Shown here: positions 1 through 51,394 of the stretch, one piece after another | Numbering within the stretch: position 1 is the first letter of the stretch | How the letters are laid out: each line of letters opens with the position of its first letter | DNA from: a virus | IMG/VR virus record: IMGVR_UViG_3300005529_000047 | Span: 1 to 51,394 of that record | Direction: 5' to 3' (one strand) | Length of the DNA stretch: 51,394 nt | Position numbers and translations under genes: made by a program | Notes under the pieces: generated by a model | What the model saw: the letters and a program-made list of their open reading frames with translations, nothing else | Databases searched by the model: none | What the model was told of the DNA's origin: nothing

Positions 1-258
1 CTCCACATCGTCGAGGCGCTCGCGCGCTCGCTCCGGCTGTCCATCGCCGACCGCAACCGGCTGCTCGTCGCCGCGGGGTACGCGCCGCTCTCCGTCGTTC
101 AGCTCGGCGCGTGGGACGATGCGCTCCAGGCCGTCGCCGACGTGCTCACGGACATTCACCTGTCGCCCGAGGAGCGCGACCAGTTCCGCTCGGTGGTGCA
201 GATGATCTCGGCGCGCTGGCGCGGCGGCCCGCAGGTCACCCCGCAGTTCGTGAGGTAG
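1..258 (+). CDS. XRE/MmyB-type regulator, C-terminal part (5' truncated by window edge)
   Basis: The frame is open from the first base to TAG at 256-258, giving 85 residues with no start in the window. The opening stretch, ending in RNRLLVAAGYAP, is typical of the segment just after the helix-turn-helix in XRE regulators of the MmyB type; what follows would be the ligand or MmyB-like region, but it is much shorter than in full MmyB proteins. The DNA-binding helices themselves would lie before the window. It is followed after 9 bases by the next + gene with an AGGAGG ribosome site, so it seems to head the early operon. Whether it belongs to phage or host cannot be decided here. Confidence 0.6.
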   Translation, partial: LHIVEALARSLRLSIADRNRLLVAAGYAPLSVVQLGAWDDALQAVADVLTDIHLSPEERDQFRSVVQMISARWRGGPQVTPQFVR

Positions 259-267
259 GAGGCTCGT

Positions 268-531
268 ATGGCAGTCCGACGGTTGACGCTGAACGACCCC
301 GTCATTCAGGCCATCCACCAGCTTACGGCGAGCGTGGTTGAGGCCGGACAGCGGCGCCGCGCCGGGGAGAACAACATCGCCCTTACCGCGTTCTGTGGGG
401 CACTCGCGTTGGCGAAGCGCGACACGGAGCTGTTCCGCGCGCTCGCGGAGTACATGGACATCGTTGGCCCCGAGGCCATCCAGGACTGGTGGGTCGACGA
501 TCTCCGTGATGCCCTCAGGAAGGCAACCTGA
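268..531 (+). CDS. Hypothetical protein, 87 aa
   Basis: ATG at 268 follows a strong AGGAGG at 257-262. The product is a small, soluble, mostly helical protein with an acidic C-terminal half (WWVDDLRDALRK). I do not recognise a family. It ends one base before the ATG of the next gene, so the two are probably translated together in the early operon. Confidence 0.65.
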   Translation: MAVRRLTLNDPVIQAIHQLTASVVEAGQRRRAGENNIALTAFCGALALAKRDTELFRALAEYMDIVGPEAIQDWWVDDLRDALRKAT

Positions 532-532
532 C

Positions 533-691
533 ATGCACCGCCTGCGCATGCTCGCCATCCTGCGGCACCTGGCCGTCGACCTGCGCCTCACCGCCGAAGA
601 GCGCGAGGCCGTCGAGGCGGCCGTCCGCCGCATCACCCGGCGGCCGCCCCTCCCCGAAAACATCCCCCAGGTCCTGAGAGGAGGAAGCTGA
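533..691 (+). CDS. Hypothetical small protein, 52 aa
   Basis: ATG at 533 lies directly after the previous stop (529-531). The protein is short, basic and Arg-rich with a helical centre (LTAEEREAVEAAVRRI) and an upstream stretch resembling a regulator helix (LRMLAILRHLAVDLRL). The stop overlaps the next start as TGATG. No family is recognised; support comes from codon usage like its neighbours and tight coupling on both sides. Confidence 0.5.
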   Translation: MHRLRMLAILRHLAVDLRLTAEEREAVEAAVRRITRRPPLPENIPQVLRGGS

Positions 692-906
692 TGGCTGAAA
701 TGGTCGACATGATGGAGTTGCCCCCGGCGCGGCCGGTCGTCATGTTCGCGTTCCGGGTTGGCGGCACCACCTTCATCGGGATCGACCTGCCCGACGGCTA
801 CCGGGCCATGCTGCCCGTGGATCACGCGCGGGCGCTCGGTGCCCAGCTCTGCGCCTTTGCCAGCGAGATCATCGCCAAGAGCGCCGCCGATGAAGGCGGC
901 AACTGA
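691..906 (+). CDS. Hypothetical protein, 71 aa
   Basis: Starts at ATG 691, overlapping the previous stop, with GAGAGGAGG at 677-685 as ribosome site. The central part reads as alternating beta strands (PVVMFAFRVGGTTFIGIDLP) followed by an amphipathic helix. No known domain is recognised. It is part of the tightly packed early operon. Confidence 0.6.
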   Translation: MAEMVDMMELPPARPVVMFAFRVGGTTFIGIDLPDGYRAMLPVDHARALGAQLCAFASEIIAKSAADEGGN

Positions 907-907
907 G

Positions 908-1243
908 ATGCGCTGCGAGCACTGCGGCGGCTCGCTCCTCGATGAGCCCGACGGGAAGCGACCGCGCCGCGTCTGTCTGTCCTGTGGAAGGGAGGCTCCT
1001 GTGCCCGAATTCATCCGTCACGACGCCGACTGGAAGGCGATGGCCATGGAGGATCTGAAGGAGAAGATCGCCCAGGTCCAGGCCGTCGAGAGCATCAAGC
1101 TGGAGGCCGAGCGCACCTGGGCGGCGCAAAGCGCCGCCCAGGTGCAGGGGGTGCCAGAGCTGCCCTGGAAGGCGAAGCCCAAGCACGCCGGCGGTCGCCG
1201 AAAGCGCGAGCAGACGAACGGCGTCGCCGCGGCGGTGGCGTGA
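908..1243 (+). CDS. Zinc-ribbon protein with helical C-terminus, 111 aa
   Basis: ATG at 908 is chosen because it places a treble-clef type zinc ribbon at the very N-terminus: CEHC at residues 3-6 and CLSC about 20 residues later. An acidic helical segment (residues about 40-75) and a basic Lys/Arg-rich tail (KPKHAGGRRKREQ) follow, which suggests nucleic-acid binding. The stop overlaps the next start as TGATG. Function unknown; one of about a dozen small Cys-pair proteins in this genome. Confidence 0.6.
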   Translation: MRCEHCGGSLLDEPDGKRPRRVCLSCGREAPVPEFIRHDADWKAMAMEDLKEKIAQVQAVESIKLEAERTWAAQSAAQVQGVPELPWKAKPKHAGGRRKREQTNGVAAAVA

Positions 1244-1440
1244 TGTCCTACCTCGATGCGCCCTGCCCGAAGTGCGGCGCCCCGCGGGTCGAGCGCACCA
1301 ATCGAGCGACAGGCATCGCCTTCGTCGGCTGCTCGGCATGGCCCGCGTGCACCTTTACAACCCCGCTCCCGCCGGATGAGGTCATGCGGCGGATGGGCGC
1401 CACACCGCTGCCCGGCTTCGATCGCGTGGAGCTGGGCTGA
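1243..1440 (+). CDS. Topoisomerase-type C4 zinc finger protein, 65 aa
   Basis: ATG 1243 overlaps the previous stop. The protein is essentially one C4 finger: CPKCGAP near residue 8, a conserved RATGIAFVGCSAWPACTF stretch with the second Cys pair, and a short tail. This pattern matches the zinc-finger module repeated at the C-terminus of bacterial topoisomerase I, which binds single-stranded DNA. As a stand-alone phage protein it may bind replication intermediates; that role is inference. Confidence 0.65.
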   Translation: MSYLDAPCPKCGAPRVERTNRATGIAFVGCSAWPACTFTTPLPPDEVMRRMGATPLPGFDRVELG

Positions 1441-1649
1441 TGCCAGTCGGTCCCGGGAAATACGACGACCTTTGCACCAAGGTCCGCGAGGAGACCAATG
1501 CCAGCGGAGCCATCGTGCTGATCTTTGGCGGCGCCGAGGGCGATGGGTTCTCGTGCCAGGCGCCACTCGACGTCACGTTGAAGCTGCCCGAGGTCCTGCG
1601 AAGCATGGCGGATCAGATCGAGGCATCTCTGAGGGCTGGGCGCCTCTGA
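1440..1649 (+). CDS. Hypothetical protein, 69 aa
   Basis: ATG 1440 overlaps the preceding TGA, and the stop overlaps the next start (TGATG). The middle reads as two beta strands around AIVLIFGGAEGDGFSCQ and the end as a helix (LRSMADQIEASLRAGR). Proteins of this size and shape are frequent in phage early operons, but I know of no assigned function. Confidence 0.55.
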   Translation: MPVGPGKYDDLCTKVREETNASGAIVLIFGGAEGDGFSCQAPLDVTLKLPEVLRSMADQIEASLRAGRL

Positions 1650-1993
1650 TGCCCCGCGCTCGCCGCGTCGACCTCAACCAATCCGAGGTGGTGGATGCAT
1701 TCCGCCAGGCTGGTGCCCGCGTCCGCGTCACCTCTGATCTCGGCCGTGGCCACCCTGACTTAGTCGTGGTTTACGAGGACGCCGAGGGCCACACCCACAC
1801 CGAATTCGTCGAGGTGAAGGGGCCAACGGGAAAGCTCACGAAGGCCCAACGGGAGTGGATCGAGCAAACGGGAATCACGCCGCACATCGTCCGCAGCCCG
1901 CTCGAAGCGCTGGCGCTCCTCGGGCTCAAATACCAGGTGATCGACATGCACGAACGGCGCGTCGCCCAGGCGCGCCACTACGGAGGACGCTGA
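1649..1993 (+). CDS. VRR-NUC/RecB-like PD-(D/E)XK nuclease, 114 aa
   Basis: Start ATG 1649 overlaps the previous stop. The active-site signature is visible: an N-terminal helix with a Glu (SEVVDAFRQAG), then GHPDLVVVY carrying the metal-binding Asp, then FVEVKGPTGKLTKAQREW with the E-x-K pair and the conserved helix. This is the single-domain VRR-NUC/Holliday-junction-resolvase-like fold common in phages, acting on branched or recombination DNA. It precedes the ParB-like gene by 4 bases. The family call is firm; the exact substrate is not known. Confidence 0.75.
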   Translation: MPRARRVDLNQSEVVDAFRQAGARVRVTSDLGRGHPDLVVVYEDAEGHTHTEFVEVKGPTGKLTKAQREWIEQTGITPHIVRSPLEALALLGLKYQVIDMHERRVAQARHYGGR

Positions 1994-1997
1994 TCAA

Positions 1998-3839
1998 ATG
2001 GCCGTCAAGGAAATCCCCGCCGAGTCCGCGCGGAATGTCGCCCTTATGGCCGATACCGCGGCCAACATCGACCTGCCCCTCGCCCAGATTGTCCCGGGCA
2101 AGAATCCCCGCCAGACCTTCGACCAGGAAGCGCTGGAGCAGCTCGCCGAGTCCATCCGTCGCCTTGGCGTCCTCGAGCCGCTCCTCGTCCGCCCGATCCA
2201 CAAGGGCGGCGAGTCACCCCGCTTCGAGCTCCTCGCCGGCGAGCGCCGATGGCGCGCGGCGCAACTCGCCGGCCTGCGCACCGTCCCGACCCGCGTGCTA
2301 CCGGGCATCGACGACGAGCAGGCCGCCGAAATCGCGCTCGTCGAGAACCTCCAGCGCGTCGACCTGAACCCCATGGAGGAGGCCGAGGGCTACCGCCAGC
2401 TCGCCGACCTCGGCTGGAAGCAGGCGCAGATCGCCGAGGCTGTGAAGCGCTCCCAGCCGGCGGTCGCCAACACGATGCGGCTCCTGAAGCTCCCCGAAGA
2501 CGTGCAGCAGCTCGTCCGCGATCGCGCGCTCAGCGCCAGCCACGGCGTCGCCTTGCTCCGCCTGGAGCCCTTCCCCGACGTGGCTCGGGCGACCGCGAAG
2601 CTCGCCATCGACAAGGGCCTCTCGGCCCACGAGGTCGAGAAGGTCTTCGACCGTCAGACCTGGCCGCTGGAGCAGCTTGGCGTCATCGCCAGCGTTGGCT
2701 ACTCGCTCATAGAGACCTGTCAGAAGTGCCCCTTCGAGGCGTTCCGCTCGTCGTCTTTCGGCAGCGGCATCTGCCTGCGGCCGGAGCACCATCGGGAGCT
2801 GGTCCAGCAGCAGAGCAGCAACGCCGCTAAGCGGGTCGAGGCCGCGGTCGCCGAGGCAACCGAGAAAGACGGGACGGCGCCGCGCCTGCTCTCGGACCTC
2901 CGATACGACGAGTACGTGCGCCTTGACGACAACGTCCCCGGCTGCGCCGCGTCCTGCGCATGCCGGGCCACCGCCATCGATGGCGCAGGCCGCGCGGTCC
3001 AGATCTGCGTGAAGCCCGGCCACCGACGCTCCCTGCAGGCGCGCGAGACGGGTCGTCAGAACAAGTGGCGCGCGGGCCAGCGGGACGAGGCGATCGCCGT
3101 CGCCATCGAGCGCGTCGACCGTCACAGCCAGCCGAACCAGAAGGATCTGGTCCTGATGCTCGCGGCTATCGTTCGCGGCGCCGACTACAACGACCACATG
3201 GCCGACCATGTGAAGGCCGCGGCCGCGCGCCAGAGCGTGACCGTCGACCTCTCCGCGTATGCGAGCACGGCGAACAAGGCCGAGCAGCTCGAAGCGCTGG
3301 AGCAGCTCGGCGTCGGCACCCTCACGCAGCTCATCCTCGAGGCGATTCTCCGCCGCGACATCACCCGCCGCTACGATCAGTACCAGTGGACCGCCGCAGC
3401 CGACGCCGTCTGGTGGCTCGGGCGCGAGCTTCCCAGGGACGGGGGAAAGCCTGAGCCTGCTGGAACAGCCCTCGTCGAGGACCTCAGCGAAGACGACGAG
3501 GCCTCGCGCGCCCTCACCCGCCAGGTCGACCGCGTCGAAGGGCGCGCCTGCTACCTCTGCGACTGCCTCGATGACCCCAACGGCGACGGCGAGTACATCG
3601 GCGAGTGCATCAACGAGGGCATCTGCTGCGAGGAGGAGGGCTGCCGCGAGAAGGGCGTCGCGTTCGTCACCGAGAAGGGCGGTGTGTGCCACGGATGCGC
3701 CGAGAACCAGGAGATCTGCAGGCGGTGCGGCTGCACCAACGACGACGGCTGCGAGGTCACCGACGAGATCATGTGCGAATGGGCCGAGCCCGGCCTGTGC
3801 ACCGTCTGCGCCGAGCGGGGCGGCGAGGTGGCGTCATGA
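1998..3839 (+). CDS. Large ParB-like protein with cysteine-rich zinc regions, 613 aa
   Basis: ATG 1998 opens a protein whose first 170 residues are a clear ParB/Spo0J core: NPR at 36-38, the GERRWRAAQ box at 81-89, an ENLQR/LNPMEEAEGY motif and a helix-turn-helix (WKQAQIAEAVKRSQPAVANT). ParB cores bind parS and CTP. Beyond it there are two Cys clusters in the middle (TCQKCPFEAF; CAASCACRA) and a dense Cys-rich C-terminus (from about residue 515, with roughly 20 Cys) likely to bind several zinc ions. No ParA ATPase lies nearby, so classical partition is not complete here. It may instead act in replication, DNA recognition or transcription. Stop overlaps the next start (ATGA). Confidence 0.8.
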   Translation: MAVKEIPAESARNVALMADTAANIDLPLAQIVPGKNPRQTFDQEALEQLAESIRRLGVLEPLLVRPIHKGGESPRFELLAGERRWRAAQLAGLRTVPTRVLPGIDDEQAAEIALVENLQRVDLNPMEEAEGYRQLADLGWKQAQIAEAVKRSQPAVANTMRLLKLPEDVQQLVRDRALSASHGVALLRLEPFPDVARATAKLAIDKGLSAHEVEKVFDRQTWPLEQLGVIASVGYSLIETCQKCPFEAFRSSSFGSGICLRPEHHRELVQQQSSNAAKRVEAAVAEATEKDGTAPRLLSDLRYDEYVRLDDNVPGCAASCACRATAIDGAGRAVQICVKPGHRRSLQARETGRQNKWRAGQRDEAIAVAIERVDRHSQPNQKDLVLMLAAIVRGADYNDHMADHVKAAAARQSVTVDLSAYASTANKAEQLEALEQLGVGTLTQLILEAILRRDITRRYDQYQWTAAADAVWWLGRELPRDGGKPEPAGTALVEDLSEDDEASRALTRQVDRVEGRACYLCDCLDDPNGDGEYIGECINEGICCEEEGCREKGVAFVTEKGGVCHGCAENQEICRRCGCTNDDGCEVTDEIMCEWAEPGLCTVCAERGGEVAS

Positions 3840-4126
3840 GCGAGATCGACCTGAACGTCCCCGGCGTGCTGGCCCGTCGCTATCTGGATGACGGGCGGAT
3901 TCTCGATGTGACGCTCCTGACGTTCGGGCGGGCGCGGCTCCATGTCGGCCCTCCGGACTCGCATTGGTACGACGACGAGTGGTGATACGACACGCCCGAG
4001 GCGGCGGTCGTCGCCCTGACGTGCTGGGACGGGAAGGGGGAGCCAGAGGGGTGGATGCGCCACCCGGATACCGGCCGGTACCGGCCGGGCGGCGATCCCG
4101 AGAAGGAATACCGGAAGGGCGAATGA
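3836..4126 (+). pseudogene. Gene interrupted by an in-frame UGA (49 + 46 codons)
   Basis: ATG 3836 overlaps the ParB-like stop. The frame reads 49 codons to TGA at 3983-3985, then continues in the same frame for 46 sensible codons (YDTPEAAVVALTCWDGKGEP, then GWMRHPDTGRYRPGGDPEKE) to TGA 4124-4126. The joined product has the look of a known small family with aromatic and WDG.GEP.GW motifs, and the break falls between EW and YDTP, where I recall a Cys in relatives. Possible explanations are a nonsense mutation, a sequence error, or UGA read-through. Only the first 49 residues are certain to be made. Confidence 0.6.
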
Positions 4127-4151
4127 GTTCCCAACCTCCCAAGGAGATCGC

Positions 4152-4517
4152 ATGACCCAGCTTTTCGCCGCAGTGGCCGTTGTGGCCGCGCTCTCGCAGC
4201 CGGTGCCCCTGCAGGTGCAGGTCCCAGCCACCGCGACTCACTACGGCTCGGACTACAACGGCCGTCCGCTTGGATGTGGCGGGACCTACTGGGGGACCGA
4301 CCCCTCGATTGCGGCGGTGGGCCCGAGTCGCTATAGCGATTGGCCGTGCGGCACGCCGCTCCTGGTCGAGGGGCCAGCGGGCAGCGCTGTTGTGACGCGG
4401 CAGGACGCCTGCCCGGGATGCGGGGCAAACACGATCGACCTCAGCGAGGCCGCGTCGACTCTCGTGTGCGGCCGGCCGGTCACATGCCAGGTCAGTATCT
4501 CGGAGTGGGAGCCATGA
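4152..4517 (+). CDS. Secreted RlpA/expansin-like double-psi beta-barrel protein, 121 aa
   Basis: ATG 4152 has AAGGAG at 4141-4146. Residues 1-25 form a short signal peptide (FAAVAVVAALS core). The rest is one double-psi beta-barrel: THYG near 29-32, CGGTYWGTD at 42-50, an AAVG..RY..W.CGTPL stretch, then RQDACPGC at 83-90 and IDLS at 95-98. These are the conserved positions of RlpA/EG45-type barrels, which act on or bind peptidoglycan outside the membrane. It sits in the early block rather than the lysis block, so it may alter the wall of an infected or lysogenic cell. The stop overlaps the next ATG. Confidence 0.75.
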   Translation: MTQLFAAVAVVAALSQPVPLQVQVPATATHYGSDYNGRPLGCGGTYWGTDPSIAAVGPSRYSDWPCGTPLLVEGPAGSAVVTRQDACPGCGANTIDLSEAASTLVCGRPVTCQVSISEWEP

Positions 4518-5041
4518 CGGAGAACCGTGACGCCGACCTGGACGCGCTGACCCAGGTGAAGCAGGGGTCTGGCGCCCTCTGGCAGATGGCGGAGAACCTT
4601 TACGCGAAGAGGTGTCCACGGATGGTTGAGCAGCCGGGATGGGACAGTGCGAAGTCGGAAGGGCTCTGGGGTGGGGACGAGCACATCGCCCCACCGAAGA
4701 ACGGCCAGCCGTGTGACCCCGATACAGAGGACTGCCGACTCGATCCGGGCGTGTACGAGCTGGTGTGGGGGCTCTATGAGGCGGGGATCGAGACCGGCTG
4801 GTCCTGCCAGGGCGGGGGCGAGCCTCACGCCTATCTGACGCGATTGATCGCGCTCGGGGTCAATGACGAGGACGCTGGCCCTCGCGCACTCGAAGTGGCT
4901 CAGCGGCTCAAGATGCCAGTGCTCTGGTTACATCGGGTGAAATGGGTTGGGCCCGGTCACCCGGACTTCTGGTGGGAACTGCACTTTGATCGCTGGACAA
5001 ACTGGACTCGGGGGGAACATGGAGGACCCACGGATGGCTGA
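4514..5041 (+). CDS. Hypothetical protein, 175 aa
   Basis: ATG 4514 overlaps the stop of the barrel gene (ATGA). The product is soluble and acidic, rich in Trp and Gly, with CDPDTEDCRLDPG and WSCQGGGEPHAY segments. The latter resembles small phage proteins that sense or bind a nucleotide or metal, but I cannot name a family. Length and codon usage support a real gene. Confidence 0.6.
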   Translation: MTENRDADLDALTQVKQGSGALWQMAENLYAKRCPRMVEQPGWDSAKSEGLWGGDEHIAPPKNGQPCDPDTEDCRLDPGVYELVWGLYEAGIETGWSCQGGGEPHAYLTRLIALGVNDEDAGPRALEVAQRLKMPVLWLHRVKWVGPGHPDFWWELHFDRWTNWTRGEHGGPTDG

Positions 5042-5345
5042 GCGCGGGAAGCGGCCCTATCTGACGGACGAACAACTCGATGCGCTGGCGTTGCTCGATG
5101 TGACCGACCTGCGCTACGCGAGTATTAGTTGGCGAGCGGTGGTCGATGAGCTAAAGCAGCGCCGGGCCGCCGAGCGCGAGGCTGCGCGCGGGGCCGTGGG
5201 GCTGACCGTGGAGGAGGCGCGGCTGGTGATCGAAGCGCTCGACGACTACGGAATGCCCCCTGGCTATGAGGAGAGCAAGGCATATGCCTTGCTCCAGCGG
5301 CTGCGCGCCGCGCTGGCCGCGCTGGAGCCCGAGGCGTCCCCGTGA
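5019..5345 (+). CDS. Hypothetical helical protein, 108 aa
   Basis: ATG 5019 is preceded by GGGGGAA and overlaps the end of the previous gene by 23 bases; ATG 5034 is an alternative start. The product is strongly helical and charged (DELKQRRAAEREAARG, LLQRLRAALAALEPE), with no recognised domain. It is the last gene of the early + block before a 337-base gene-free stretch. Confidence 0.55.
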   Translation: MEDPRMAERGKRPYLTDEQLDALALLDVTDLRYASISWRAVVDELKQRRAAEREAARGAVGLTVEEARLVIEALDDYGMPPGYEESKAYALLQRLRAALAALEPEASP

Positions 5346-5357
5346 CCCCTTTGGGCC

Positions 5358-5380
5358 GAGCTTTAAAACGTTTAAGGCTC
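5358..5380 (+). terminator. AT-rich 10-bp hairpin after the early block
   Basis: GAGCTTTAAA and TTTAAGGCTC form a 10-bp stem with one G-U pair and a 3-base loop, only 13 bases past the early block stop, in a sequence far richer in A+T than its surroundings. It is followed by CTTTAGAGC rather than a plain T-run. It could be a weak terminator or a protein-binding site. From 5381 to 5558 I see no convincing gene or repeat; a 74-codon - strand frame there has no supporting features. Confidence 0.35.
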
Positions 5381-5558
5381 TTTAGAGCTGGGCGACTGCT
5401 CGATGGTCGCCGCGCTCGTGGTAGTACCCCAGCCACCAGCTCGATTGGCGCGTCTCAGACAACTGGCGGGGAAACCCCTCGGCGGGAATCTCTGCCTTGG
5501 CGGCCTGATTGTTACGACGCGCCGTGACGACCGTTACTAGACGACTATCAGGAATCCG

Positions 5559-5669
5559 TGATACTATGGCCCTACTACTGAGGCCGTAGCCTCTTTCATA
5601 GCGCAACTAACGCGGCACCTGACGCCGCCCCCCGAGGACTTCGGCCCTCGGTGAGGGGCGGCGTTTTTT
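5559..5669 (+). promoter_or_regulatory. Leader cassette 1: extended -10, GCCGTA core, terminator-like hairpin
   Basis: TGA plus TACTAT (5559-5567) forms an extended -10. Predicted transcription starts near 5575. GAGGC-CGTA-GCCTC (5582-5595 region) carries the GCCGTA core of the decamer found in the other cassettes, here inside a small stem. Then ACGCCGCCCC (5622-5631) pairs with GGGGCGGCGT (5655-5664), with an inner CCGAGG/CCTCGG stem, followed by T6. The gene at 5683 starts right after it. This is the most divergent member of the family. Confidence 0.6.
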
Positions 5670-5682
5670 CATTGGGGGAAAG

Positions 5683-5916
5683 TTGGCGGTCGCCCTTGCG
5701 GAACTGGGCATGGAAGATGAGTCAGCCCGACGCACCCGAGCGGCACGGTGCCCTGTTTGTGGCCAAGTGCTGGGCGTGATTTACGGTGACATCCTTGTCA
5801 TCCAGCGCGGCGGGATTCCCAATCGCACCGGGCTGAACGATAAGATCGCCGTTCCCTGCATCACCCGCACCTGCTACGGCATCTGGCACCCCGAGCCGAG
5901 CGATCTGGCGTGCTGA
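5683..5916 (+). CDS. Zinc-ribbon protein, 77 aa
   Basis: The frame begins at TTG 5683 just behind GGGGGAAAG and leader cassette 1; the spacing is short, so ATG 5710 is a possible alternative start. A CPVCGQ knuckle at about residues 23-28 and a second Cys pair (CITRTC) near residues 59-64 suggest a zinc ribbon. Its stop overlaps the next gene, whose AYEGH helix is found fused to a ribbon in the gene at 10513, so these two proteins may act together. Confidence 0.55.
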   Translation: MAVALAELGMEDESARRTRAARCPVCGQVLGVIYGDILVIQRGGIPNRTGLNDKIAVPCITRTCYGIWHPEPSDLAC

Positions 5917-6119
5917 AGGACCTAAGCCCCCAGGCGCTGCTCGACGCGGCTATCGTCTCCGCCTACGAGGGCCATCCCTACAGCGAGCCCTACCGCGAGC
6001 TTCGAGACCTGCTCGAAACCCCATTCACGGGCCATCAAAACCCTCTCCCGACGGCGCCCATCAAAAGACGGTCGGGCGCAAACGGGGTTTTGACGGAAAT
6101 GCGTAGCCGTGGCGAGTAA
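5910..6119 (+). CDS. Small AYEGH-motif protein, 69 aa
   Basis: GTG 5910 overlaps the previous stop. The N-terminal half is a helix pair with the signature AIVSAYEGHPYSEPYREL; the same pattern (AIAGAYEGH, then Y..LR..L) occurs at the C-terminus of the protein at 10513-10707. The C-terminal 25 residues are low in structure and overlie an inverted repeat (6036-6092) ahead of the recombinase. Function unknown. Confidence 0.5.
   Translation: MLKDLSPQALLDAAIVSAYEGHPYSEPYRELRDLLETPFTGHQNPLPTAPIKRRSGANGVLTEMRSRGE
6036..6092. repeat. Nested inverted repeat upstream of the serine recombinase (candidate res site)
   Basis: CAAAACCC (6036-6043) with GGGTTTTG (6085-6092) encloses CCCGAC (6047-6052) with GTCGGG (6071-6076). 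The segment also has a near-direct repeat, GCCATCAAAA at 6031 and GCCCATCAAAA at 6057. It lies 17 bases before the recombinase start. Small serine recombinases often act on such sites beside their own gene; assignment as the crossover or regulatory site is inference. Confidence 0.4.
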
Positions 6120-6840
6120 GCGAGCACCCAGCGCGGTAGATGCGGGCAAAGCCGTCGCCTACGTCCGGGTCTCTACCTCCGAGCAGGCGGAGTTCGGCGG
6201 ATCGCTCCCGATGCAGGAAGCCCGCATCCGCGCCTACTGCGAGATGGCCGGCCTGTCGCTTTCGGCGGTCATCAGCGAGGAGGGCGTCTCCGCAGGGAAG
6301 CCGCTCCACGACCGGCCGGGCGGCGCGAAGCTCCTGGCCGCGATCACGCGCGAGCATGTCGGCCACGTCGTGGCGCTCAAGATCGACCGGCTGTTCCGCG
6401 ACGTAGCTGACGCGCTCACCCAGGTCCGAGAGTGGGACCAGCGCGGGATCTCGCTCCACCTGGTGGACTTCGGCGGCGCCGCGCTGAATACCTCCTCGGC
6501 CATGGGTCGGATGATGCTCACGATGCTCGTCGCCTTCGCCGAGTGGGAGCGGAACATCATCGGCGAACGGACGGCCGCGGTCCTCGGCCACAAGAAGGCG
6601 ACGCTCGCGGTGTACGGCACGACGCCCTACGGCTACCAGCGGGTCGGCGACCAGCTCGTCCCCGATCCTCAGGAGCAGGAAGTCGTGCGGCGGATGCGCG
6701 AGCTGCGCGACGAGGGCTGGAGTCTCGGACGGATCGCGCGGGCGATGAACCGCGAGGAGATCCCGACCAAGAAGGGCGGGAAGTGGGCCGCCGAGACGAT
6801 CAGCTACATCCTGCGGAACAAGTTGCATGAGGAGGCATGA
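6109..6840 (+). CDS. Serine recombinase (resolvase/invertase family), 243 aa
   Basis: GTG 6109 opens a resolvase catalytic domain: AYVRVSTSEQ (residues 17-26) with nucleophile Ser22, then a conserved Arg-rich core (KIDRLFRDVADAL) and the long E helix (AMGRMMLTMLVAFAEWERNI). After about residue 170 a helical DNA-binding part follows (YGTTPYGYQRVG, later LGRIARAMNREEIPTKKGGKW), as in the start of the recombinase domain of large serine recombinases, but shorter. It cuts and rejoins DNA through a phosphoserine link. With the tyrosine integrase at 47470, the phage has two site-specific recombinases; this one may resolve multimers or switch DNA. Confidence 0.85.
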   Translation: MASKRAPSAVDAGKAVAYVRVSTSEQAEFGGSLPMQEARIRAYCEMAGLSLSAVISEEGVSAGKPLHDRPGGAKLLAAITREHVGHVVALKIDRLFRDVADALTQVREWDQRGISLHLVDFGGAALNTSSAMGRMMLTMLVAFAEWERNIIGERTAAVLGHKKATLAVYGTTPYGYQRVGDQLVPDPQEQEVVRRMRELRDEGWSLGRIARAMNREEIPTKKGGKWAAETISYILRNKLHEEA

Positions 6841-7074
6841 ATGGAGCACATCGCCGAACGCTGGTCGTCGATCTGGTGCCCCTGCTGCGAGGCGGTTCGG
6901 CGATTGGAGGTTGACGAGATGCCAGCCGACGCGCGCAACCTCACGGCCGGCCTCGACCTCATCTGTGCCGAGTGCCGATTCGTCGTGGCGACCTTGCATG
7001 ACACGAAGACGACGGCGGATGAGCTGGTCGCCGAAGTCGAGCGCTGGGCCCAGCATGGCCCGGCGGTCGGATAG
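6841..7074 (+). CDS. Zinc-ribbon protein, 77 aa
   Basis: ATG 6841 directly follows the recombinase stop with AGGAGG at 6829-6834 inside the recombinase end. CPCCEAVRRLEVDEMP and CAECRFVVATL give two Cys pairs about 30 residues apart, a classic zinc ribbon, followed by an acidic helix. No specific function can be named; co-transcription with the recombinase is likely. Confidence 0.6.
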   Translation: MEHIAERWSSIWCPCCEAVRRLEVDEMPADARNLTAGLDLICAECRFVVATLHDTKTTADELVAEVERWAQHGPAVG

Positions 7075-7082
7075 GAGGAACC

Positions 7083-7385
7083 ATGGACATGCAGATCGCC
7101 GCCGAGGAGCTGGCCGCGCTCGACGCCCAAGCCGCCGCGGCGCTCGGGGGCGACGCCGATCGGCTGGTGCTGCCCGAAAGGGAAACAGAGGGCGAGGACT
7201 TAACTTCAAAGTTAACTCCTGAACAGGAGGCATTCCTGCGGGGCAAGCGATGGACTATCGACCGCCCGACAGGCGTCATCATCGTGGTCCACAGCGGCCC
7301 GCTGCATGGGCCGATCCCCCGGGGTATTCGGTGTATTCCCGCGAGCAACAAGACGCTGCGCCGCAGGCGGGCGGTGCATCTATGA
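7083..7385 (+). CDS. Hypothetical protein, 100 aa
   Basis: ATG 7083 has AGGAGG at 7074-7079. The N-terminal half is an Ala-rich helix and the C-terminal half beta-strand rich (TGVIIVVHSGPLHGPIPRG), ending in a basic tail (NKTLRRRRAVHL). The stop overlaps the next gene (ATGA). No family recognised. Confidence 0.55.
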   Translation: MDMQIAAEELAALDAQAAAALGGDADRLVLPERETEGEDLTSKLTPEQEAFLRGKRWTIDRPTGVIIVVHSGPLHGPIPRGIRCIPASNKTLRRRRAVHL

Positions 7386-7549
7386 CGGCCGCCGAGTGGC
7401 AGTGGCGCTCGGCCGAGCTGCATCGGGCCCACGAGCTGCGGGTGAGCGATATCCACGCCGCCCACGACGACGAGCTCCGGGCCGAGGCGGAGCGCCACGC
7501 CGTCGAGGTGCGGGCCTTGAACGCCGAGTATCTGGGGGCGAACCGATGA
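7382..7549 (+). CDS. Small coiled-coil protein, 55 aa
   Basis: ATG 7382 overlaps the previous stop. The product is almost one charged helix, rich in His, Ala and Glu (RAHELRVSDIHAAHDDELRA), probably a coiled coil. It overlaps the next gene by four bases. Function unknown. Confidence 0.5.
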   Translation: MTAAEWQWRSAELHRAHELRVSDIHAAHDDELRAEAERHAVEVRALNAEYLGANR

Positions 7550-7752
7550 TCGCGGCCGTCGTCACCGACAAGAACGAGCGGCACAAGCTGCCGCCGACCG
7601 TCGCGCTGATCGTCGAGGAGATCGTGGCCATGGGGGAGGAGATCGAGGCGGTCTACGCGGGCGTGTTCCAGGCCGACATCGGGCCCGCCGAGGTGCACGC
7701 GCGGTTTACAAAGGTGCGCCCACGTCTGAAGCGGCCAGCCGGGGTGAGATAA
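7546..7752 (+). CDS. Hypothetical protein, 68 aa
   Basis: ATG 7546 overlaps the previous stop. The protein has an acidic helix (LIVEEIVAMGEEIEAVYAG) and a basic tail. Its TAA (7750-7752) is embedded in the -10 of leader cassette 2, so transcription of the packaging genes begins exactly where this operon ends. No family recognised. Confidence 0.5.
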   Translation: MIAAVVTDKNERHKLPPTVALIVEEIVAMGEEIEAVYAGVFQADIGPAEVHARFTKVRPRLKRPAGVR

Positions 7753-7827
7753 TAGACCCAGCCGAATAGCCAGCCGTATCCGAAATGCGTGGGCGGCATC
7801 TCTCCTGGTGAGGGGTGCCGCTTTTTT
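7745..7827 (+). promoter_or_regulatory. Leader cassette 2: extended -10, decamer, hairpin with T6
   Basis: TGA plus GATAAT (7745-7753) is an extended -10. GCCGTATCCG lies at 7773-7782. GCGGCA (7793-7798) pairs with TGCCGC (7816-7821), with further pairs inside, followed by T6 (7822-7827). GAGGAG and ATG 7846 follow. Transcription from this -10 must pass the hairpin before reaching the small terminase gene. Confidence 0.7.
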
Positions 7828-7845
7828 CGTACCCCGAGGAGCCAG

Positions 7846-8418
7846 ATGAAGGAGACCGCGCGCGCGAGGCAGGCGTGGGCCGATTACCTCGCGCTGGGCC
7901 CCGATCGGAGCCTCGAAAAGCTCCTCCAGCGGTACCAAAGCGGCACCAAGGCGGCACCAGCCACGAGCCTCACCAGGCTGAAGCTGTGGTCCCGCACGTT
8001 CGGCTGGCAGCAGCGGCTGCAGGTAATCGCCGATGAGGTGGCCCGGGCAGCCGAGGAGAAGGAGCGAGAGTATCGGCGCTTGATCATGGAGGACGGCTAC
8101 GCCCTACCGCACGAACGCGTACGCGCCCTCAAGCAGCTCGCCGGGATCCTCTTCGAGGAGCTGACTGCCGAGGACGAAGCCGCTAACCGCCTGTGGATCG
8201 ACGACGTGAAGCAGGTCGGCAAGGGCGAGGGGGCGCTGCGCGTCGACATCGAGCGCTTCAACACGGGTGAGGTCGACCAGTTCCGTCGTGTGCTGGATGA
8301 CATCGCCAAAGAGACAGGCGGCCGTGCGGCGAAGGTGGAGCACACCGGCAAGGACGGCGCCCCGATCCAGATCACGGAGATCGTCGCGGTTCTCCCGCCT
8401 GAATCTCGCGACGAATGA
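7846..8418 (+). CDS. Terminase small subunit-like protein, 190 aa
   Basis: ATG 7846 has GAGGAG 5-10 bases upstream; an in-frame GTG at 7789 lies inside the hairpin and is unlikely. Position directly before the large terminase with an ATGA overlap, an N-terminal helix-turn-helix-like part (ATSLTRLKLWSRTFGWQQRL at about residues 40-59) and a long helical middle fit the DNA-recognition subunit of the packaging motor. The C-terminal end is strand-rich (ITEIVAVLPPE). Identity rests mostly on context and size. Confidence 0.7.
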   Translation: MKETARARQAWADYLALGPDRSLEKLLQRYQSGTKAAPATSLTRLKLWSRTFGWQQRLQVIADEVARAAEEKEREYRRLIMEDGYALPHERVRALKQLAGILFEELTAEDEAANRLWIDDVKQVGKGEGALRVDIERFNTGEVDQFRRVLDDIAKETGGRAAKVEHTGKDGAPIQITEIVAVLPPESRDE

Positions 8419-9677
8419 TCGCGGCATCCCCCTCGCGGCCGCTCAAGGAGATCATCGGCGGCCAGCTCCGCTACAACTTCCATCCCGGCCAGGCCCGCGC
8501 GTGGCGGAGCCCCGCCCGGTTCGTCTTCATCATCAGCGGCACTCAGGGCGGGAAGACGTCCTTCGGTCCGCTTTGGCTCCATCGGGAAATCACGATGGAG
8601 GGCCCGGGCGACTACCTCGCTGTCGGCCCGACCTACCCGCTGATGAAGCTGAAGATGCTTCCCGAGTTCCTCTCGCTCTTCGAGGACACGCTGCACCTCG
8701 GGACCTGGCATGCGGGCGACCACTACTTCGGCTTCCACGATGGACGGACGCGCGTCATCTTCGGCTCAGCCACGCACCCCAACAGCCTCGAGTCCGCCAC
8801 CGCGAAGGGCGCCTGGCTCGACGAGTGCGGCCAGGACGAGTTTCGCCAGGGGAGTTGGGAGGCCGTTCTGCGGCGCCTCTCGCTCGCTCAGGGGCGCGCG
8901 CTCGGAACGACGACGCCCTACAACCTCGGCTGGCTGAAGCAGCAGGTATTCGATCGCTTCAAGCGACGCGAGGTCGGCTACGAGGTCATCCAGTTCGCGT
9001 CGACCGCCAACCCCGTCTTCCCCCAGGACGAGTACGAGCGCGCTCGGCGGGAGCTTCCGGACTGGAAGTTCAACATGTTCTACCGCGGCCAGTTCGAGCG
9101 GCCGGCGGGGCTCATCTACAACGACTTCCAGGACGTGTACCGGGAAGAGGGCGGCCACCTGGTCCACCCCTTCGACATCCCCGCGGACTGGCAGGCCTTC
9201 GGCGGCCTCGACTTCGGCGCAGTGAACACCGCCCGCCTCATTGCCCGGAAGCAGCCCTTGACCGACGTGCTGTACATCACCCACGAGTGGCACGGCGGCG
9301 GCCTGTCGACGCCCGAGCACGTCGGGGAGATGAAGAGGCTGACCGCGGGCATGAACTTCCGCACCTGGCACGGCGGCGCAAAAAGCGAAGTCCAACAGCG
9401 AATGGACTACCGCGCGGCAGGGCTCACCGTGCTGGAGCCGCCGATCAGCGACGTCGAGTCGGGGATCAGCCACGTCATCACCGCGCTGCGAACCTACACG
9501 CTGTACGTGTTCGACACCTGTACAGGGCTGCGCGACGAGTTCGGGACATACGCCCGCGAGCTTGACGAGGCGGGCGAGCCGACCGCGAAGATCAAGGATA
9601 AGGCGACGTTTCACCGGCTCGACGCGCTCCGGTACCTTATCCTGGGGTGCGCGCGGCCGAGGGGAGGAGTGTTTTGA
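8415..9677 (+). CDS. terL: Terminase large subunit, 420 aa
   Basis: ATG 8415 overlaps the small subunit stop. ATPase motifs are clear: Walker A GTQGGKTS at residues 42-49 and Walker B WLDECGQ at 134-140. The C-terminal nuclease begins with GGLDFGAVN (Asp266), and a late Asp lies in FHRLDALRYL. The enzyme cuts concatemeric DNA and drives it into the prohead through the portal. Length is normal for siphovirus terminases. The stop overlaps the next gene's TTG start. Confidence 0.95.
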   Translation: MIAASPSRPLKEIIGGQLRYNFHPGQARAWRSPARFVFIISGTQGGKTSFGPLWLHREITMEGPGDYLAVGPTYPLMKLKMLPEFLSLFEDTLHLGTWHAGDHYFGFHDGRTRVIFGSATHPNSLESATAKGAWLDECGQDEFRQGSWEAVLRRLSLAQGRALGTTTPYNLGWLKQQVFDRFKRREVGYEVIQFASTANPVFPQDEYERARRELPDWKFNMFYRGQFERPAGLIYNDFQDVYREEGGHLVHPFDIPADWQAFGGLDFGAVNTARLIARKQPLTDVLYITHEWHGGGLSTPEHVGEMKRLTAGMNFRTWHGGAKSEVQQRMDYRAAGLTVLEPPISDVESGISHVITALRTYTLYVFDTCTGLRDEFGTYARELDEAGEPTAKIKDKATFHRLDALRYLILGCARPRGGVF

Positions 9678-9934
9678 CGAAGAGCGAAAGGAAGCGATAC
9701 ATCGCCATCGATGAGCTGACTGCTGACTTTCTCGGCGTGTCGGCGAATCAGGAGATGCTTCGCGAGCATCTCGAATCGCTGGGAAAGCCCGATGCGTGGA
9801 TCGTCACGGTGGGAGCGACGACCGAACGCTTTAGCTTCTTCCACCGCACGCCCATCGGCATGACGGAGAAGGTTATCGACATTCCCCGCAGGGACACAGT
9901 CAGGATAGGGCGCCGCCGGTCCTGCGGGCTATAA
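9674..9934 (+). CDS. Hypothetical protein, 86 aa
   Basis: TTG 9674 is chosen because GGGGAGGAG at 9661-9669 is well spaced from it and it overlaps the terminase stop (TTGA). The product is mixed alpha/beta with no recognised domain. Its stop codon lies in the -10 of leader cassette 3 (TATAAT 9930-9935), the same arrangement as at cassette 2. Confidence 0.5.
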   Translation: MTKSERKRYIAIDELTADFLGVSANQEMLREHLESLGKPDAWIVTVGATTERFSFFHRTPIGMTEKVIDIPRRDTVRIGRRRSCGL

Positions 9935-10002
9935 TCGCACCAGACAAGCCGTATCCGAAAACGAATGGGCGGCGCCTCTTTCCCGGGGGCGCCGCCTTTT
10001 TT
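9930..10002 (+). promoter_or_regulatory. Leader cassette 3: TATAAT, decamer, perfect hairpin with T6
   Basis: A consensus TATAAT lies at 9930-9935. GCCGTATCCG is at 9948-9957, so it would be within the first 10-20 bases of RNA. GGCGGCGCC (9968-9976) pairs perfectly with GGCGCCGCC (9988-9996), followed by T6 (9997-10002). AAGGAG and ATG 10027 come next. This is the cleanest example of promoter, then terminator-like hairpin, then gene. Confidence 0.75.
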
Positions 10003-10026
10003 CGTGCCCGCACAAGGAGCGCCTCC

Positions 10027-10260
10027 ATGGCAAAGTTGCCGCCCTGGATGAAGAACGCGGAGACATTCCCGATGCCTGACGGAAGAGTCGGGCTGCGCGT
10101 CTCCATAGCGTATTGGGATCTGCGGGTCTGGTTCTACCTCTGCCGTGAGCTCACCGTGCGGCCTCGATACCTGAAGCCGTTCGTTCTCGCCCACCTCTTG
10201 CTCCAATGGGTCGTCCTCCGCGATCTTCGGATCGGGCTCACCGACGACTCTGAGCGCTGA
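10027..10260 (+). CDS. Hypothetical protein, 77 aa
   Basis: ATG 10027 follows AAGGAG (10014-10019) behind leader cassette 3. The protein has aromatic strands (SIAYWDLRVWFYLCREL) and a hydrophobic helix (LKPFVLAHLLLQWVVLRDL) that could lie in or on the membrane. No family is recognised. It heads the operon that includes the portal gene. Confidence 0.55.
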   Translation: MAKLPPWMKNAETFPMPDGRVGLRVSIAYWDLRVWFYLCRELTVRPRYLKPFVLAHLLLQWVVLRDLRIGLTDDSER

Positions 10261-10261
10261 T

Positions 10262-10513
10262 ATGTACTACCCCGGCCTCGGCTGGATCCCGCCGCTCCGT
10301 CAGCCGTGGCCGTACATTGCTCGTTCCGTTGCCTCTCAGATCGGGCGACCCGTAGGCCGCTTCGCCGCTTGGCTCGTGGACGTCTTCGACCTCGACCTCG
10401 CCTTCGGCGGCTTCCTCATCGGCCTGGCGCTCACCACGGCCCTGATCTGGGGCGCCGCCGCCCTCGGCTTCGCATGGTTCGTGCTCCACCGCTGTATGGA
10501 TGGCTGCATCTGA
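10262..10513 (+). CDS. Small membrane protein, 83 aa
   Basis: ATG 10262 lies one base after the previous stop. A Pro/aromatic N-terminus (YYPGLGWIPPLRQPWPY) is followed by an amphipathic segment and one long membrane helix (FGGFLIGLALTTALIWGAA through about residue 74), ending in a short Cys-containing tail. Its place before the portal is unusual for a membrane protein. Function unknown. Confidence 0.55.
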   Translation: MYYPGLGWIPPLRQPWPYIARSVASQIGRPVGRFAAWLVDVFDLDLAFGGFLIGLALTTALIWGAAALGFAWFVLHRCMDGCI

Positions 10514-10707
10514 TGGCCCGCACCTGCGCGCGCTGTGGCTTCACCATCCCCGATGGCCTCACGACCTGCCCGACCTGCGGGCTCGTGTCCCAGGCGACGT
10601 ACCTCCAGGAGCAGCTCGACACCGCCATCGCTGGCGCCTATGAAGGCCACATCATCACGCCGACCTACGAGCGCTTGCGCGCATACCTCGGGAGGGCGTT
10701 CTCATGA
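10513..10707 (+). CDS. Zinc ribbon fused to AYEGH helix, 64 aa
   Basis: ATG 10513 overlaps the previous stop (TGATG). Residues 5-22 are a zinc ribbon (CARCGF...CPTCGL); the rest is a helix with AIAGAYEGH and a Y..LR..L end, matching the separate protein encoded at 5910. It thus looks like a one-chain version of the 5683/5910 pair. Function unknown. Confidence 0.6.
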   Translation: MARTCARCGFTIPDGLTTCPTCGLVSQATYLQEQLDTAIAGAYEGHIITPTYERLRAYLGRAFS

Positions 10708-11015
10708 TCAAGGCCGAGCAGCGCGCGCGATTCCTCGCCGAGCTCGGGGACAAGCTACGCGATCTCTTCCCCGACACGCGCATCAGCGTGCGTGAGGCCC
10801 CGCACGATCCGACGTCCGGGCCGCCACGGACCGACTGGCTCGACTTCCTGGTGAAGCTCAGCACGGACTTCGGCGGGTACATGTTCCGCCAGGCGGTTAG
10901 CGACGAGCTCCTCGCTGATGCGCTCCCCGGCGCTTTCGCCGACTACGTGGTCAGCAGAATAGCCGCCGGCACCGTGGTGCGGATAATCGCCCCGGGCGCC
11001 GAGGAGGCTTGCTGA
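10704..11015 (+). CDS. Hypothetical protein, 103 aa
   Basis: ATG 10704 overlaps the previous stop (ATGA), and the stop overlaps the portal ATG (TGATG). Mixed alpha/beta with a basic N-terminal helix (QRARFLAELGDKLRDLFP); no known family. Tight coupling suggests it is made together with the portal. Confidence 0.55.
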   Translation: MIKAEQRARFLAELGDKLRDLFPDTRISVREAPHDPTSGPPRTDWLDFLVKLSTDFGGYMFRQAVSDELLADALPGAFADYVVSRIAAGTVVRIIAPGAEEAC

Positions 11016-12973
11016 TGGGCGTTGCCCGTCGCACTGTTGCCCCTGTCGGCGCCGCCCTGAAGGCCGCCGCGGCGGCAGCGCGCAAGCCGAACGAGATCAC
11101 CGCGCGCGCCGCGGTCCCGCTCAATCCGGGTCTCGTGCCAATCCCGCCCCAGCAGCCCTACGAGATCTATGCGCGCGAGGGCTACAGCCAGAACGAGCTG
11201 GTCTTCGCCTGCGTCCAGTGCCTCGCCACCTCCGCCGCCGAGCCCGTCGTCGCCGCTTACAAGGGCAACGGGAAGCAAGAGAAGCAGCTCGATCAGCACG
11301 AGGTCCTCACGCTCCTCAATCGCCCGAACAAGTGGCTCTCGCCCTACCAGTTCATCGCTGGCATCGTGGCCTATCGGTCCCTCGCGGGGAACGTGTACAT
11401 CGAGAAGGTCCGCTCCCGCGCGGGCAAGGTCGTCGAGCTCTGGCTCCTGCGGCCCGATCGCGTCCACATCCTGGCCGACCCGGACACGTACATCTCGGGC
11501 TACCGCTATCAGATTGGCGGCCATTGGTGGGACATCCCCCCCGAGGACCTGATCCACCTGCGGTCCTTCAACCCCCTCGACGATCACTACGGCATGCCGC
11601 CGCTGATGCCCGTCGCCGGCCGCGTCGATATTGACAACTGGTCCCGGGCCTTCATCGCGGCCTTCTTCCGGAACGGCGGCGTGCCCGCGGGGCTCCTCAA
11701 GGTGAAGCGGCCCCTCGAGGAAGAGGAGCGCGAGGTCATCCGGGCGCGCTTCCGGGGCGAGTACGGCGGCCCCGCCGGCTGGCACAACCTGGCCATCATC
11801 GACCTGGAGGGCGCCGACGCCGAGTTCCAGGCCGCGGGTCTCCCGATGGGCGACCGCGGGCTCGCGATGCCCGAGCTCAACTTCATCTCCGAGGCGCGGA
11901 TCGCCGGTGCCTTTGGCGTGCCCCTCTCCCTCGTCCAGACGGTGCTTGGCATGAAGTCCAGCTCCTACGCGAACCGCGAGGCGGACGAGGACTGGTTCTG
12001 GCGGGGCACGCTCGCCCCCCTGTACCGCGAGGTCAGCGACGGCCTCACGATGGGACTTCTCCCCGACTTCCCCGGCCTCGACCGGATCGGCTTCGACATG
12101 TCGACGGTGCGCGCCCTCCAGGAAGACGACGACAAGAAGCACGACCGCCTGCGGAAGGACATGGCTGCCGGCGGCATCACCCAGGAGGAGTTCCGCAAGG
12201 CGGCCGGGTACGACGATAAGATCAACCCGAACGACACGTACGTGGTCACCTCGAGCCTGCTGGCCATGCCCGTCGATAAGTTCGTGAGCGAAGAGGAAGA
12301 TCCGGATACCGAAGTCGCCGACGTCGGTGAATCGCACGGGATCGACCCGAACGCCCCGCCGACCCAAGCGAAGGGCGATGCGTCGACGCAAGCGAAGGCC
12401 CCTGCTCCGACGGGCGACGAGGTGAAGCTGTGGGCCAGCTCCATCGAGACCAAGAGCGAGAACAGTGGCTTGATGGTCTGCTGCTACGTGCCAGCCGACC
12501 TTGCCCAGAAGATCGCGATGGACACCGACAGCTATCCGGGCGCTCTCGCGCCGGCCGACCACCACGTCACCCTCGCCTATGTGTCCAACCCGACTCCCGA
12601 TCATGAGCAGGCAGCGCTCGCCGTCGCTCACATGGTCAGCGACCACCTGCCAATCGAGGCCAAGCTGAGCGGCGCCGCCCGCTTTGCAGCCGCGGCCGGC
12701 GAGGACCCCTATGTCGCCCTCGTCGACTCGCCAGCGCTCCACGAGCTGCAGAAGGAGCTAGTACAGCACCTGCAGCGCGCATCCGTGCCGGTCTCGACCG
12801 AGCATGCCTTCACGCCCCATGTGACCCTCGCGTACCTCAGCAAGGAAGACCCGACCCCGACGACCGGTCCCATGAGTGAGCCGATGCCCTTGCGGCTCGA
12901 AACGATCGCGGTGAAGCGGGGCGATGGGGCCCCGATCCTGGTCCGTCGCGTGGGAGCACCAACCGTTGCCTAG
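11015..12973 (+). CDS. HK97-type portal protein fused to a C-terminal 2H phosphoesterase domain, 652 aa
   Basis: ATG 11015 has GAGGAGG at 11000-11006. Residues about 40-430 are a standard HK97-family portal (SQNELVFACVQCLATSAAEP, LAGNVYIEK, later KSSSYANREADEDWFWRGTL), the 12-mer through which DNA enters and leaves the head. After an acidic and Thr/Ala/Lys linker, residues 484-652 form an added domain with two H-x-T motifs, H517-V-T519 in HHVTLAY and H602-V-T604 in PHVTLAYL, 85 residues apart. That is the signature of 2H phosphoesterases (LigT/2'-5' RNA ligase type). The portal alone would end near residue 440-480. The partner substrate is unknown; tRNA or cyclic-nucleotide ends are possible. 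Confidence 0.85.
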   Translation: MGVARRTVAPVGAALKAAAAAARKPNEITARAAVPLNPGLVPIPPQQPYEIYAREGYSQNELVFACVQCLATSAAEPVVAAYKGNGKQEKQLDQHEVLTLLNRPNKWLSPYQFIAGIVAYRSLAGNVYIEKVRSRAGKVVELWLLRPDRVHILADPDTYISGYRYQIGGHWWDIPPEDLIHLRSFNPLDDHYGMPPLMPVAGRVDIDNWSRAFIAAFFRNGGVPAGLLKVKRPLEEEEREVIRARFRGEYGGPAGWHNLAIIDLEGADAEFQAAGLPMGDRGLAMPELNFISEARIAGAFGVPLSLVQTVLGMKSSSYANREADEDWFWRGTLAPLYREVSDGLTMGLLPDFPGLDRIGFDMSTVRALQEDDDKKHDRLRKDMAAGGITQEEFRKAAGYDDKINPNDTYVVTSSLLAMPVDKFVSEEEDPDTEVADVGESHGIDPNAPPTQAKGDASTQAKAPAPTGDEVKLWASSIETKSENSGLMVCCYVPADLAQKIAMDTDSYPGALAPADHHVTLAYVSNPTPDHEQAALAVAHMVSDHLPIEAKLSGAARFAAAAGEDPYVALVDSPALHELQKELVQHLQRASVPVSTEHAFTPHVTLAYLSKEDPTPTTGPMSEPMPLRLETIAVKRGDGAPILVRRVGAPTVA

Positions 12974-12983
12974 GAGAAAGACC

Positions 12984-13334
12984 GTGGACGAGAGCCAGCA
13001 GCCCGTACCCGACACCGCGCCCGGAAAGAATGACGGAGACGCCCCGGACACTTCCCGGACCATTCCTCACATTCTGGGGAGCGCCCCCGTGGCGCCCCTG
13101 ACGCCCGAGAAGGCGCACTATCTGCTGGCCCTCCGCTCGGCCGGTCGCAGCGGTGACGAAGCCGCCGACGCGATGGTCGTCGACCACCAGGTCGCGCACG
13201 ACGTCGAGAAGGCCCTGACCGATTGGCTGCTCGAGCCCGAGCACGCCGACGTCGCCATGGCCCTGGTCGACGATCCCTCGATCCGTCGATTCATGATGCT
13301 GATCCAGCAGGCCCGGACGAACGGGCGCATCTAA
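12984..13334 (+). CDS. Hypothetical protein between portal and MuF genes, 116 aa
   Basis: GTG 12984 follows TAGGAGAAAG. An unstructured, acidic N-terminus leads to a helical domain (LTPEKAHYLLALRSAGRSGD, later a helix ending RRFMMLIQQARTNGR). Placement suggests a head-associated role, but no family is recognised. Confidence 0.55.
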   Translation: MDESQQPVPDTAPGKNDGDAPDTSRTIPHILGSAPVAPLTPEKAHYLLALRSAGRSGDEAADAMVVDHQVAHDVEKALTDWLLEPEHADVAMALVDDPSIRRFMMLIQQARTNGRI

Positions 13335-13338
13335 CCCG

Positions 13339-14136
13339 ATGGCCTCCCCAGCTCGCGCATTCCGCGCGGAATCCCACGCTCGGCGCGTGCGCCAGCTCCG
13401 CGACCAGCATGCGCGGCGCCTCACGGTCACCCTGCGCCGGTTCTTCCGCGAGCAGGCCGAGCGCGTCGTGCGTCGCTACCTGCACCGGTACGGGCTGCAG
13501 GCCAAGGGCGAGGCCCACGACCTCCTGGATGACGACGAGACGACGCGGCTGGCCCGCGTGCTCGTGGCAGCGCTCGGCGTGTCAGCCCGCGACGCGATGG
13601 ACCTGGCTGCGGCCTTTCTCGCCGAGGAGCCCCTATCAGAGAACGAACGGATCACGGCGCTCTTGTCGGCAAGTGCCCAGCGGGTCGTCGGCATCAACGC
13701 CTATACGCGGCGCATGATCCAGGAGGCCCTCGTCGCAGGACGCGCTGCGGGCTACACGCCCTACCAGATCGCCTACGGCGTCGCCAAGGACGGGTTCCGC
13801 GGGCTCGCGGACGTGGTCGCGGAGACATACAAGGGCCGGGCGGAGACCATCGCGAGAACGGAGCTCGGTACGGTCATGAATCTGGCGGCCGTCCAGCGGG
13901 TGGAGCGAGCTGGCCTCACGCAGGTGCAGCTCATGGATGGACCGGGGTGTCACTTGTTCACCCATACAAGCGGTCCTCTCGCCAACGGCCTCGTGGTGAG
14001 CCTAGCGGAGGCTCAGCGCTATCCCCTGAGTCACATAAATTGTCGACGAGTCGTGCTCCCGTACCGCCCCGAATGGGGTGGCCTTGGGGAGGCGCCGACG
14101 ATCGTGCAGGTGCCGCAGATCGTGAGGGCCGCGTGA
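13339..14136 (+). CDS. Phage head morphogenesis protein, MuF/SPP1 gp7 type, 265 aa
   Basis: ATG 13339 follows the previous stop by four bases. The N-terminal half is helical and basic; the C-terminal half has the MuF signature: RAETIARTELGTVMN, a short metal-binding style loop (DGPGCH), and SHINCRRVVLPY. MuF-like minor head proteins sit at the portal vertex and may travel into the cell with DNA. The palindrome ATTCCGCGCGGAAT falls in codons 7-12. The stop overlaps the next gene. Confidence 0.85.
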   Translation: MASPARAFRAESHARRVRQLRDQHARRLTVTLRRFFREQAERVVRRYLHRYGLQAKGEAHDLLDDDETTRLARVLVAALGVSARDAMDLAAAFLAEEPLSENERITALLSASAQRVVGINAYTRRMIQEALVAGRAAGYTPYQIAYGVAKDGFRGLADVVAETYKGRAETIARTELGTVMNLAAVQRVERAGLTQVQLMDGPGCHLFTHTSGPLANGLVVSLAEAQRYPLSHINCRRVVLPYRPEWGGLGEAPTIVQVPQIVRAA

Positions 14137-14342
14137 GCCGCGCCCAACCACCGAGCCTGCCGCCGGGCGTCGTGCAGCTCCGGTGCTGCGCCTGCGGCTA
14201 CTTCCTGATGAACGCGCGGGACTTCGGCCAGGCCGTGTGCGAGAAATGCGGCGCCGAGACCACCTACCGATCGAGAACCGAGCGGCGCCGTGGTACGCTT
14301 GAGACACCAGAGGGCCAGGGTCCGACCCTGAGCCGCACATAG
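14133..14342 (+). CDS. Com-like zinc-ribbon protein, 69 aa
   Basis: GTG 14133 overlaps the MuF-like stop (GTGA). The core reads LRCCACGYFLMNARDFGQAV then CEKCGAETTYR, a spacing like phage Mu Com and related ribbons that bind mRNA and adjust translation. The C-terminus is polar. The gene end overlaps the upstream part of leader cassette 4. The RNA-binding role is inference from resemblance. Confidence 0.6.
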   Translation: MSRAQPPSLPPGVVQLRCCACGYFLMNARDFGQAVCEKCGAETTYRSRTERRRGTLETPEGQGPTLSRT

Positions 14343-14419
14343 CTCTTCTCAGGCAGCGTTAGAGATCGCCGTACCCGTAACTAAGGGCGGCTCCCCATAT
14401 GGGGAGCCGCCCTTTCTTT
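14291..14419 (+). promoter_or_regulatory. Leader cassette 4: extended -10, decamer variant, 12-bp hairpin
   Basis: TGG plus TACGCT (14291-14299) is an extended -10 lying inside the end of the Com-like gene. The decamer variant GCCGTACCCG is at 14368-14377. GGGCGGCTCCCC (14385-14396) pairs perfectly with GGGGAGCCGCCC (14401-14412), followed by a T-rich TTTCTTT. The distance from -10 to decamer is the longest in the family. Confidence 0.65.
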
Positions 14420-14438
14420 GTGCTCGGAGAGAATTTCC

Positions 14439-14861
14439 GTGGTCGCATTCAACAAGTACAACTGCTTCCCCCAGGACGTCGGCCGCAAGGTCCACAACCT
14501 GAACGCCGACACGCTCAAGGGCGCTTTCACGAACGCGCCTCCGAACGCCGCGACGCACGCGGTCCTGGCCGACATCACCGAGATCGGCGCGGGCAACGGC
14601 TACTCGGCGGGTGGCGCAACTGTGGGCTCGACGAGCTACGCGCAGACCGCTGGCGTCGCGAAGCTCGCGGGCAACGACGTCACGATCACGGCCTCGGGCG
14701 GCACCATCGGCCCGTTTCGCTACGTCGTGCTCTACAACGCCACCGCTCCAAGCGGCCCCTTGATCGGCTGGTGGGACCGGGGCGCATCCCTGACCCTCCA
14801 GGACGGCGAGAGCTTCACCCAGGACTTTGCGGACAATACCCAGCTCATCTCGCTGACGTAA
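14439..14861 (+). CDS. Probable virion structural protein, 140 aa
   Basis: GTG 14439 has CGGAGAG at 14425-14431 and gives the N-terminus VAFNKYNCFPQDVG; an in-frame TTG at 14418 would lie in the T-tract of the hairpin. The protein is beta-rich with many Thr, Gly and Asn and ends in a strand pair (TLQDGESFTQDFADNTQLIS). Similar small proteins stand among the head genes of many siphoviruses. Role in decoration or assembly is inferred from place. Confidence 0.6.
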   Translation: MVAFNKYNCFPQDVGRKVHNLNADTLKGAFTNAPPNAATHAVLADITEIGAGNGYSAGGATVGSTSYAQTAGVAKLAGNDVTITASGGTIGPFRYVVLYNATAPSGPLIGWWDRGASLTLQDGESFTQDFADNTQLISLT

Positions 14862-14868
14862 GGCCAGT

Positions 14869-17800
14869 GTGGCATTTGAGCTTCTCGCCAACCCCCTTAG
14901 TGCCTACTACGCCAGTGGCGATGCTCGCTACGCCCGGAATATCTGGGCGATGCTCCCGGCCTTCGGCCGGGTCTATTTCGGCGGCGGGAACGCCTCCAAC
15001 TTCTCGAAGGCGGCGAATGCCGGGAGCACGATCCACGAGCCCGGCATCTGGTCCTACGACCCCGGATCGAACACCTTCACCGACGAGTACCCGAGCTACG
15101 ACGATGAGCAGGTCGGGAACCTTCGGCTCCTGGGGGGCACCCTCTACGTCCCCGGCTACGACAGCATCGATAACACCACCTCGCAGATCTACGCCAACAG
15201 CGGGTCTGGCTGGTCGAAGATCACGGTCCCTGGCGATCAGAACGGTCATATCTTCGACGTCGCCTCATTCGATGGGAAGCTCTGGGTTGCCCAACAGGCG
15301 GCTGGAAAGGTGTCTTTCGCCTACTCGACCGATGGCGGATCGACCTGGACTGACGCCACGGTGGATGCCAACGGCCTGTCCTCCTTCAACGGAGACTGCA
15401 TCAATGAGCGGGTGGAGCAGTTCCACTTCGTGGGTGGCTCCGCGTGGGGCAGCTTCGCGGATGCCAAGGCGCTCTGGATGCAATACATCGGCGGCGGGGT
15501 GTTCCGTGCGCAGGACGCCGGCTCCATGTACCCCGGCCATAATGCCAGCTTCGACACGCCCTACATCGGCCGGTCGGTCGTCATCGGCAGCACGACGATC
15601 TATCTCGGCGTCGTGGCCGAGAACGACATGCTGTGGGACCCGCTCGGCTGGAATGTGGGCAGCCATTCTCCCCATCAGGTGTTCACCTGTACGGCCTTCG
15701 GCAGCGCCAGCGCCTTCGATCTGCCGAACGGGGCGATCTGCTGGGACCTGTGCCTGGCTGATACCGGCTCCGGGACGAAAGCCTATGCGCTCGGCGCTAT
15801 CGGCACGAGTGATCCGTACACCATCACTGTCTGCTCGACCGCCGATGGTGCGACCTGGACCCAGGAGTTCAGCTTCAGCTATGCGACCTTTGCGCGGTCC
15901 TTCTGCTATCTGGACGGCTACTTCTATTTCGGCTTCGGCTGCGAGGATAACGCCCTCTCTGACAATTCCGGCGATATTGGCCGGTACGCCTTCAGCTCTG
16001 GCGGTGGCATGAGTAACTTTTCCGACTCCTTTACCCGAGCCGACGACGCGACGACTCTCGGCTCCAACTGGGTCGTGCAGACGACGGGAGCCAAGTTCGG
16101 CATCCAGTCGAACAAAGCCTATCACCCGACGCAGATCGGGTTCGATTCCGTCGTTGAAACGGCGACGCCGGCCAGTGCGGACTACAGCGTGCAAGCCGAC
16201 GTGTTCTACGACGGGACGGGATTTGGGGGGCTCGTCGGCCGAGCCACCGACGACAACAACTACTACATGTGCGCCTTCGATGGCTCCAACATCGAAATTT
16301 GGAAGCGCGTTGGCGGGAGCTTTAGCAACCTCGCGTCGGTTGCCCACGGCCAGGGCTCCTCATTCACGGCGACGCTGAAGTTCACCCTCCAGGGCACGTC
16401 GCTCAAGGTCGATATCGGCGGTGTCAACAAGATCAACATCACAGACTCGGCGATTTCTGCAACGGGCAAACGGGGCCTGTTCAGCAACTCGACCACGACG
16501 ACCTGGGACAACTACGCTGGCACCGACATCGTCACGTCGAGCCTCGCGGTTACGGGCAACCACGGTGAGACGACTCTCCCCAGCAACCACAAGGATGGCG
16601 CGAACGACGGCCAGGTGACCGTCAAGGTTGTCGGCGCAGGCACGTCGTTCTCCGGCGGCTCCACCGGCTTCAGTGTCTCCGGCCTCACAGGCTGGTCCAT
16701 CATCTCCGTCACGATCGTCGATGGCACTAACGCCACCGTGGTCCTCGGCTGCCCGACCGTGGCCTCGCCGCCGGCCGGCGCCACGGGAACGCTGACGCTG
16801 ACCGAAACGGGTACCGGCTCGGCGACCGGCACGATTGCCGTCGCCACGCCCACGCTGTCGGCTTCGCCCAGCAGCGTCCACATCTCGACTACCAAGTCCA
16901 TCGCCTTCACGGGCGTAGGCACCCTCTGGCAGGACGACAACCCGCAGTTCACGATCAGCGGGGTCTCGGGAACCAGCATCGGCGCTGCGACCGAAACGTC
17001 CGACACGGCGTCGTCGGCGTCGATTACCACCGGCTCGACAGCAGGCTCGGCGACCGTGACAGACCCCTCTACGGGCGCTCAGACGACGATCACGGTCACC
17101 ACCGCGATCCCGTACACGAACGCCAACATCGTGAAAGACCCCTACGTCTGGCACGACAATGGCTCGGCCCTGGAGACCTGGAACGCCGACGCAGAGATTC
17201 GCTTCCTATTCACGGGGACGTCTCTCACGATGGAGCTGCCCGGTGGCCAGACGGCGCACATCATCGTCTCGATTGACGACCTCGCCTGGACAGGCGTCAG
17301 CATCGCCAGCGGCGATACCTCGAAGGTGCTGGCGACGGGGCTTGCCTCGGGCACACACCGCGTGCGCATCAAGACCGACGACGCCGCAAATGCCCACTTC
17401 GGGATCGTCGACTTCGTGCTCGATAGTGGCGAGAACACGGTCGCGCCGGACGATGTGCTCACGGGCGGGAGCCTCCTGCTGATATCCGATTCTCGCGGCG
17501 CGGGATCGAATGCCGCGTCAGACGGCTTCGGTGGGGCGAACGCCGCCGAGCGCAGCTTCTTCGACCACCTGGGCGAAGGGCTGACTTGCGAGCGGGGCAA
17601 CATCTCCCTCGGCGGCCAGGGCTTCACCGCCGGTACCACCGTCGGCTCGTCGTGGGACAAGTACGACTACACGACGACCTCGCGGCTCTCGGGCGGGAAG
17701 CTCTCGCCCATTCCCAAAGCCGTCGTCATCGTCGAGGGCGCAAACGACAACAGCGCCAGCGACGCCGACGTGGAAACCGCAGTGCAGTCCTTCATCACCG

Positions 17801-18114
17801 CGATCCGCGCGGCGGTTGACCCGACGACGCCGATCATCTTCGCGCCGCTGGGCTCTCTCAAGCGTTCGGCGCAGCAGACGGCCGTGAGCACCTGCGGCGA
17901 CAACTACGTCCTCTTCGTCGACCTGAGCGCGATGGACGGCGGCCTGTCGGCGGTCCCTGGGTCGACGTCGACGCCAAGCCGTCGCGCTGGGGATCAGACC
18001 CATCCCGGACCTCGCGGACACGCCGAGGTCGGCGCGCGCCTCGTGGGGGCCCTGGCGCCCCTGATCCTGCCGCGGGTCATGCCAGCGGCCCGAAAGACGG
18101 GAGGATTCCAGTGA
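14869..18114 (+). CDS. Multidomain adhesin with C-terminal SGNH esterase, 1081 aa
   Basis: GTG 14869 follows GTAAGG. Residues 1-375 look like a beta-propeller with repeated strand-turn units; a concanavalin-like domain begins near the internal Met381 (NFSDSFTRADDATTLGSNW); Ig-like strand domains rich in Ser/Thr follow. From about residue 868 an SGNH/GDSL hydrolase appears: ISDSRGAGS with Ser875, GANDN with Asn959, and DQTH with Asp1042 and His1045. Such a protein would bind and de-acetylate or de-esterify surface sugars. It stands between minor head and protease genes, whereas receptor-binding proteins usually sit after the tape measure. The stop overlaps the next GTG. Confidence 0.75.
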   Translation: MAFELLANPLSAYYASGDARYARNIWAMLPAFGRVYFGGGNASNFSKAANAGSTIHEPGIWSYDPGSNTFTDEYPSYDDEQVGNLRLLGGTLYVPGYDSIDNTTSQIYANSGSGWSKITVPGDQNGHIFDVASFDGKLWVAQQAAGKVSFAYSTDGGSTWTDATVDANGLSSFNGDCINERVEQFHFVGGSAWGSFADAKALWMQYIGGGVFRAQDAGSMYPGHNASFDTPYIGRSVVIGSTTIYLGVVAENDMLWDPLGWNVGSHSPHQVFTCTAFGSASAFDLPNGAICWDLCLADTGSGTKAYALGAIGTSDPYTITVCSTADGATWTQEFSFSYATFARSFCYLDGYFYFGFGCEDNALSDNSGDIGRYAFSSGGGMSNFSDSFTRADDATTLGSNWVVQTTGAKFGIQSNKAYHPTQIGFDSVVETATPASADYSVQADVFYDGTGFGGLVGRATDDNNYYMCAFDGSNIEIWKRVGGSFSNLASVAHGQGSSFTATLKFTLQGTSLKVDIGGVNKINITDSAISATGKRGLFSNSTTTTWDNYAGTDIVTSSLAVTGNHGETTLPSNHKDGANDGQVTVKVVGAGTSFSGGSTGFSVSGLTGWSIISVTIVDGTNATVVLGCPTVASPPAGATGTLTLTETGTGSATGTIAVATPTLSASPSSVHISTTKSIAFTGVGTLWQDDNPQFTISGVSGTSIGAATETSDTASSASITTGSTAGSATVTDPSTGAQTTITVTTAIPYTNANIVKDPYVWHDNGSALETWNADAEIRFLFTGTSLTMELPGGQTAHIIVSIDDLAWTGVSIASGDTSKVLATGLASGTHRVRIKTDDAANAHFGIVDFVLDSGENTVAPDDVLTGGSLLLISDSRGAGSNAASDGFGGANAAERSFFDHLGEGLTCERGNISLGGQGFTAGTTVGSSWDKYDYTTTSRLSGGKLSPIPKAVVIVEGANDNSASDADVETAVQSFITAIRAAVDPTTPIIFAPLGSLKRSAQQTAVSTCGDNYVLFVDLSAMDGGLSAVPGSTSTPSRRAGDQTHPGPRGHAEVGARLVGALAPLILPRVMPAARKTGGFQ

Positions 18115-18749
18115 GAGAGATCACCGCGGGCGCGACGAGCCAGTCCGTCTACTTCGTCATCCGCGATACGAGATCGACGACCGATGGGCGCTTGACCGGC
18201 TTGGTCTACAACGCATCGGGGCTGGAGGCGTCCTACGCCCGAAACGGAGGCGCCCGAACGGCGATCACCCTCGCGACGCTCGCGAGTCCCTCCGCAGCCT
18301 GGTCGACGGGGGGCTTCGTCGAAGTCGACGCGACGCATATGCCAGGGCTGTACCGTCTGGATTTGCCCGACGCGGCGATTGCCGCCGGCGTGCCAAGCGT
18401 CATCGTCACGGTACGAGGGGCTGCGAACATGGCCCAGGAAGACCTGGAGATTCAGCTCACGGCGGTCGACTTCCAGGATGCCGTGAAGATGGGCGTCCAG
18501 AACCTCGGCGTTGTCGACAGCGGCACCGCCCAGGCGGGCAGCTCGAGCAGCATCACCCTTCGCGCGGGCGCGTCGGCCACGACCGACAAGTACAAGGGGC
18601 TGTTCGTCTACATCGACGGCGGCACGGGTAAGGGCCAGATCGGCTTCGTGACGGCCTACAACGGCAGCACGAAGGTCGCGACCGTGAACGCCTGGTCCGC
18701 GGGCACTGCGCCCGACAGCACCTCGACCTATAGCATCATCGGGTTCTAG
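18111..18749 (+). CDS. Probable virion structural protein, 212 aa
   Basis: GTG 18111 overlaps the adhesin stop. The first half is strand-rich (ATSQSVYFVIRDTRSTTDGR) and includes a GLYRLDLPDAAIAAG stretch that I have seen in phage structural proteins; the second half reads as another small beta domain (GLFVYIDGGTGKGQIGFVTA). It may be an accessory subunit of the adhesin or of the head surface. Exact role unknown. Confidence 0.6.
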   Translation: MREITAGATSQSVYFVIRDTRSTTDGRLTGLVYNASGLEASYARNGGARTAITLATLASPSAAWSTGGFVEVDATHMPGLYRLDLPDAAIAAGVPSVIVTVRGAANMAQEDLEIQLTAVDFQDAVKMGVQNLGVVDSGTAQAGSSSSITLRAGASATTDKYKGLFVYIDGGTGKGQIGFVTAYNGSTKVATVNAWSAGTAPDSTSTYSIIGF

Positions 18750-19181
18750 ATGTCGCTCCCCCTCTTCCTGGCAAAGCGCCAATCTGGCGGAACGAACTAC
18801 ACCATGTCGGCCGACCCCGGTACCTTCACGCTGGCGGGGACCGGAGCCGTGGGGAAGATCGCGCTCCCCGCGGCTGCAGGCAGTTACAGCCTCGCGGGAA
18901 CGGCCGCGGCGGGGAAGCTCGTCTCGGCCCCGCTTGCCCGCGGGCAGCTCGTCCTGGCTGGCGCTGCCGCCGCAGGGCGGATCGCTCTCAGCTCGGGGGC
19001 TGGCGTCTATACGCTCTCAGGCGTGCAGGCGCATGCGCTCATCCGTCTTCTGGCCGCTCGGGGCGTCTACGTCCTCGTCGGAACCAGCATCGCTGGCGCG
19101 GGGGCGCCGGTGGTTGTGCTGCCCCTGACGACGCGCCCGGTAACCGTCGCCATTCTCCACACGAGGGCTGCCTCCTCATGA
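18750..19181 (+). CDS. Tandem-repeat structural protein, 143 aa
   Basis: ATG 18750 directly follows the previous stop. After about 20 residues there are five repeats of about 20 residues with the pattern G-x-Y/F-x-L-x-G-x-x-A-x-G-K/R-I (for example PGTFTLAGTGAVGKIAL, then GSYSLAGTAAAGKL). This suggests a small beta-solenoid or fibre. Proteins with similar short repeats occur in phage structural regions. The stop overlaps the next gene. Confidence 0.6.
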   Translation: MSLPLFLAKRQSGGTNYTMSADPGTFTLAGTGAVGKIALPAAAGSYSLAGTAAAGKLVSAPLARGQLVLAGAAAAGRIALSSGAGVYTLSGVQAHALIRLLAARGVYVLVGTSIAGAGAPVVVLPLTTRPVTVAILHTRAASS

Positions 19182-19528
19182 CGACCTTCGAAATCCCGCA
19201 GTACGACGACCTCCCGGTCCTCGACGAGGTGATCGTCGACGGGGACAACAATCCGGTCGACCTGACGAACGCCGATCGCGTCATCCTGCAAACCTGGTTC
19301 GCGGGATCCACGGTGATCAACCGCGATGCGACGATCATGGATCAGACAACGGACCCGGGGCGGGTGCAGGTCAAGTTGACGGGCGGCCCAACCGGAGAGA
19401 CGGGGGCCGTGCGTCTCTACAAGCGCCAGTGGTTGATTGTCTGGGGGACCGGCGATACCCAGCGTGTTCCGACGAACGGCACCGACTATCTCCTCATCTC
19501 GCCTGCGACGGGCCCGAATCCGTCGTAA
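19178..19528 (+). CDS. BppU-like Ig-fold structural protein, 116 aa
   Basis: ATG 19178 overlaps the previous stop (ATGA). The sequence shows the pattern of the N-terminal domain of baseplate upper proteins: NPVDLTNADRVILQTWF, INRDATIMDQTTDPGRVQVKL, and a final strand pair around QRVPTNGTDYLLI. This domain anchors receptor-binding proteins to the virion, which fits its place after the adhesin. Attachment partner is inferred. Confidence 0.6.
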   Translation: MTTFEIPQYDDLPVLDEVIVDGDNNPVDLTNADRVILQTWFAGSTVINRDATIMDQTTDPGRVQVKLTGGPTGETGAVRLYKRQWLIVWGTGDTQRVPTNGTDYLLISPATGPNPS

Positions 19529-19533
19529 GGATT

Positions 19534-19620
19534 TGCTACCATCTTCGGTGACAGCCATATAGATCCTGCGCCGTATCGACAGCAGTAGGCGGCCTCCCGA
19601 TCTGGGGAGGCCGCCTTTTT
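19534..19620 (+). promoter_or_regulatory. Leader cassette 5: extended -10, decamer variant, hairpin with T5
   Basis: TGC plus TACCAT (19534-19542) is an extended -10 just after the previous stop. The decamer variant GCCGTATCGA is at 19570-19579. GGCGGCCTCCC (19588-19598) pairs with GGGAGGCCGCC (19605-19615), followed by T5. The protease start at 19703 is farther from the hairpin than in the other cassettes; 19621-19702 holds no other feature I can see. Confidence 0.65.
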
Positions 19621-19702
19621 CGTTTGCGGGCCGGTCCTGGCCCCCACAGCATGGCCCCGCCTCGATTGGGCTTTGAACACAAGAGGCGCTCGAAGGACCG
19701 GC

Positions 19703-21295
19703 GTGCACGACCCCCTGGAGCTCCAGCGCAGCTTCGGCCCCTTCGAAGTGAAGGCGGTCGATCCGACCCAGCGCCTCATCGAGGCGTACGTCGCCGTGTG
19801 GGGCGATCCGAAGACCGGCGCCGGCGCCGACAAGAACGGCGACATCATCGTGAAGGGCGCTTTCGCGAAGGCCCTGTCCCTCATCCCTCAGAGTGGACGG
19901 CCCGTCCCGCTGATTGGCCACGACCTGGAGGCGCTGCGCATTGGCCGCTGCGTCGATCTCCACGAAGACGATTATGGCCTCTGGACCAGGAGCTACATCT
20001 ACCCGACGACGGCCGGTACTGACCTCCTCATCACCGCGGCGGAGTCCCTCGCCGAGGGCGATCCGCTCGGGAACTCCATCGGCTACAAGCCCGAAGAGTT
20101 CGACTACGTGACGGTCGGCGGCATCACGTACCGCGTGCTCCGCGTCATCAATCCCTTCGTCGAGTACTCCTTCCTCGCGACGCGGCGGATCGCGGCCAAT
20201 GCATCCGCCCGCACCCTTTCCGTGAAGTCCCACACCGGAGACAGCGATGTGCTGAACCTCGAACGGAAGGCCACGCTCCTCGCCGAGCGAAAGGCCGCGG
20301 GCATGGCCGACGGCCGCGGCGCCGACCTCACCCTGATGACCCTCGCCGAGCAGCTCGACCGGCTCGGCGAGCGCGCCACTGCCGACCTTCTCGCGTACCG
20401 CCAGCTCGGCATGGAGACGAAGGCCGACGCCCGCATGAGCCCGACCGTGCTCGCCTCGGTCAGAGACCTCCACCAGAAACTGGGCTCTGTGATCGACGCC
20501 GCGGCGACGCTGCCGGTCGGTGTCGATCCCGACGATGAGCCCGGGGCCGACCAGGAGATGGAGGACATGGGCTCGAAAGCAGCGCCTCCTGAGCACGGGA
20601 AGGACGGCGCCTACCAGCCCGCCGACAACGGCCGCGACATCCAGGAGAAGCGAGCGCCGGCCGAGCGCGCAACCGAAGGCGGGGCCGATCCCGCCGGCAG
20701 CTCGCCGAGCGGTGGAACTGCGTACGGCGCCAAGACGGACGACGTCGAGGAGAAGCGTGACTTCGACCCGAACGTCGGCGGGGGGAAGGACCGCGACAAG
20801 ATTCCCGCCGAGGACTTCGCCGGTAAGAATCGAAGCTTCCCCATCACGAGCCCGAGCGACGTCTCCGACGCGGCCCGGTCCATCGGTCGCGCGGGCGCCG
20901 ACAACTACGACCACGAGACCCTCAAGGCAAACATCGTCCGCATCGCCAAGCGGCACGGCTGGGAATCGGCACTCCCCGACGCCTGGAAAGGCGAGTCGAA
21001 GGCCCTGGACGCGGAGCCCGAGCAGGGCGAGCCGGGCCACCATGAGCCCGACGACGACGACTTTGGCGGCCCACCCGACGGCGACGACGATGACGAGCGG
21101 AAACGCGCGCCGGCCGAGTCAGACCTGTCGGGCGACGACGACATGCGGGCCCTCGGGGCCGCGAGCAGCACGAAGAGCATGACCGAAGGCTCGGACGAAG
21201 GAGGTGGGTACCTCACGGACCGCAAGGCCGTCGACGTCGAGCGCGAGCGCCTGGAGCTCTTGAAGCTCGGCGCCGAGCTCCTGACCCTCTCGTAG
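19703..21295 (+). CDS. Prohead protease fused to scaffold-like and DUF6582-like regions, 530 aa
   Basis: GTG 19703 is preferred over TTG 19673 because GAAGGA (19692-19697) is well placed before it. Residues 1-180 are an HK97-type S78 protease: AFAKAL, GHD with His73, GNSIGY with Ser125, and an NPFVEYSFLA strand. A helical, charged middle would serve as scaffold. Residues around 360-440 (RDKIPAEDFAGKNRSFPIT, AARSIGRAG, IVRIAKRHGWESALP) match a small domain often appended to phage head proteins. The end is very acidic and then helical. It would self-cleave and trim the capsid delta domain. Confidence 0.85.
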   Translation: MHDPLELQRSFGPFEVKAVDPTQRLIEAYVAVWGDPKTGAGADKNGDIIVKGAFAKALSLIPQSGRPVPLIGHDLEALRIGRCVDLHEDDYGLWTRSYIYPTTAGTDLLITAAESLAEGDPLGNSIGYKPEEFDYVTVGGITYRVLRVINPFVEYSFLATRRIAANASARTLSVKSHTGDSDVLNLERKATLLAERKAAGMADGRGADLTLMTLAEQLDRLGERATADLLAYRQLGMETKADARMSPTVLASVRDLHQKLGSVIDAAATLPVGVDPDDEPGADQEMEDMGSKAAPPEHGKDGAYQPADNGRDIQEKRAPAERATEGGADPAGSSPSGGTAYGAKTDDVEEKRDFDPNVGGGKDRDKIPAEDFAGKNRSFPITSPSDVSDAARSIGRAGADNYDHETLKANIVRIAKRHGWESALPDAWKGESKALDAEPEQGEPGHHEPDDDDFGGPPDGDDDDERKRAPAESDLSGDDDMRALGAASSTKSMTEGSDEGGGYLTDRKAVDVERERLELLKLGAELLTLS

Positions 21296-21312
21296 CCTCT
21301 GACCGCGAATCG

Positions 21313-21415
21313 TTGACCACCTAAATAGACAGCGCCGTATCCGCAAGCAACGGGCGGCTCCCCGAGTGGGGGCGCCCTTCTTTCGTGTTCGGCGCCACCG
21401 CGGGGGAGCCGCCCG
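21313..21415 (+). promoter_or_regulatory. Leader cassette 6 (before capsid): decamer and two competing hairpins
   Basis: GCCGTATCCG is at 21334-21343. The arm CGGGCGGCTCCCC (21351-21363) can pair with the near arm (TGGGGGCGCCC, 21367-21377, imperfect), followed by TTCTTTC, or with a more distant perfect arm GGGGAGCCGCCCG (21403-21415). The two structures exclude each other. TTGACC at 21313-21318 could be a -35, but no good -10 is seen before the decamer. The capsid start follows at 21449. Confidence 0.6.
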
Positions 21416-21448
21416 TTCTGCGCCAGGCGCGGGAAGGACCCCCGACAA

Positions 21449-22936
21449 GTGGACATCGCACAGCTTCGCGAGGAGTTTGGCCGAACCCTCCACGACGCCC
21501 AGGCCATCATCGACGCGCACCCGAACGGGATGGGCGCCGAGAAGCAGCTCGAGTACAAGCGCCTCCGGGACCGGCTCGGCGAGCTGCAAACCGAGATCTC
21601 CGGTACGAACGACCTGCTGGAGCAGAAGAAAGACCTGCAGGGCCTGACGGAGTGGATGGAGAAGCCCCAGTACAGGATCCCGCACGGCATCGAGACCAGC
21701 AACCCGCTGGAGCGCAAGAAGGTCCTGGAGTCTGCCGGCTGGGAAGTCAAGGCGGACGGCATGGTCTACGCCCCCACCTCCTTCAACGGCGGCCAGAGCG
21801 TCGCGCTCTACCCCGAGGAGACGCTCTTCGGCGACATGCCCACCGACGACGTCCGAGCGGCGAGCTACTACCGCCAGAGCCGGTCGGCGCTCAACCCGCT
21901 GTACCGTAAGTCCTATTCGCACTGGCTCCAGAACGCCGTGCGCACCCGCAGCGAGTCCATGGCGTTCAACATGCTGCCACCCGAGGAGCAGAAGGCGCTC
22001 TCCGAGGGTACCGACGAGGGCGGCGGCTTCCTGGTCCCGCCGGACATCCAGGCCGAGATCCTGGTCCGGCTCCCCAAGAAGTCGGTCATGCGGAACCACG
22101 CGACCGTGCGGAACACCTCGCGCGACGAGATCAAGTTCCCCGCCATCGCGCCGAACCCGAACAACCCGAATAACACCATCCCGGACGGCTCGATCTATAC
22201 GTCGGGCTTCGTCGGCGGGTGGGCCGGTGAGACCCCGGCCTTCTCGGATACCGATCCGGGCATCCAGCAGTTCCCGATCCGCGTGAAGAAGATCCGGGTC
22301 GCGACGAAGCTGTCGAACGACCTGATCGCCGACAGCGTGGCCAACGTGCTCGCCTTTCTCTCCCAGGACGGCGCGACGAACATGGGCCTCGTCGAGGACA
22401 AGGGCTTCATCGCGGGCCTCGGCTCCGACCTGCAGCCCCTCGGCATCCTGAACGCCCCGAGCGTCGGGACGGTGAACGTCGCGGGCTCGACGGCCCACAC
22501 GATCAGCAACACCTCGGCCGCGATTGGATCGGTGCCGGGCATCATCAACCTGGCGTACGCGCTCCCCGAGCAGTACCTGGGCGGCGCGACCTGGCTGATG
22601 CAGCGGCCGACCGAGGGCCACATCCGGAACCTCGTCGACGCGCAGAACCGCCCGATCTGGCTCCCGTACACGGCTGGCGGCCTGGGCGCGGCCCCGCGCG
22701 AGATCGAGGGCTACGCGGTGGAGAACAGCCCGTTCGTCGACGCCGACGGCACGAACGGCAACCACCCGGTGATCTTCGGGGACCTGTCCCAGTACATCAT
22801 CGTCCAGCGGGCGCAGATCACCACGGTGATCCTCCGCGAGCGATTCGCCGACACCGACCAGACGGGGATCATCCTGTTCTCGCGCGTCGGCGGCGCCCTG
22901 TGGAACTACGACGCGGTCCGGCTCGGCGTCGTCTGA
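21449..22936 (+). CDS. Major capsid protein, HK97 fold, 495 aa
   Basis: GTG 21449 lies downstream of GGAAGGA (21430-21436). The first 70 residues form a coiled-coil delta domain (LEYKRLRDRLGELQTEISG), which the protease would remove. The HK97 core follows: EGTDEGGGFLVPPDIQAEIL, IRVKKIRVATKLSNDLI, the ATWLMQRPTEGHI helix region and PVIFGDLSQYIIVQR near the end. It builds the icosahedral shell. The leader cassette before it would set its own, presumably high, expression. Confidence 0.92.
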   Translation: MDIAQLREEFGRTLHDAQAIIDAHPNGMGAEKQLEYKRLRDRLGELQTEISGTNDLLEQKKDLQGLTEWMEKPQYRIPHGIETSNPLERKKVLESAGWEVKADGMVYAPTSFNGGQSVALYPEETLFGDMPTDDVRAASYYRQSRSALNPLYRKSYSHWLQNAVRTRSESMAFNMLPPEEQKALSEGTDEGGGFLVPPDIQAEILVRLPKKSVMRNHATVRNTSRDEIKFPAIAPNPNNPNNTIPDGSIYTSGFVGGWAGETPAFSDTDPGIQQFPIRVKKIRVATKLSNDLIADSVANVLAFLSQDGATNMGLVEDKGFIAGLGSDLQPLGILNAPSVGTVNVAGSTAHTISNTSAAIGSVPGIINLAYALPEQYLGGATWLMQRPTEGHIRNLVDAQNRPIWLPYTAGGLGAAPREIEGYAVENSPFVDADGTNGNHPVIFGDLSQYIIVQRAQITTVILRERFADTDQTGIILFSRVGGALWNYDAVRLGVV

Positions 22937-22965
22937 GCCGGCGGGCTGACCAACTGAACACCTGA

Positions 22966-23024
22966 GCCGTATCCGAGAGCGACGGGCGGCGGTCCTGGGG
23001 AGACCCGGGGGCGCCGCCCGTTTC
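22966..23024 (+). promoter_or_regulatory. Leader cassette 7: decamer and hairpin
   Basis: GCCGTATCCG is at 22966-22975. CGGGCGGCG (22983-22991) pairs with CGCCGCCCG (23012-23020), with extra pairs possible inside, and TTTCTG follows. No clear -10 is seen upstream, so here the capsid transcript may run through. AAAGGGAAC and ATG 23046 follow. Confidence 0.6.
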
Positions 23025-23045
23025 TGTTGAAAGGGAACAACCACC

Positions 23046-23471
23046 ATGGCACATGGATATCTCACCTCCACGGTGAAGCCCGTGGTCGTCCTGAGCCCGG
23101 CCAGCCAGGCGTCGGGCGCCGTCAACTCGGCGGCGGTCGACATGCAGGGCTGGGACGGCGTCTCCTTCGTGGCGATGATCGGCGTGGCGGGCGCCACCGT
23201 CGACATGAAGCTGCAGGAGTCCGACGACAACAGCACCTTCACCGATGTTACGAACGGCGCGATCACCCAGGTGGCCGCAGCGACCGTGAACAAGGCGGAG
23301 GTCCTCGAGATCTACCGCCCGACCAAGCGCTACGTGCGGGTCGTCCTCACCGACGGCAGCACGGGCAACTTCGTGGCCATCATGGCGCTGCTCTACAGCG
23401 CGAACGGCCGCGCGATGCCGCCGGCGCTGGACACCTCCATCGACCAGCGCGTCCGGGTCCTGGAGAACTAG
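23046..23471 (+). CDS. Probable head decoration protein, 141 aa
   Basis: ATG 23046 lies behind leader cassette 7, directly after the capsid gene. The protein is beta-rich with a segment (DMQGWDGVSFVAMIG, then MKLQESDDNSTFTDVTN) of a kind widespread in phage structural proteins next to capsid genes. It probably coats the shell or supports the vertex. The role is inferred from place and composition. Confidence 0.6.
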   Translation: MAHGYLTSTVKPVVVLSPASQASGAVNSAAVDMQGWDGVSFVAMIGVAGATVDMKLQESDDNSTFTDVTNGAITQVAAATVNKAEVLEIYRPTKRYVRVVLTDGSTGNFVAIMALLYSANGRAMPPALDTSIDQRVRVLEN

Positions 23472-23472
23472 C

Positions 23473-23691
23473 GTGCCGCGCAAGGCAGCAGCCACCAGCG
23501 TGGCGGACGAGCAGCCCACGGCCCCGGCTTCCGAGCCGTCCGCCGTGGCCCTGCCGTGCCCACACTGCGGGCAGGGGCTCGAGCCGCACACCGATGCGCT
23601 CAACGTCGGCGCTGCCCACTGCTCCGTCTGTGGCTGCTGCTGGCGGGGCGAGCGGCTATCGGTGCGTGGCCGCGATTGCGGGCTGGACTGA
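23473..23691 (+). CDS. Zinc-ribbon protein, 72 aa
   Basis: GTG 23473 follows the previous stop closely. After a disordered Ala/Pro/Ser-rich start, CPHCGQ and CSVCGCCWRG give a zinc ribbon with an additional Cys. Its position between decoration and connector genes is odd for a nucleic-acid binder. Function unknown. Confidence 0.55.
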   Translation: MPRKAAATSVADEQPTAPASEPSAVALPCPHCGQGLEPHTDALNVGAAHCSVCGCCWRGERLSVRGRDCGLD

Positions 23692-23694
23692 CCG

Positions 23695-24387
23695 ATGGAT
23701 CCGAGCTTCAGCTACGCGTCGGCCGCCGAATACAAGGCCGAGATGCAGAAGGAGCGCACCTCGGAGGACGCGGGAATCACCCGCGACCTCATCGCGATCT
23801 CCCGGATCGTCGATCGGAAGACCCACCGCTTCTTCGGCAAGGACGACGCCCCAGTCGCGCGGTACTACTACCCCCACGCCCGAGCGTTCGGCCCGCGCAT
23901 CTACGGCATGCGGCCCGTCGGATGGGCGGAGTCCGAGAACCCGTGGCGCTGGGCCGGCGCTATGCGCATGCTCGCGACCGACGACATGGCCGAGGTCCCG
24001 ACCCAGATCGTCATCGATCAGGACGGCAACGGCAGCTTCGACGGCGATCCGGACCTCGACCTCGGGCAGCTCGAGCTCATGGACCTAAACGCCGCGGCGA
24101 ATGGGCGGCCCTACACGGCCATCGTCTGCCCGGATTGGTCCACGATCGGCGGGTTCTCCGTCGACAAGAAGGTCATGGTCGTCTGTCGCTGGGGCTGGCC
24201 GGCCGTCCCCGAGGCCATCACGCGGGCCACGATCGACCTGACCGGCATCCTGCGCCTCGAATCGCCGCGGGCCACCCGGACGGTCACCGCGCTCGATTCG
24301 GTCCTCACCACGACCAAGGCGGCGAACGACATCCTACGCGACATCGTCCACGACTACGGGCGGGGCTCGGGGCTGTTCAGCAAATGA
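23695..24387 (+). CDS. Head-tail connector protein, 230 aa
   Basis: ATG 23695 starts a protein of connector size in the right place, after capsid and decoration genes and before a gp10-like gene. Helical N-terminus (SAAEYKAEMQKERTSEDAG), a central beta part with DQDGNGSFDGDPDLDL, and a helical end (LRDIVHDYGRG). The Asp-rich stretch looks like a calcium-binding loop. Stop overlaps the next ATG. The assignment rests on order and fold impression. Confidence 0.65.
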   Translation: MDPSFSYASAAEYKAEMQKERTSEDAGITRDLIAISRIVDRKTHRFFGKDDAPVARYYYPHARAFGPRIYGMRPVGWAESENPWRWAGAMRMLATDDMAEVPTQIVIDQDGNGSFDGDPDLDLGQLELMDLNAAANGRPYTAIVCPDWSTIGGFSVDKKVMVVCRWGWPAVPEAITRATIDLTGILRLESPRATRTVTALDSVLTTTKAANDILRDIVHDYGRGSGLFSK

Positions 24388-24884
24388 GGATCACCGCCAA
24401 CTGGGAACAGGCGATGGGCGCCGTCCAGCAGCTTCAGGTCGCAATCCGCAGCGATACCCAGCAGGTCATCGCAGAGACCGTGGCGCTCGGCGAGCGCGTG
24501 GCGAAGCAGGCGGCGCCGAAGGATACGAGCAACCTCGCGCGGTCCATCTTCAGCGACGCCCAGCCGCTAATGGGCGTCGTGCAGGTCCCCGGCGGTGCCG
24601 GCTCGGCGCAGATCGGCCAGGCGGCAACCCAGGAGTTCGGCCGGGGCGCGAACAAGAAGATGCCGCCCCCGGAGTCCCTGCGGGGCTGGGCCGGGCGCCA
24701 CGGGTTCGACCTCTCGAAGAACGGCGGGAAGGGCGTGTTGTTCGTGCTGGCCCGCTCGATCGGCCGCAAGGGATACGCGGGCACTGGGTATATGCAGGCG
24801 GCGCTCGACGCCATGCGAAACGCGCTCCCGCGGTTCGTCGAAGAGGCCGCCCGTCGGATCGAGCAGCGCGGAGAGCGCCCATGA
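24384..24884 (+). CDS. HK97 gp10-like head-tail joining protein, 166 aa
   Basis: ATG 24384 overlaps the previous stop (ATGA). The family pattern is visible: an N-terminal helix, AKQAAPKDTSNLARSI, an ATQEFGRGANKKMPP strand-loop, and a C-terminal helix (MQAALDAMRNALPRFVEEAA). Such proteins shape the neck between head and tail. It overlaps the next gene by four bases. Confidence 0.75.
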   Translation: MRITANWEQAMGAVQQLQVAIRSDTQQVIAETVALGERVAKQAAPKDTSNLARSIFSDAQPLMGVVQVPGGAGSAQIGQAATQEFGRGANKKMPPPESLRGWAGRHGFDLSKNGGKGVLFVLARSIGRKGYAGTGYMQAALDAMRNALPRFVEEAARRIEQRGERP

Positions 24885-25384
24885 CGATGACGCTCTCGGG
24901 GGCGCTCGCGGCGATCGCCACGATCCAGAGCGGCCTCTCGGTCGACTTCGTCCACACCCAGCCGGACGGGTCGACGCTCCACGTGCAGGAGTCCATTCAG
25001 CGGGTGTATGGCCTGCCGCCCGACGAGAGCACCAACCTGACGAACGTGCCCTGCTGGGTGAACCTCTGGAGCTTCAAGCAGGACGAGCGGGGGCTTGGCA
25101 TGAGCCAGCGCAGCTACGACGTCCACATGCGGCTCTACCTCGCGCGCTCCTCGGAGACCAACCTGCTCGCCGATGTCGCGACGCACTTTCACGACGCGTT
25201 CCTCACGGCCCTCTGGGCGAACCTGCGCCTCGTGGATGGCCAGGGGGCCGTGAACGCGAATCTTGCTCATCACATCCGTGGGGGCGAGCCGACCCTCGCC
25301 AAGCTCCTCTGGAACGGGCTCGACTACATCGGCCTCGACTACCACCTGGACTTCGACCAGGTCGACGGAGTGACCTTCGGCTGA
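24881..25384 (+). CDS. Probable tail terminator/completion protein, 167 aa
   Basis: ATG 24881 overlaps the previous stop. Located exactly between gp10-like and major tail genes, where the tail terminator is expected. Helix at the start (ALAAIATIQ), then strands (CWVNLWSFKQDERG; YDVHMRLYLARS) and a helix (HFHDAFLTALWANL). No direct family recognition. Confidence 0.6.
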   Translation: MTMTLSGALAAIATIQSGLSVDFVHTQPDGSTLHVQESIQRVYGLPPDESTNLTNVPCWVNLWSFKQDERGLGMSQRSYDVHMRLYLARSSETNLLADVATHFHDAFLTALWANLRLVDGQGAVNANLAHHIRGGEPTLAKLLWNGLDYIGLDYHLDFDQVDGVTFG

Positions 25385-25420
25385 CCTGAGCGCAGCCTGA
25401 ATCGAATCACAGCCACACGC

Positions 25421-25475
25421 GCCGTATCCGTAGCAAAGGGCGGCCGCCGGAACTTCCGGCGGCCGCCCTTTTTTT
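25421..25475 (+). promoter_or_regulatory. Leader cassette 8: decamer and 15-bp perfect hairpin with T7
   Basis: GCCGTATCCG is at 25421-25430. A perfect 31-base inverted repeat (25438-25452 with 25454-25468) follows, then T7 (25469-25475), the strongest terminator-like element in the window. No consensus -10 lies upstream (only CGAATC-like sequence). GAAAGGAAC and ATG 25504 for the major tail protein come next. Confidence 0.7.
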
Positions 25476-25503
25476 GTGCCCGGCGCGGGAAAGGAACAGT
25501 CGA

Positions 25504-26493
25504 ATGACTGAAAGGGCGTCAGTTTACGAACGCACGCAGGTGGGGGTCGAGGTGACTCCCGGCACCGCGGTCGCGTGCCCGACCCAGCTCGTCGCCGCGA
25601 GCTTCGGGCTGAAGGTCGGCGAGAACACCGACACCTTCACGCCCATCGGCTCGAAGTACCCCGTGATCACCGTGCTGAACCGCGAGTGGGCGTCGATGCC
25701 CATCACGGGGAAGCCGGCGTACGACGAGCTGATCTACCCGCTCGTCACGCTGCTCGATCCGGGGTCCTCGCCGACCACTCTCACCGGCACGCCGAACGCC
25801 TACCAATGGGACTTCACCACGAACCCGAGCGGCCCGGACGCCATCAAGACCCTGACCGTCCAGCGCGGCTCCTCCGTGCGGGCGGCGCGCGCAGCGAACG
25901 GCTTCATGAAGAGCTTCGGCTACACGCTCTCCAAGATGCGGGGCACCTCCATCAAGGGCGAGTTCATGGGGACGGCGCTCACCGACGGCATCACCATGAC
26001 GGCCACGCCAACGATCCTCCCGATGGTGCCTGTCAACCCGGGCGACGTCTCCGTGTACGTCGACAGCAGCTTCGGGGGAATCGGCACCACCAAGCTCGGC
26101 CGCTGCTTCGACGTCGACTGGCAGCTCAACAACAAGGCCGACGGGGTGTTCGCCCTCGACGCATCGACGGGCACATCCTTCGCCGCCACGGTGGAGACGA
26201 AGCCGACCCTGGAGATGACGCTGCTCGTGGAGGCGGATTCCGCGGGCATGGCGTTCCTGTCGGGCTACCGATCGAGCACGACCTACTTCATTCGGGTCGA
26301 GGCGGTGGGCCCGCTGATCGCAACGGGCAACAACTACCTGTTCCGCATGGACATGGCCGCGAAGGTGAACCAGCCCCAGGAGTTCAAGGACGAGCAGGGC
26401 GCCTGGGCGATCGGCTTCAAGTTCGCCGTCGTGGTGGACAGCTCGCTGAACGCCTTCACCGCACGGGTGGTGAACACGAGGTCCTCGCTGTAG
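25504..26493 (+). CDS. Major tail protein, 329 aa
   Basis: ATG 25504 has AAGGAA about 10 bases upstream. The N-terminus (ASVYERTQVGVEVTPGTAVA) is characteristic of tail tube proteins of siphoviruses, and the body is beta-rich with repeated TPT and strand segments. It would form the tail tube around the tape measure protein. Its place, size and separate leader cassette all fit a highly expressed tube subunit. Confidence 0.8.
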   Translation: MTERASVYERTQVGVEVTPGTAVACPTQLVAASFGLKVGENTDTFTPIGSKYPVITVLNREWASMPITGKPAYDELIYPLVTLLDPGSSPTTLTGTPNAYQWDFTTNPSGPDAIKTLTVQRGSSVRAARAANGFMKSFGYTLSKMRGTSIKGEFMGTALTDGITMTATPTILPMVPVNPGDVSVYVDSSFGGIGTTKLGRCFDVDWQLNNKADGVFALDASTGTSFAATVETKPTLEMTLLVEADSAGMAFLSGYRSSTTYFIRVEAVGPLIATGNNYLFRMDMAAKVNQPQEFKDEQGAWAIGFKFAVVVDSSLNAFTARVVNTRSSL

Positions 26494-26497
26494 GAGT

Positions 26498-26563
26498 ATT
26501 CCGCGCGGAATGAGCGAGGAGATGGGTGGTATCATGCGCCACGCCGTAGGCTACGGCGTGGCG
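26498..26563 (+). promoter_or_regulatory. Moron promoter region: 14-bp palindrome, extended -10, hairpin leader
   Basis: The palindrome ATTCCGCGCGGAAT (26498-26511) covers the -35 region of an extended -10, TGG plus TATCAT (26527-26535). Immediately after it, CGCCACGCCGTAG and its complement (26537-26563) form a perfect hairpin that contains the GCCGTA core but lacks a T-tract. The palindrome may be an operator; the same 14-mer occurs once more at 13359. Confidence 0.55.
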
Positions 26564-26574
26564 AGCGCATCGCT

Positions 26575-26919
26575 ATGAGCTTCAAGACAATGATGATCCT
26601 CGTCTTCGGCGCGGGCGCCGTATGGCTCGTTGCGGTTCTGATCTCTCCCGATTCGCCCCTTAGGACAGGATTTCCAACCCCGGGACCAGCACCCACGGTC
26701 TCTCCATCGCAGGTCTGGGACGATGCAGACGGGGAGCTTTTGCCCCACGTCATCGCTCAAGCGCGGGCTCTCGCGGCGGGAAATCCCGTCGTCGGCGACG
26801 ACGAGGCGTCCAAGATGCGAGACCTCTGTAAACCCCTCTACGGATTACCCCACGGAGATAGCAAGAACGAAGCAGACGTCCGCAATATCTGCCTGTCCGT
26901 CGGGTACGGGCTTCCCTGA
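26575..26919 (+). CDS. Membrane-anchored accessory protein (moron), 114 aa
   Basis: ATG 26575 follows the hairpin leader. Residues 5-23 form a membrane helix or uncleaved signal (MMILVFGAGAVWLVAVLIS); a Pro-rich linker and a soluble domain with two Cys (LCKPLYGLP, NICLSVGYGLP) would face outside. It has its own promoter and sits between major tail and chaperone genes, with a lower G+C feel than neighbours. These are marks of a moron expressed in the lysogen, perhaps for superinfection exclusion; that role is inference. Confidence 0.6.
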   Translation: MSFKTMMILVFGAGAVWLVAVLISPDSPLRTGFPTPGPAPTVSPSQVWDDADGELLPHVIAQARALAAGNPVVGDDEASKMRDLCKPLYGLPHGDSKNEADVRNICLSVGYGLP

Positions 26920-26930
26920 GTGCTACACTT

Positions 26931-27003
26931 GCCCTAGACAGAGCCACCTCCAGCCGTATCCGAAAACCGCGGGCGGCCCCCGTTATGGGGGGCCGCCCTT
27001 TTT
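26931..27003 (+). promoter_or_regulatory. Leader cassette 9: extended -10, decamer, hairpin with T5
   Basis: TGC plus TACACT (26931-26939) is an extended -10. GCCGTATCCG is at 26953-26962. GGGCGGCCCC (26971-26980) pairs with GGGGCCGCCC (26989-26998), followed by T5. AAAGGAG and ATG 27026 follow. It serves the tail chaperone, tape measure and tail tip genes. Confidence 0.7.
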
Positions 27004-27025
27004 GTTGCCCGCGAAAGGAGCCCGC

Positions 27026-27403
27026 ATGGGTGTTTCCCTGAATGACCTCGTGAACGACAAGCGCACCGTCCCCGTCGAGTATCTGGGGCGCACGATCGAG
27101 CTCACCTACCGGCCGAACTCGCTGAACCGGAACTTCTACGAGGAGCTGCGCAAGCGCTCGGCCGAGAAGCGCGCAGCGAACGAGGTCCTGACCGACGATC
27201 AGTGGGCCGTTCTCTGGTTTTCCAAGATCGTCTGCGGCTGGGACCTCACGAAGGGGGCCGACGAAGCCCCCATCACCGAGGAGACGCTCGCCCTGCTGGG
27301 CACGCGCTTCCTCCTTCAGGCCATCGAGACGATCAGCCAGGACCTACTCCCAAACCCGAAGAGGTCGGCGAGCTCGCAAGAGCCGTCGCCACTCACGGAA
27401 TAG
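27026..27403 (+). CDS. Tail assembly chaperone, short form (G-like), 125 aa
   Basis: ATG 27026 has AAAGGAG at 27014-27020. The first gene between major tail and tape measure, with compact helical content (NFYEELRKRSAEKRAANEV; TLALLGTRFLLQAIETISQD), matches G-type chaperones that bind the tape measure and recruit tube subunits. Frame 0 ends at 27403 with a polar tail. A slippery heptamer at 27349-27355 yields the longer form. Confidence 0.8.
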   Translation: MGVSLNDLVNDKRTVPVEYLGRTIELTYRPNSLNRNFYEELRKRSAEKRAANEVLTDDQWAVLWFSKIVCGWDLTKGADEAPITEETLALLGTRFLLQAIETISQDLLPNPKRSASSQEPSPLTE

Positions 27404-27606
27404 CGGGCGCTTTCCCCTGGTGGTACGGCTTCATCCATCAGGCTCGCTGGATGGGCGTCAGCCCCTGGGATCTCGCGGGAATCCCGGGCCCCGCTCATTG
27501 GATCTGGGGCCACTACGCCCAGCTGGTGTGGAACGCCGACGCCGACGCCCAGCCCACAAACGACGCCCTGTCCTCATTCCTGACTGGCCGACCAACCGCG
27601 ATGTGA
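27026..27606 (+). CDS. Tail assembly chaperone, -1 frameshift form (GT-like), about 193 aa
   Basis: The heptamer C-CCA-AAC at 27349-27355 lies in the correct phase for -1 slippage. Shifting there joins 110 codons of G to an 83-codon frame running to TGA at 27606 (KPEEVGELARAVATHGIAG, later FIHQARWMGVSPWDLAGI). The T part has no good start of its own and carries the WGVSPWD-like pattern common in T parts. The ratio of G to GT normally controls tail assembly. Confidence 0.8.
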
Positions 27607-27613
27607 GCCTGCA

Positions 27614-30600
27614 ATGACCGACCTATCTGAACTGAAGATCACCGTCACCGGCGACGACTCCGACGCCCAGCAGAAGCTCTCCGGCTTGAGGCAGACGCTT
27701 TCGGATACCGGCCAGGAGATGAACCGGCTATCGGACGCTGGGCGCCAGGCGGCCACGGGAGAGATCACCGTGGGCACCAGCGCGCAGCAATCGGTGGCCG
27801 GCATTCGCACGCTCCGGTCCGAACTGGAAGGGCTCAAGACGGTCCTTGCCGACCTCCAGAACTTCCAGACGGGGGCTGGCGGCCCCGGTGCCATTCCGCA
27901 GATCGACGAAAAGCTGAACGAGACAAAACAGCGCATCGCGGATCTGGAACAGGAAATGCAGCGGTTGCAGGCGCAGGCCAGGGCCGCGACGCAGCAGATG
28001 AGCGCGGGATTCGTGGGCAATGCCGCATCTGTCGACGAGTTGCGCTCTCATCTGGAGCAACTGTTGGCCGTGCAGGCGCGGGGCGCAGAACAGGGATTGT
28101 TCACGCCGGGGCTCGCGCAGGAGATCAGCCGGACCGAATCCGCCCTGAAGGCATTCAACACAACAACGGCGCAGACCTCGGTTCAGTTTGGCATCGTGCG
28201 CTCGACGGTCTCCGTGCTCGACCAGGAGATCATGCGGATGCTCGGGGTCAACGTCCCGGGCCTCGCGCAGCTCGAAGGCGCCGCCGCCGGCGTGGCCGAT
28301 AAGTTCGCCGTGACTGGGGGCGCCTCCAGTGTCGCAGTGTTCGGGATCACGGCCGTGGGCGCTGCGGCAGTGACGGCGACGGCTGCGCTGACCGTGATGG
28401 GCGCGAAGTGGGAAGAGGCGCAGGCGCAGATCGCCATCACGGCGAACGTGACCGTCCAGCAGGCGCATGAGATCGGCCTCTCGTTCGAGGGCTTGCGCCA
28501 GGGCGGTGAGTCCACGGCGCAAGCGTATAGCCAGGTCGCGGGGCAACTCACCGTCTACAACGGCGCGGCGCTCACCACGCAGCAAGCGACCGACTTCATG
28601 CGCACGGCGACCGAGGGCGCTGACGCATCGGGCCAGAAGCTCGGCTCGACGGCGAAGGCCCTGGCCGAAGCGATGATCGCGACGCATACCCCGCTCGATC
28701 AGGCCAACCAGGTCATGAACGTGCTGTACCAGACGAGCCTGAACACGGGCATCCCCATGGAACAGGTCGCCCAGCAGTTCGGCCGGATCGAGGAGCGGGC
28801 CGGGGGCGCTGGGCCCAGCCTGCGCGGTATGGGTGAGGCGCTCACCATTGCGACGGCCGCCGGCATCGACAACGGCCGCTCGCTCCAGCTCGTCGATACG
28901 CTGATCGGCAACCTGGCCGATAAGACCTCGCCCCAAGCGCAACAGGCGCTTCAGCGGCTGCACGCGCAGATCGTCACCAACAGCGCAGGGCAACTGGACT
29001 ACGTGGCGACGCTGCAATCTCTGCGCCAGGGCTTCGATGGGATCGCGGATCCGGTGACGCGCGACGCGTTGGCAACCGCCATCGCGGGGCAGAGCTACCA
29101 TGCGCTCTTTGACATCCTGGGGGTGTCCGATGGGCAGATACGCTCCATCACGTCGAGCTATGAAGATCACAACCGGGTGGCGCAGGACGCTGGAACGCGG
29201 ACCGGCACCGCTGCCGAGCGCTTCGGCCAACTGGCGACGCAGGCGAAGGACGCGGCAGGGAATATCGGCGCCGACCTGAACCAGGCGCTTGGCATCGCGG
29301 GGGATGCGTTCAACGTCTTTGGCTCGGTGATCGATGGGCTCTCCACGCCGGCAAAGATCGCCCTTGGCCTCATCGCGGGCCCGATCCAGACCGAAGCGCA
29401 GGCGATCCAGCAGCTTTCCGCGCCGACGCGCGGCCCGCTTTCCCGGGCGCAGTATTATGCCCAGCTTGGGCTCCAGGAAGATGGGAAGACGCCGCTGTCG
29501 CCCCGGGACACCAGTCTCGGGGCCGGGGGGCTCACGCCGTCCTTTGGTGGTGATCAGGCTCCGTCACCGCTCTCCTCTACGTATGACTACACAGCGGCCC
29601 AGCAGCGGGCGCAGCAGCTTGCGGAGATGGGGGCCGAGGGCCGTCGCCTGAACGAGGCCGCGCAAAAGCTCATGGAGCTGGAGCAGACGCCGGGGCCGCT
29701 CGGCGCCAACGACGAGAAGGTCCGCGAGCAGAAGGACGCGCTCCTTTCGGCAGCGAAAGAGATCGAGCAGGCGTGGCAGAGCACGCTGGCCCGGACCGAC
29801 CCGGCCGAGTACGCCCGACGGGTGGGGCTCATCGATCAGGCCGTCGATACGCTCAACCAGGGCGTCGACGGCGCAACGACCGAGAGCATCGCCAATCTCG
29901 ATTCTCTCATGGCCGAACTTGGTCGCGCCGATACCCAGGCGAAGGTTGACAAGGCGAACGGCGAGGACGCGAAGCGCGCGGCGGCCGATGCCAAGCGCGC
30001 AGCAGATGAGGCCGCTCGGCAGCAGCGCGCATCCTTCGAGGCAGACCCCCTGCTCGGCATCCGCCAGTCGATGCAGAAGGACCGCGACGACCTGATCGGC
30101 ACCGCTGGGTCCGTGATGGCCGACCTGCAGAACGCCGTCGCGCTGAAGGGCCAGCAGGGGGCCCGCGCCGCCGGGGAAGCCTTCGGCCAGGAAGCGCGCA
30201 AGTGGGGCGAAGAGCTGCAGAAGGCCGGGGTTCCTGGATGGGAAGATGCCTTCAATCACCTCATGGCCCTTGCCGAGACCGCCGTGGTCACCGGGAGCCC
30301 CGACGTCCTCGCCGCGATCCATCAGATGCTGGCCCAGGGCGAAGCGTCGGTCCGCGACGCCGAGGTCGGCCGTGCCATGGCCGAGGTCATGGCGAAAGCG
30401 GGCCTGGAGGTGCTGGAGGGCCAGAACAAGTTCGACGACCAGCTCGCTGGCGCCGCGGCGTCCGCGGCCGACGCCCGTCTCACCGCGCTCCAGAGCGAGG
30501 GAGATCGGGAGTACGACGTGTGGGCATCCCATCAGGTGGACATGCTCAACCGTCAATCCCAGTTCGACCTCGAATCTCAGCGGCTCGCCGAGCGGCGGAG

Positions 30601-31762
30601 CGAGGAGGACATCGACCGCGCTGAGGAGCGCGGTCGTGCGCTCGCCGACCTCGACGAGCAGCAGCACCGCGCCGAGCAGGACCGCGCAACCCAGGCCGCG
30701 CGCACTCTCGCGGACCTTCAGTCCGGGCAGTCCCGATCGGTCGAAGAGACGAACCGCGCCCGGCGCCGCGAAGACGCCGACGCCAGTCACGAACACGACG
30801 AGCGGCTGAAGCAGATCGGCCTCGCCGGTGGCTCCGACGTCGCGAAGCGCCTCGCCGACGAGAACGCCTCCTATCAGCAGCAAGTTTCCGACCGGGCCCG
30901 GAAACGGCAGGAGGACGACGCCGAATCGACGATCAAAAGGGAGGAGCAGCTCGCGGACGCGCAGAAGCGTATATCGGAGCAACGCGTCGACGCGCAACGC
31001 CGAGCCAGCGAGCAAGCCGTCGATCTCGCCAAGCGGCAAGGCGAGCAGGACGCCGACCTCGGCAAGACCCGGGGCAGGCAGGACGTCCAGCGTCAGGAGC
31101 AGGTCGACGACGAGCTCCGTCTGAACGGCCCGGGTGGCCTCCGAGAACAGCACGAGCAAGCCTTCCACGTCGACGCCGAGGCCAAGGCGCAGCAGCGATT
31201 TCTGGACGACCAGCTGCGCATCGATGCCAAGTACCAGCACGAAGTCGACGCGGCCCTGGGGGCCCAGGCGCAGATTGAAGCCCGGGCCGAGCACGAACGG
31301 ATTTCGGGCGGGATCGACGCTCAGGCGCGCGCGGGCCAGATCACGCCCGACGAGCGCGAGTCCCGTCTGGACGACGAGAACGAGCGCTTCACTCAGCAGA
31401 CGGCCAGCCTCCAGGCAGCTCTTCGCGAGCAGGAGACGGCCGTCAATGCGGCCCTGCGCGATGCGATCGCCGGCGACCGCCAGCACGCCGCCAATTTCCC
31501 CGGTGCGACCCCGCCGGCTCCGCAGTCCATCGCGTTCCCCCAGCTGAACCTGCCGTCGGCGACGGGAGGAGGCGCCCCAACGACGGGCGCAGGCTTCAAC
31601 CCGGTGGGGGGCTTCGGCGGCTTCGGGAGCATCACCGTGCAGGTGGTGCTGCCCGATGGAACGCCCGCGGAGCAGGGCGAGGAGATCGGTCGCGGCATCT
31701 ATCGGGCCCTCGCGGGCGCCAGCACCCGGACGGGAGCCGGTGGCCTCCCGGCGACGGGATAG
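27614..31762 (+). CDS. Tail tape measure protein, 1382 aa
   Basis: ATG 27614 begins eight bases after the GT stop. This is by far the longest gene. It opens with a long coiled coil, then a hydrophobic stretch (residues about 235-265, AVFGITAVGAAAVTATAAL), then a TP901-type tape measure domain with conserved NTGIPMEQVAQQFGRIEERA. Residues about 940-1290 are a highly charged coiled coil full of Glu, Arg, Gln and Asp. It sets tail length; at about 0.15 nm per residue a tail near 200 nm is expected. No peptidase motif is seen. Confidence 0.92.
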   Translation: MTDLSELKITVTGDDSDAQQKLSGLRQTLSDTGQEMNRLSDAGRQAATGEITVGTSAQQSVAGIRTLRSELEGLKTVLADLQNFQTGAGGPGAIPQIDEKLNETKQRIADLEQEMQRLQAQARAATQQMSAGFVGNAASVDELRSHLEQLLAVQARGAEQGLFTPGLAQEISRTESALKAFNTTTAQTSVQFGIVRSTVSVLDQEIMRMLGVNVPGLAQLEGAAAGVADKFAVTGGASSVAVFGITAVGAAAVTATAALTVMGAKWEEAQAQIAITANVTVQQAHEIGLSFEGLRQGGESTAQAYSQVAGQLTVYNGAALTTQQATDFMRTATEGADASGQKLGSTAKALAEAMIATHTPLDQANQVMNVLYQTSLNTGIPMEQVAQQFGRIEERAGGAGPSLRGMGEALTIATAAGIDNGRSLQLVDTLIGNLADKTSPQAQQALQRLHAQIVTNSAGQLDYVATLQSLRQGFDGIADPVTRDALATAIAGQSYHALFDILGVSDGQIRSITSSYEDHNRVAQDAGTRTGTAAERFGQLATQAKDAAGNIGADLNQALGIAGDAFNVFGSVIDGLSTPAKIALGLIAGPIQTEAQAIQQLSAPTRGPLSRAQYYAQLGLQEDGKTPLSPRDTSLGAGGLTPSFGGDQAPSPLSSTYDYTAAQQRAQQLAEMGAEGRRLNEAAQKLMELEQTPGPLGANDEKVREQKDALLSAAKEIEQAWQSTLARTDPAEYARRVGLIDQAVDTLNQGVDGATTESIANLDSLMAELGRADTQAKVDKANGEDAKRAAADAKRAADEAARQQRASFEADPLLGIRQSMQKDRDDLIGTAGSVMADLQNAVALKGQQGARAAGEAFGQEARKWGEELQKAGVPGWEDAFNHLMALAETAVVTGSPDVLAAIHQMLAQGEASVRDAEVGRAMAEVMAKAGLEVLEGQNKFDDQLAGAAASAADARLTALQSEGDREYDVWASHQVDMLNRQSQFDLESQRLAERRSEEDIDRAEERGRALADLDEQQHRAEQDRATQAARTLADLQSGQSRSVEETNRARRREDADASHEHDERLKQIGLAGGSDVAKRLADENASYQQQVSDRARKRQEDDAESTIKREEQLADAQKRISEQRVDAQRRASEQAVDLAKRQGEQDADLGKTRGRQDVQRQEQVDDELRLNGPGGLREQHEQAFHVDAEAKAQQRFLDDQLRIDAKYQHEVDAALGAQAQIEARAEHERISGGIDAQARAGQITPDERESRLDDENERFTQQTASLQAALREQETAVNAALRDAIAGDRQHAANFPGATPPAPQSIAFPQLNLPSATGGGAPTTGAGFNPVGGFGGFGSITVQVVLPDGTPAEQGEEIGRGIYRALAGASTRTGAGGLPATG

Positions 31763-31765
31763 CCG

Positions 31766-32227
31766 ATGACCGTACACCAGCTCACCTCCACGCTCGGGAC
31801 CGTCGACTTCACGGACCATACGACCGTCGTCTGGCTCACCGATAACGCTCCCCATAAGCGACCGAAGGACAAGGTCGTCGGGAACGACTGGACGACGGGC
31901 GGCTCCTACCTCGTGTACGTCTCCGAAGGCACCCACGTCTTCGAGGGCGACATCATCTTCCTGGGGAGGACCGCCGCGAACCCCAGCCGCACGCTGGAGG
32001 ACGCCCAGGGCCTCTTCGACGCGGTCCTGGCGCAGATCTCGGCCGCCGAGCAATATGGCCCTTCCGGTGGCGTCCAGGGTGCTGTCGTGACCTATGAGGA
32101 GCAGCTCGGCAGCCGCACGACAACCGACAGCTATACCGTCGTCCACGGCCAGCTCGAGGAGCCCTCCCGCAACCTGGCCGGCGACTACATTCGCTCACGC
32201 CTGACCCTCACGTGCAACAAGAGCTAG
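31766..32227 (+). CDS. Tail protein after tape measure (distal tail-like), 153 aa
   Basis: ATG 31766 follows closely. The protein is beta-rich (TVVWLTDNAPHK; GSYLVYVSEGTHVFEGD) with a short helical part. Position between tape measure and the large hub protein suggests a distal tail or hub-linked role. No firm family. Confidence 0.55.
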   Translation: MTVHQLTSTLGTVDFTDHTTVVWLTDNAPHKRPKDKVVGNDWTTGGSYLVYVSEGTHVFEGDIIFLGRTAANPSRTLEDAQGLFDAVLAQISAAEQYGPSGGVQGAVVTYEEQLGSRTTTDSYTVVHGQLEEPSRNLAGDYIRSRLTLTCNKS

Positions 32228-32231
32228 GGCG

Positions 32232-34559
32232 ATGACGTCGCTCCAGCCCCTCTCCGGCTTCCTCACGGCGGACCTCTCCTCCGTCAGCACGACGGTGGAG
32301 GTGGATGACCCGACTCTCGCCACCGGGACCGACCAGATCGCGATTCTGGCGCCCTCATCCCAACGCGTCGAGATCATGACCATCACGGGCGGCTCCGGTA
32401 CCCACGCGAGTCCGTGGACCGTCGTGCGGGCCCAGCGCGGCACTACGGCGACAGCCCACGGCCAGGGCGCTAAGGTGCAGGGCGTCAACTTTCGTCTCAC
32501 CGTGGGCGATCTGGACTTCACCATGCGCTGGAACAATCTCGTCGAGGGCGATACCTCCCCGGGCGGCAACGACCAGCTGTCGTTCAAGCGGTTCGTCCCT
32601 GACCCTGTAGTCGTTCCCGGCATGGGGGACCTCGTGTACCTCTCGCGCTCGACCTCTACGACCGTCGGGGTGTGGACCGACAAAGGGGTCTGGACGGGCC
32701 TCGTGGAGGACGCTGGGCCCCACTACTACCCCAAGGGAGGCGCTGATCTGAACCTGCAGGCGGTCGGCTACCGGGAGCACCTCGGAGACATGCCGTACCA
32801 GGCATCGAAGGTGCTCGATCCCGCGACGTCGATCCCCCCGGGCCTGTCGGTCGCCGGCATCGTCGAAACGGCGATCCGAGACCAGTGCCAGCTCATCCTC
32901 AGCGACTTCAGCCACGTGAGTGCCGGCGGCCAGGGAATCCTCTACGCCACGGGCGATCTGCTCGGAAAGACGCCGCTCCAGCTCATTACCGAGTACACGC
33001 CGATCGGCGACGGCTTTGTCCCGAACGAATGGGCCGTCCGCGGCTTCGGCACGAACGGCGCGTACTTCGAGCTGAAGCGGAAGCCTGAAAGCCCGCTCTA
33101 TCAGATCAACATCGAGGACACGATTGACGGGGTGACGGTGCACCCCCGACGGAGCAACGTCTACACCACGGTGCTGGTCCGGTGGCATGACGGCGTCGCC
33201 CAATGGACCAACGAAGACGCCCTCGTGAGCCTCCACGGAATCCGACGCGGCATTCTGATCGACGCCTCCTCCTTCATCGGGGATGGAGACACGGCGACGA
33301 GCTATGCGAAGACGCTGGCAAACCTTCTCGGGACCTTTCGCCCGATGGTGGGCGAGGCCCGGATGTACCTCACGAAGCCAATCTCGCTCGTCGCTGGCGG
33401 CACCGTCGAGCCGTGGGATGTGGTGGCGGGGGAGATGCTCCAGGTGCTGAAGGCCGGCTCGATCCTGTCCTCCAACAACACCAACCTGCCGTATCCGCCG
33501 GGCTTCTTCATCCGCTCGGTGAAACGCGACTACCAGGCGGGCACGATCACCTTCGCGACGAGCGACGAGGAGTCCGAGATCGGACGGATGATCGCGCGGG
33601 TCGCCCATACGGAGCTCGCGCGCCAGGACTCCCAGACGAAGGCCGTGACCGGCCCGCAGTGGTCCAACCCGAACACCCCGAGCCTCCCGGTTCCCTCGCC
33701 GCTTCCGCCCTCCATGCGGCTATCCAAGGCCCAGGACGGGCGGGTTGGCTATGAAGACTCCGCCGATGGCACGGACACGGGCACCGCGGCCCTGGAGTGG
33801 GGCGGCTCAGGGACCGACAACCCCGCGCTCATCGATACGAACGTGGACAGCTCGTTCGCCCTTCACACGCCAATGCTCATTCACTCGGGCCAGGTGCGGG
33901 TCATCCCCTTCAACCCGACGAACCCGAAGCCGTCCTGCACGATCGAGGTCTACCAGATCAAGGTCACCCTGGACGACGCGACCACCGGCGCCCAGTCCTA
34001 CGCATCCCCAACCCTCATCGACACGATCACCATCGACGAGACAAGCGTCGAGGCGGAGCCGCTCCTCTCGGGGGCAGACCCGGCGACGCAAGCCTACGTG
34101 CTGAAGAAACGGCGCCAGTACAAGCCGCCGAAGGAGCTGGGCGCCAACGATTGGCTGATCGGCCGCATCTCCGCAAACGATCCGACGCTCGGCGTGCGCT
34201 ATGCGAACGTGAGCCTGCGCTACCAGAAGATGAGCGGGCAATCCGAGAAGCCGGCCGGCCAGGCCGGCGGCGTCGCGGCCACAGCCCGTCAAGCCCAACG
34301 CGGGGGAGACCAAAGCTCCCCGAACGCCACCAGCGTCGGCGCGACTTTCATCGTCACGACGAGCGACTACGCCCGCGTCGAGATCCAATATGGGCTTCAG
34401 ACAAACGGCCTCGTGCTGGGCTGGAGCAGCCGGTCGCCGCTCGGGAAGATGCACGTGCTCACGGTCCCCACCGTACCGCGAGACGCACTCTTCTACAACA
34501 TCGTCATGTACGACCAGTACGGTGGCAAATCTGTCGACAACGGCAACATTCTCTACTAG
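32232..34559 (+). CDS. Tail tip/baseplate hub protein, 775 aa
   Basis: ATG 32232 lies five bases after the previous stop. The N-terminal domain (TTVEVDDPTLATGTDQIAI and the following ERIEIMTITGG-type repeat) is a small beta domain found on tail tip proteins; the middle resembles tail hub domains (NIEDTIDGVTVHPRRSNVYT); the end has fibronectin-like strands (VEIQYGLQTNG). It probably forms the tail tip that holds the fibres. The exact class is uncertain. Confidence 0.65.
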   Translation: MTSLQPLSGFLTADLSSVSTTVEVDDPTLATGTDQIAILAPSSQRVEIMTITGGSGTHASPWTVVRAQRGTTATAHGQGAKVQGVNFRLTVGDLDFTMRWNNLVEGDTSPGGNDQLSFKRFVPDPVVVPGMGDLVYLSRSTSTTVGVWTDKGVWTGLVEDAGPHYYPKGGADLNLQAVGYREHLGDMPYQASKVLDPATSIPPGLSVAGIVETAIRDQCQLILSDFSHVSAGGQGILYATGDLLGKTPLQLITEYTPIGDGFVPNEWAVRGFGTNGAYFELKRKPESPLYQINIEDTIDGVTVHPRRSNVYTTVLVRWHDGVAQWTNEDALVSLHGIRRGILIDASSFIGDGDTATSYAKTLANLLGTFRPMVGEARMYLTKPISLVAGGTVEPWDVVAGEMLQVLKAGSILSSNNTNLPYPPGFFIRSVKRDYQAGTITFATSDEESEIGRMIARVAHTELARQDSQTKAVTGPQWSNPNTPSLPVPSPLPPSMRLSKAQDGRVGYEDSADGTDTGTAALEWGGSGTDNPALIDTNVDSSFALHTPMLIHSGQVRVIPFNPTNPKPSCTIEVYQIKVTLDDATTGAQSYASPTLIDTITIDETSVEAEPLLSGADPATQAYVLKKRRQYKPPKELGANDWLIGRISANDPTLGVRYANVSLRYQKMSGQSEKPAGQAGGVAATARQAQRGGDQSSPNATSVGATFIVTTSDYARVEIQYGLQTNGLVLGWSSRSPLGKMHVLTVPTVPRDALFYNIVMYDQYGGKSVDNGNILY

Positions 34560-34570
34560 GAGACACGCCC

Positions 34571-34954
34571 ATGGCGGCGATCATCGCGCCCATCTTTTCG
34601 CTCAGCTATACGCCCACCCACGGGCAGCCGGTCTACGTCAACCAGTTCACCGAGGGTGGGAGCGGCGTGACGCAGTCCTCTACCGAGCTGAAGAAGATCG
34701 ACACCCTCGCCATTCCGACGTCGGATACGGTGATCGACCTCTCGGCCCTCTCGACTCTCGGGAAGATCATGGTCCAGAACCTGGACACGGTGAACTACGT
34801 CGAGTTTGGCCCGACGTCAGCCGGCGCCATCGTGCCCATGGTGAAGCTGAAGCCGGGAGAATTCGCATGGATGCGCCTCTCCCCGGGGATCACGCTTCGG
34901 GGACGCGCGAACACCTCGGCGGTGGACATCGACATCTTCGCCTTCAACGACTAG
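34571..34954 (+). CDS. Tail tip/fibre accessory protein, 127 aa
   Basis: ATG 34571 has AGGAGA at 34558-34563. Beta-rich, with MVQNLDTVNYVEFGP and a KLKPGEFAWMRLSPG stretch that is common in small phage virion proteins. It sits between the hub and the fibre genes, and its stop abuts the next ATG. Confidence 0.6.
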   Translation: MAAIIAPIFSLSYTPTHGQPVYVNQFTEGGSGVTQSSTELKKIDTLAIPTSDTVIDLSALSTLGKIMVQNLDTVNYVEFGPTSAGAIVPMVKLKPGEFAWMRLSPGITLRGRANTSAVDIDIFAFND

Positions 34955-37087
34955 ATGACGACCCAGTACATCGATTCCTTCCGGACGAACCCGACCGATC
35001 CGGACACGACGCTCGGGAGCGCCTACACGGCCGGCGACTCCAGCATCACCGTCTCGAGCCTCCCGGCCGACGTGGCCAGCAAAGGCGCGTCCTTCTGGAT
35101 CAAGATCGATTCGGAGCTATTTCGTGTCACGGGTCTCTCAGGGACGGGCAATCTCACGTGGGCGGTGACGCCGGATGGACGCACGGCCGACGTCGGCCAC
35201 ACGACGGGCACCGGCGTCTACCTGGAGCATGTCGGGGCGGACCACGAGGTGCTGCGCGACCGGCAGTATGTGACGGCTGTCGACGAGACGGCCAACCTCC
35301 CGAACAGCCGCACCTTGGTCCACGACCACAGCGGGAGCGCCGAGGGGACGGTCCTGGCCCCAACGCAGGTCAAGATCAGCCAGGACTGGGGGCTCACGGG
35401 CGTCCTGACGCCGAGCCAGATCACGAGCGACCAGAACGACTATGCGCCGTCCGGAATCGCGACGTGCAGCGTCTTGCGCCTCTCCACCGACGCTAGCCGC
35501 AACCTGACGGGCATCACGGCACCATCGTACGGGCGCCGGCTCGTGGTGGAGAACGTCGGTTCCCACCCGCTCGTCTTGAAGGACGCGAACACGGGGAGCG
35601 CAGCGGCGAATCGGTTCGCCCTGGGCGGCTCGGACGTCACCCTCGCCGCAGGCATCAACGCGGAATTGATCTACGACACGACCTTGAGCCGCTGGGTGAT
35701 GATCGGCGGCACCGGCTCAGGCTCGGGAACGGTTACCGAGGCGAGCCTGTCCCTCTCGGACGTGACCACCGACAACGTGACGAGCACGGCCCATGGCTTC
35801 GCCCCGAAGAGTCCGGCCGACGCCACGAAGTTCCTGAACGGGGCCGCGACGCCGGCCTACGCCCAGGTGAAGGACTCGGACCTGGCCGTCTCCGACGTGA
35901 CGACGAACAACGCCAGCACGTCGGCCCATGGGTTCTTGAAGAAACTCTCCAACGTCGCCTCGCAGGTCATGAACGGCGTCGGCAACTGGGTTGCCTATTC
36001 CTGGAACGACCTGACCGATAAGCCGAGCCTGCCGACCTACACGATCACGAACCAGGTCACCGACCGGACCTACGACGCCGATGCGACGACGGTGGACGAG
36101 TTGGCCGACGTGATCGCGACCCTGATCGCCGACCTCGGCGCGGCCGGGATGGGCGGTATCGGCGGGAGCAGCAGCGGCAACACACCGACGAATGAGTTCT
36201 ACTGGCCGCCCCCGGTGCGAAGCGCCGACACCCTTGACCTCGACGCCAATAAGCAGTGGTGGCGCAAGGTCAACACGCCGACCGGCGGCGTCATCTACAC
36301 GACGGCGACCGCCGAGAGTATCGCCACAACCTACGGGGACAACATCCTAAAATGTGTGGCCGCGGCATCGGGCGACGGACTCAAATCGACATGGACCTAC
36401 GCGAACGAGCGGCGGGTCAAGAGCGGCCGCTACATGGCGTTCTACGTCGCCGTGTACCTCGTGACGGGCGGGCGGACGGTCACGATCTCCGCGGTGACAT
36501 CGACGCCGACGACACTCGCCACGCAGACGGTAACGACGACGGGCTCCTGGCAGTTGGTCAAACTGGAGCCGGGCTCGACGGCGCTCGACGGGGCGTCCGT
36601 GGACTTCAAGGCGACGTTAGATGGGGCGGGCACGTTCTATGTGCGGCCGCTCGGCGCATGGGTGTCCAGTACGTCGGCGCCTTCTGCCGTCGCGCTCCCG
36701 AACCGTCCCCATCTCGTCGTGGGGCGGGACGCAACGACGCTGGTTGATCTCACGAGCGCCGCTGACCCGAACGCGTGGACGGACGTGGTGTGTACGACGC
36801 CTGCGAGTGCTCTGGCGATTCACGCGCATTGCTTCGTGACCCTATTCAGCTCGAACACGTCCTCCTGGGATCTTGGCGCCAGGCGGAAGGGCTCATCGGA
36901 CGCGTTCGCAACGGAGAACTGCTACATCTGCGCGAAGCCCGGCACATCGGGCATCCGTGAGACGGCCGGATTCTCAATCATCCTGGACGACGCCAACACG
37001 TTCCAGTACCTCCTGCATCGAACAGGAGGATCCTCAACGCTGACGAGCGGCGCGCTCTCGCTCCACAGCTTCGAGGAGTGGGGCTAA
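34955..37087 (+). CDS. Tail fibre protein, 710 aa
   Basis: ATG 34955 directly follows the previous TAG. The N-terminal domain (SSITVSSLPADVASKG, FWIKIDSELFRVTGLS) is a tail-attachment beta domain. In the middle are paired repeats typical of fibres (SLSDVTTDNVTSTAHGFAPK; LAVSDVTTNNASTSAHGFLK) with a WNDLTDKPSLP linker. The C-terminal half is beta-rich and probably binds the receptor. It shares this design with many siphovirus fibres. Confidence 0.75.
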   Translation: MTTQYIDSFRTNPTDPDTTLGSAYTAGDSSITVSSLPADVASKGASFWIKIDSELFRVTGLSGTGNLTWAVTPDGRTADVGHTTGTGVYLEHVGADHEVLRDRQYVTAVDETANLPNSRTLVHDHSGSAEGTVLAPTQVKISQDWGLTGVLTPSQITSDQNDYAPSGIATCSVLRLSTDASRNLTGITAPSYGRRLVVENVGSHPLVLKDANTGSAAANRFALGGSDVTLAAGINAELIYDTTLSRWVMIGGTGSGSGTVTEASLSLSDVTTDNVTSTAHGFAPKSPADATKFLNGAATPAYAQVKDSDLAVSDVTTNNASTSAHGFLKKLSNVASQVMNGVGNWVAYSWNDLTDKPSLPTYTITNQVTDRTYDADATTVDELADVIATLIADLGAAGMGGIGGSSSGNTPTNEFYWPPPVRSADTLDLDANKQWWRKVNTPTGGVIYTTATAESIATTYGDNILKCVAAASGDGLKSTWTYANERRVKSGRYMAFYVAVYLVTGGRTVTISAVTSTPTTLATQTVTTTGSWQLVKLEPGSTALDGASVDFKATLDGAGTFYVRPLGAWVSSTSAPSAVALPNRPHLVVGRDATTLVDLTSAADPNAWTDVVCTTPASALAIHAHCFVTLFSSNTSSWDLGARRKGSSDAFATENCYICAKPGTSGIRETAGFSIILDDANTFQYLLHRTGGSSTLTSGALSLHSFEEWG

Positions 37088-38472
37088 TGCCGGCGCTGGG
37101 GAATTTCGCGCTCGCATCGTCCTCGCGTCAGCCGGGGGATGGGCTCCCGCTGCAGGCGGGGTCATCTGGCCACTTTCTCGCCGGGCACATCCTAGCCGGC
37201 TATACCGAGCAAACTAACCCGGTGAACACGACAGGGTCCACCAATATCTACGTCTACCACTGCGACGCCAACGGGAATTACATCGACCGCCATCTCGTGC
37301 AGGCCATCGGACCTCACACCAACGCGGCGCAGGGCGGAGTATCGAGACTTCTCTATAACCCACATCGTAATAGGATCGAAGTCGTCATCACGTCAAGGGC
37401 GCTCCTGAGTGCATTTCCCCTTATCTCTGACCCGGCTTGTTCCGACATGATCGTTGAACTCGATATGGCGGGGAGTCTCCATCCGTCTGTGTGGGAATTT
37501 GTCACGCCAACCAACCAGTTCGGAGATACCCAGATTAACCCGCCGAACCTCTTCGCGTTCAAAGACGGCTATATGGTTGTCGACGGTATGTACAACACCG
37601 CCCCGATAGGCCCGAACTGGCCTGCTGGCTCCGGGGCGTTGCTTGATAACAACATGAACCAGTTGAGCACCTTCACTAATCTCCTAGCCTTTGGGAGCAC
37701 GGAGCCCGGGCAGATCATTCTTGGATGGTGGCCAAACTACGGTCAGAATGCCTTGTTGTGTTGGGGGAATTTCCCTGGTGGACCAGTCAATATCAATTGC
37801 TTGTTCGTCTACGACTTCGTCACGACAGTTGCGAGTCTTGTGTGGGCCCCAGTATTCCAGACAGATCCAACTACCGGAGATCACTACGTCCAGATCATCG
37901 GGGGAGAGGATGCTTATTTCCGTACGGTGATCATTGACGGAGATTTTGTCCATGTGTTTTTACGTCCGCAGACTGACGGCACCGGCCCGGGCATCACGAC
38001 CGCAACTGCCGTAGCAAACACTGGATGGTTGAAAGTCGATCTTCACGGGACAGCGACCTTCACGCCGTTCAGCGCTGGGCAGATTTACAACAACTTCGTC
38101 TCTCTTGGGCATTTTCCGTTTGTTCTTGACTTTGCACTAACAAATGACAAGTCCGCCGTCTGGTACGCAGGCTTCATTCAGAACAACGCTACGGGGCACG
38201 CGACAGATGGAACAACCCAGCAGGAAGAGGCGCGGCTATACAAGTTGACGTTTGGGAGCGGGGGGGTCGGAGATACGACTGGCGCAACCACCTTCAAGGA
38301 CGTGGTTTCTCCATTGCCGCTGATGTTTGGCGCCCCACCAAACGCATTCCCAAATGGCGCGTATGCCTATCTCGGTGCTCCGTATGTGCTCCCGAACCTC
38401 TCTGCCCCCGGCCTGGCCCGCTACCCGGCTCGGAATGCTGCTGCCCAGTGGGGCCCGACGTTGCCAAGCTAG
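37087..38472 (+). CDS. Beta-propeller-like receptor protein, 461 aa, lower G+C
   Basis: ATG 37087 overlaps the fibre stop (TAATG). Rich in aromatic residues, Asn and Gly, with repeated strand units (TNIYVYHCDANGNYIDRHLV; FAFKDGYMVVDGMY; ILGWWPNYGQNALLCWG) that suggest a propeller. From about 37300 to 38300 the G+C and codon choice are visibly lower than in all other structural genes, with many TTT, AAT, ATT and TTG codons. This suggests recent gain of a receptor-binding gene. No enzyme motif is seen. Confidence 0.6.
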   Translation: MPALGNFALASSSRQPGDGLPLQAGSSGHFLAGHILAGYTEQTNPVNTTGSTNIYVYHCDANGNYIDRHLVQAIGPHTNAAQGGVSRLLYNPHRNRIEVVITSRALLSAFPLISDPACSDMIVELDMAGSLHPSVWEFVTPTNQFGDTQINPPNLFAFKDGYMVVDGMYNTAPIGPNWPAGSGALLDNNMNQLSTFTNLLAFGSTEPGQIILGWWPNYGQNALLCWGNFPGGPVNINCLFVYDFVTTVASLVWAPVFQTDPTTGDHYVQIIGGEDAYFRTVIIDGDFVHVFLRPQTDGTGPGITTATAVANTGWLKVDLHGTATFTPFSAGQIYNNFVSLGHFPFVLDFALTNDKSAVWYAGFIQNNATGHATDGTTQQEEARLYKLTFGSGGVGDTTGATTFKDVVSPLPLMFGAPPNAFPNGAYAYLGAPYVLPNLSAPGLARYPARNAAAQWGPTLPS

Positions 38473-39303
38473 ATGTCCCTCCCCGGCATCGAGATTTTCC
38501 GTCAGAGCGTCACCGGGATTACGCGCGGACAGATCGCGGTCGGCAGTAATCAGTCCTATATCGAAATTCTGAACGCCGATGGGACGCTCGCCCAACACCT
38601 CTCGACCTCGAACCCCTACATCACGGGCGTTGCCATCAACCCGTCAACGGGTGATCTTTTCGCCACCACGACGACGAGCCTCACGGCCGCAAACACGCCG
38701 CACCACATCGACGTATTCCCAGACCGAAGCGGGCTGCTCGTGGCTGGTGTGCCGTCCATCGGCATGCTGCATCTCATCAAAACAGACTTCGACGGCAACG
38801 TGCTCCAGACATGGACCGGTCTTTCCACCGACACGTCGTGGGCGCAACAGCTTGTTCGTCTTAGCATTGCGTGCGATTCCACCACAGTTTGGCTGACAGA
38901 CATGCTTCGCACGATCTTTCGCTACGACCTCAACTCCTCGACCCAACTCACGAACTACGAGCAGTTGGCCGCCGACTCACCCTACCTCTACGGTGCCGTT
39001 CGGGTGCTCCCCGGTGAGAGCGGCGACAACCGCGATGTGATCGTTGCGATGACGCGGACCGGCGATGGCCCGCAACAGGCGCTCTGTCTCGTGGGTGGCG
39101 GCTTCCACTGGGTCGACGAGGTACAGCCGTCGAGCGGCACCTACCATATCCAGAAACGGAAGAACGGCGACGGCACGACGGTGGGCGATCCTGTCGCCGT
39201 GAAGGCAAAGCCCGATGGGACGAACGGACCGGCGCTCAGCCTCGCGAGTTACTTCAATCCGTGCGCCGCGGCTACTTGGGTCCGCGCCCGCCTCATCGAA
39301 TAG
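38473..39303 (+). CDS. Beta-propeller-like tail protein, 276 aa
   Basis: ATG 38473 directly follows the previous stop. Repeating strand units of NHL/SMP-type (ITGVAINPSTGDLFATTTTS; MLHLIKTDFDGNVLQTW; VWLTDMLRTIFRYDL) indicate a propeller. Base composition returns toward that of the genome. Likely a second receptor-binding or fibre-tip protein. Family not named. Confidence 0.6.
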   Translation: MSLPGIEIFRQSVTGITRGQIAVGSNQSYIEILNADGTLAQHLSTSNPYITGVAINPSTGDLFATTTTSLTAANTPHHIDVFPDRSGLLVAGVPSIGMLHLIKTDFDGNVLQTWTGLSTDTSWAQQLVRLSIACDSTTVWLTDMLRTIFRYDLNSSTQLTNYEQLAADSPYLYGAVRVLPGESGDNRDVIVAMTRTGDGPQQALCLVGGGFHWVDEVQPSSGTYHIQKRKNGDGTTVGDPVAVKAKPDGTNGPALSLASYFNPCAAATWVRARLIE

Positions 39304-39306
39304 GTT

Positions 39307-39398
39307 TGGTATCCTAGTCACAGCGCGAGAGCCCATAGTCCCATAGCCGTACCTGAAACCCTTGGCGGCACTCCCATTTCGGGGGTGCCGCCTTTTTT
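39307..39398 (+). promoter_or_regulatory. Leader cassette 10: extended -10, decamer variant, hairpin with T6
   Basis: TGG plus TATCCT (39307-39315) is an extended -10 immediately after the propeller gene. The decamer variant GCCGTACCTG is at 39346-39355. GGCGGCACTCCC (39364-39375) pairs with GGGGGTGCCGCC (39381-39392), followed by T6 (39393-39398). GGAGA and GTG 39419 follow, opening the HNH and lysis genes. Confidence 0.7.
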
Positions 39399-39418
39399 GT
39401 GCCCGGAGACAGGCGCCT

Positions 39419-39859
39419 GTGAACGTGTCCCACCATTACCGCATCGCGTATCCCGCCCACCCGGCGCGGGAGTCGGACCCGCACTACAAGGATTTCGACG
39501 CCTACCACCGGCGCACGCGGGCGACTGCCCGATGCGCCATGGGCGTGCGACGGGGAACATTCGACGAGTGCCGCGACGCCAAGGGCGAGCCGTGCGTGAT
39601 CGGGTCCGACGGCGTCATGAGCGGCCTCGAACTCCACCACGCGCACGTGGAATTTGCCCTGCTGAACGCCGTCGACCTGGCCGTGCTGGAGCGGGACTAC
39701 CCGGGCGTCTCGAACCCCGACGAGGTGGGTGCCTGGGTGGAGTCCGCCGCGAATCTGGAGTGGCTGTGCGCCGGTTGCCATAGAGGAGTCGGCGGGGTGC
39801 ACAACGCCTCGGCCGCGGACTACGAGGCCAGCGCCTACGTCCGCGGTCTCATCTCGTGA
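39419..39859 (+). CDS. HNH-like endonuclease, 146 aa
   Basis: GTG 39419 has CGGAGA upstream. His-His in GLELHHAHVEF, then an Asn in ANLEWLCAGCHRG with its Cys-x-x-Cys-His, give a one-domain HNH nuclease; an upstream Cys pair (DECRDAKGEPC) may complete zinc binding. HNH proteins near packaging or lysis genes often support terminase action. The fibre-to-lysis position is less usual. Confidence 0.65.
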   Translation: MNVSHHYRIAYPAHPARESDPHYKDFDAYHRRTRATARCAMGVRRGTFDECRDAKGEPCVIGSDGVMSGLELHHAHVEFALLNAVDLAVLERDYPGVSNPDEVGAWVESAANLEWLCAGCHRGVGGVHNASAADYEASAYVRGLIS

Positions 39860-39907
39860 GCGTCCCTACCGTCGTCGTCGCGCCATTCACCCCGTAGGAG
39901 GAACCTC

Positions 39908-40342
39908 GTGGACCCGATCCTTTCCGCCCTCTCGGACCTCGGCCTCTCGCCCGCCGCCCTCGCCGTGCTCTCCCTCGTGCTCATGCCGATCTCCGTCGGC
40001 GTCGTGGAGCAGCTCAAGATGGGGCTGTTCAACTTTCCCCAGCTCCCCACGCGCAACGCCCCGATGGCGAGCGCCGTCGTCGGCGCCGTGATCATGGTGA
40101 TCGTCGCCGCGGCCTTCGGCTCGTCAACCCAGCTCGTGCTGGTGGCGATGCTCGCGGGCCTCGCCCTCGGCTTCGGCGGCTCGGGCGCCTACGCGGCCCT
40201 TGGCGCCATCTCGGTGAATCACACCGTGACCGTGCAGCCCTCGCCGCCCGCGCCAACCGCGGATTCGGCGACCGTGGCTCCCGCGGCGGCCTCCGCCCCG
40301 AGTACTGCCCCTGACCCTACCCCCGCCCCGGCTGCGAGCTAA
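39908..40342 (+). CDS. Holin-like membrane protein, 144 aa
   Basis: GTG 39908 has GGAGGAA upstream. Three membrane helices (around residues 15-35, 53-72 and 77-100; for example APMASAVVGAVIMVIVAAAF) are followed by a soluble Pro/Ala/Thr-rich tail of about 40 residues. Its place before the endolysin supports a holin role. No sequence family is recognised. Confidence 0.6.
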   Translation: MDPILSALSDLGLSPAALAVLSLVLMPISVGVVEQLKMGLFNFPQLPTRNAPMASAVVGAVIMVIVAAAFGSSTQLVLVAMLAGLALGFGGSGAYAALGAISVNHTVTVQPSPPAPTADSATVAPAAASAPSTAPDPTPAPAAS

Positions 40343-40343
40343 C

Positions 40344-40817
40344 GTGCAGCCCCTCTCCCACAGCCAGCCCCCCGCCCCCATGCCTGGACCCAACACCGGC
40401 CTGGCGAGTCCCAATGGGACGCCATCCGGTGCCCAGGTCGCCGGCGGCGTGGGGCTGGCTGTGGGGTCGAACCTCGCCACCGCCTTCGCCCCGACCGTGA
40501 CGCAGGCCATGACCGGCCAATCGTCGATGGTCGGAGGCCCCGAAGTCGTGGCGATCGCCGCGGCGCTCAACCTGATCGCCCAGCACGTGAAGCACTACGC
40601 CTGGCTGGACCAGGACCGCTGGATGCATCTCATCCTGCTCGTCCTGGGTCTGGCCATCGCCGCCTTCGTCTTCCGCGACCCGATCAAGGCCCTCCTGAAC
40701 GGCGCCAACGCCGCCTGGCAATCGAGCCTTACGTTCCATGGCCTCTCATCCGCCGGCATGGCGCCGGCCGCGGCCGCGCCCTACAGCGGCGCGAACCCCG
40801 CGATCCCGAGGAGCTGA
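40344..40817 (+). CDS. Membrane protein of lysis block, 157 aa
   Basis: GTG 40344 follows the previous stop by one base. A disordered Pro-rich start precedes a possible membrane segment (GAQVAGGVGLAVGSNLATAF) and a clear helix (MHLILLVLGLAIAAFVF), with a short tail. It may be a second holin component or antiholin paired with the gene before it. Confidence 0.5.
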   Translation: MQPLSHSQPPAPMPGPNTGLASPNGTPSGAQVAGGVGLAVGSNLATAFAPTVTQAMTGQSSMVGGPEVVAIAAALNLIAQHVKHYAWLDQDRWMHLILLVLGLAIAAFVFRDPIKALLNGANAAWQSSLTFHGLSSAGMAPAAAAPYSGANPAIPRS

Positions 40818-40825
40818 TCCGACCC

Positions 40826-41680
40826 ATGGCCGGCCTGCCCGAACACCTCATCACCACCGCCGCTCGCTATGCGAACGTCCCCTACCTCTGGGGCGCGGCC
40901 GATCCTGCCGTCGGCCTGGACTGCTCGGGCTTCGTCCTGGTCACCTACCAGCAGGCCGGAGTGCCGTTTGAGGGCGTACGCAGTGCGGAACAGATTCGGG
41001 CTGCATGCGTCCCTATTTCGTGGGACCAGGTGCAGCCCGGCGATCTGGTCTTCCTGACCGGCACCTATGACTCCCCGGATCCCGCCACCCACGTCGCGAT
41101 CTCCCTCGGCGTCGGCTCCCACCGCGTCTGGTCCGCACAGGATCCCTGTGTGGCTGAAGTGGAGATCGGCACAAACCCGTACTGGCAGGAGCACCTGCTG
41201 TCGGCGGGTAGACATCCGCAGGTGCCCGCGACGCCCCTTGCGACAACCGCCGAGCTGCTCTTCGACCTAAACACCATCTACCCCGTGATTGGTCTTTACG
41301 CCGGTCTTTACGGCGTCGACCCCCGTATCGTGGCTGCCGTCGCCTACCAGGAATCGGGCTTCCGGAACTTCCAGGTTCACGCCGACGGCACGGGCCATGG
41401 CCTCTTCGGCCTGGACGATGGCGGCGAGCTCGTCAACTTCGAGCGCTGGTGCGGGTCGACCTTCGGCCGCGGCGCCACCGCCGGAATGATGCCGCCCGTC
41501 CTGCAGGTGGAATTCGTCTGTGCCTGGTTCGCCGACGCGCAGGTCCGGTACGGCGATGCCCTCACCGCGTGCCAGGCATGGCACCGCGGCCCAACGCTCT
41601 GGCCCGACGCGGCCGGTCAGAACTATCGCGCCCTCATCGAGGCGCACGTGCAAACCCTGTTCGGAGGAAGCCTCGCATGA
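40826..41680 (+). CDS. Bifunctional endolysin: NlpC/P60 peptidase plus lysozyme-like domain, 284 aa
   Basis: ATG 40826. Residues 5-130 are NlpC/P60: NVPYLWGAADPAVGLDCSGF with catalytic Cys33, and THVAISLG with His89. Residues 145-280 form a lysozyme/SLT-like domain with AYQESGF (Glu176) and HADGTGHGLFGLDD. One domain would cut peptide stems and the other glycan strands. There is no signal peptide, so holins must let it reach the wall. The stop overlaps the next gene. Confidence 0.85.
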   Translation: MAGLPEHLITTAARYANVPYLWGAADPAVGLDCSGFVLVTYQQAGVPFEGVRSAEQIRAACVPISWDQVQPGDLVFLTGTYDSPDPATHVAISLGVGSHRVWSAQDPCVAEVEIGTNPYWQEHLLSAGRHPQVPATPLATTAELLFDLNTIYPVIGLYAGLYGVDPRIVAAVAYQESGFRNFQVHADGTGHGLFGLDDGGELVNFERWCGSTFGRGATAGMMPPVLQVEFVCAWFADAQVRYGDALTACQAWHRGPTLWPDAAGQNYRALIEAHVQTLFGGSLA

Positions 41681-43041
41681 GGAAGCGACTACTCGCCCTG
41701 TCCCTCTTGATCCTGGCGGTTCTGTCCGTCGGCTTCACCTACGCCACCCCGCTCACCCAGCAGGTGGGCACCGGCGACAACCTGACCGTGCAGATGGCGC
41801 CGGGGAGCGGCGTGCTTCTGGTCCCTGAGGGGTGCCTCTTTTCGAACCTGGCCGACGATACGGCTGGCCTGCACCTCAACTGTTCGGGCCCGAACGCGAC
41901 CGGCACCGCCCAGAGCACGGCAACGCCCGCCGCGAGCGCGACGGTCACCCCGTCGTCGACCCCGACGCGCACGGCCACCATGACGCCGACGGCGACGCAC
42001 AGCGCCACGCCGACGGAGACGAGCACGGCCACGACGACGAGCTCGCCGACCCCGACCCCGACGGCGACGGCGATCTCGACGTCGCCAATCCCCGTCGCTG
42101 GCCAGCCGTGTCCGAGCTGGGTGCATGACCAGTACGTGACGACGGGCCCGGACGGGAAGCTCTACCCCACCTGGCATCCGCCCATTGACCCGCAGTACGG
42201 CTGCTCGTTCGGCCATGAGCACGGGGACGACCCGCGGACCTCGAACGCGAACAACACGATGCCGGCCTTCGGCTACATCGGCGGGCTCATCGGGGACAAC
42301 GAGCCCCACACTGGCTTCAAGGTCTTCGTCGTCAACAATGGCGACCCCACCAACCCGAATGGGACCCGGCCCCAGGGCGATTACCGGGTGGTTTTCCACC
42401 AGGGCACCTCGGGCGTCGCCCGCTATTCCACCGAGTTCCACTCGATGGACTACGACTACATCGCCCGCGACGGCAGCGGCCGGGAGGCCCATGTCATGGG
42501 CATGGTGGACACCGGGCTCACGTCTCAGGACGGGTCGACTTGTGATAGTCCCCGTCGCGGCGCGAAGGACTTCTCTACCCTTGGCTGTGACAGCGCCTAT
42601 GAGATCTGGAGCCAGGGGCTCTTCAAGATCGTCGACCCGACCGGGCCCGGCGGGATGGGCGTGAACCAGCTGCAGGCCGTGGCGGGCCTCACGTTCGCCA
42701 TGGGGGTCGAGGACCCAATCACGACCCGCAATCCGCTGGACAACACGAGCCTGATCTATACCGAGAACGCCAAGCCCCGGCCGGACGGGAAGGCCGCCGC
42801 GGACCCGCTCTCCCCGGACGCGTACTACCGCGGCTGCTTCCGCGACCTCTACGTCGGCCCGAACTACTTCAACAACCTGAGCGGCCCCACGACGTTCTAT
42901 ACCGACGTCTATGGCGTCATGCAGCCGGGGCCAGGACCCCAGACAATCAAGCAGTCCATCAGTCCGGTGAGCTGGCAGGGGTTCGACGAGCAGGCCGCCC
43001 AGAAAACCTTCTGCGCGCCCGGCGTGCATTCGCCGAACTGA
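41677..43041 (+). CDS. Secreted Thr/Pro-linker protein, 454 aa
   Basis: ATG 41677 overlaps the endolysin stop. Residues 1-24 are a signal peptide (LLALSLLILAVLSVGFTYA). A short N-terminal domain is followed by about 65 residues rich in Thr, Ser, Pro and Ala (TPTxT units), then a folded C-terminal domain of about 310 residues with CSFGHEHGDDPRTS, EFHSMDYDYI and Cys pairs, likely a metal-binding extracellular domain. Such linkers mark secreted Chloroflexota proteins. It is an unusual member of a lysis block and may be accessory cargo. Function unknown. Confidence 0.6.
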   Translation: MRKRLLALSLLILAVLSVGFTYATPLTQQVGTGDNLTVQMAPGSGVLLVPEGCLFSNLADDTAGLHLNCSGPNATGTAQSTATPAASATVTPSSTPTRTATMTPTATHSATPTETSTATTTSSPTPTPTATAISTSPIPVAGQPCPSWVHDQYVTTGPDGKLYPTWHPPIDPQYGCSFGHEHGDDPRTSNANNTMPAFGYIGGLIGDNEPHTGFKVFVVNNGDPTNPNGTRPQGDYRVVFHQGTSGVARYSTEFHSMDYDYIARDGSGREAHVMGMVDTGLTSQDGSTCDSPRRGAKDFSTLGCDSAYEIWSQGLFKIVDPTGPGGMGVNQLQAVAGLTFAMGVEDPITTRNPLDNTSLIYTENAKPRPDGKAAADPLSPDAYYRGCFRDLYVGPNYFNNLSGPTTFYTDVYGVMQPGPGPQTIKQSISPVSWQGFDEQAAQKTFCAPGVHSPN

Positions 43042-43052
43042 TCGCCGAAGCC

Positions 43053-43430
43053 ATGAAGCGTGTGTACGTCGATCCGCTCACCGGCGACCAGTACGGGCTG
43101 TACGAGCACCTCTCCTGGGTCATCCAGCAGAACGTGCTGCGGCGTCCTGCCTTCCTGTTGCTGTGGACGGTGGGCACGCTCCTCTGGTGGCACTTCGGGG
43201 GGCTGTTCGGAGTTGCCGATCCCGACCTCCTGAAGTGGAATCTCGGCGCGTCCTGGCTCGCGGTCACCATCGAGCAGATCGTCGGCACGGGCTTCCTCGG
43301 CCAGGCGCGGCGCGATGCCGTCGTAATCCGCGAGCTGCGGCGGCGCGTCGAGCGCCTCGAGCAGACGGAGAGCGATGAGCTCGCAGCCCTCGAGGACATC
43401 CGCGGGGACCTCGCCGAGGAGCGGGAGTGA
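43053..43430 (+). CDS. Two-helix membrane protein with coiled coil (holin candidate), 125 aa
   Basis: ATG 43053 lies 11 bases after the previous stop. Two membrane helices (RRPAFLLLWTVGTLLWWHF; LGASWLAVTIEQIVG region) are followed by a charged coiled coil (RELRRRVERLEQTESDEL). The layout resembles DUF1003-type membrane proteins. Third candidate for a holin in this block. Confidence 0.55.
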   Translation: MKRVYVDPLTGDQYGLYEHLSWVIQQNVLRRPAFLLLWTVGTLLWWHFGGLFGVADPDLLKWNLGASWLAVTIEQIVGTGFLGQARRDAVVIRELRRRVERLEQTESDELAALEDIRGDLAEERE

Positions 43431-43804
43431 TGGACTTCTCGACCATCGGCGGCATCGTCGGCCTGCTCTCGTTCCCGACGACCATTCTGACCATCTGGGA
43501 CAAGTGGGAAAGCCGCAAGCGTGCCCAGGCCCAGGAGGAACGCGCGGAGCGGCAGTTGGTCCTCGCCCAGGACCAGAGTGACCGCGAGGAGCTACGCCTG
43601 TCCGCGGAGCTCTTGGACAAGCTAGTCCGGATAGCCAACGAGAAAGACGAGCGGGACGAGCAGATCGCGGACCTCATGGCGCACAAGCGACGGTGCGACG
43701 CCGAGCTCGACCGGGCAGCCCGAGATCGCCAGCAGCTCCTCACCTGCCAGCGAGAGCGCACGAAGCTCGCGCGCCAGCTCGCCGCGGCGAGGGGCCAGGT
43801 ATGA
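43430..43804 (+). CDS. Inner-membrane spanin-like protein, 124 aa
   Basis: ATG 43430 overlaps the previous stop. One N-terminal membrane segment (IGGIVGLLSFPTTILTIW) is followed by a long charged coiled coil to the end, the layout of Rz-type i-spanins. No second, lipoprotein spanin is visible; if the host has a single membrane the protein may have another lysis role. The stop overlaps the next ATG. Confidence 0.5.
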   Translation: MDFSTIGGIVGLLSFPTTILTIWDKWESRKRAQAQEERAERQLVLAQDQSDREELRLSAELLDKLVRIANEKDERDEQIADLMAHKRRCDAELDRAARDRQQLLTCQRERTKLARQLAAARGQV

Positions 43805-43974
43805 CGCGCTGGGCTTTCCGGAGCTGCCCGACGTGCGGCGGGGATCTCTTTCAGGATCCCGGCGAGCGCGAGTGGACCTGTCTCGCCTGCTCGCGCGCCT
43901 TCCTCCGAGTGGCCCGCGTCTTCGAGCGACCGCCGACCCTGCCCAAAGTCCAGGAACGGATTCTGCCGAAATGA
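43801..43974 (+). CDS. Zinc-ribbon protein, 57 aa
   Basis: ATG 43801 overlaps the preceding stop (ATGA). CPTCGGDLFQDPGEREWTCL with a second C-x-x-C forms a typical small zinc ribbon, with a basic helix after it. It overlaps the next gene. Function unknown. Confidence 0.6.
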   Translation: MTRWAFRSCPTCGGDLFQDPGEREWTCLACSRAFLRVARVFERPPTLPKVQERILPK

Positions 43975-44390
43975 GCATCCGCGAAGAATTCACGCGCGAA
44001 GAACGGCTGGCCCTCGACGCCGCGATCGGCCAGAGCTCGCCGTGCAAGCTGGAACACTGCGGCTGCCAGCGGCGCAGGACCTACAGCTTCGGCGTCCCGT
44101 GCACCTGCTACCGGATCCAGCAGAGCAGCCAGGAGCCCATCGCCTGCTGCCTCTGCGGGCTCCTGGAGGCCGTGCGCGACGACCGCTTCCTCGGGTACCT
44201 CCTTGCCTGGCGTCGGATGCGCACCTGGCACGTGGACGATCGCGGCGAGGACGCGATCCCCGGGATGGGGACGATGCTGCTCCAGCTCTTCAAGGTTGCG
44301 CCGACGGCGACGAGCGATGCGCCACCATGGCGCGACGCCAACGAGGTGTACCGCGAGCAGGTCCAGGGAAGACCGGACGACTGGAGCTAG
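43971..44390 (+). CDS. Cysteine-rich protein, 139 aa
   Basis: ATG 43971 overlaps the previous stop. About nine Cys lie between residues 24 and 62 (CKLEHCGC; VPCTCYR; CCLCG), suggesting two zinc sites; the rest is helical. It ends the late + operon, and its stop overlaps by four bases the end of the convergent - strand gene. Confidence 0.55.
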   Translation: MSIREEFTREERLALDAAIGQSSPCKLEHCGCQRRRTYSFGVPCTCYRIQQSSQEPIACCLCGLLEAVRDDRFLGYLLAWRRMRTWHVDDRGEDAIPGMGTMLLQLFKVAPTATSDAPPWRDANEVYREQVQGRPDDWS

Positions 44391-44698
44391 CGAGGCGTTT
44401 CGCGTGGTGGCAGTTGGTGATGTGTGTACGTTGCGCTTACGAGATGGCAGGCATATCGGCTACCAGGACCGAAGTGGTCCCGGTAATCAACCCGGTAGTG
44501 AGCGTGGCAATTTTCGACAGTGATGTAGATGTCTCGGTCCCCGTCGAGGCGCAGAATCTCGGGCTGGGTGTCTTCGACAAGGCAAACACTGATCCATAGG
44601 TCGAGCGGCGGTGGCTCCAACGCTACGAGGCGAGGCTCTGCGAGATAGCGAAAGAGCTTCCAGTCGCGCGCAAGCTCTTCCCGAAAACAATTATCCAT
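44387..44698 (-). CDS. Immunity-region protein of unknown function, 103 aa
   Basis: Start ATG at 44698, 21 bases after the repressor stop, so both are likely on one transcript. Mixed alpha/beta, with strands (IYITVENCHAHYRVDY) and an acidic middle. I see no HTH and no metallopeptidase motif, so it is not an ImmA-type protein. It may support immunity or exclusion. Confidence 0.5.
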   Translation of the reverse strand: MDNCFREELARDWKLFRYLAEPRLVALEPPPLDLWISVCLVEDTQPEILRLDGDRDIYITVENCHAHYRVDYRDHFGPGSRYACHLVSATYTHHQLPPRETPR

Positions 44699-44719
44699 CA
44701 GGGGATTCCGCGCGGACTA

Positions 44720-44914
44720 TCAAGCACCGACCAAGGCCGACGGCTCGACACCCAGGGCCTCGGCGAGCTTCCGGGCCGTTGTCAACGTCGCCTGGTGGCG
44801 ACCCGTCTCGATCCGCGAGATCGTGACTTCCGTGACCCCTGAACGTATCGCCAGATCGCGCTGGGTCAGGAACTTGGCCTCGCGAATCTTCCTGAGGTTT
44901 GGCAAGTGCGGCAT
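44720..44914 (-). CDS. Small XRE-type repressor, 64 aa
   Basis: ATG at 44914; a frame upstream to 44956 would run through the promoter and is not preferred. Almost the entire protein is one XRE helix-turn-helix (residues 5-60): LTQRDLAIRSGVTEVTISRI, then ETGRHQATL and a final ALGVEPSALVG helix. No oligomerisation domain or cleavage site follows. The predicted -10 lies only 7 bases upstream, implying a leaderless mRNA. It would bind the symmetric operators at 44920-44929 and 44964-44973 and keep the phage silent, or act as a Cro-like switch. Confidence 0.8.
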   Translation of the reverse strand: MPHLPNLRKIREAKFLTQRDLAIRSGVTEVTISRIETGRHQATLTTARKLAEALGVEPSALVGA

Positions 44915-44979
44915 AGTGTGATGATAACCACATGACAGGCAGTTGACAAGGATCACAGCAAACGGTTATCATCTTGCTA
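44914..44979. promoter_or_regulatory. Symmetric bidirectional promoter and operators of the immunity switch
   Basis: Rightward: TTGACA (44943-44948), 18-base spacer, TATCAT (44967-44972). Leftward, read on -: TTGTCA (44944-44949), 17-base spacer, TATCAT (44921-44926). The -35 boxes overlap in TTGACAA. The 10-bp arms GATGATAACC (44920-44929) and GGTTATCATC (44964-44973) are perfect inverted copies that contain both -10 boxes, so one dimer per arm would cover each promoter. Confidence 0.75.
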
Positions 44980-44989
44980 TCAAGAGAGC

Positions 44990-45022
44990 GGCCCGCCGAG
45001 TGGTGCAAACACCCGGCGGGCC
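44990..45022 (+). promoter_or_regulatory. Hairpin in the leader of the rightward early operon
   Basis: GGCCCGCCG (44990-44998) pairs with CGGCGGGCC (45014-45022) at about +11 of the rightward transcript, directly before GGAAGGAG and GTG 45041. There is no T-tract and no decamer, so it is not a full leader cassette. It may stabilise the 5' end. Confidence 0.5.
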
Positions 45023-45040
45023 TGACGGAAGGAGCCTCCA

Positions 45041-45436
45041 GTGCAGACCCCCACCGCTGCCCCGAGTCTACCAGCCCTCGCCATCCCCGCTCGCGTCATC
45101 GGCGACGAGGTGGCCATCTATGTGAGCCCCGAGGTCGTGCTCGTCGGCTCGAAGTCCGAGCGTAACTGCTTCCGCCTCGTGAACCTGGTCGAGCACTCCT
45201 GCACCTGCCCGGGCTTCGTCTACCACGGCGCCTGCCGTCACATCCAAACGGCCGCCATGGCCGAGGCCATCGACCGCGCCGACGCCAAGCCGGTGCTGGG
45301 CCGCTGCGAGTGGACCAACGGCACGGCGATCTGTGCCGCGGCCGCGACGGAGAGCTGGACCTACGCCGACCACCACGGCACCCACACGGTCCGCTGCTGC
45401 GCGCGGCACCTGCCGACTGGGGCGGCCACCCGATGA
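45041..45436 (+). CDS. SWIM zinc-finger protein, 131 aa
   Basis: GTG 45041 has GGAAGGAG 13 bases upstream. The SWIM motif is Cys54-x-Cys56 (SCTCPGF) and Cys65-x-His67 (ACRHI), preceded by strands. Two further Cys pairs lie in the C-terminal half (RCEWTNGTAIC; RCCARH). SWIM domains bind DNA or proteins. It is first in the operon facing the repressor, so it may regulate the lytic switch or act on recombination; not resolved. Confidence 0.7.
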   Translation: MQTPTAAPSLPALAIPARVIGDEVAIYVSPEVVLVGSKSERNCFRLVNLVEHSCTCPGFVYHGACRHIQTAAMAEAIDRADAKPVLGRCEWTNGTAICAAAATESWTYADHHGTHTVRCCARHLPTGAATR

Positions 45437-45606
45437 GCGAGGCTATCCGCGCCGAGACGAAGCTCGAGCGCCTGGAGCGCCTCAAGCGATCGCTCGACCA
45501 CTACGAGGCGCAGCGCGGCCGCCATGCGGGCGTTCAGGCGAGCCGCCTGCGCCGCGAGGTCATCAAGCTGTCGCGCGAGATCGCCGAGGGACGCGGCGCC
45601 GAGTAG
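45433..45606 (+). CDS. Small basic coiled-coil protein, 57 aa
   Basis: ATG 45433 overlaps the SWIM gene stop. Nearly the whole chain is one charged helix (TKLERLERLKRSLDHYEAQR). No family. Probably translated by coupling. Confidence 0.55.
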   Translation: MSEAIRAETKLERLERLKRSLDHYEAQRGRHAGVQASRLRREVIKLSREIAEGRGAE

Positions 45607-45663
45607 CGCCCGATAGCGGCCAGCCGGGGGCGTTGTACCCGGCGCTGAGAGGGAAGCGCCACC

Positions 45664-45849
45664 ATGACCTTCGTCATTCTTCCCGTGAGAATCGAGCGGC
45701 GCGGTGAGTCGAAGCTCCGCGCCGTGAACATGGACCGCGTCTCCTACCTGGAGCAGGACGGCAATCTCACCCTGATCGCCATCGCCGGCGACGACGTCGT
45801 GTGGACCGACCTGAGTATCGACGAGCTCGTCACGCGGGCGAGGGGGTAA
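45664..45849 (+). CDS. Small beta-rich protein, 61 aa
   Basis: ATG 45664 has GAGAGGGAAG upstream. Strand-rich (VNMDRVSYLEQDGNLTLIAI) with a short final helix; the pattern somewhat resembles small DNA-binding or FlbD-like beta proteins, but I do not assign it. Confidence 0.5.
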   Translation: MTFVILPVRIERRGESKLRAVNMDRVSYLEQDGNLTLIAIAGDDVVWTDLSIDELVTRARG

Positions 45850-45852
45850 CCG

Positions 45853-45975
45853 ATGAAGCGCTGTATCTGTTGCCATCGCGCCGTGCGCCTATCCGCCGGT
45901 CGCCTGGTCTGCGGGTCCTGCGGCGCCCACTGCTGCATCCTGTACGTCGTCTGCCGCGTGCCGCTGGAGCGCTGA
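45853..45975 (+). CDS. Very small Cys-rich protein, 40 aa
   Basis: ATG 45853 follows the previous stop by three bases. Eight Cys and two His in 40 residues (RCICCHRAV; LVCGSCGAHCC) suggest a compact zinc knuckle. It is easily overlooked because of its length. Last gene of the early-right operon. Confidence 0.5.
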   Translation: MKRCICCHRAVRLSAGRLVCGSCGAHCCILYVVCRVPLER

Positions 45976-46044
45976 GACGATGACGGAGCGCATCCGCGGC
46001 CCGTGATGACTCTATAAGTAGCGACCCAGACGATGAGCAAAGTT

Positions 46045-46074
46045 GAGGCCCCGGGGATTGTCCCCCGGGGCCTC
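46045..46074. terminator. Strong hairpin ending the early-right operon
   Basis: GAGGCCCCGGGG and its complement form a 12- to 13-bp stem with a 5-base loop. On + it is followed by CTGCCGGTTGTTTG, a poor T-tract; on - by AACTTTG. It separates the + operon from the convergent - genes. A TATAAG at 46013-46018 lies just ahead of it. From 46075 to 46240 I see nothing else. Confidence 0.6.
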
Positions 46075-46240
46075 TGCCGGTTGTTTGAAAGCGCGCAACC
46101 TCAAGGAGATCGGGCGCCGACACCGGTAATCCGATGCCCACTAGGGACGGTGCCCCGCGACTCCGATCACGCAGCCTACCAGGCTCTCCCCCAACCGGAC
46201 GAGCGGAGAGCTACTTCCGTCGCCACATCCTCGGCTGCGC

Positions 46241-46528
46241 TTACGACGATTCTACCGGCTCGCCGAGCCAGCGCTTCCCCGACATAAGGTCCCGCACGGC
46301 CCACCAGAAGGACCCGTCGTCGAGCTCGACCACCCACGCCTCGCCCGCCACGCCCTGGCGCCCCAGCTCGTCGGCGAGAAGCCAGCGCATTCCGCGCCGC
46401 ACGACGTTTCGACGGTTGCCATCGATCCGGAACCAGACCGGCATGCCGACATCCGTCATGCCGCCGTGCAGCGGGGCGGCATCCCGAAGCGGGCTCGCGA
46501 TCTTCTGGCCCTCGTTGCTGATCCACAT
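46241..46528 (-). CDS. Hypothetical Trp-rich protein, 95 aa
   Basis: The most likely start is ATG 46528; a longer frame to 46780 would overlap the HNH gene and is low in plausible sequence. The protein is Trp- and Gly-rich with strands (MPVWFRIDGNRRNVV; AWVVELDDGSFWWAVRDL), resembling a small beta domain. No good ribosome site is seen. Likely real from composition, but weak. Confidence 0.4.
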   Translation of the reverse strand: MWISNEGQKIASPLRDAAPLHGGMTDVGMPVWFRIDGNRRNVVRRGMRWLLADELGRQGVAGEAWVVELDDGSFWWAVRDLMSGKRWLGEPVESS

Positions 46529-46569
46529 GCCCGGAGAAAAGCATCGGGACTGGGCTTTTGTCTCAGGTG

Positions 46570-46609
46570 ATCCCGAAAGACGGCTCCGTACTGTGGCATC
46601 TTTCGGGAT
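46570..46609. repeat. Inverted repeat at the 3' end of the HNH gene
   Basis: ATCCCGAAAGA (46570-46580) and TCTTTCGGGAT (46599-46609) are perfect 11-bp arms with an 18-base loop, lying between the HNH gene stop and the next - gene. No T-tract follows on either strand. It may be a processing or weak termination signal. Confidence 0.45.
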
Positions 46610-46613
46610 GGGA

Positions 46614-47153
46614 CTAATCAACCCAGGTCCACTCGATCGGAGGCGAGAGGGGTCGTTCATTGTCCATCCACTCATCCGGTGGCAGTTTGTCGCCCTTCGC
46701 GGAATTGCATGGACGGCAGCAGACCACAAGATTCTTGTCGATGTTTCGCCCGCCCTTCGACCAGGGCACGACATGATCAAGCACGACGTCCCCGAGAGCT
46801 ACAACAACCCCGCAATAGCGACAGGCGAGCCCGTCGCGAGCGATGATTCGATCTCGCTGCGTCCCTGGTATAGCGATGCGCGGGGCCGGCATCCGTTCGA
46901 GTGCAGCCCTGGCAGACGCGAGCTCCGCTTCGAGCTCGGCAATCCGACTCAAGAGACCAGCGGTTCGGGACCGAATGGGCCCCGCGCCTGACACGTCGGC
47001 AGCGAGCTCCGCGAGCAGTCGCTCAGCCGTTTCTCGATCGCGAGCCATGACGACGCGCGGTTGCCCTCCGACACGGAGCGTCCCCTCCCACCGTTTCCTA
47101 TCCGGGCGGTAGTAGAGCGATCCGGTTCCTTTCTTTCGCCGCTTCAGTTCCAC
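46614..47153 (-). CDS. HNH endonuclease with an integrase-like N-terminal domain, 179 aa
   Basis: GTG at 47153 is chosen for its GGAGAG ribosome site; a longer frame to 47201 runs into a hairpin. Residues 4-52 (KRRKKGTGSLYYRPDRKRWE, then GTLRVGGQPRVVMARD and an ERLLAELA helix) look like the arm-binding N-terminus of the adjacent integrase (RRPKGSGSIVFQAKENRYRG, later EKRLAHLIADL). A coiled coil follows, then a canonical HNH: ACRYCGVVV, LDHVVPWSKGG, NLVVCCRPCNSAKGD. This combination could place the nuclease at integrase arm sites or be a homing element. Domain calls are firm; the shared origin is inference. Confidence 0.8.
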   Translation of the reverse strand: MELKRRKKGTGSLYYRPDRKRWEGTLRVGGQPRVVMARDRETAERLLAELAADVSGAGPIRSRTAGLLSRIAELEAELASARAALERMPAPRIAIPGTQRDRIIARDGLACRYCGVVVALGDVVLDHVVPWSKGGRNIDKNLVVCCRPCNSAKGDKLPPDEWMDNERPLSPPIEWTWVD

Positions 47154-47186
47154 TGTATCTCTCCACAACCAGGGCGGTATAAGGGA

Positions 47187-47280
47187 CGATACCGGCCCCA
47201 AGGGCCGGTATCGTTATGTGACGGGTATTTGATGGGAAGGCTAAACGGCCTATCATTACCGCTCATCAATCCATTGTTAA
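47187..47280 (-). promoter_or_regulatory. Promoter and leader hairpin of the HNH gene
   Basis: Read on -: TTAACA (47280-47275), 16-base spacer, TAATGA (47258-47253). Downstream, CGATACCGGCCC (47187-47198) and GGGCCGGTATCG (47202-47213) make a perfect 12-bp hairpin with a 3-base loop before the GTG at 47153. The promoter lies right beside the attachment site. Confidence 0.45.
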
Positions 47281-47292
47281 CGGTTTCTGTTG

Positions 47293-47337
47293 TGGTGGGC
47301 CCGGAGGGATTCGAACCCTCAACCAACGGATTAAAAG
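47293..47337 (-). other. Attachment site: 3' half of tRNA-Lys(UUU), probable attP core
   Basis: Read on -, the segment runs from the anticodon loop CTTTTAATC through the variable region, a perfect T-arm (GAGGGTTCGAATCCCTC) and the acceptor strand CGGGCCC to ACCA. The five bases before the loop cannot pair with those after it, and no acceptor or D-arm 5' strand is present, so only the 3' half exists. It stands 132 bases past the integrase stop. Integration at the anticodon loop would restore a full tRNA. Phage genes flank both sides, which fits attP. From 47340 to 47469 there is a hairpin (GCCCAGG with CCTGGGC) and no gene. Confidence 0.75.
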
Positions 47338-47469
47338 AACGCGCCCAGGGGCGGATTGCGCCATCCTGGGCCATCTTTCATGCCTGAATTCTCCCTTGAG
47401 ATAGGCACCAGTAACCATGTCCCCCCTCTTGATACCGGCCCGGTAGTAGTTGCTTGCGCACGCAAATAG

Positions 47470-48666
47470 TCACGACCCGTCCGACTCCCACAGCGCCCGA
47501 TCCATGCGCCGCGCCGTTTCCCGCCGCGCATTCTCGAACTGGTGGCCGTAGGTCTGCGAGACGAGCGCGATCTGGCTGTGACCGAGCTGGTTCTTCACGT
47601 CCTGCAGCGAGGCGCCCTCTGCGATCAGGATCGAAGCACAGCTATGGCGCAGGTCGTGGAACCGAACCTTGGGCAAGCCGTTCATCTCGAGAATCTGTTG
47701 GAGACGGTGGGTCACCCAGGAGCCGTTGATCGGCCTCCCTGATCCGTAGCGACTGTGGGTCGTGAAGACGAGCCCAAACCGATCACTCCAGGCTCCGCCC
47801 GCTTGCTCGCGCTCCTCCGTCTGAACAGCCTGGCGCCGACGAAGCGCGTCGATCACGCCTTGAGGGATCGCCAAGACACGTTGGGAATCGTCGGTCTTCG
47901 GGTCCTTGAGCACATAGGCTCCGTCGACCCGGTCCAGGCCGTGGTTGACGACGAGGACGCCGCGTTCCAGGTCGACGTCGCCATCTCGCGCCTCGGGATC
48001 GTACCAGCGCAGGGCCAGCACCTCGCCGATGCGCAACCCGCAGGCAATGGCGACGGTGAAGATCGCTTCGTGCTGGTCGCCGCGGACTACCCGAAGAAAC
48101 CCACGCGCCTGTTCGGGCGAAAGCGCCGTCGCCCGGTAGCGACGGGTGCGCGGTGGGCGGACCAGGGCTGCCGGATTGTGCGTGATCTTCTCCTCGCGGA
48201 TTGCGTCGTTCAGGGCAGCCCGGAGGATCGCTCGGATCTGGACGATGGTTCGAGGAGCCAACGGCTTCTTATACCGGCCGGTCGTCGTCATGAGGTCATT
48301 GACGAACCGCTGCACATCCGAGATGGAGAGTTGGGTGAGCGCCTTTTTCCCGAGGGATGGGATGATGTAGCGGCGGACGTAGGACTCGTGGGTCCGATAG
48401 GTCTTCGGCTCCCGGTGCGGCTTGATCCGGTCGCGCAGCCATGCGGTCAGGAACGACTCGACGGTATCGGGCCCGCGCTTCCGCGGCTTGATGTCCCGCT
48501 CCAGATCCGCGATCAGATGAGCGAGTCGCTTCTCGCACTCGGCTTCGGTCGCCGCGTAGACCCGGTAATACTCGCCGTTCCGGATGACGGCACCGCGGTA
48601 CCGATTCTCCTTCGCCTGGAACACGATCGAGCCGGAGCCCTTGGGGCGACGAACTCTCTCGTTCAC
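47470..48666 (-). CDS. int: Tyrosine integrase, 398 aa
   Basis: GTG at 48666 gives the expected N-terminus. Residues 5-60 are the arm-binding domain, 65-155 the core-binding SAM-like domain, and 180-390 the catalytic domain with Arg212 (CGLRIGEV), Lys near 257, His337-x-x-Arg340 (HDLRHS), His363 (LGHS) and nucleophile Tyr373 (SQTYGH). A TATAAC at 48677-48672 read on - would start RNA at or next to the GTG, so the mRNA may be leaderless. It inserts the phage at the tRNA-Lys site next to it. Confidence 0.95.
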   Translation of the reverse strand: MNERVRRPKGSGSIVFQAKENRYRGAVIRNGEYYRVYAATEAECEKRLAHLIADLERDIKPRKRGPDTVESFLTAWLRDRIKPHREPKTYRTHESYVRRYIIPSLGKKALTQLSISDVQRFVNDLMTTTGRYKKPLAPRTIVQIRAILRAALNDAIREEKITHNPAALVRPPRTRRYRATALSPEQARGFLRVVRGDQHEAIFTVAIACGLRIGEVLALRWYDPEARDGDVDLERGVLVVNHGLDRVDGAYVLKDPKTDDSQRVLAIPQGVIDALRRRQAVQTEEREQAGGAWSDRFGLVFTTHSRYGSGRPINGSWVTHRLQQILEMNGLPKVRFHDLRHSCASILIAEGASLQDVKNQLGHSQIALVSQTYGHQFENARRETARRMDRALWESDGS

Positions 48667-48722
48667 GGGGTGTTATACGAGACCACAATCACCTCATCTC
48701 CAGACCCACGTCCCCATGGAAC

Positions 48723-48752
48723 GCCGAGCCGCGCCCTTCTCGCGGCGCTCGG
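48723..48752. terminator. Hairpin between membrane-protein gene and integrase
   Basis: CCGAGCCGCG and CGCGGCGCTCGG form an almost perfect stem (one bulge) in the 107 bases between the two - genes. No T-tract follows on -, so termination strength is doubtful. It would separate the integrase transcript from upstream transcription. Confidence 0.4.
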
Positions 48753-48773
48753 TCTCTGAGGACAGAGAGCCCA

Positions 48774-49190
48774 TTACGGCTGATAGCCCTTGATCGCCTC
48801 GCGCGTCGTCCACAGCTCCACGGCGTCGCCAGTACTCGCATACGCCCGCACGCGGAGCCAGCCGAAGCCGCTATCGAGTACGGAAACCTCTGTCCCCGTC
48901 TTCGGGATGATGCAGCCGCGCCCCATCAGGTAGTCGAATCCCTTCTGATCGTGCTGGGACACAGCGCTGATCGCCTGGTCGAAGAGATCCTTCGAGATGC
49001 ACGCCACGCGGTTCGACAGGAATTCGGGCTGAGAGACGGCGGTCGAAGCGGTAGCCGACGAAGGAACGGTCGCTTCTTTCGGCCGGAAGTCCAGAGCAAA
49101 TACCAAGATCAACGCAACGGCGACGACACCTGCAAGCGCGAGCATGAAGATTCGCGGCTGGCCATCGACTCGCGGCTGCTCGTCGAACAT
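48774..49190 (-). CDS. Membrane-anchored protein with SH3-like end, 138 aa
   Basis: ATG 49190 has GGGAGG just upstream. One membrane helix at residues 13-33 (IFMLALAGVVAVALILVFAL), a Ser/Thr/Ala linker, a helical part with a Cys, and a strand-rich end (GTEVSVLDSGFGWLRVRAY) like an SH3 fold. It resembles in design the moron at 26575. A lysogen-expressed surface or exclusion protein is possible. Confidence 0.6.
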   Translation of the reverse strand: MFDEQPRVDGQPRIFMLALAGVVAVALILVFALDFRPKEATVPSSATASTAVSQPEFLSNRVACISKDLFDQAISAVSQHDQKGFDYLMGRGCIIPKTGTEVSVLDSGFGWLRVRAYASTGDAVELWTTREAIKGYQP

Positions 49191-49199
49191 TTTGCCTCC

Positions 49200-49523
49200 C
49201 TAGAACCCAGCGGCTCTCAGGTATTCCTCGGCGATCGCCTTCGTCTGGGGCCTCGTGAGCCCCCGCTCCCGCCCCCACCCATAGAGGGGCTCGTCGTCGC
49301 CGGTCGTCATGGCTTCGTAGGCGACGTCGTGCAGCTCGTGGTCGCGGAGATACCGCTGGCGATCCGAGAGGTCGACGAGGGCCTCCAGCTTGCTGATCCG
49401 TTCATCGACCGCGGCAAAGCGCTGATCGTTCTCCGCTCGCACCCGAACCTCCAAGCGCTCCGTGCTGCTCGCCACGGCTTTCCCGATCTGGCGATAGAGC
49501 ACCAGGGGCGGCTCATCCTTCAT
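49200..49523 (-). CDS. Hypothetical helical protein, 107 aa
   Basis: ATG 49523 is preferred because AAGGAG lies at 49535-49530 read on -; a longer frame overlaps the regulator deeply. Helical and charged (NDQRFAAVDERISKLEALVD) with an end resembling a small DNA-binding helix pair (RPQTKAIAEEYLRAAGF). It overlaps the regulator by 11 bases, so the two are coupled. Confidence 0.55.
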   Translation of the reverse strand: MKDEPPLVLYRQIGKAVASSTERLEVRVRAENDQRFAAVDERISKLEALVDLSDRQRYLRDHELHDVAYEAMTTGDDEPLYGWGRERGLTRPQTKAIAEEYLRAAGF

Positions 49524-49986
49524 CGTCGTCTCCTTCTCGGTATTCGCGGCGGAGCGCCGCCAAGCCACGTAGAAACCGCCGCTCGCGTTCCGGAAGTTGG
49601 TCCCAACCAGCGACGAGCTCCCGTGCTACGAGGTCGGCTTCAGAAGGAACCAAGGCCGTCACCTCCTGGCCGCCGGTCGGGCGCGCGGGCGGCTCCGGGG
49701 CCTCGCGGTCCTCGCGCGAGGGGATCGGCCGCGGCTCGACCTCACCGAGAGGCTTTGAGTAATAGGCCGGGGACAGGGCGCGCTCAAACTCTTCCTGATC
49801 AACGAAGGCGCAAGCCTTGACACCCAATGCAGCGGCCAGCATGGGAACCTCATCCGCGAGGATTTGGCTGTGCCCACGAAGCCGGTTGCTTACCCACATC
49901 GGGTCCTCCCCTAACTTCCGGGCCAGAGCAGCCTGACTCATCCCCGAACTGCGTATGAAGGCGCGCAGTCTGTCGCGCGTCTCCAT
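49513..49986 (-). CDS. XRE-family regulator, 157 aa
   Basis: ATG 49986 with GAAGGG upstream. Residues 3-60 are an XRE helix-turn-helix (RAFIRSSGMSQAALARKLGE; WVSNRLRGHSQILADEVPML), followed by a Pro/Glu-rich linker and a helical end (WDQLPERERRFLRGLAALRR). It faces the small + operon at 50106 and may control it and the integrase operon. It is larger than the immunity repressor and could be a second lysogeny regulator. Confidence 0.75.
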   Translation of the reverse strand: METRDRLRAFIRSSGMSQAALARKLGEDPMWVSNRLRGHSQILADEVPMLAAALGVKACAFVDQEEFERALSPAYYSKPLGEVEPRPIPSREDREAPEPPARPTGGQEVTALVPSEADLVARELVAGWDQLPERERRFLRGLAALRREYREGDDDEG

Positions 49987-50048
49987 CGCCCTTCACCCTC
50001 ATGCCATCGCCGGCGCCTCCACGAATTTACTACCGCATAAACAAGGTA

Positions 50049-50078
50049 TTGACGGTTGCTTGCCCGATTGTATATGAT
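50049..50078 (+). promoter_or_regulatory. Promoter of the right-end + operon
   Basis: TTGACG (50049-50054) and TATGAT (50073-50078), 18-base spacer; TATATG at 50071 with 16 bases is an alternative. The segment is A+T-rich compared with its surroundings and lies between the divergent XRE gene and the + genes, so it is likely controlled by that regulator. Confidence 0.6.
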
Positions 50079-50105
50079 GCTGCCATCTTGGCTATGGAGG
50101 CGCGG

Positions 50106-50339
50106 ATGCCGCCATCGGAGACCGGCGAGTTCCAGACCGTCTCGGCTGTGCTCGACAAGCGGCTCGTGCGGAAGCTGAACGTCATTCGGCGCCACCAGGC
50201 GGCGCAGGTTCCGCATCGCCACATCTCGATGTCAGACGTGATCAGGGAAACCCTCGCCGCCGGATTGGCGACGGTCGCCGAGCGGGAGGGCGTGGACCTC
50301 GCAGAGCTAGAGGCCGCCGAGGCCGAGGGGGTGGCATAG
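50106..50339 (+). CDS. Ribbon-helix-helix-like DNA-binding protein, 77 aa
   Basis: ATG 50106 has GGAGG five bases before it; ATG 50094 is an alternative. A strand followed by two helices (QTVSAVLDKRLVRKLNVIRR; ISMSDVIRETLAAGLATVAE) matches an RHH fold with the Ser-Asp-Val-Ile-Arg pattern seen in such proteins. The end is acidic. Probably a small transcriptional regulator. Confidence 0.6.
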   Translation: MPPSETGEFQTVSAVLDKRLVRKLNVIRRHQAAQVPHRHISMSDVIRETLAAGLATVAEREGVDLAELEAAEAEGVA

Positions 50340-50570
50340 ATGGCGCGGGCGCAGGGCACCACGCTGTTCGTGGTCCGGGGCCGGGAGTACGGGCCAGAGG
50401 TGGCCTACGAGACCGGGATCCCCGGGCAGTACCGCCTCCCGAAACGCCCCAGAGGTGACGACCTCTGCACCCTCGGCGTCGATTGCTTCGAGAGTCAGAG
50501 CGACGCGCGCCGTCTTGCCTTCAGGCACTACCGCGCCGAGACGAGCGCCGCAGCGGTGGAGGCGAGCTAA
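50340..50570 (+). CDS. Hypothetical protein, 76 aa
   Basis: ATG 50340 directly follows the previous TAG. Strands at the N-terminus (TTLFVVRGREYGPEVAYETG), two Cys in the middle (DLCTLGVDCF), helical end. No family recognised. Confidence 0.5.
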   Translation: MARAQGTTLFVVRGREYGPEVAYETGIPGQYRLPKRPRGDDLCTLGVDCFESQSDARRLAFRHYRAETSAAAVEAS

Positions 50571-50776
50571 TGGCCGCCCCCTCGCGCGACGGCTGGCGAG
50601 GCCCCTCCTACGAGTACCGGGCGACGCTGGTCTCGGAGACCCATATCCCGGCCATCTCGGCGAGCGAGATGCTCACCAAGATGGGACAGCAGGGCTTCCG
50701 CTACGTCGGGTCGGTCTCGCTCGGGGATGGGACCGCGCTCCTAATACCGACCCCGACCGCAGTTATCGTAAAGTAA
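50570..50776 (+). CDS. Hypothetical protein, 68 aa
   Basis: ATG 50570 overlaps the previous stop (TAATG). Mixed alpha/beta, with AISASEMLTKMGQQGFRYVG recalling small DUF4177-like proteins, but this is only a similarity of pattern. Its TAA is at the edge of the insertion sequence, so its C-terminus may have been altered by the insertion. Confidence 0.45.
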   Translation: MAAPSRDGWRGPSYEYRATLVSETHIPAISASEMLTKMGQQGFRYVGSVSLGDGTALLIPTPTAVIVK

Positions 50777-50822
50777 AACGGACTACGGACGGAGGCGAGG
50801 AACCATTCTCGGGCGACCTTTT

Positions 50823-51323
50823 GTGATCGAGTGGCGGGCAGAAGATACGGCGGTAGCCCTCAAGGCGGCCTACCAGCGGGCCCAGGATCGGTGGGTGCGG
50901 ATGCGGCTCCAGGCCCTCTGGCTCCTCCGCTGCGGCTGGCGCATGGACCAGGTGGCGGAGGCCGTGGGCACCGACTACCGCTCGGTCCAACGCTGGGTCG
51001 CCTGGTACCGCCGGGGCGGCCTCGCCGAAGTGCAGCGCCATCGCATGGGCGGCAGGGGGCTGCCGGCCTTCCTCACCGCCGAGCAGCAGGAGGCGGTCGC
51101 GACCGAGGTCGCCAGCGGGCGCTTCCGCACCGCCGGGGAGATTCGCGACTGGATCGCCACCGAGTACGGCGTGGAGTACACCATGGGCGGCGTCTATGGG
51201 CTCTTGGATCGCCTGCGCTGTGGACCGAAAGTCCCCCGCCCCATCCATGTCCAGGCCGACGAAAAGCGACAGACGGCCTGGAAAAAGGGGGATTCCAAAC
51301 CGCGCTCGAAGCGGCTGGCGTAA
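50823..51323 (+). CDS. IS630-type transposase, N-terminal frame (ORFA), 166 aa
   Basis: GTG 50823. Two helix-turn-helix units are visible: WVRMRLQALWLLRCGWRMDQ with VAEAVGTDYRSVQRWVAWYR, then a winged part (TAGEIRDWIATEYGVEYTMG, VYGLLDRLR). This is the DNA-binding half of IS630/Tc1-like transposases. The frame ends at TAA 51321-51323, past an A5G5 run at 51282-51291 where a -1 shift leads into the catalytic half. Confidence 0.8.
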   Translation: MIEWRAEDTAVALKAAYQRAQDRWVRMRLQALWLLRCGWRMDQVAEAVGTDYRSVQRWVAWYRRGGLAEVQRHRMGGRGLPAFLTAEQQEAVATEVASGRFRTAGEIRDWIATEYGVEYTMGGVYGLLDRLRCGPKVPRPIHVQADEKRQTAWKKGDSKPRSKRLA

Positions 51324-51394
51324 CGGCCAAGGCCGTCGTCGGCTTTGGCGATGAGCTGCGCGTGGGCCTGCGCGGCATGGTGCGCCGGGTGTGG
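51290..51394 (+). CDS. IS630-type transposase, catalytic frame (ORFB), start only
   Basis: In the -1 frame after the A5G5 run, the sequence reads GFQTALEAAGVTAKAVVGFG followed by DELRVGLRGMVRRVW to the window end. The DE-x-R-x-GL and RRVW pattern is the beginning of the DDE catalytic core of IS630 transposases, including the first catalytic Asp. No separate start is likely; expression as an ORFA-ORFB fusion is inferred. Confidence 0.7.

Follow-up and report, generated by a model that had tools for sequence, protein, structure and literature searches.

The window, by which we mean the whole stretch of 51,394 bases analysed here, is a virus record of 66% G+C whose + strand encodes, in this order, terminase, portal, protease, capsid, tape measure and holin-like proteins, as assigned by PHROGs and Pfam scans of its proteins. 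The C-terminal domain of the portal gene product (11009-12973) matches 'RNA ligase' PHROGs and may be a 2H phosphoesterase joined to the portal. Two recombinases of unlike kinds are also encoded: a serine recombinase inside the late region (6109-6840) and, on the opposite strand, a tyrosine integrase (47470-48666). GenBank phages gave no DNA match to positions 5-29 kb of the window. The closest proteins found in IMG/VR were terminase large subunits, with up to 64% identity, and when the window proteins were compared with those of these relatives only the two terminase subunits were clearly common to both. Rfam searches of the window and of eight related loci found no match.

Ten leaders in the late region

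Ten leaders between 5.56 and 39.41 kb carry a strong hairpin followed by a U-tract (Table 1). An earlier note on this DNA had described ten gaps of one layout (decamer, hairpin and T-tract), with the decamer at six positions, variants of it at 14368, 19570 and 39346, only its GCCGTA core at 5583, and a -10 site upstream of the hairpin in seven. Our scans bear this out: all ten hairpins have the U-tract, nine of them come with the decamer or a variant, the six decamers are exact, the three variants are real, the leader at 5583 is as described and the seven -10 sites agree. The note had further called these gaps the only large ones of the region, and here a coding-potential scan does recover all ten, but it also finds a gap at 26.5 kb and several small ones.

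Table 1. Promoter, decamer and hairpin positions in the late-region leaders of the window.
Feature	Position	Strand	Remark
Leader 1 extended -10 TGATACTAT	5559..5567	+	one of six + strand TGNTANNNT
Leader 1 decamer core only, GCCGTAgcct	5583..5592	+	weakest member
Leader 1 terminator-like hairpin, then TTTTTT	5620..5665	+	-34.3 kcal/mol, z -5.0
Leader 2 -10 TGAGATAAT	7745..7753	+	
Leader 2 decamer, exact	7773..7782	+	
Leader 2 terminator-like hairpin + TTTTTT	7791..7823	+	ahead of terminase small subunit (ATG 7846)
Leader 3 -10 TATAAT	9930..9935	+	unique in window
Leader 3 decamer, exact	9948..9957	+	
Leader 3 terminator-like hairpin + TTTTTTCGTGCCCG	9967..9997	+	before small gene (10027) upstream of portal gene
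Possible extended -10 TGGTACGCT	14291..14299	+	overlaps ORF end
Decamer, one mismatch	14368..14377	+	
Terminator-like hairpin + TCTTT	14383..14414	+	ahead of gene 14439-14861 (phrog_644)
Extended -10 TGCTACCAT	19534..19542	+	
Decamer variant GCCGTATCGA	19570..19579	+	
Terminator-like hairpin + TTTT	19587..19616	+	ahead of head maturation protease gene
Decamer, exact	21334..21343	+	promoterless
Weaker hairpin + TTCTTTC	21352..21377	+	ahead of major capsid gene (21449)
Decamer, exact	22966..22975	+	30 nt past capsid gene stop; promoterless
Terminator-like hairpin + short T-tract	22982..23021	+	ahead of gene 23046 (phrog_5707)
Decamer, exact	25421..25430	+	promoterless
Terminator-like hairpin + TTTTGTGCCCG	25435..25471	+	
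Extended -10 TGCTACACT	26921..26929	+	immediately past stop codon
Decamer, exact	26953..26962	+	
Terminator-like hairpin + TTTTTGTTGCCCG	26971..26998	+	
Extended -10 TGGTATCCT	39307..39315	+	
Decamer variant GCCGTACCTG	39346..39355	+	
Terminator-like hairpin + TTTTTTGTGCCCG	39364..39392	+	before gene upstream of holin-like genes

Compared with shuffled sequences, nine of the ten hairpins are far more stable (energies from -23 to -39 kcal/mol, with z between -4 and -7), while that of 21334 is weaker (-17.3 kcal/mol, z -1.7) and faces a second, competing 3' arm further downstream. In this cassette (21349-21413) one 5' arm has two alternative 3' arms, the local one with a T-rich tail and the other, lacking the tail, some 40 nt further downstream, before the major capsid gene. 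Judged at the sequence level, the cassette hairpins have the make-up of intrinsic terminators, i.e. a GC-rich stem and then a U-tract. The stem is maintained by covariation. Most lower-stem columns are invariant in an alignment of nine leaders, and in the eight full-strength decamer hairpins six pairs, GGCGGC/GCCGCC, never change except for one G-T at the first, while the seventh pair is C-G, A-T, G-C or T-A. Since the lower pairs are invariant and the seventh covaries, it is the structure that is conserved in the upper stem and the sequence in the lower one.

The exact decamer, GCCGTATCCG, has a seventh copy in the window that the note had missed (33488-33497); it lies within the ORF 32232-34559 and has no hairpin. 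No exact copy occurs beyond the late region. Allowing a single mismatch gives 14 matches where 7.0 would be expected, and none of 100 shuffles gets to 14. In nine leaders the decamer, intact or changed at no more than two bases, stands 7-9 nt ahead of the hairpin, and GCCGTA is invariant in their alignment. The leader at 5583 has this core some 30 nt from a hairpin with C-rich then G-rich arms; because GCCGTA alone is present in 1.8% of 60-nt windows, it is weak taken alone, and it is the weakest of the ten members, its promoter and hairpin nonetheless being good. In a search of IMG/VR the exact decamer-hairpin pattern gave 74 single matches, none with the full cassette, and in the class of G022 it was found in 8 of 298 genomes, once in each, with reversed-pattern controls giving a similar rate. 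These collection-wide matches look like chance, and the exact decamer is specific to the window phage.

The whole window has only six copies of the motif TGNTANNNT on its + strand (5559, 14291, 19534, 26527, 26921 and 39307), and five of these sites lie 15-110 nt upstream of cassette hairpins, the one at 14291 being less certain. The leaders at 7773 and 9948 have TGAGATAAT and TATAAT as their -10. No promoter was found for those at 21334, 22966 and 25421, which come 30-39 nt after a stop codon, and a strict -35/-10 scan gave nothing useful across the late region. Spacing from promoter to decamer varies (12 to 68 nt) while that from decamer to hairpin is nearly fixed, which argues that the decamer belongs to the terminator element and not to transcription initiation. 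The sixth TGNTANNNT is found in another late gap (26527-26561), where an extended -10, TGGTATCAT, runs directly into a perfect palindrome, GCCACGCCGTAGGCTACGGCGTGGC, holding the decamer core on both strands and no T-tract. A GAATAG- or AAATAGC-like word was seen about 11-13 nt after the -10 in leaders of divergent phages (L107, L146, L153, L160 and L387) and at 7767 in the window, yet at 5/29 against a shuffle maximum of 5 it is at the edge of chance.

Leaders in other phages

We examined 94 terminase-related loci, with the window left out, for the same order of elements. Of their 43 late-strand terminators, 12 have TGNTANNNT 30-80 nt upstream, whereas four control bins yield 1-3 of 43 each; when only the 32 terminators followed by a start codon are counted, 11 have the upstream motif, against 1-2 in controls. 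Promoter-terminator-gene leaders recur in phages that have only the terminase genes in common. In G001, the contig of L107, three leaders of constant spacing have hairpins of -27 to -32 kcal/mol and, at a fixed place, a common word, AGCCCTCGG, instead of the decamer; one of them precedes the terminase small subunit, as the leader at 7773 does in the window. Likewise, L302 has a -10, a hairpin and TTTTTTGTTGCCCG, then a likely terminase small subunit gene (identified by eye). The layout is absent upstream of that gene in most terminase small-subunit relatives, and L081, a 59%-identical relative, has no such terminators. The hairpins of G004 and G005 come after stop codons, with no obvious promoter.

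A second leader class was seen in unrelated phages, the scan pattern being GCCGCC, six T and TGCCCG. It consists of CGGGTT, a hairpin, a linker such as ACGTAAGAAC (ACGYAAGAAC), a GGCGGC/GCCGCC hairpin, T6, GTTGCCCG and the ribosome site. Matches were found in L236, L238, L244, L255, L263, L266, L271, L274 and L285, with TTTTTTGTTGCCCG after the second hairpin, in one or two copies per contig and in several cases ahead of structural genes (ORFs judged by eye); none has an Rfam match. The U-tract region may pair with an upstream A-rich sequence, which a C-G to U-A change in 3 of 10 supports. The second hairpin has a loop complementary to the 5' strand of the same hairpin, so that two folds compete. 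A model built from another leader class, R1, also matches six window leaders, but this is partly circular, as the R1 seeds had been found with a window-derived pattern.

Proposed attenuation and its alternatives

The reading that we favour, and whose chances we consider evenly balanced, is that the cassettes attenuate transcription close to the promoter, and that an antitermination signal specific to the phage, which includes the decamer, relieves this attenuation. Host RNA polymerase would start at the extended -10 promoter in most gaps, or arrive from the upstream gene at the three promoterless leaders, transcribe a short decamer-bearing leader and run into a strong intrinsic terminator ahead of the ribosome site. 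At a late stage of infection, polymerase would be let through by an antitermination signal particular to the phage, the decamer being the sequence-specific part of that signal. Structural and lysis modules would then be switched on together, and stray transcription of the prophage would be cut short. We infer from the leaders that the hairpins would terminate transcription, that their read-through would be regulated with the decamer as its signal, and that this regulation would involve a factor of the phage or an alternative fold.

What the earlier note had proposed, a global attenuation/antitermination or RNA-processing system acting through the decamer, is supported in part: terminators between promoter and gene are found in the window and, independently, in relatives, while the decamer's part in it is one that we infer. 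The note had also held that hairpins unaccompanied by the decamer in relatives would refute the proposal. Taken literally this is what relatives have, but G001 has another conserved word in its place, and a replacement of this sort is to be expected of a phage-specific signal. Placing a terminator behind the promoter of the same unit is of use only where read-through is partial or regulated. The recurrence of this arrangement ahead of late modules, the confinement of exact decamers to the late region and the change of word in G001 all fit such a signal.

The cassettes could instead be ordinary terminators of the upstream unit, whose partial read-through sets gene dosage, the next promoters merely overlapping the gap and decamer and stem being copied along with the element. 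We regard this as rather unlikely, even though terminators behind capsid genes are common in phages, three cassettes are promoterless and come shortly after a stop codon, and the G004 and G005 hairpins are placed in a similar manner. With five of six TGNTANNNT sites upstream of hairpins, terminators follow promoters, unlike the placement of a plain upstream terminator; in seven leaders the new transcript would be stopped too. Neither the enrichment of the promoter-terminator order in relatives nor the conservation of decamer and lower-stem sequence, while the upper stem diverges, is expected of ordinary terminators. Attenuation with antitermination is hence the likelier of the two, because of the promoter-terminator order in the window and in terminase-related phages, and because of G001.

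A promoter and a terminator within 40-90 nt, with a conserved decamer left unpaired 7-9 nt ahead of the latter, could also make each cassette a small-RNA gene, the decamer being an exposed seed and the ten siblings acting in trans on host or phage messages. This is improbable, given that a ribosome site and start codon follow closely behind most hairpins, that three copies are promoterless and that no target was identified. Quite improbable, too, are hairpins serving as 5' stabilisers or processing sites of late messages, which would start at, or be cut near, the hairpin base. The decamer would then be a nuclease site or a promoter element, and 7-9 nt before the first stem G would indeed suit an element just upstream of the start; however, most leaders have their sigma70-type -10 sites further upstream, the alignment has no conserved partner element further upstream, and the U-tract is typical of terminators. 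We give the least credence to cassettes as homologous linkers for module exchange among phages, conserved by recombination rather than regulation. They do sit between functional modules, among strongly mosaic neighbouring genes of which only the terminase genes are clearly common to relatives, but the upper stem changes on both sides with pairing kept, which recombination does not need, promoters are built in, and the exact decamer-hairpin pattern is found in no other phage beyond chance.

As to how the favoured attenuators might be released, a NusG-like protein (PF02357) is absent from the window and 21 relatives, with positive controls, and the proteins scanned against PHROGs and Pfam include neither Q nor another antitermination family. 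As long as the 3' arm has yet to emerge from polymerase, the nascent leader allows the decamer to pair with CGGGCGGC in the 5' arm, leaving a bulge of two bases, a fold of consistent shape in several leaders. Such pairing, as a hypothesis, would explain the invariance of both decamer and lower stem. In the window, permuted decamers do as well in 199 of 1000 cases (20%), and covariation between decamer and 5' arm does not exceed that of shuffles; the corresponding fold of G001 beats 97.5% of permutations (25/1000), with three sequences only. Antiterminators of the Bgl/Lic type (RAT hairpins) are short bulged hairpins, and one hiding the terminator 5' arm is possible in the window as well; unlike in Bgl/Lic, the window pairing is without statistical support and no such protein was found.

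Known systems and a possible class of attenuators

The literature on phage leader terminators provided analogues only. Functionally, the nearest is Q at PR'/tR': in lambdoid phages the late genes have a promoter, PR', and an intrinsic terminator, tR', that is read through once the phage factor Q loads onto polymerase (PMC6606751). The late genes of the window also have a promoter and then an intrinsic terminator, a likeness of sequence only, but in up to ten leaders instead of one. Moreover, the Q site is within the promoter while the window decamer keeps to the hairpin (12 to 68 nt from the -10), three copies are promoterless, and the proteins scanned include no Q.

Other systems share single aspects with the window leaders, and we claim membership in none of them. 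The put RNA of HK022, of about 70 nt and two stem-loops, lies close to the promoter and acts on terminators far downstream (PMC9378689). It resembles the leaders as a short RNA element near a promoter and ahead of terminators, whereas the window has a 10-nt word directly before each terminator, one consistent hairpin and no Rfam match. The conAn system of pLS20-type conjugation operons combines a protein and an RNA at the start of one operon, and the many intrinsic terminators in its long gene region were proposed to block stray transcription unless antitermination is loaded (PMC8955417). Many intrinsic terminators inside a long gene region are a feature of the window too, but here every terminator stands in a separate leader, in most cases with a separate promoter. 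In cluster K mycobacteriophages, the available part of the source describes repeated conserved sequences of unknown function with an inverted repeat just before many start codons, SAS occupying the start of the gene and ESAS, an imperfect repeat of 17 bp, preceding it (PMC3203893). To that extent, the window leaders similarly repeat a short conserved sequence and an inverted repeat ahead of genes; their decamer precedes the hairpin instead of lying at the start codon, and that part of the source gives no promoter-terminator order for SAS/ESAS, unlike what we see in the leaders.

We tentatively suggest, as a doubtful proposition for the present, that the leaders represent an undescribed but widespread class of late-gene attenuators, in which each phage has its own leader word, read by its own factor or pairing with the 5' arm of the terminator, and in which modules are held by promoter-proximal terminators and released together. 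If true, many uncultured phages would hold their late genes by terminators placed after the promoter and freed by a phage-specific signal, which would differ between related phages as N/nut specificities do. It would also offer a sequence-level rule by which new antitermination systems could be sought in phages whose hosts are unstudied.

Follow-up and report, generated by a model that had tools for sequence, protein, structure and literature searches.

A phage HNH nuclease with an N-terminus resembling integrase arm-type domains, encoded beside a probable attachment site

The HNH gene and the probable attachment site

The window is a stretch of 51,394 nucleotides of viral DNA (IMG/VR record IMGVR_UViG_3300005529_000047) from a temperate phage, in which an HNH nuclease gene (hnh) and a tyrosine integrase gene lie on the same strand on either side of a partial tRNA gene. 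The features of this region are as follows.

46614..47153 (-), HNH nuclease gene: open reading frame of 179 aa with a GTG start at 47153; Pfam HNH_5 and HNH above cut-off
46665..46865 (-), HNH domain, residues 97-163: Pfam, alignment with HNH relatives, VIA-align to EcoKMcrA with Z 7.7
46893..46979 (-), predicted long helix, residues 59-87: AlphaFold2; possibly a dimerisation coiled coil
46992..47153 (-), N-terminal integrase arm-type DNA-binding domain, residues 1-54: BLASTP, arm HMM and a beta-beta-beta-alpha model
47186..47214 (no strand), perfect 13-bp inverted repeat ACGATACCGGCCC/GGGCCGGTATCGT, ~32 bp before hnh begins: candidate binding site, or else a terminator hairpin lacking a T-run
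47296..47346 (-), tRNA-Lys(TTT) gene fragment running from the anticodon loop to CCA (3' half), probably the attP core: Rfam and reading of the sequence
47431..47441 (+), GATACCGGCCC, the third exact copy, lying between the core and the integrase: candidate arm-type site
47470..48666 (-), tyrosine integrase of 398 aa with an arm-type N-terminus: Pfam Phage_integrase (8.1e-20) and SAM_3; phrog_1 (9.9e-65)

The GTG start of hnh is preceded by a GGAGAG ribosome-binding site a few bases upstream, and because a single metagenome contig carries the fusion, the reading frame rests on one assembly. Pfam HNH_5 (1.5e-11, 44.5 bits vs a cut-off of 27.5) and HNH (3.5e-10, 40.3 bits vs a cut-off of 21.4) match the protein over residues 111-159. 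Alignment with HNH proteins shows that the zinc cysteines C111, C114, C146 and C149, the D126-H127 pair, N141 and N150 are all kept; judged by this alignment, the nuclease domain is intact in its metal and catalytic residues. The nuclease core is like that of the HNH_5/McrA-like enzymes (Gme HNH, 4h9d; EcoKMcrA, 6ghc) by sequence and by predicted fold, this part of the model resembling McrA-like and Cas9/IscB HNH domains with a best Z of 7.7, a middling value. Pfam and PHROG profiles find neither a core-binding nor a catalytic recombinase domain in the protein, so it is not a whole tyrosine integrase; the protein encoded at 47470-48666 carries SAM-like and catalytic domains, as is usual for an integrase. 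Directly 3' of the hnh stop codon, an inverted repeat read by eye at 46570-46609 (ATCCCGAAAGA/TCTTTCGGGAT) is possibly a terminator or operator. Further downstream on the same strand is a small open reading frame at 46241-46530 (-), beginning about MWISNEGQ (the start is approximate) and having no Pfam match, which could be co-transcribed with hnh.

An earlier sequence-only reading had placed hnh across attP from the integrase, and the tRNA-Lys 3'-half core at 47296-47346, which probably works as attP, does separate the two genes. Rfam scores this segment as tRNA at 22.9 bits, below the gathering score of 29, as is expected for a tRNA fragment. Judging by the direction in which the tRNA fragment reads, a phage integrated into the tRNA gene would have the integrase at the far end of the prophage and hnh immediately downstream of the rebuilt tRNA-Lys. 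Since hnh would point in the same direction as that tRNA gene, it could be expressed from the prophage. A search for the host site in 299 genomes from the phylum to which L009 belongs yielded neither a match to the tRNA core at up to 3 mismatches nor an empty site.

The N-terminal domain

In a BLASTP comparison with the neighbouring integrase, HNH residues 5-54 aligned with integrase residues 6-55 at 34% identity, without gaps and with an E of 2e-5, as the sole significant match. Because a comparison between neighbours would bias the result, an arm-domain HMM was built from 15 integrases recovered from other loci, with the window's own integrase left out. The sequence-only reading had described this N-terminus as mirroring the integrase arm-binding domain in motif order and had named a profile alignment as a check that could refute the similarity, which the claim survives: the HNH N-terminus scored 26.4 bits when taken alone and 23.1 bits within the full protein, against a maximum of 10.5 bits among 4,955 scored shuffles. 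The window's own integrase scored 18.0 bits on the same HMM. Solely integrases, many of them profile members, outscored the HNH protein among 9,732 scored open reading frames, and on the full arm profile the best of 52 HNH proteins from other loci (47 distinct) reached 1.3 bits, compared with 27.0 for the protein described here. The shuffles and the background open reading frames reject chance similarity to integrases. As the arm-profile score exceeds both, and other HNH proteins do not score, these profile comparisons indicate that the similarity is real and particular to the HNH protein of this phage. An arm-type N-terminus, found in 0 of the 47 distinct HNH open reading frames examined, also sets it apart from the HNH_5/McrA-like nucleases.

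Pfam Arm-DNA-bind_4 does not match the HNH protein, but it fails to match the window's own integrase as well. Database searches with just the N-terminus, a query too short for them, yielded no integrase, and a PDB profile search with the arm alignment returned nothing significant.

AlphaFold2, run with a shallow alignment, predicts strands at residues 12-16, 21-28 and 31-37 and a helix at 40-54 with a pLDDT of about 93-96; this three-stranded sheet plus helix, the arrangement of an arm-type domain, reproduces the strand-then-helix motif order claimed from the sequence. In the model these elements are followed by the long helix (59-87) and then the HNH domain, with the relative placement of the domains uncertain (pTM 0.48), and the long helix may hold the protein as a dimer. 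Fold searches with the N-terminal domain gave weak and mixed matches (AP2, dsRBD and others), including the AP2 domain of TEM1 (rmsd 1.7 over 46 residues, Z 5.3) and AtERF1 (Z 5.3). Because the domain matches AP2 and other beta-beta-beta-alpha folds weakly, the structural search backs the fold type without choosing a family. Integrase structures were not among the matches listed, which is not evidence of their absence.

Kinship with the neighbouring integrase, candidate sites and the search for other fusions

Pairwise, the HNH N-terminal domain scores higher with integrases from other loci (93 with L286, 81 with L277 of a Thermus phage and 79 with L279) than with its neighbour (73). Over the aligned codons, 65 of 150 nucleotides are identical between hnh and the integrase gene, and the same codon is used for 5 of the 17 identical residues, making a recent duplication of the integrase 5' end unlikely. 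With DNA identity this low, the domain appears by sequence to be a member of the integrase arm family and no recent copy of the neighbour's. The DNA-reading face of its sheet was placed tentatively, by analogy with AtERF1 and not from a solved structure of an arm-type domain on DNA. Of the nine positions predicted to face DNA, seven differ between the HNH protein and the integrase (Y14/V, R16/Q, E23/R, T25/A, R27/I, Q31/E and R33/Y), a count that is approximate because strand 1 is aligned slightly differently with and without the profile; R21 and V35 are common to both. As the module is no copy of the neighbouring integrase's, it may recognise a different DNA site. The sequence-only reading thus stands as to kinship with arm domains, while its suggestion that both proteins read the same arm sites is weak: the higher scores to other integrases, the low nucleotide identity and the seven differing positions argue against it.

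Candidate binding sites are nevertheless present around the core. GATACCGGCCC has three exact copies in the 51 kb, and a 254-bp stretch around the att core contains them all: two, at 47188 and 47202, form the perfect inverted repeat just upstream of hnh, and one lies beyond the core at 47431. With up to 2 mismatches allowed, 29 copies were observed vs 25.7 expected, so that such near matches are no commoner than chance. The inverted pair may equally be a terminator, since it forms a strong hairpin, albeit one that lacks a T-run.

The search for further arm-HNH fusions, which had been proposed along with the same-site idea, came back empty. With tblastn in phages and plasmids, matches were confined to the HNH region and gave no second fusion; no match extended to the N-terminus in 299 genomes from each of the two phyla to which L010 and L009 belong; and five degenerate pattern scans of viral contigs, whose fixed linker ranges assume a narrow spacing, contained no fusion among the matches listed. 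As a second copy was not found, there is no sign of mobility or of a conserved function. The literature searched contained no description of an arm-domain/HNH fusion, an absence that is weak evidence. Rarity of the fusion is supported, not proven, by these searches. Peptide patterns found no close relatives of the integrase in viral contigs. On one viral contig (L007), a small HNH-like gene (4938-5285), in which DE replaces the DH motif, adjoins an arm-type integrase (5539-6618), and the two are not fused.

Possible roles of the fusion protein

AP2 and integrase arm-type domains have a common fold, and HNH nucleases with AP2 modules provide the closest known design. Phages are well known to carry HNH-AP2 homing endonucleases (PMC10448857, PMC2248197), and those of ICP1 (gp59/gp209, PMC10448857) and of Xanthomonas phages (PMC2248197) are likewise free-standing phage genes that join an HNH nuclease to one beta-beta-beta-alpha module. 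The present protein differs in that its module is N-terminal, is arm-type by sequence rather than AP2, and is joined to a nuclease of the HNH_5/HNH type. With tyrosine integrase arm domains (Tn916/lambda-Int-like, and residues 1-66 of the window integrase) it shares the K-G-x-G-S start, a W/Y, three strands plus a helix and a significant profile match, but the arm domain is followed by a helix and an HNH nuclease, not by core-binding and catalytic recombinase domains. The known design of an HNH nuclease with an integrase-type (AP2-like) DNA-binding module is here varied by an arm-type domain in that role.

The account we favour, to which we give about even credence, is that the gene encodes a stand-alone HNH endonuclease of the phage, which recognises DNA through an integrase arm-type domain and serves as a homing-type or interference nuclease. 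The arm-type domain would recognise a short site, helix 59-87 would dimerise the protein so that two arm domains could read a duplex site of ~10 bp through their three-stranded sheets, and the HNH domains would nick or cut near that site, the targets being related or competing DNA. Free-standing phage homing endonucleases usually have their DNA-binding domain and their nuclease at opposite ends of the protein, as here (PMC10448857). The most likely role, and by analogy the most economical one, is homing or interference with related DNA, because other free-standing phage HNH genes act in this way. Control of the phage's own excision appears less likely, as the nuclease would cut its own phage unless cleavage were restrained.

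Four other explanations were weighed against this one. The gene may encode a selfish homing endonuclease of the ordinary kind, whose target is unrelated and which lies near attP by coincidence, as most phage HNH genes are thought to be such elements and nucleases cluster at genetic exchange boundaries (PMC10448857); we consider this unlikely, though the most credible of the alternatives, as neither an insertion-free relative nor a second copy was found and its DNA-binding module is of none of the usual types (AP2, NUMOD, zinc finger). That the N-terminus is instead an AP2 domain, the protein being one of the known HNH-AP2 homing endonucleases and integrase-like through the common fold alone, would suit the weak structural matches to TEM1 and AtERF1, but we rejected AP2 identity and regard this explanation as highly improbable. 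An AP2 profile, made from a small set of five HNH-AP2-type domains (four distinct) of phage and bacterial proteins, gave 5.7 bits, within the shuffle range (maximum 10.9), in clear contrast to the 26.4 bits of the arm profile; the AP2 domains each scored <5 bits on the arm profile, Pfam AP2 does not match the HNH protein, and HNH-AP2 enzymes carry HNH at the N-terminus and AP2 at the C-terminus (PMC10448857), the reverse of the order here.

The other two explanations start from the att site, where integrase genes are often swapped. A relic fusion, in which an earlier integrase gene took up hnh by insertion or recombination and its 5' remnant does nothing special, would fit such swapping and the closer resemblance to integrases other than the present one. 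We think it improbable, as the domain is complete, keeps the family glycines and W22, folds with high predicted confidence and is joined to the HNH domain by an ordered helix, and hnh has its own start codon and ribosome-binding site. Binding to the same arm sites as the integrase, whereby the protein would control excision or cut the attP-like sites of rival phages, gains from the shared domain family and from the three GATACCGGCCC copies flanking the core. It is countered by the closer likeness to other integrases, the differing DNA-facing residues, the danger that a nuclease directed against these attP arms would cut the very phage that encodes it, and the alternative use of the inverted pair as a terminator hairpin; we hold it to be equally improbable. 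Marginally more doubtful still is the broader proposal that a nuclease with an integrase-derived guide domain finds att arm sequences, either those of its own phage for regulation or those of competitors using the same tRNA-Lys, which it would cut or whose integration it would block.

A real integrase-family arm domain joined to an HNH nuclease and encoded at the att site itself is an uncommon combination. If the domain reads att arm sequences, the nuclease would be steered by integration sites, and temperate phages would have a new means of competing or of policing excision. The HNH N-terminal domain and the integrase arm domain are small and easily expressed, and a single 380-bp fragment would allow a direct comparison of their DNA specificities.

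Finally, several other genes of this phage may be recorded. A serine recombinase/invertase-type protein at 6109-6840 (phrog_95, phrog_125) accompanies the tyrosine integrase, a ParB-like protein of 613 aa is encoded at 1998-3839 near the left end, and a transposase-like helix-turn-helix open reading frame at 50823-51323, near the contig end, weakly matches phrog_10624 (unknown function).
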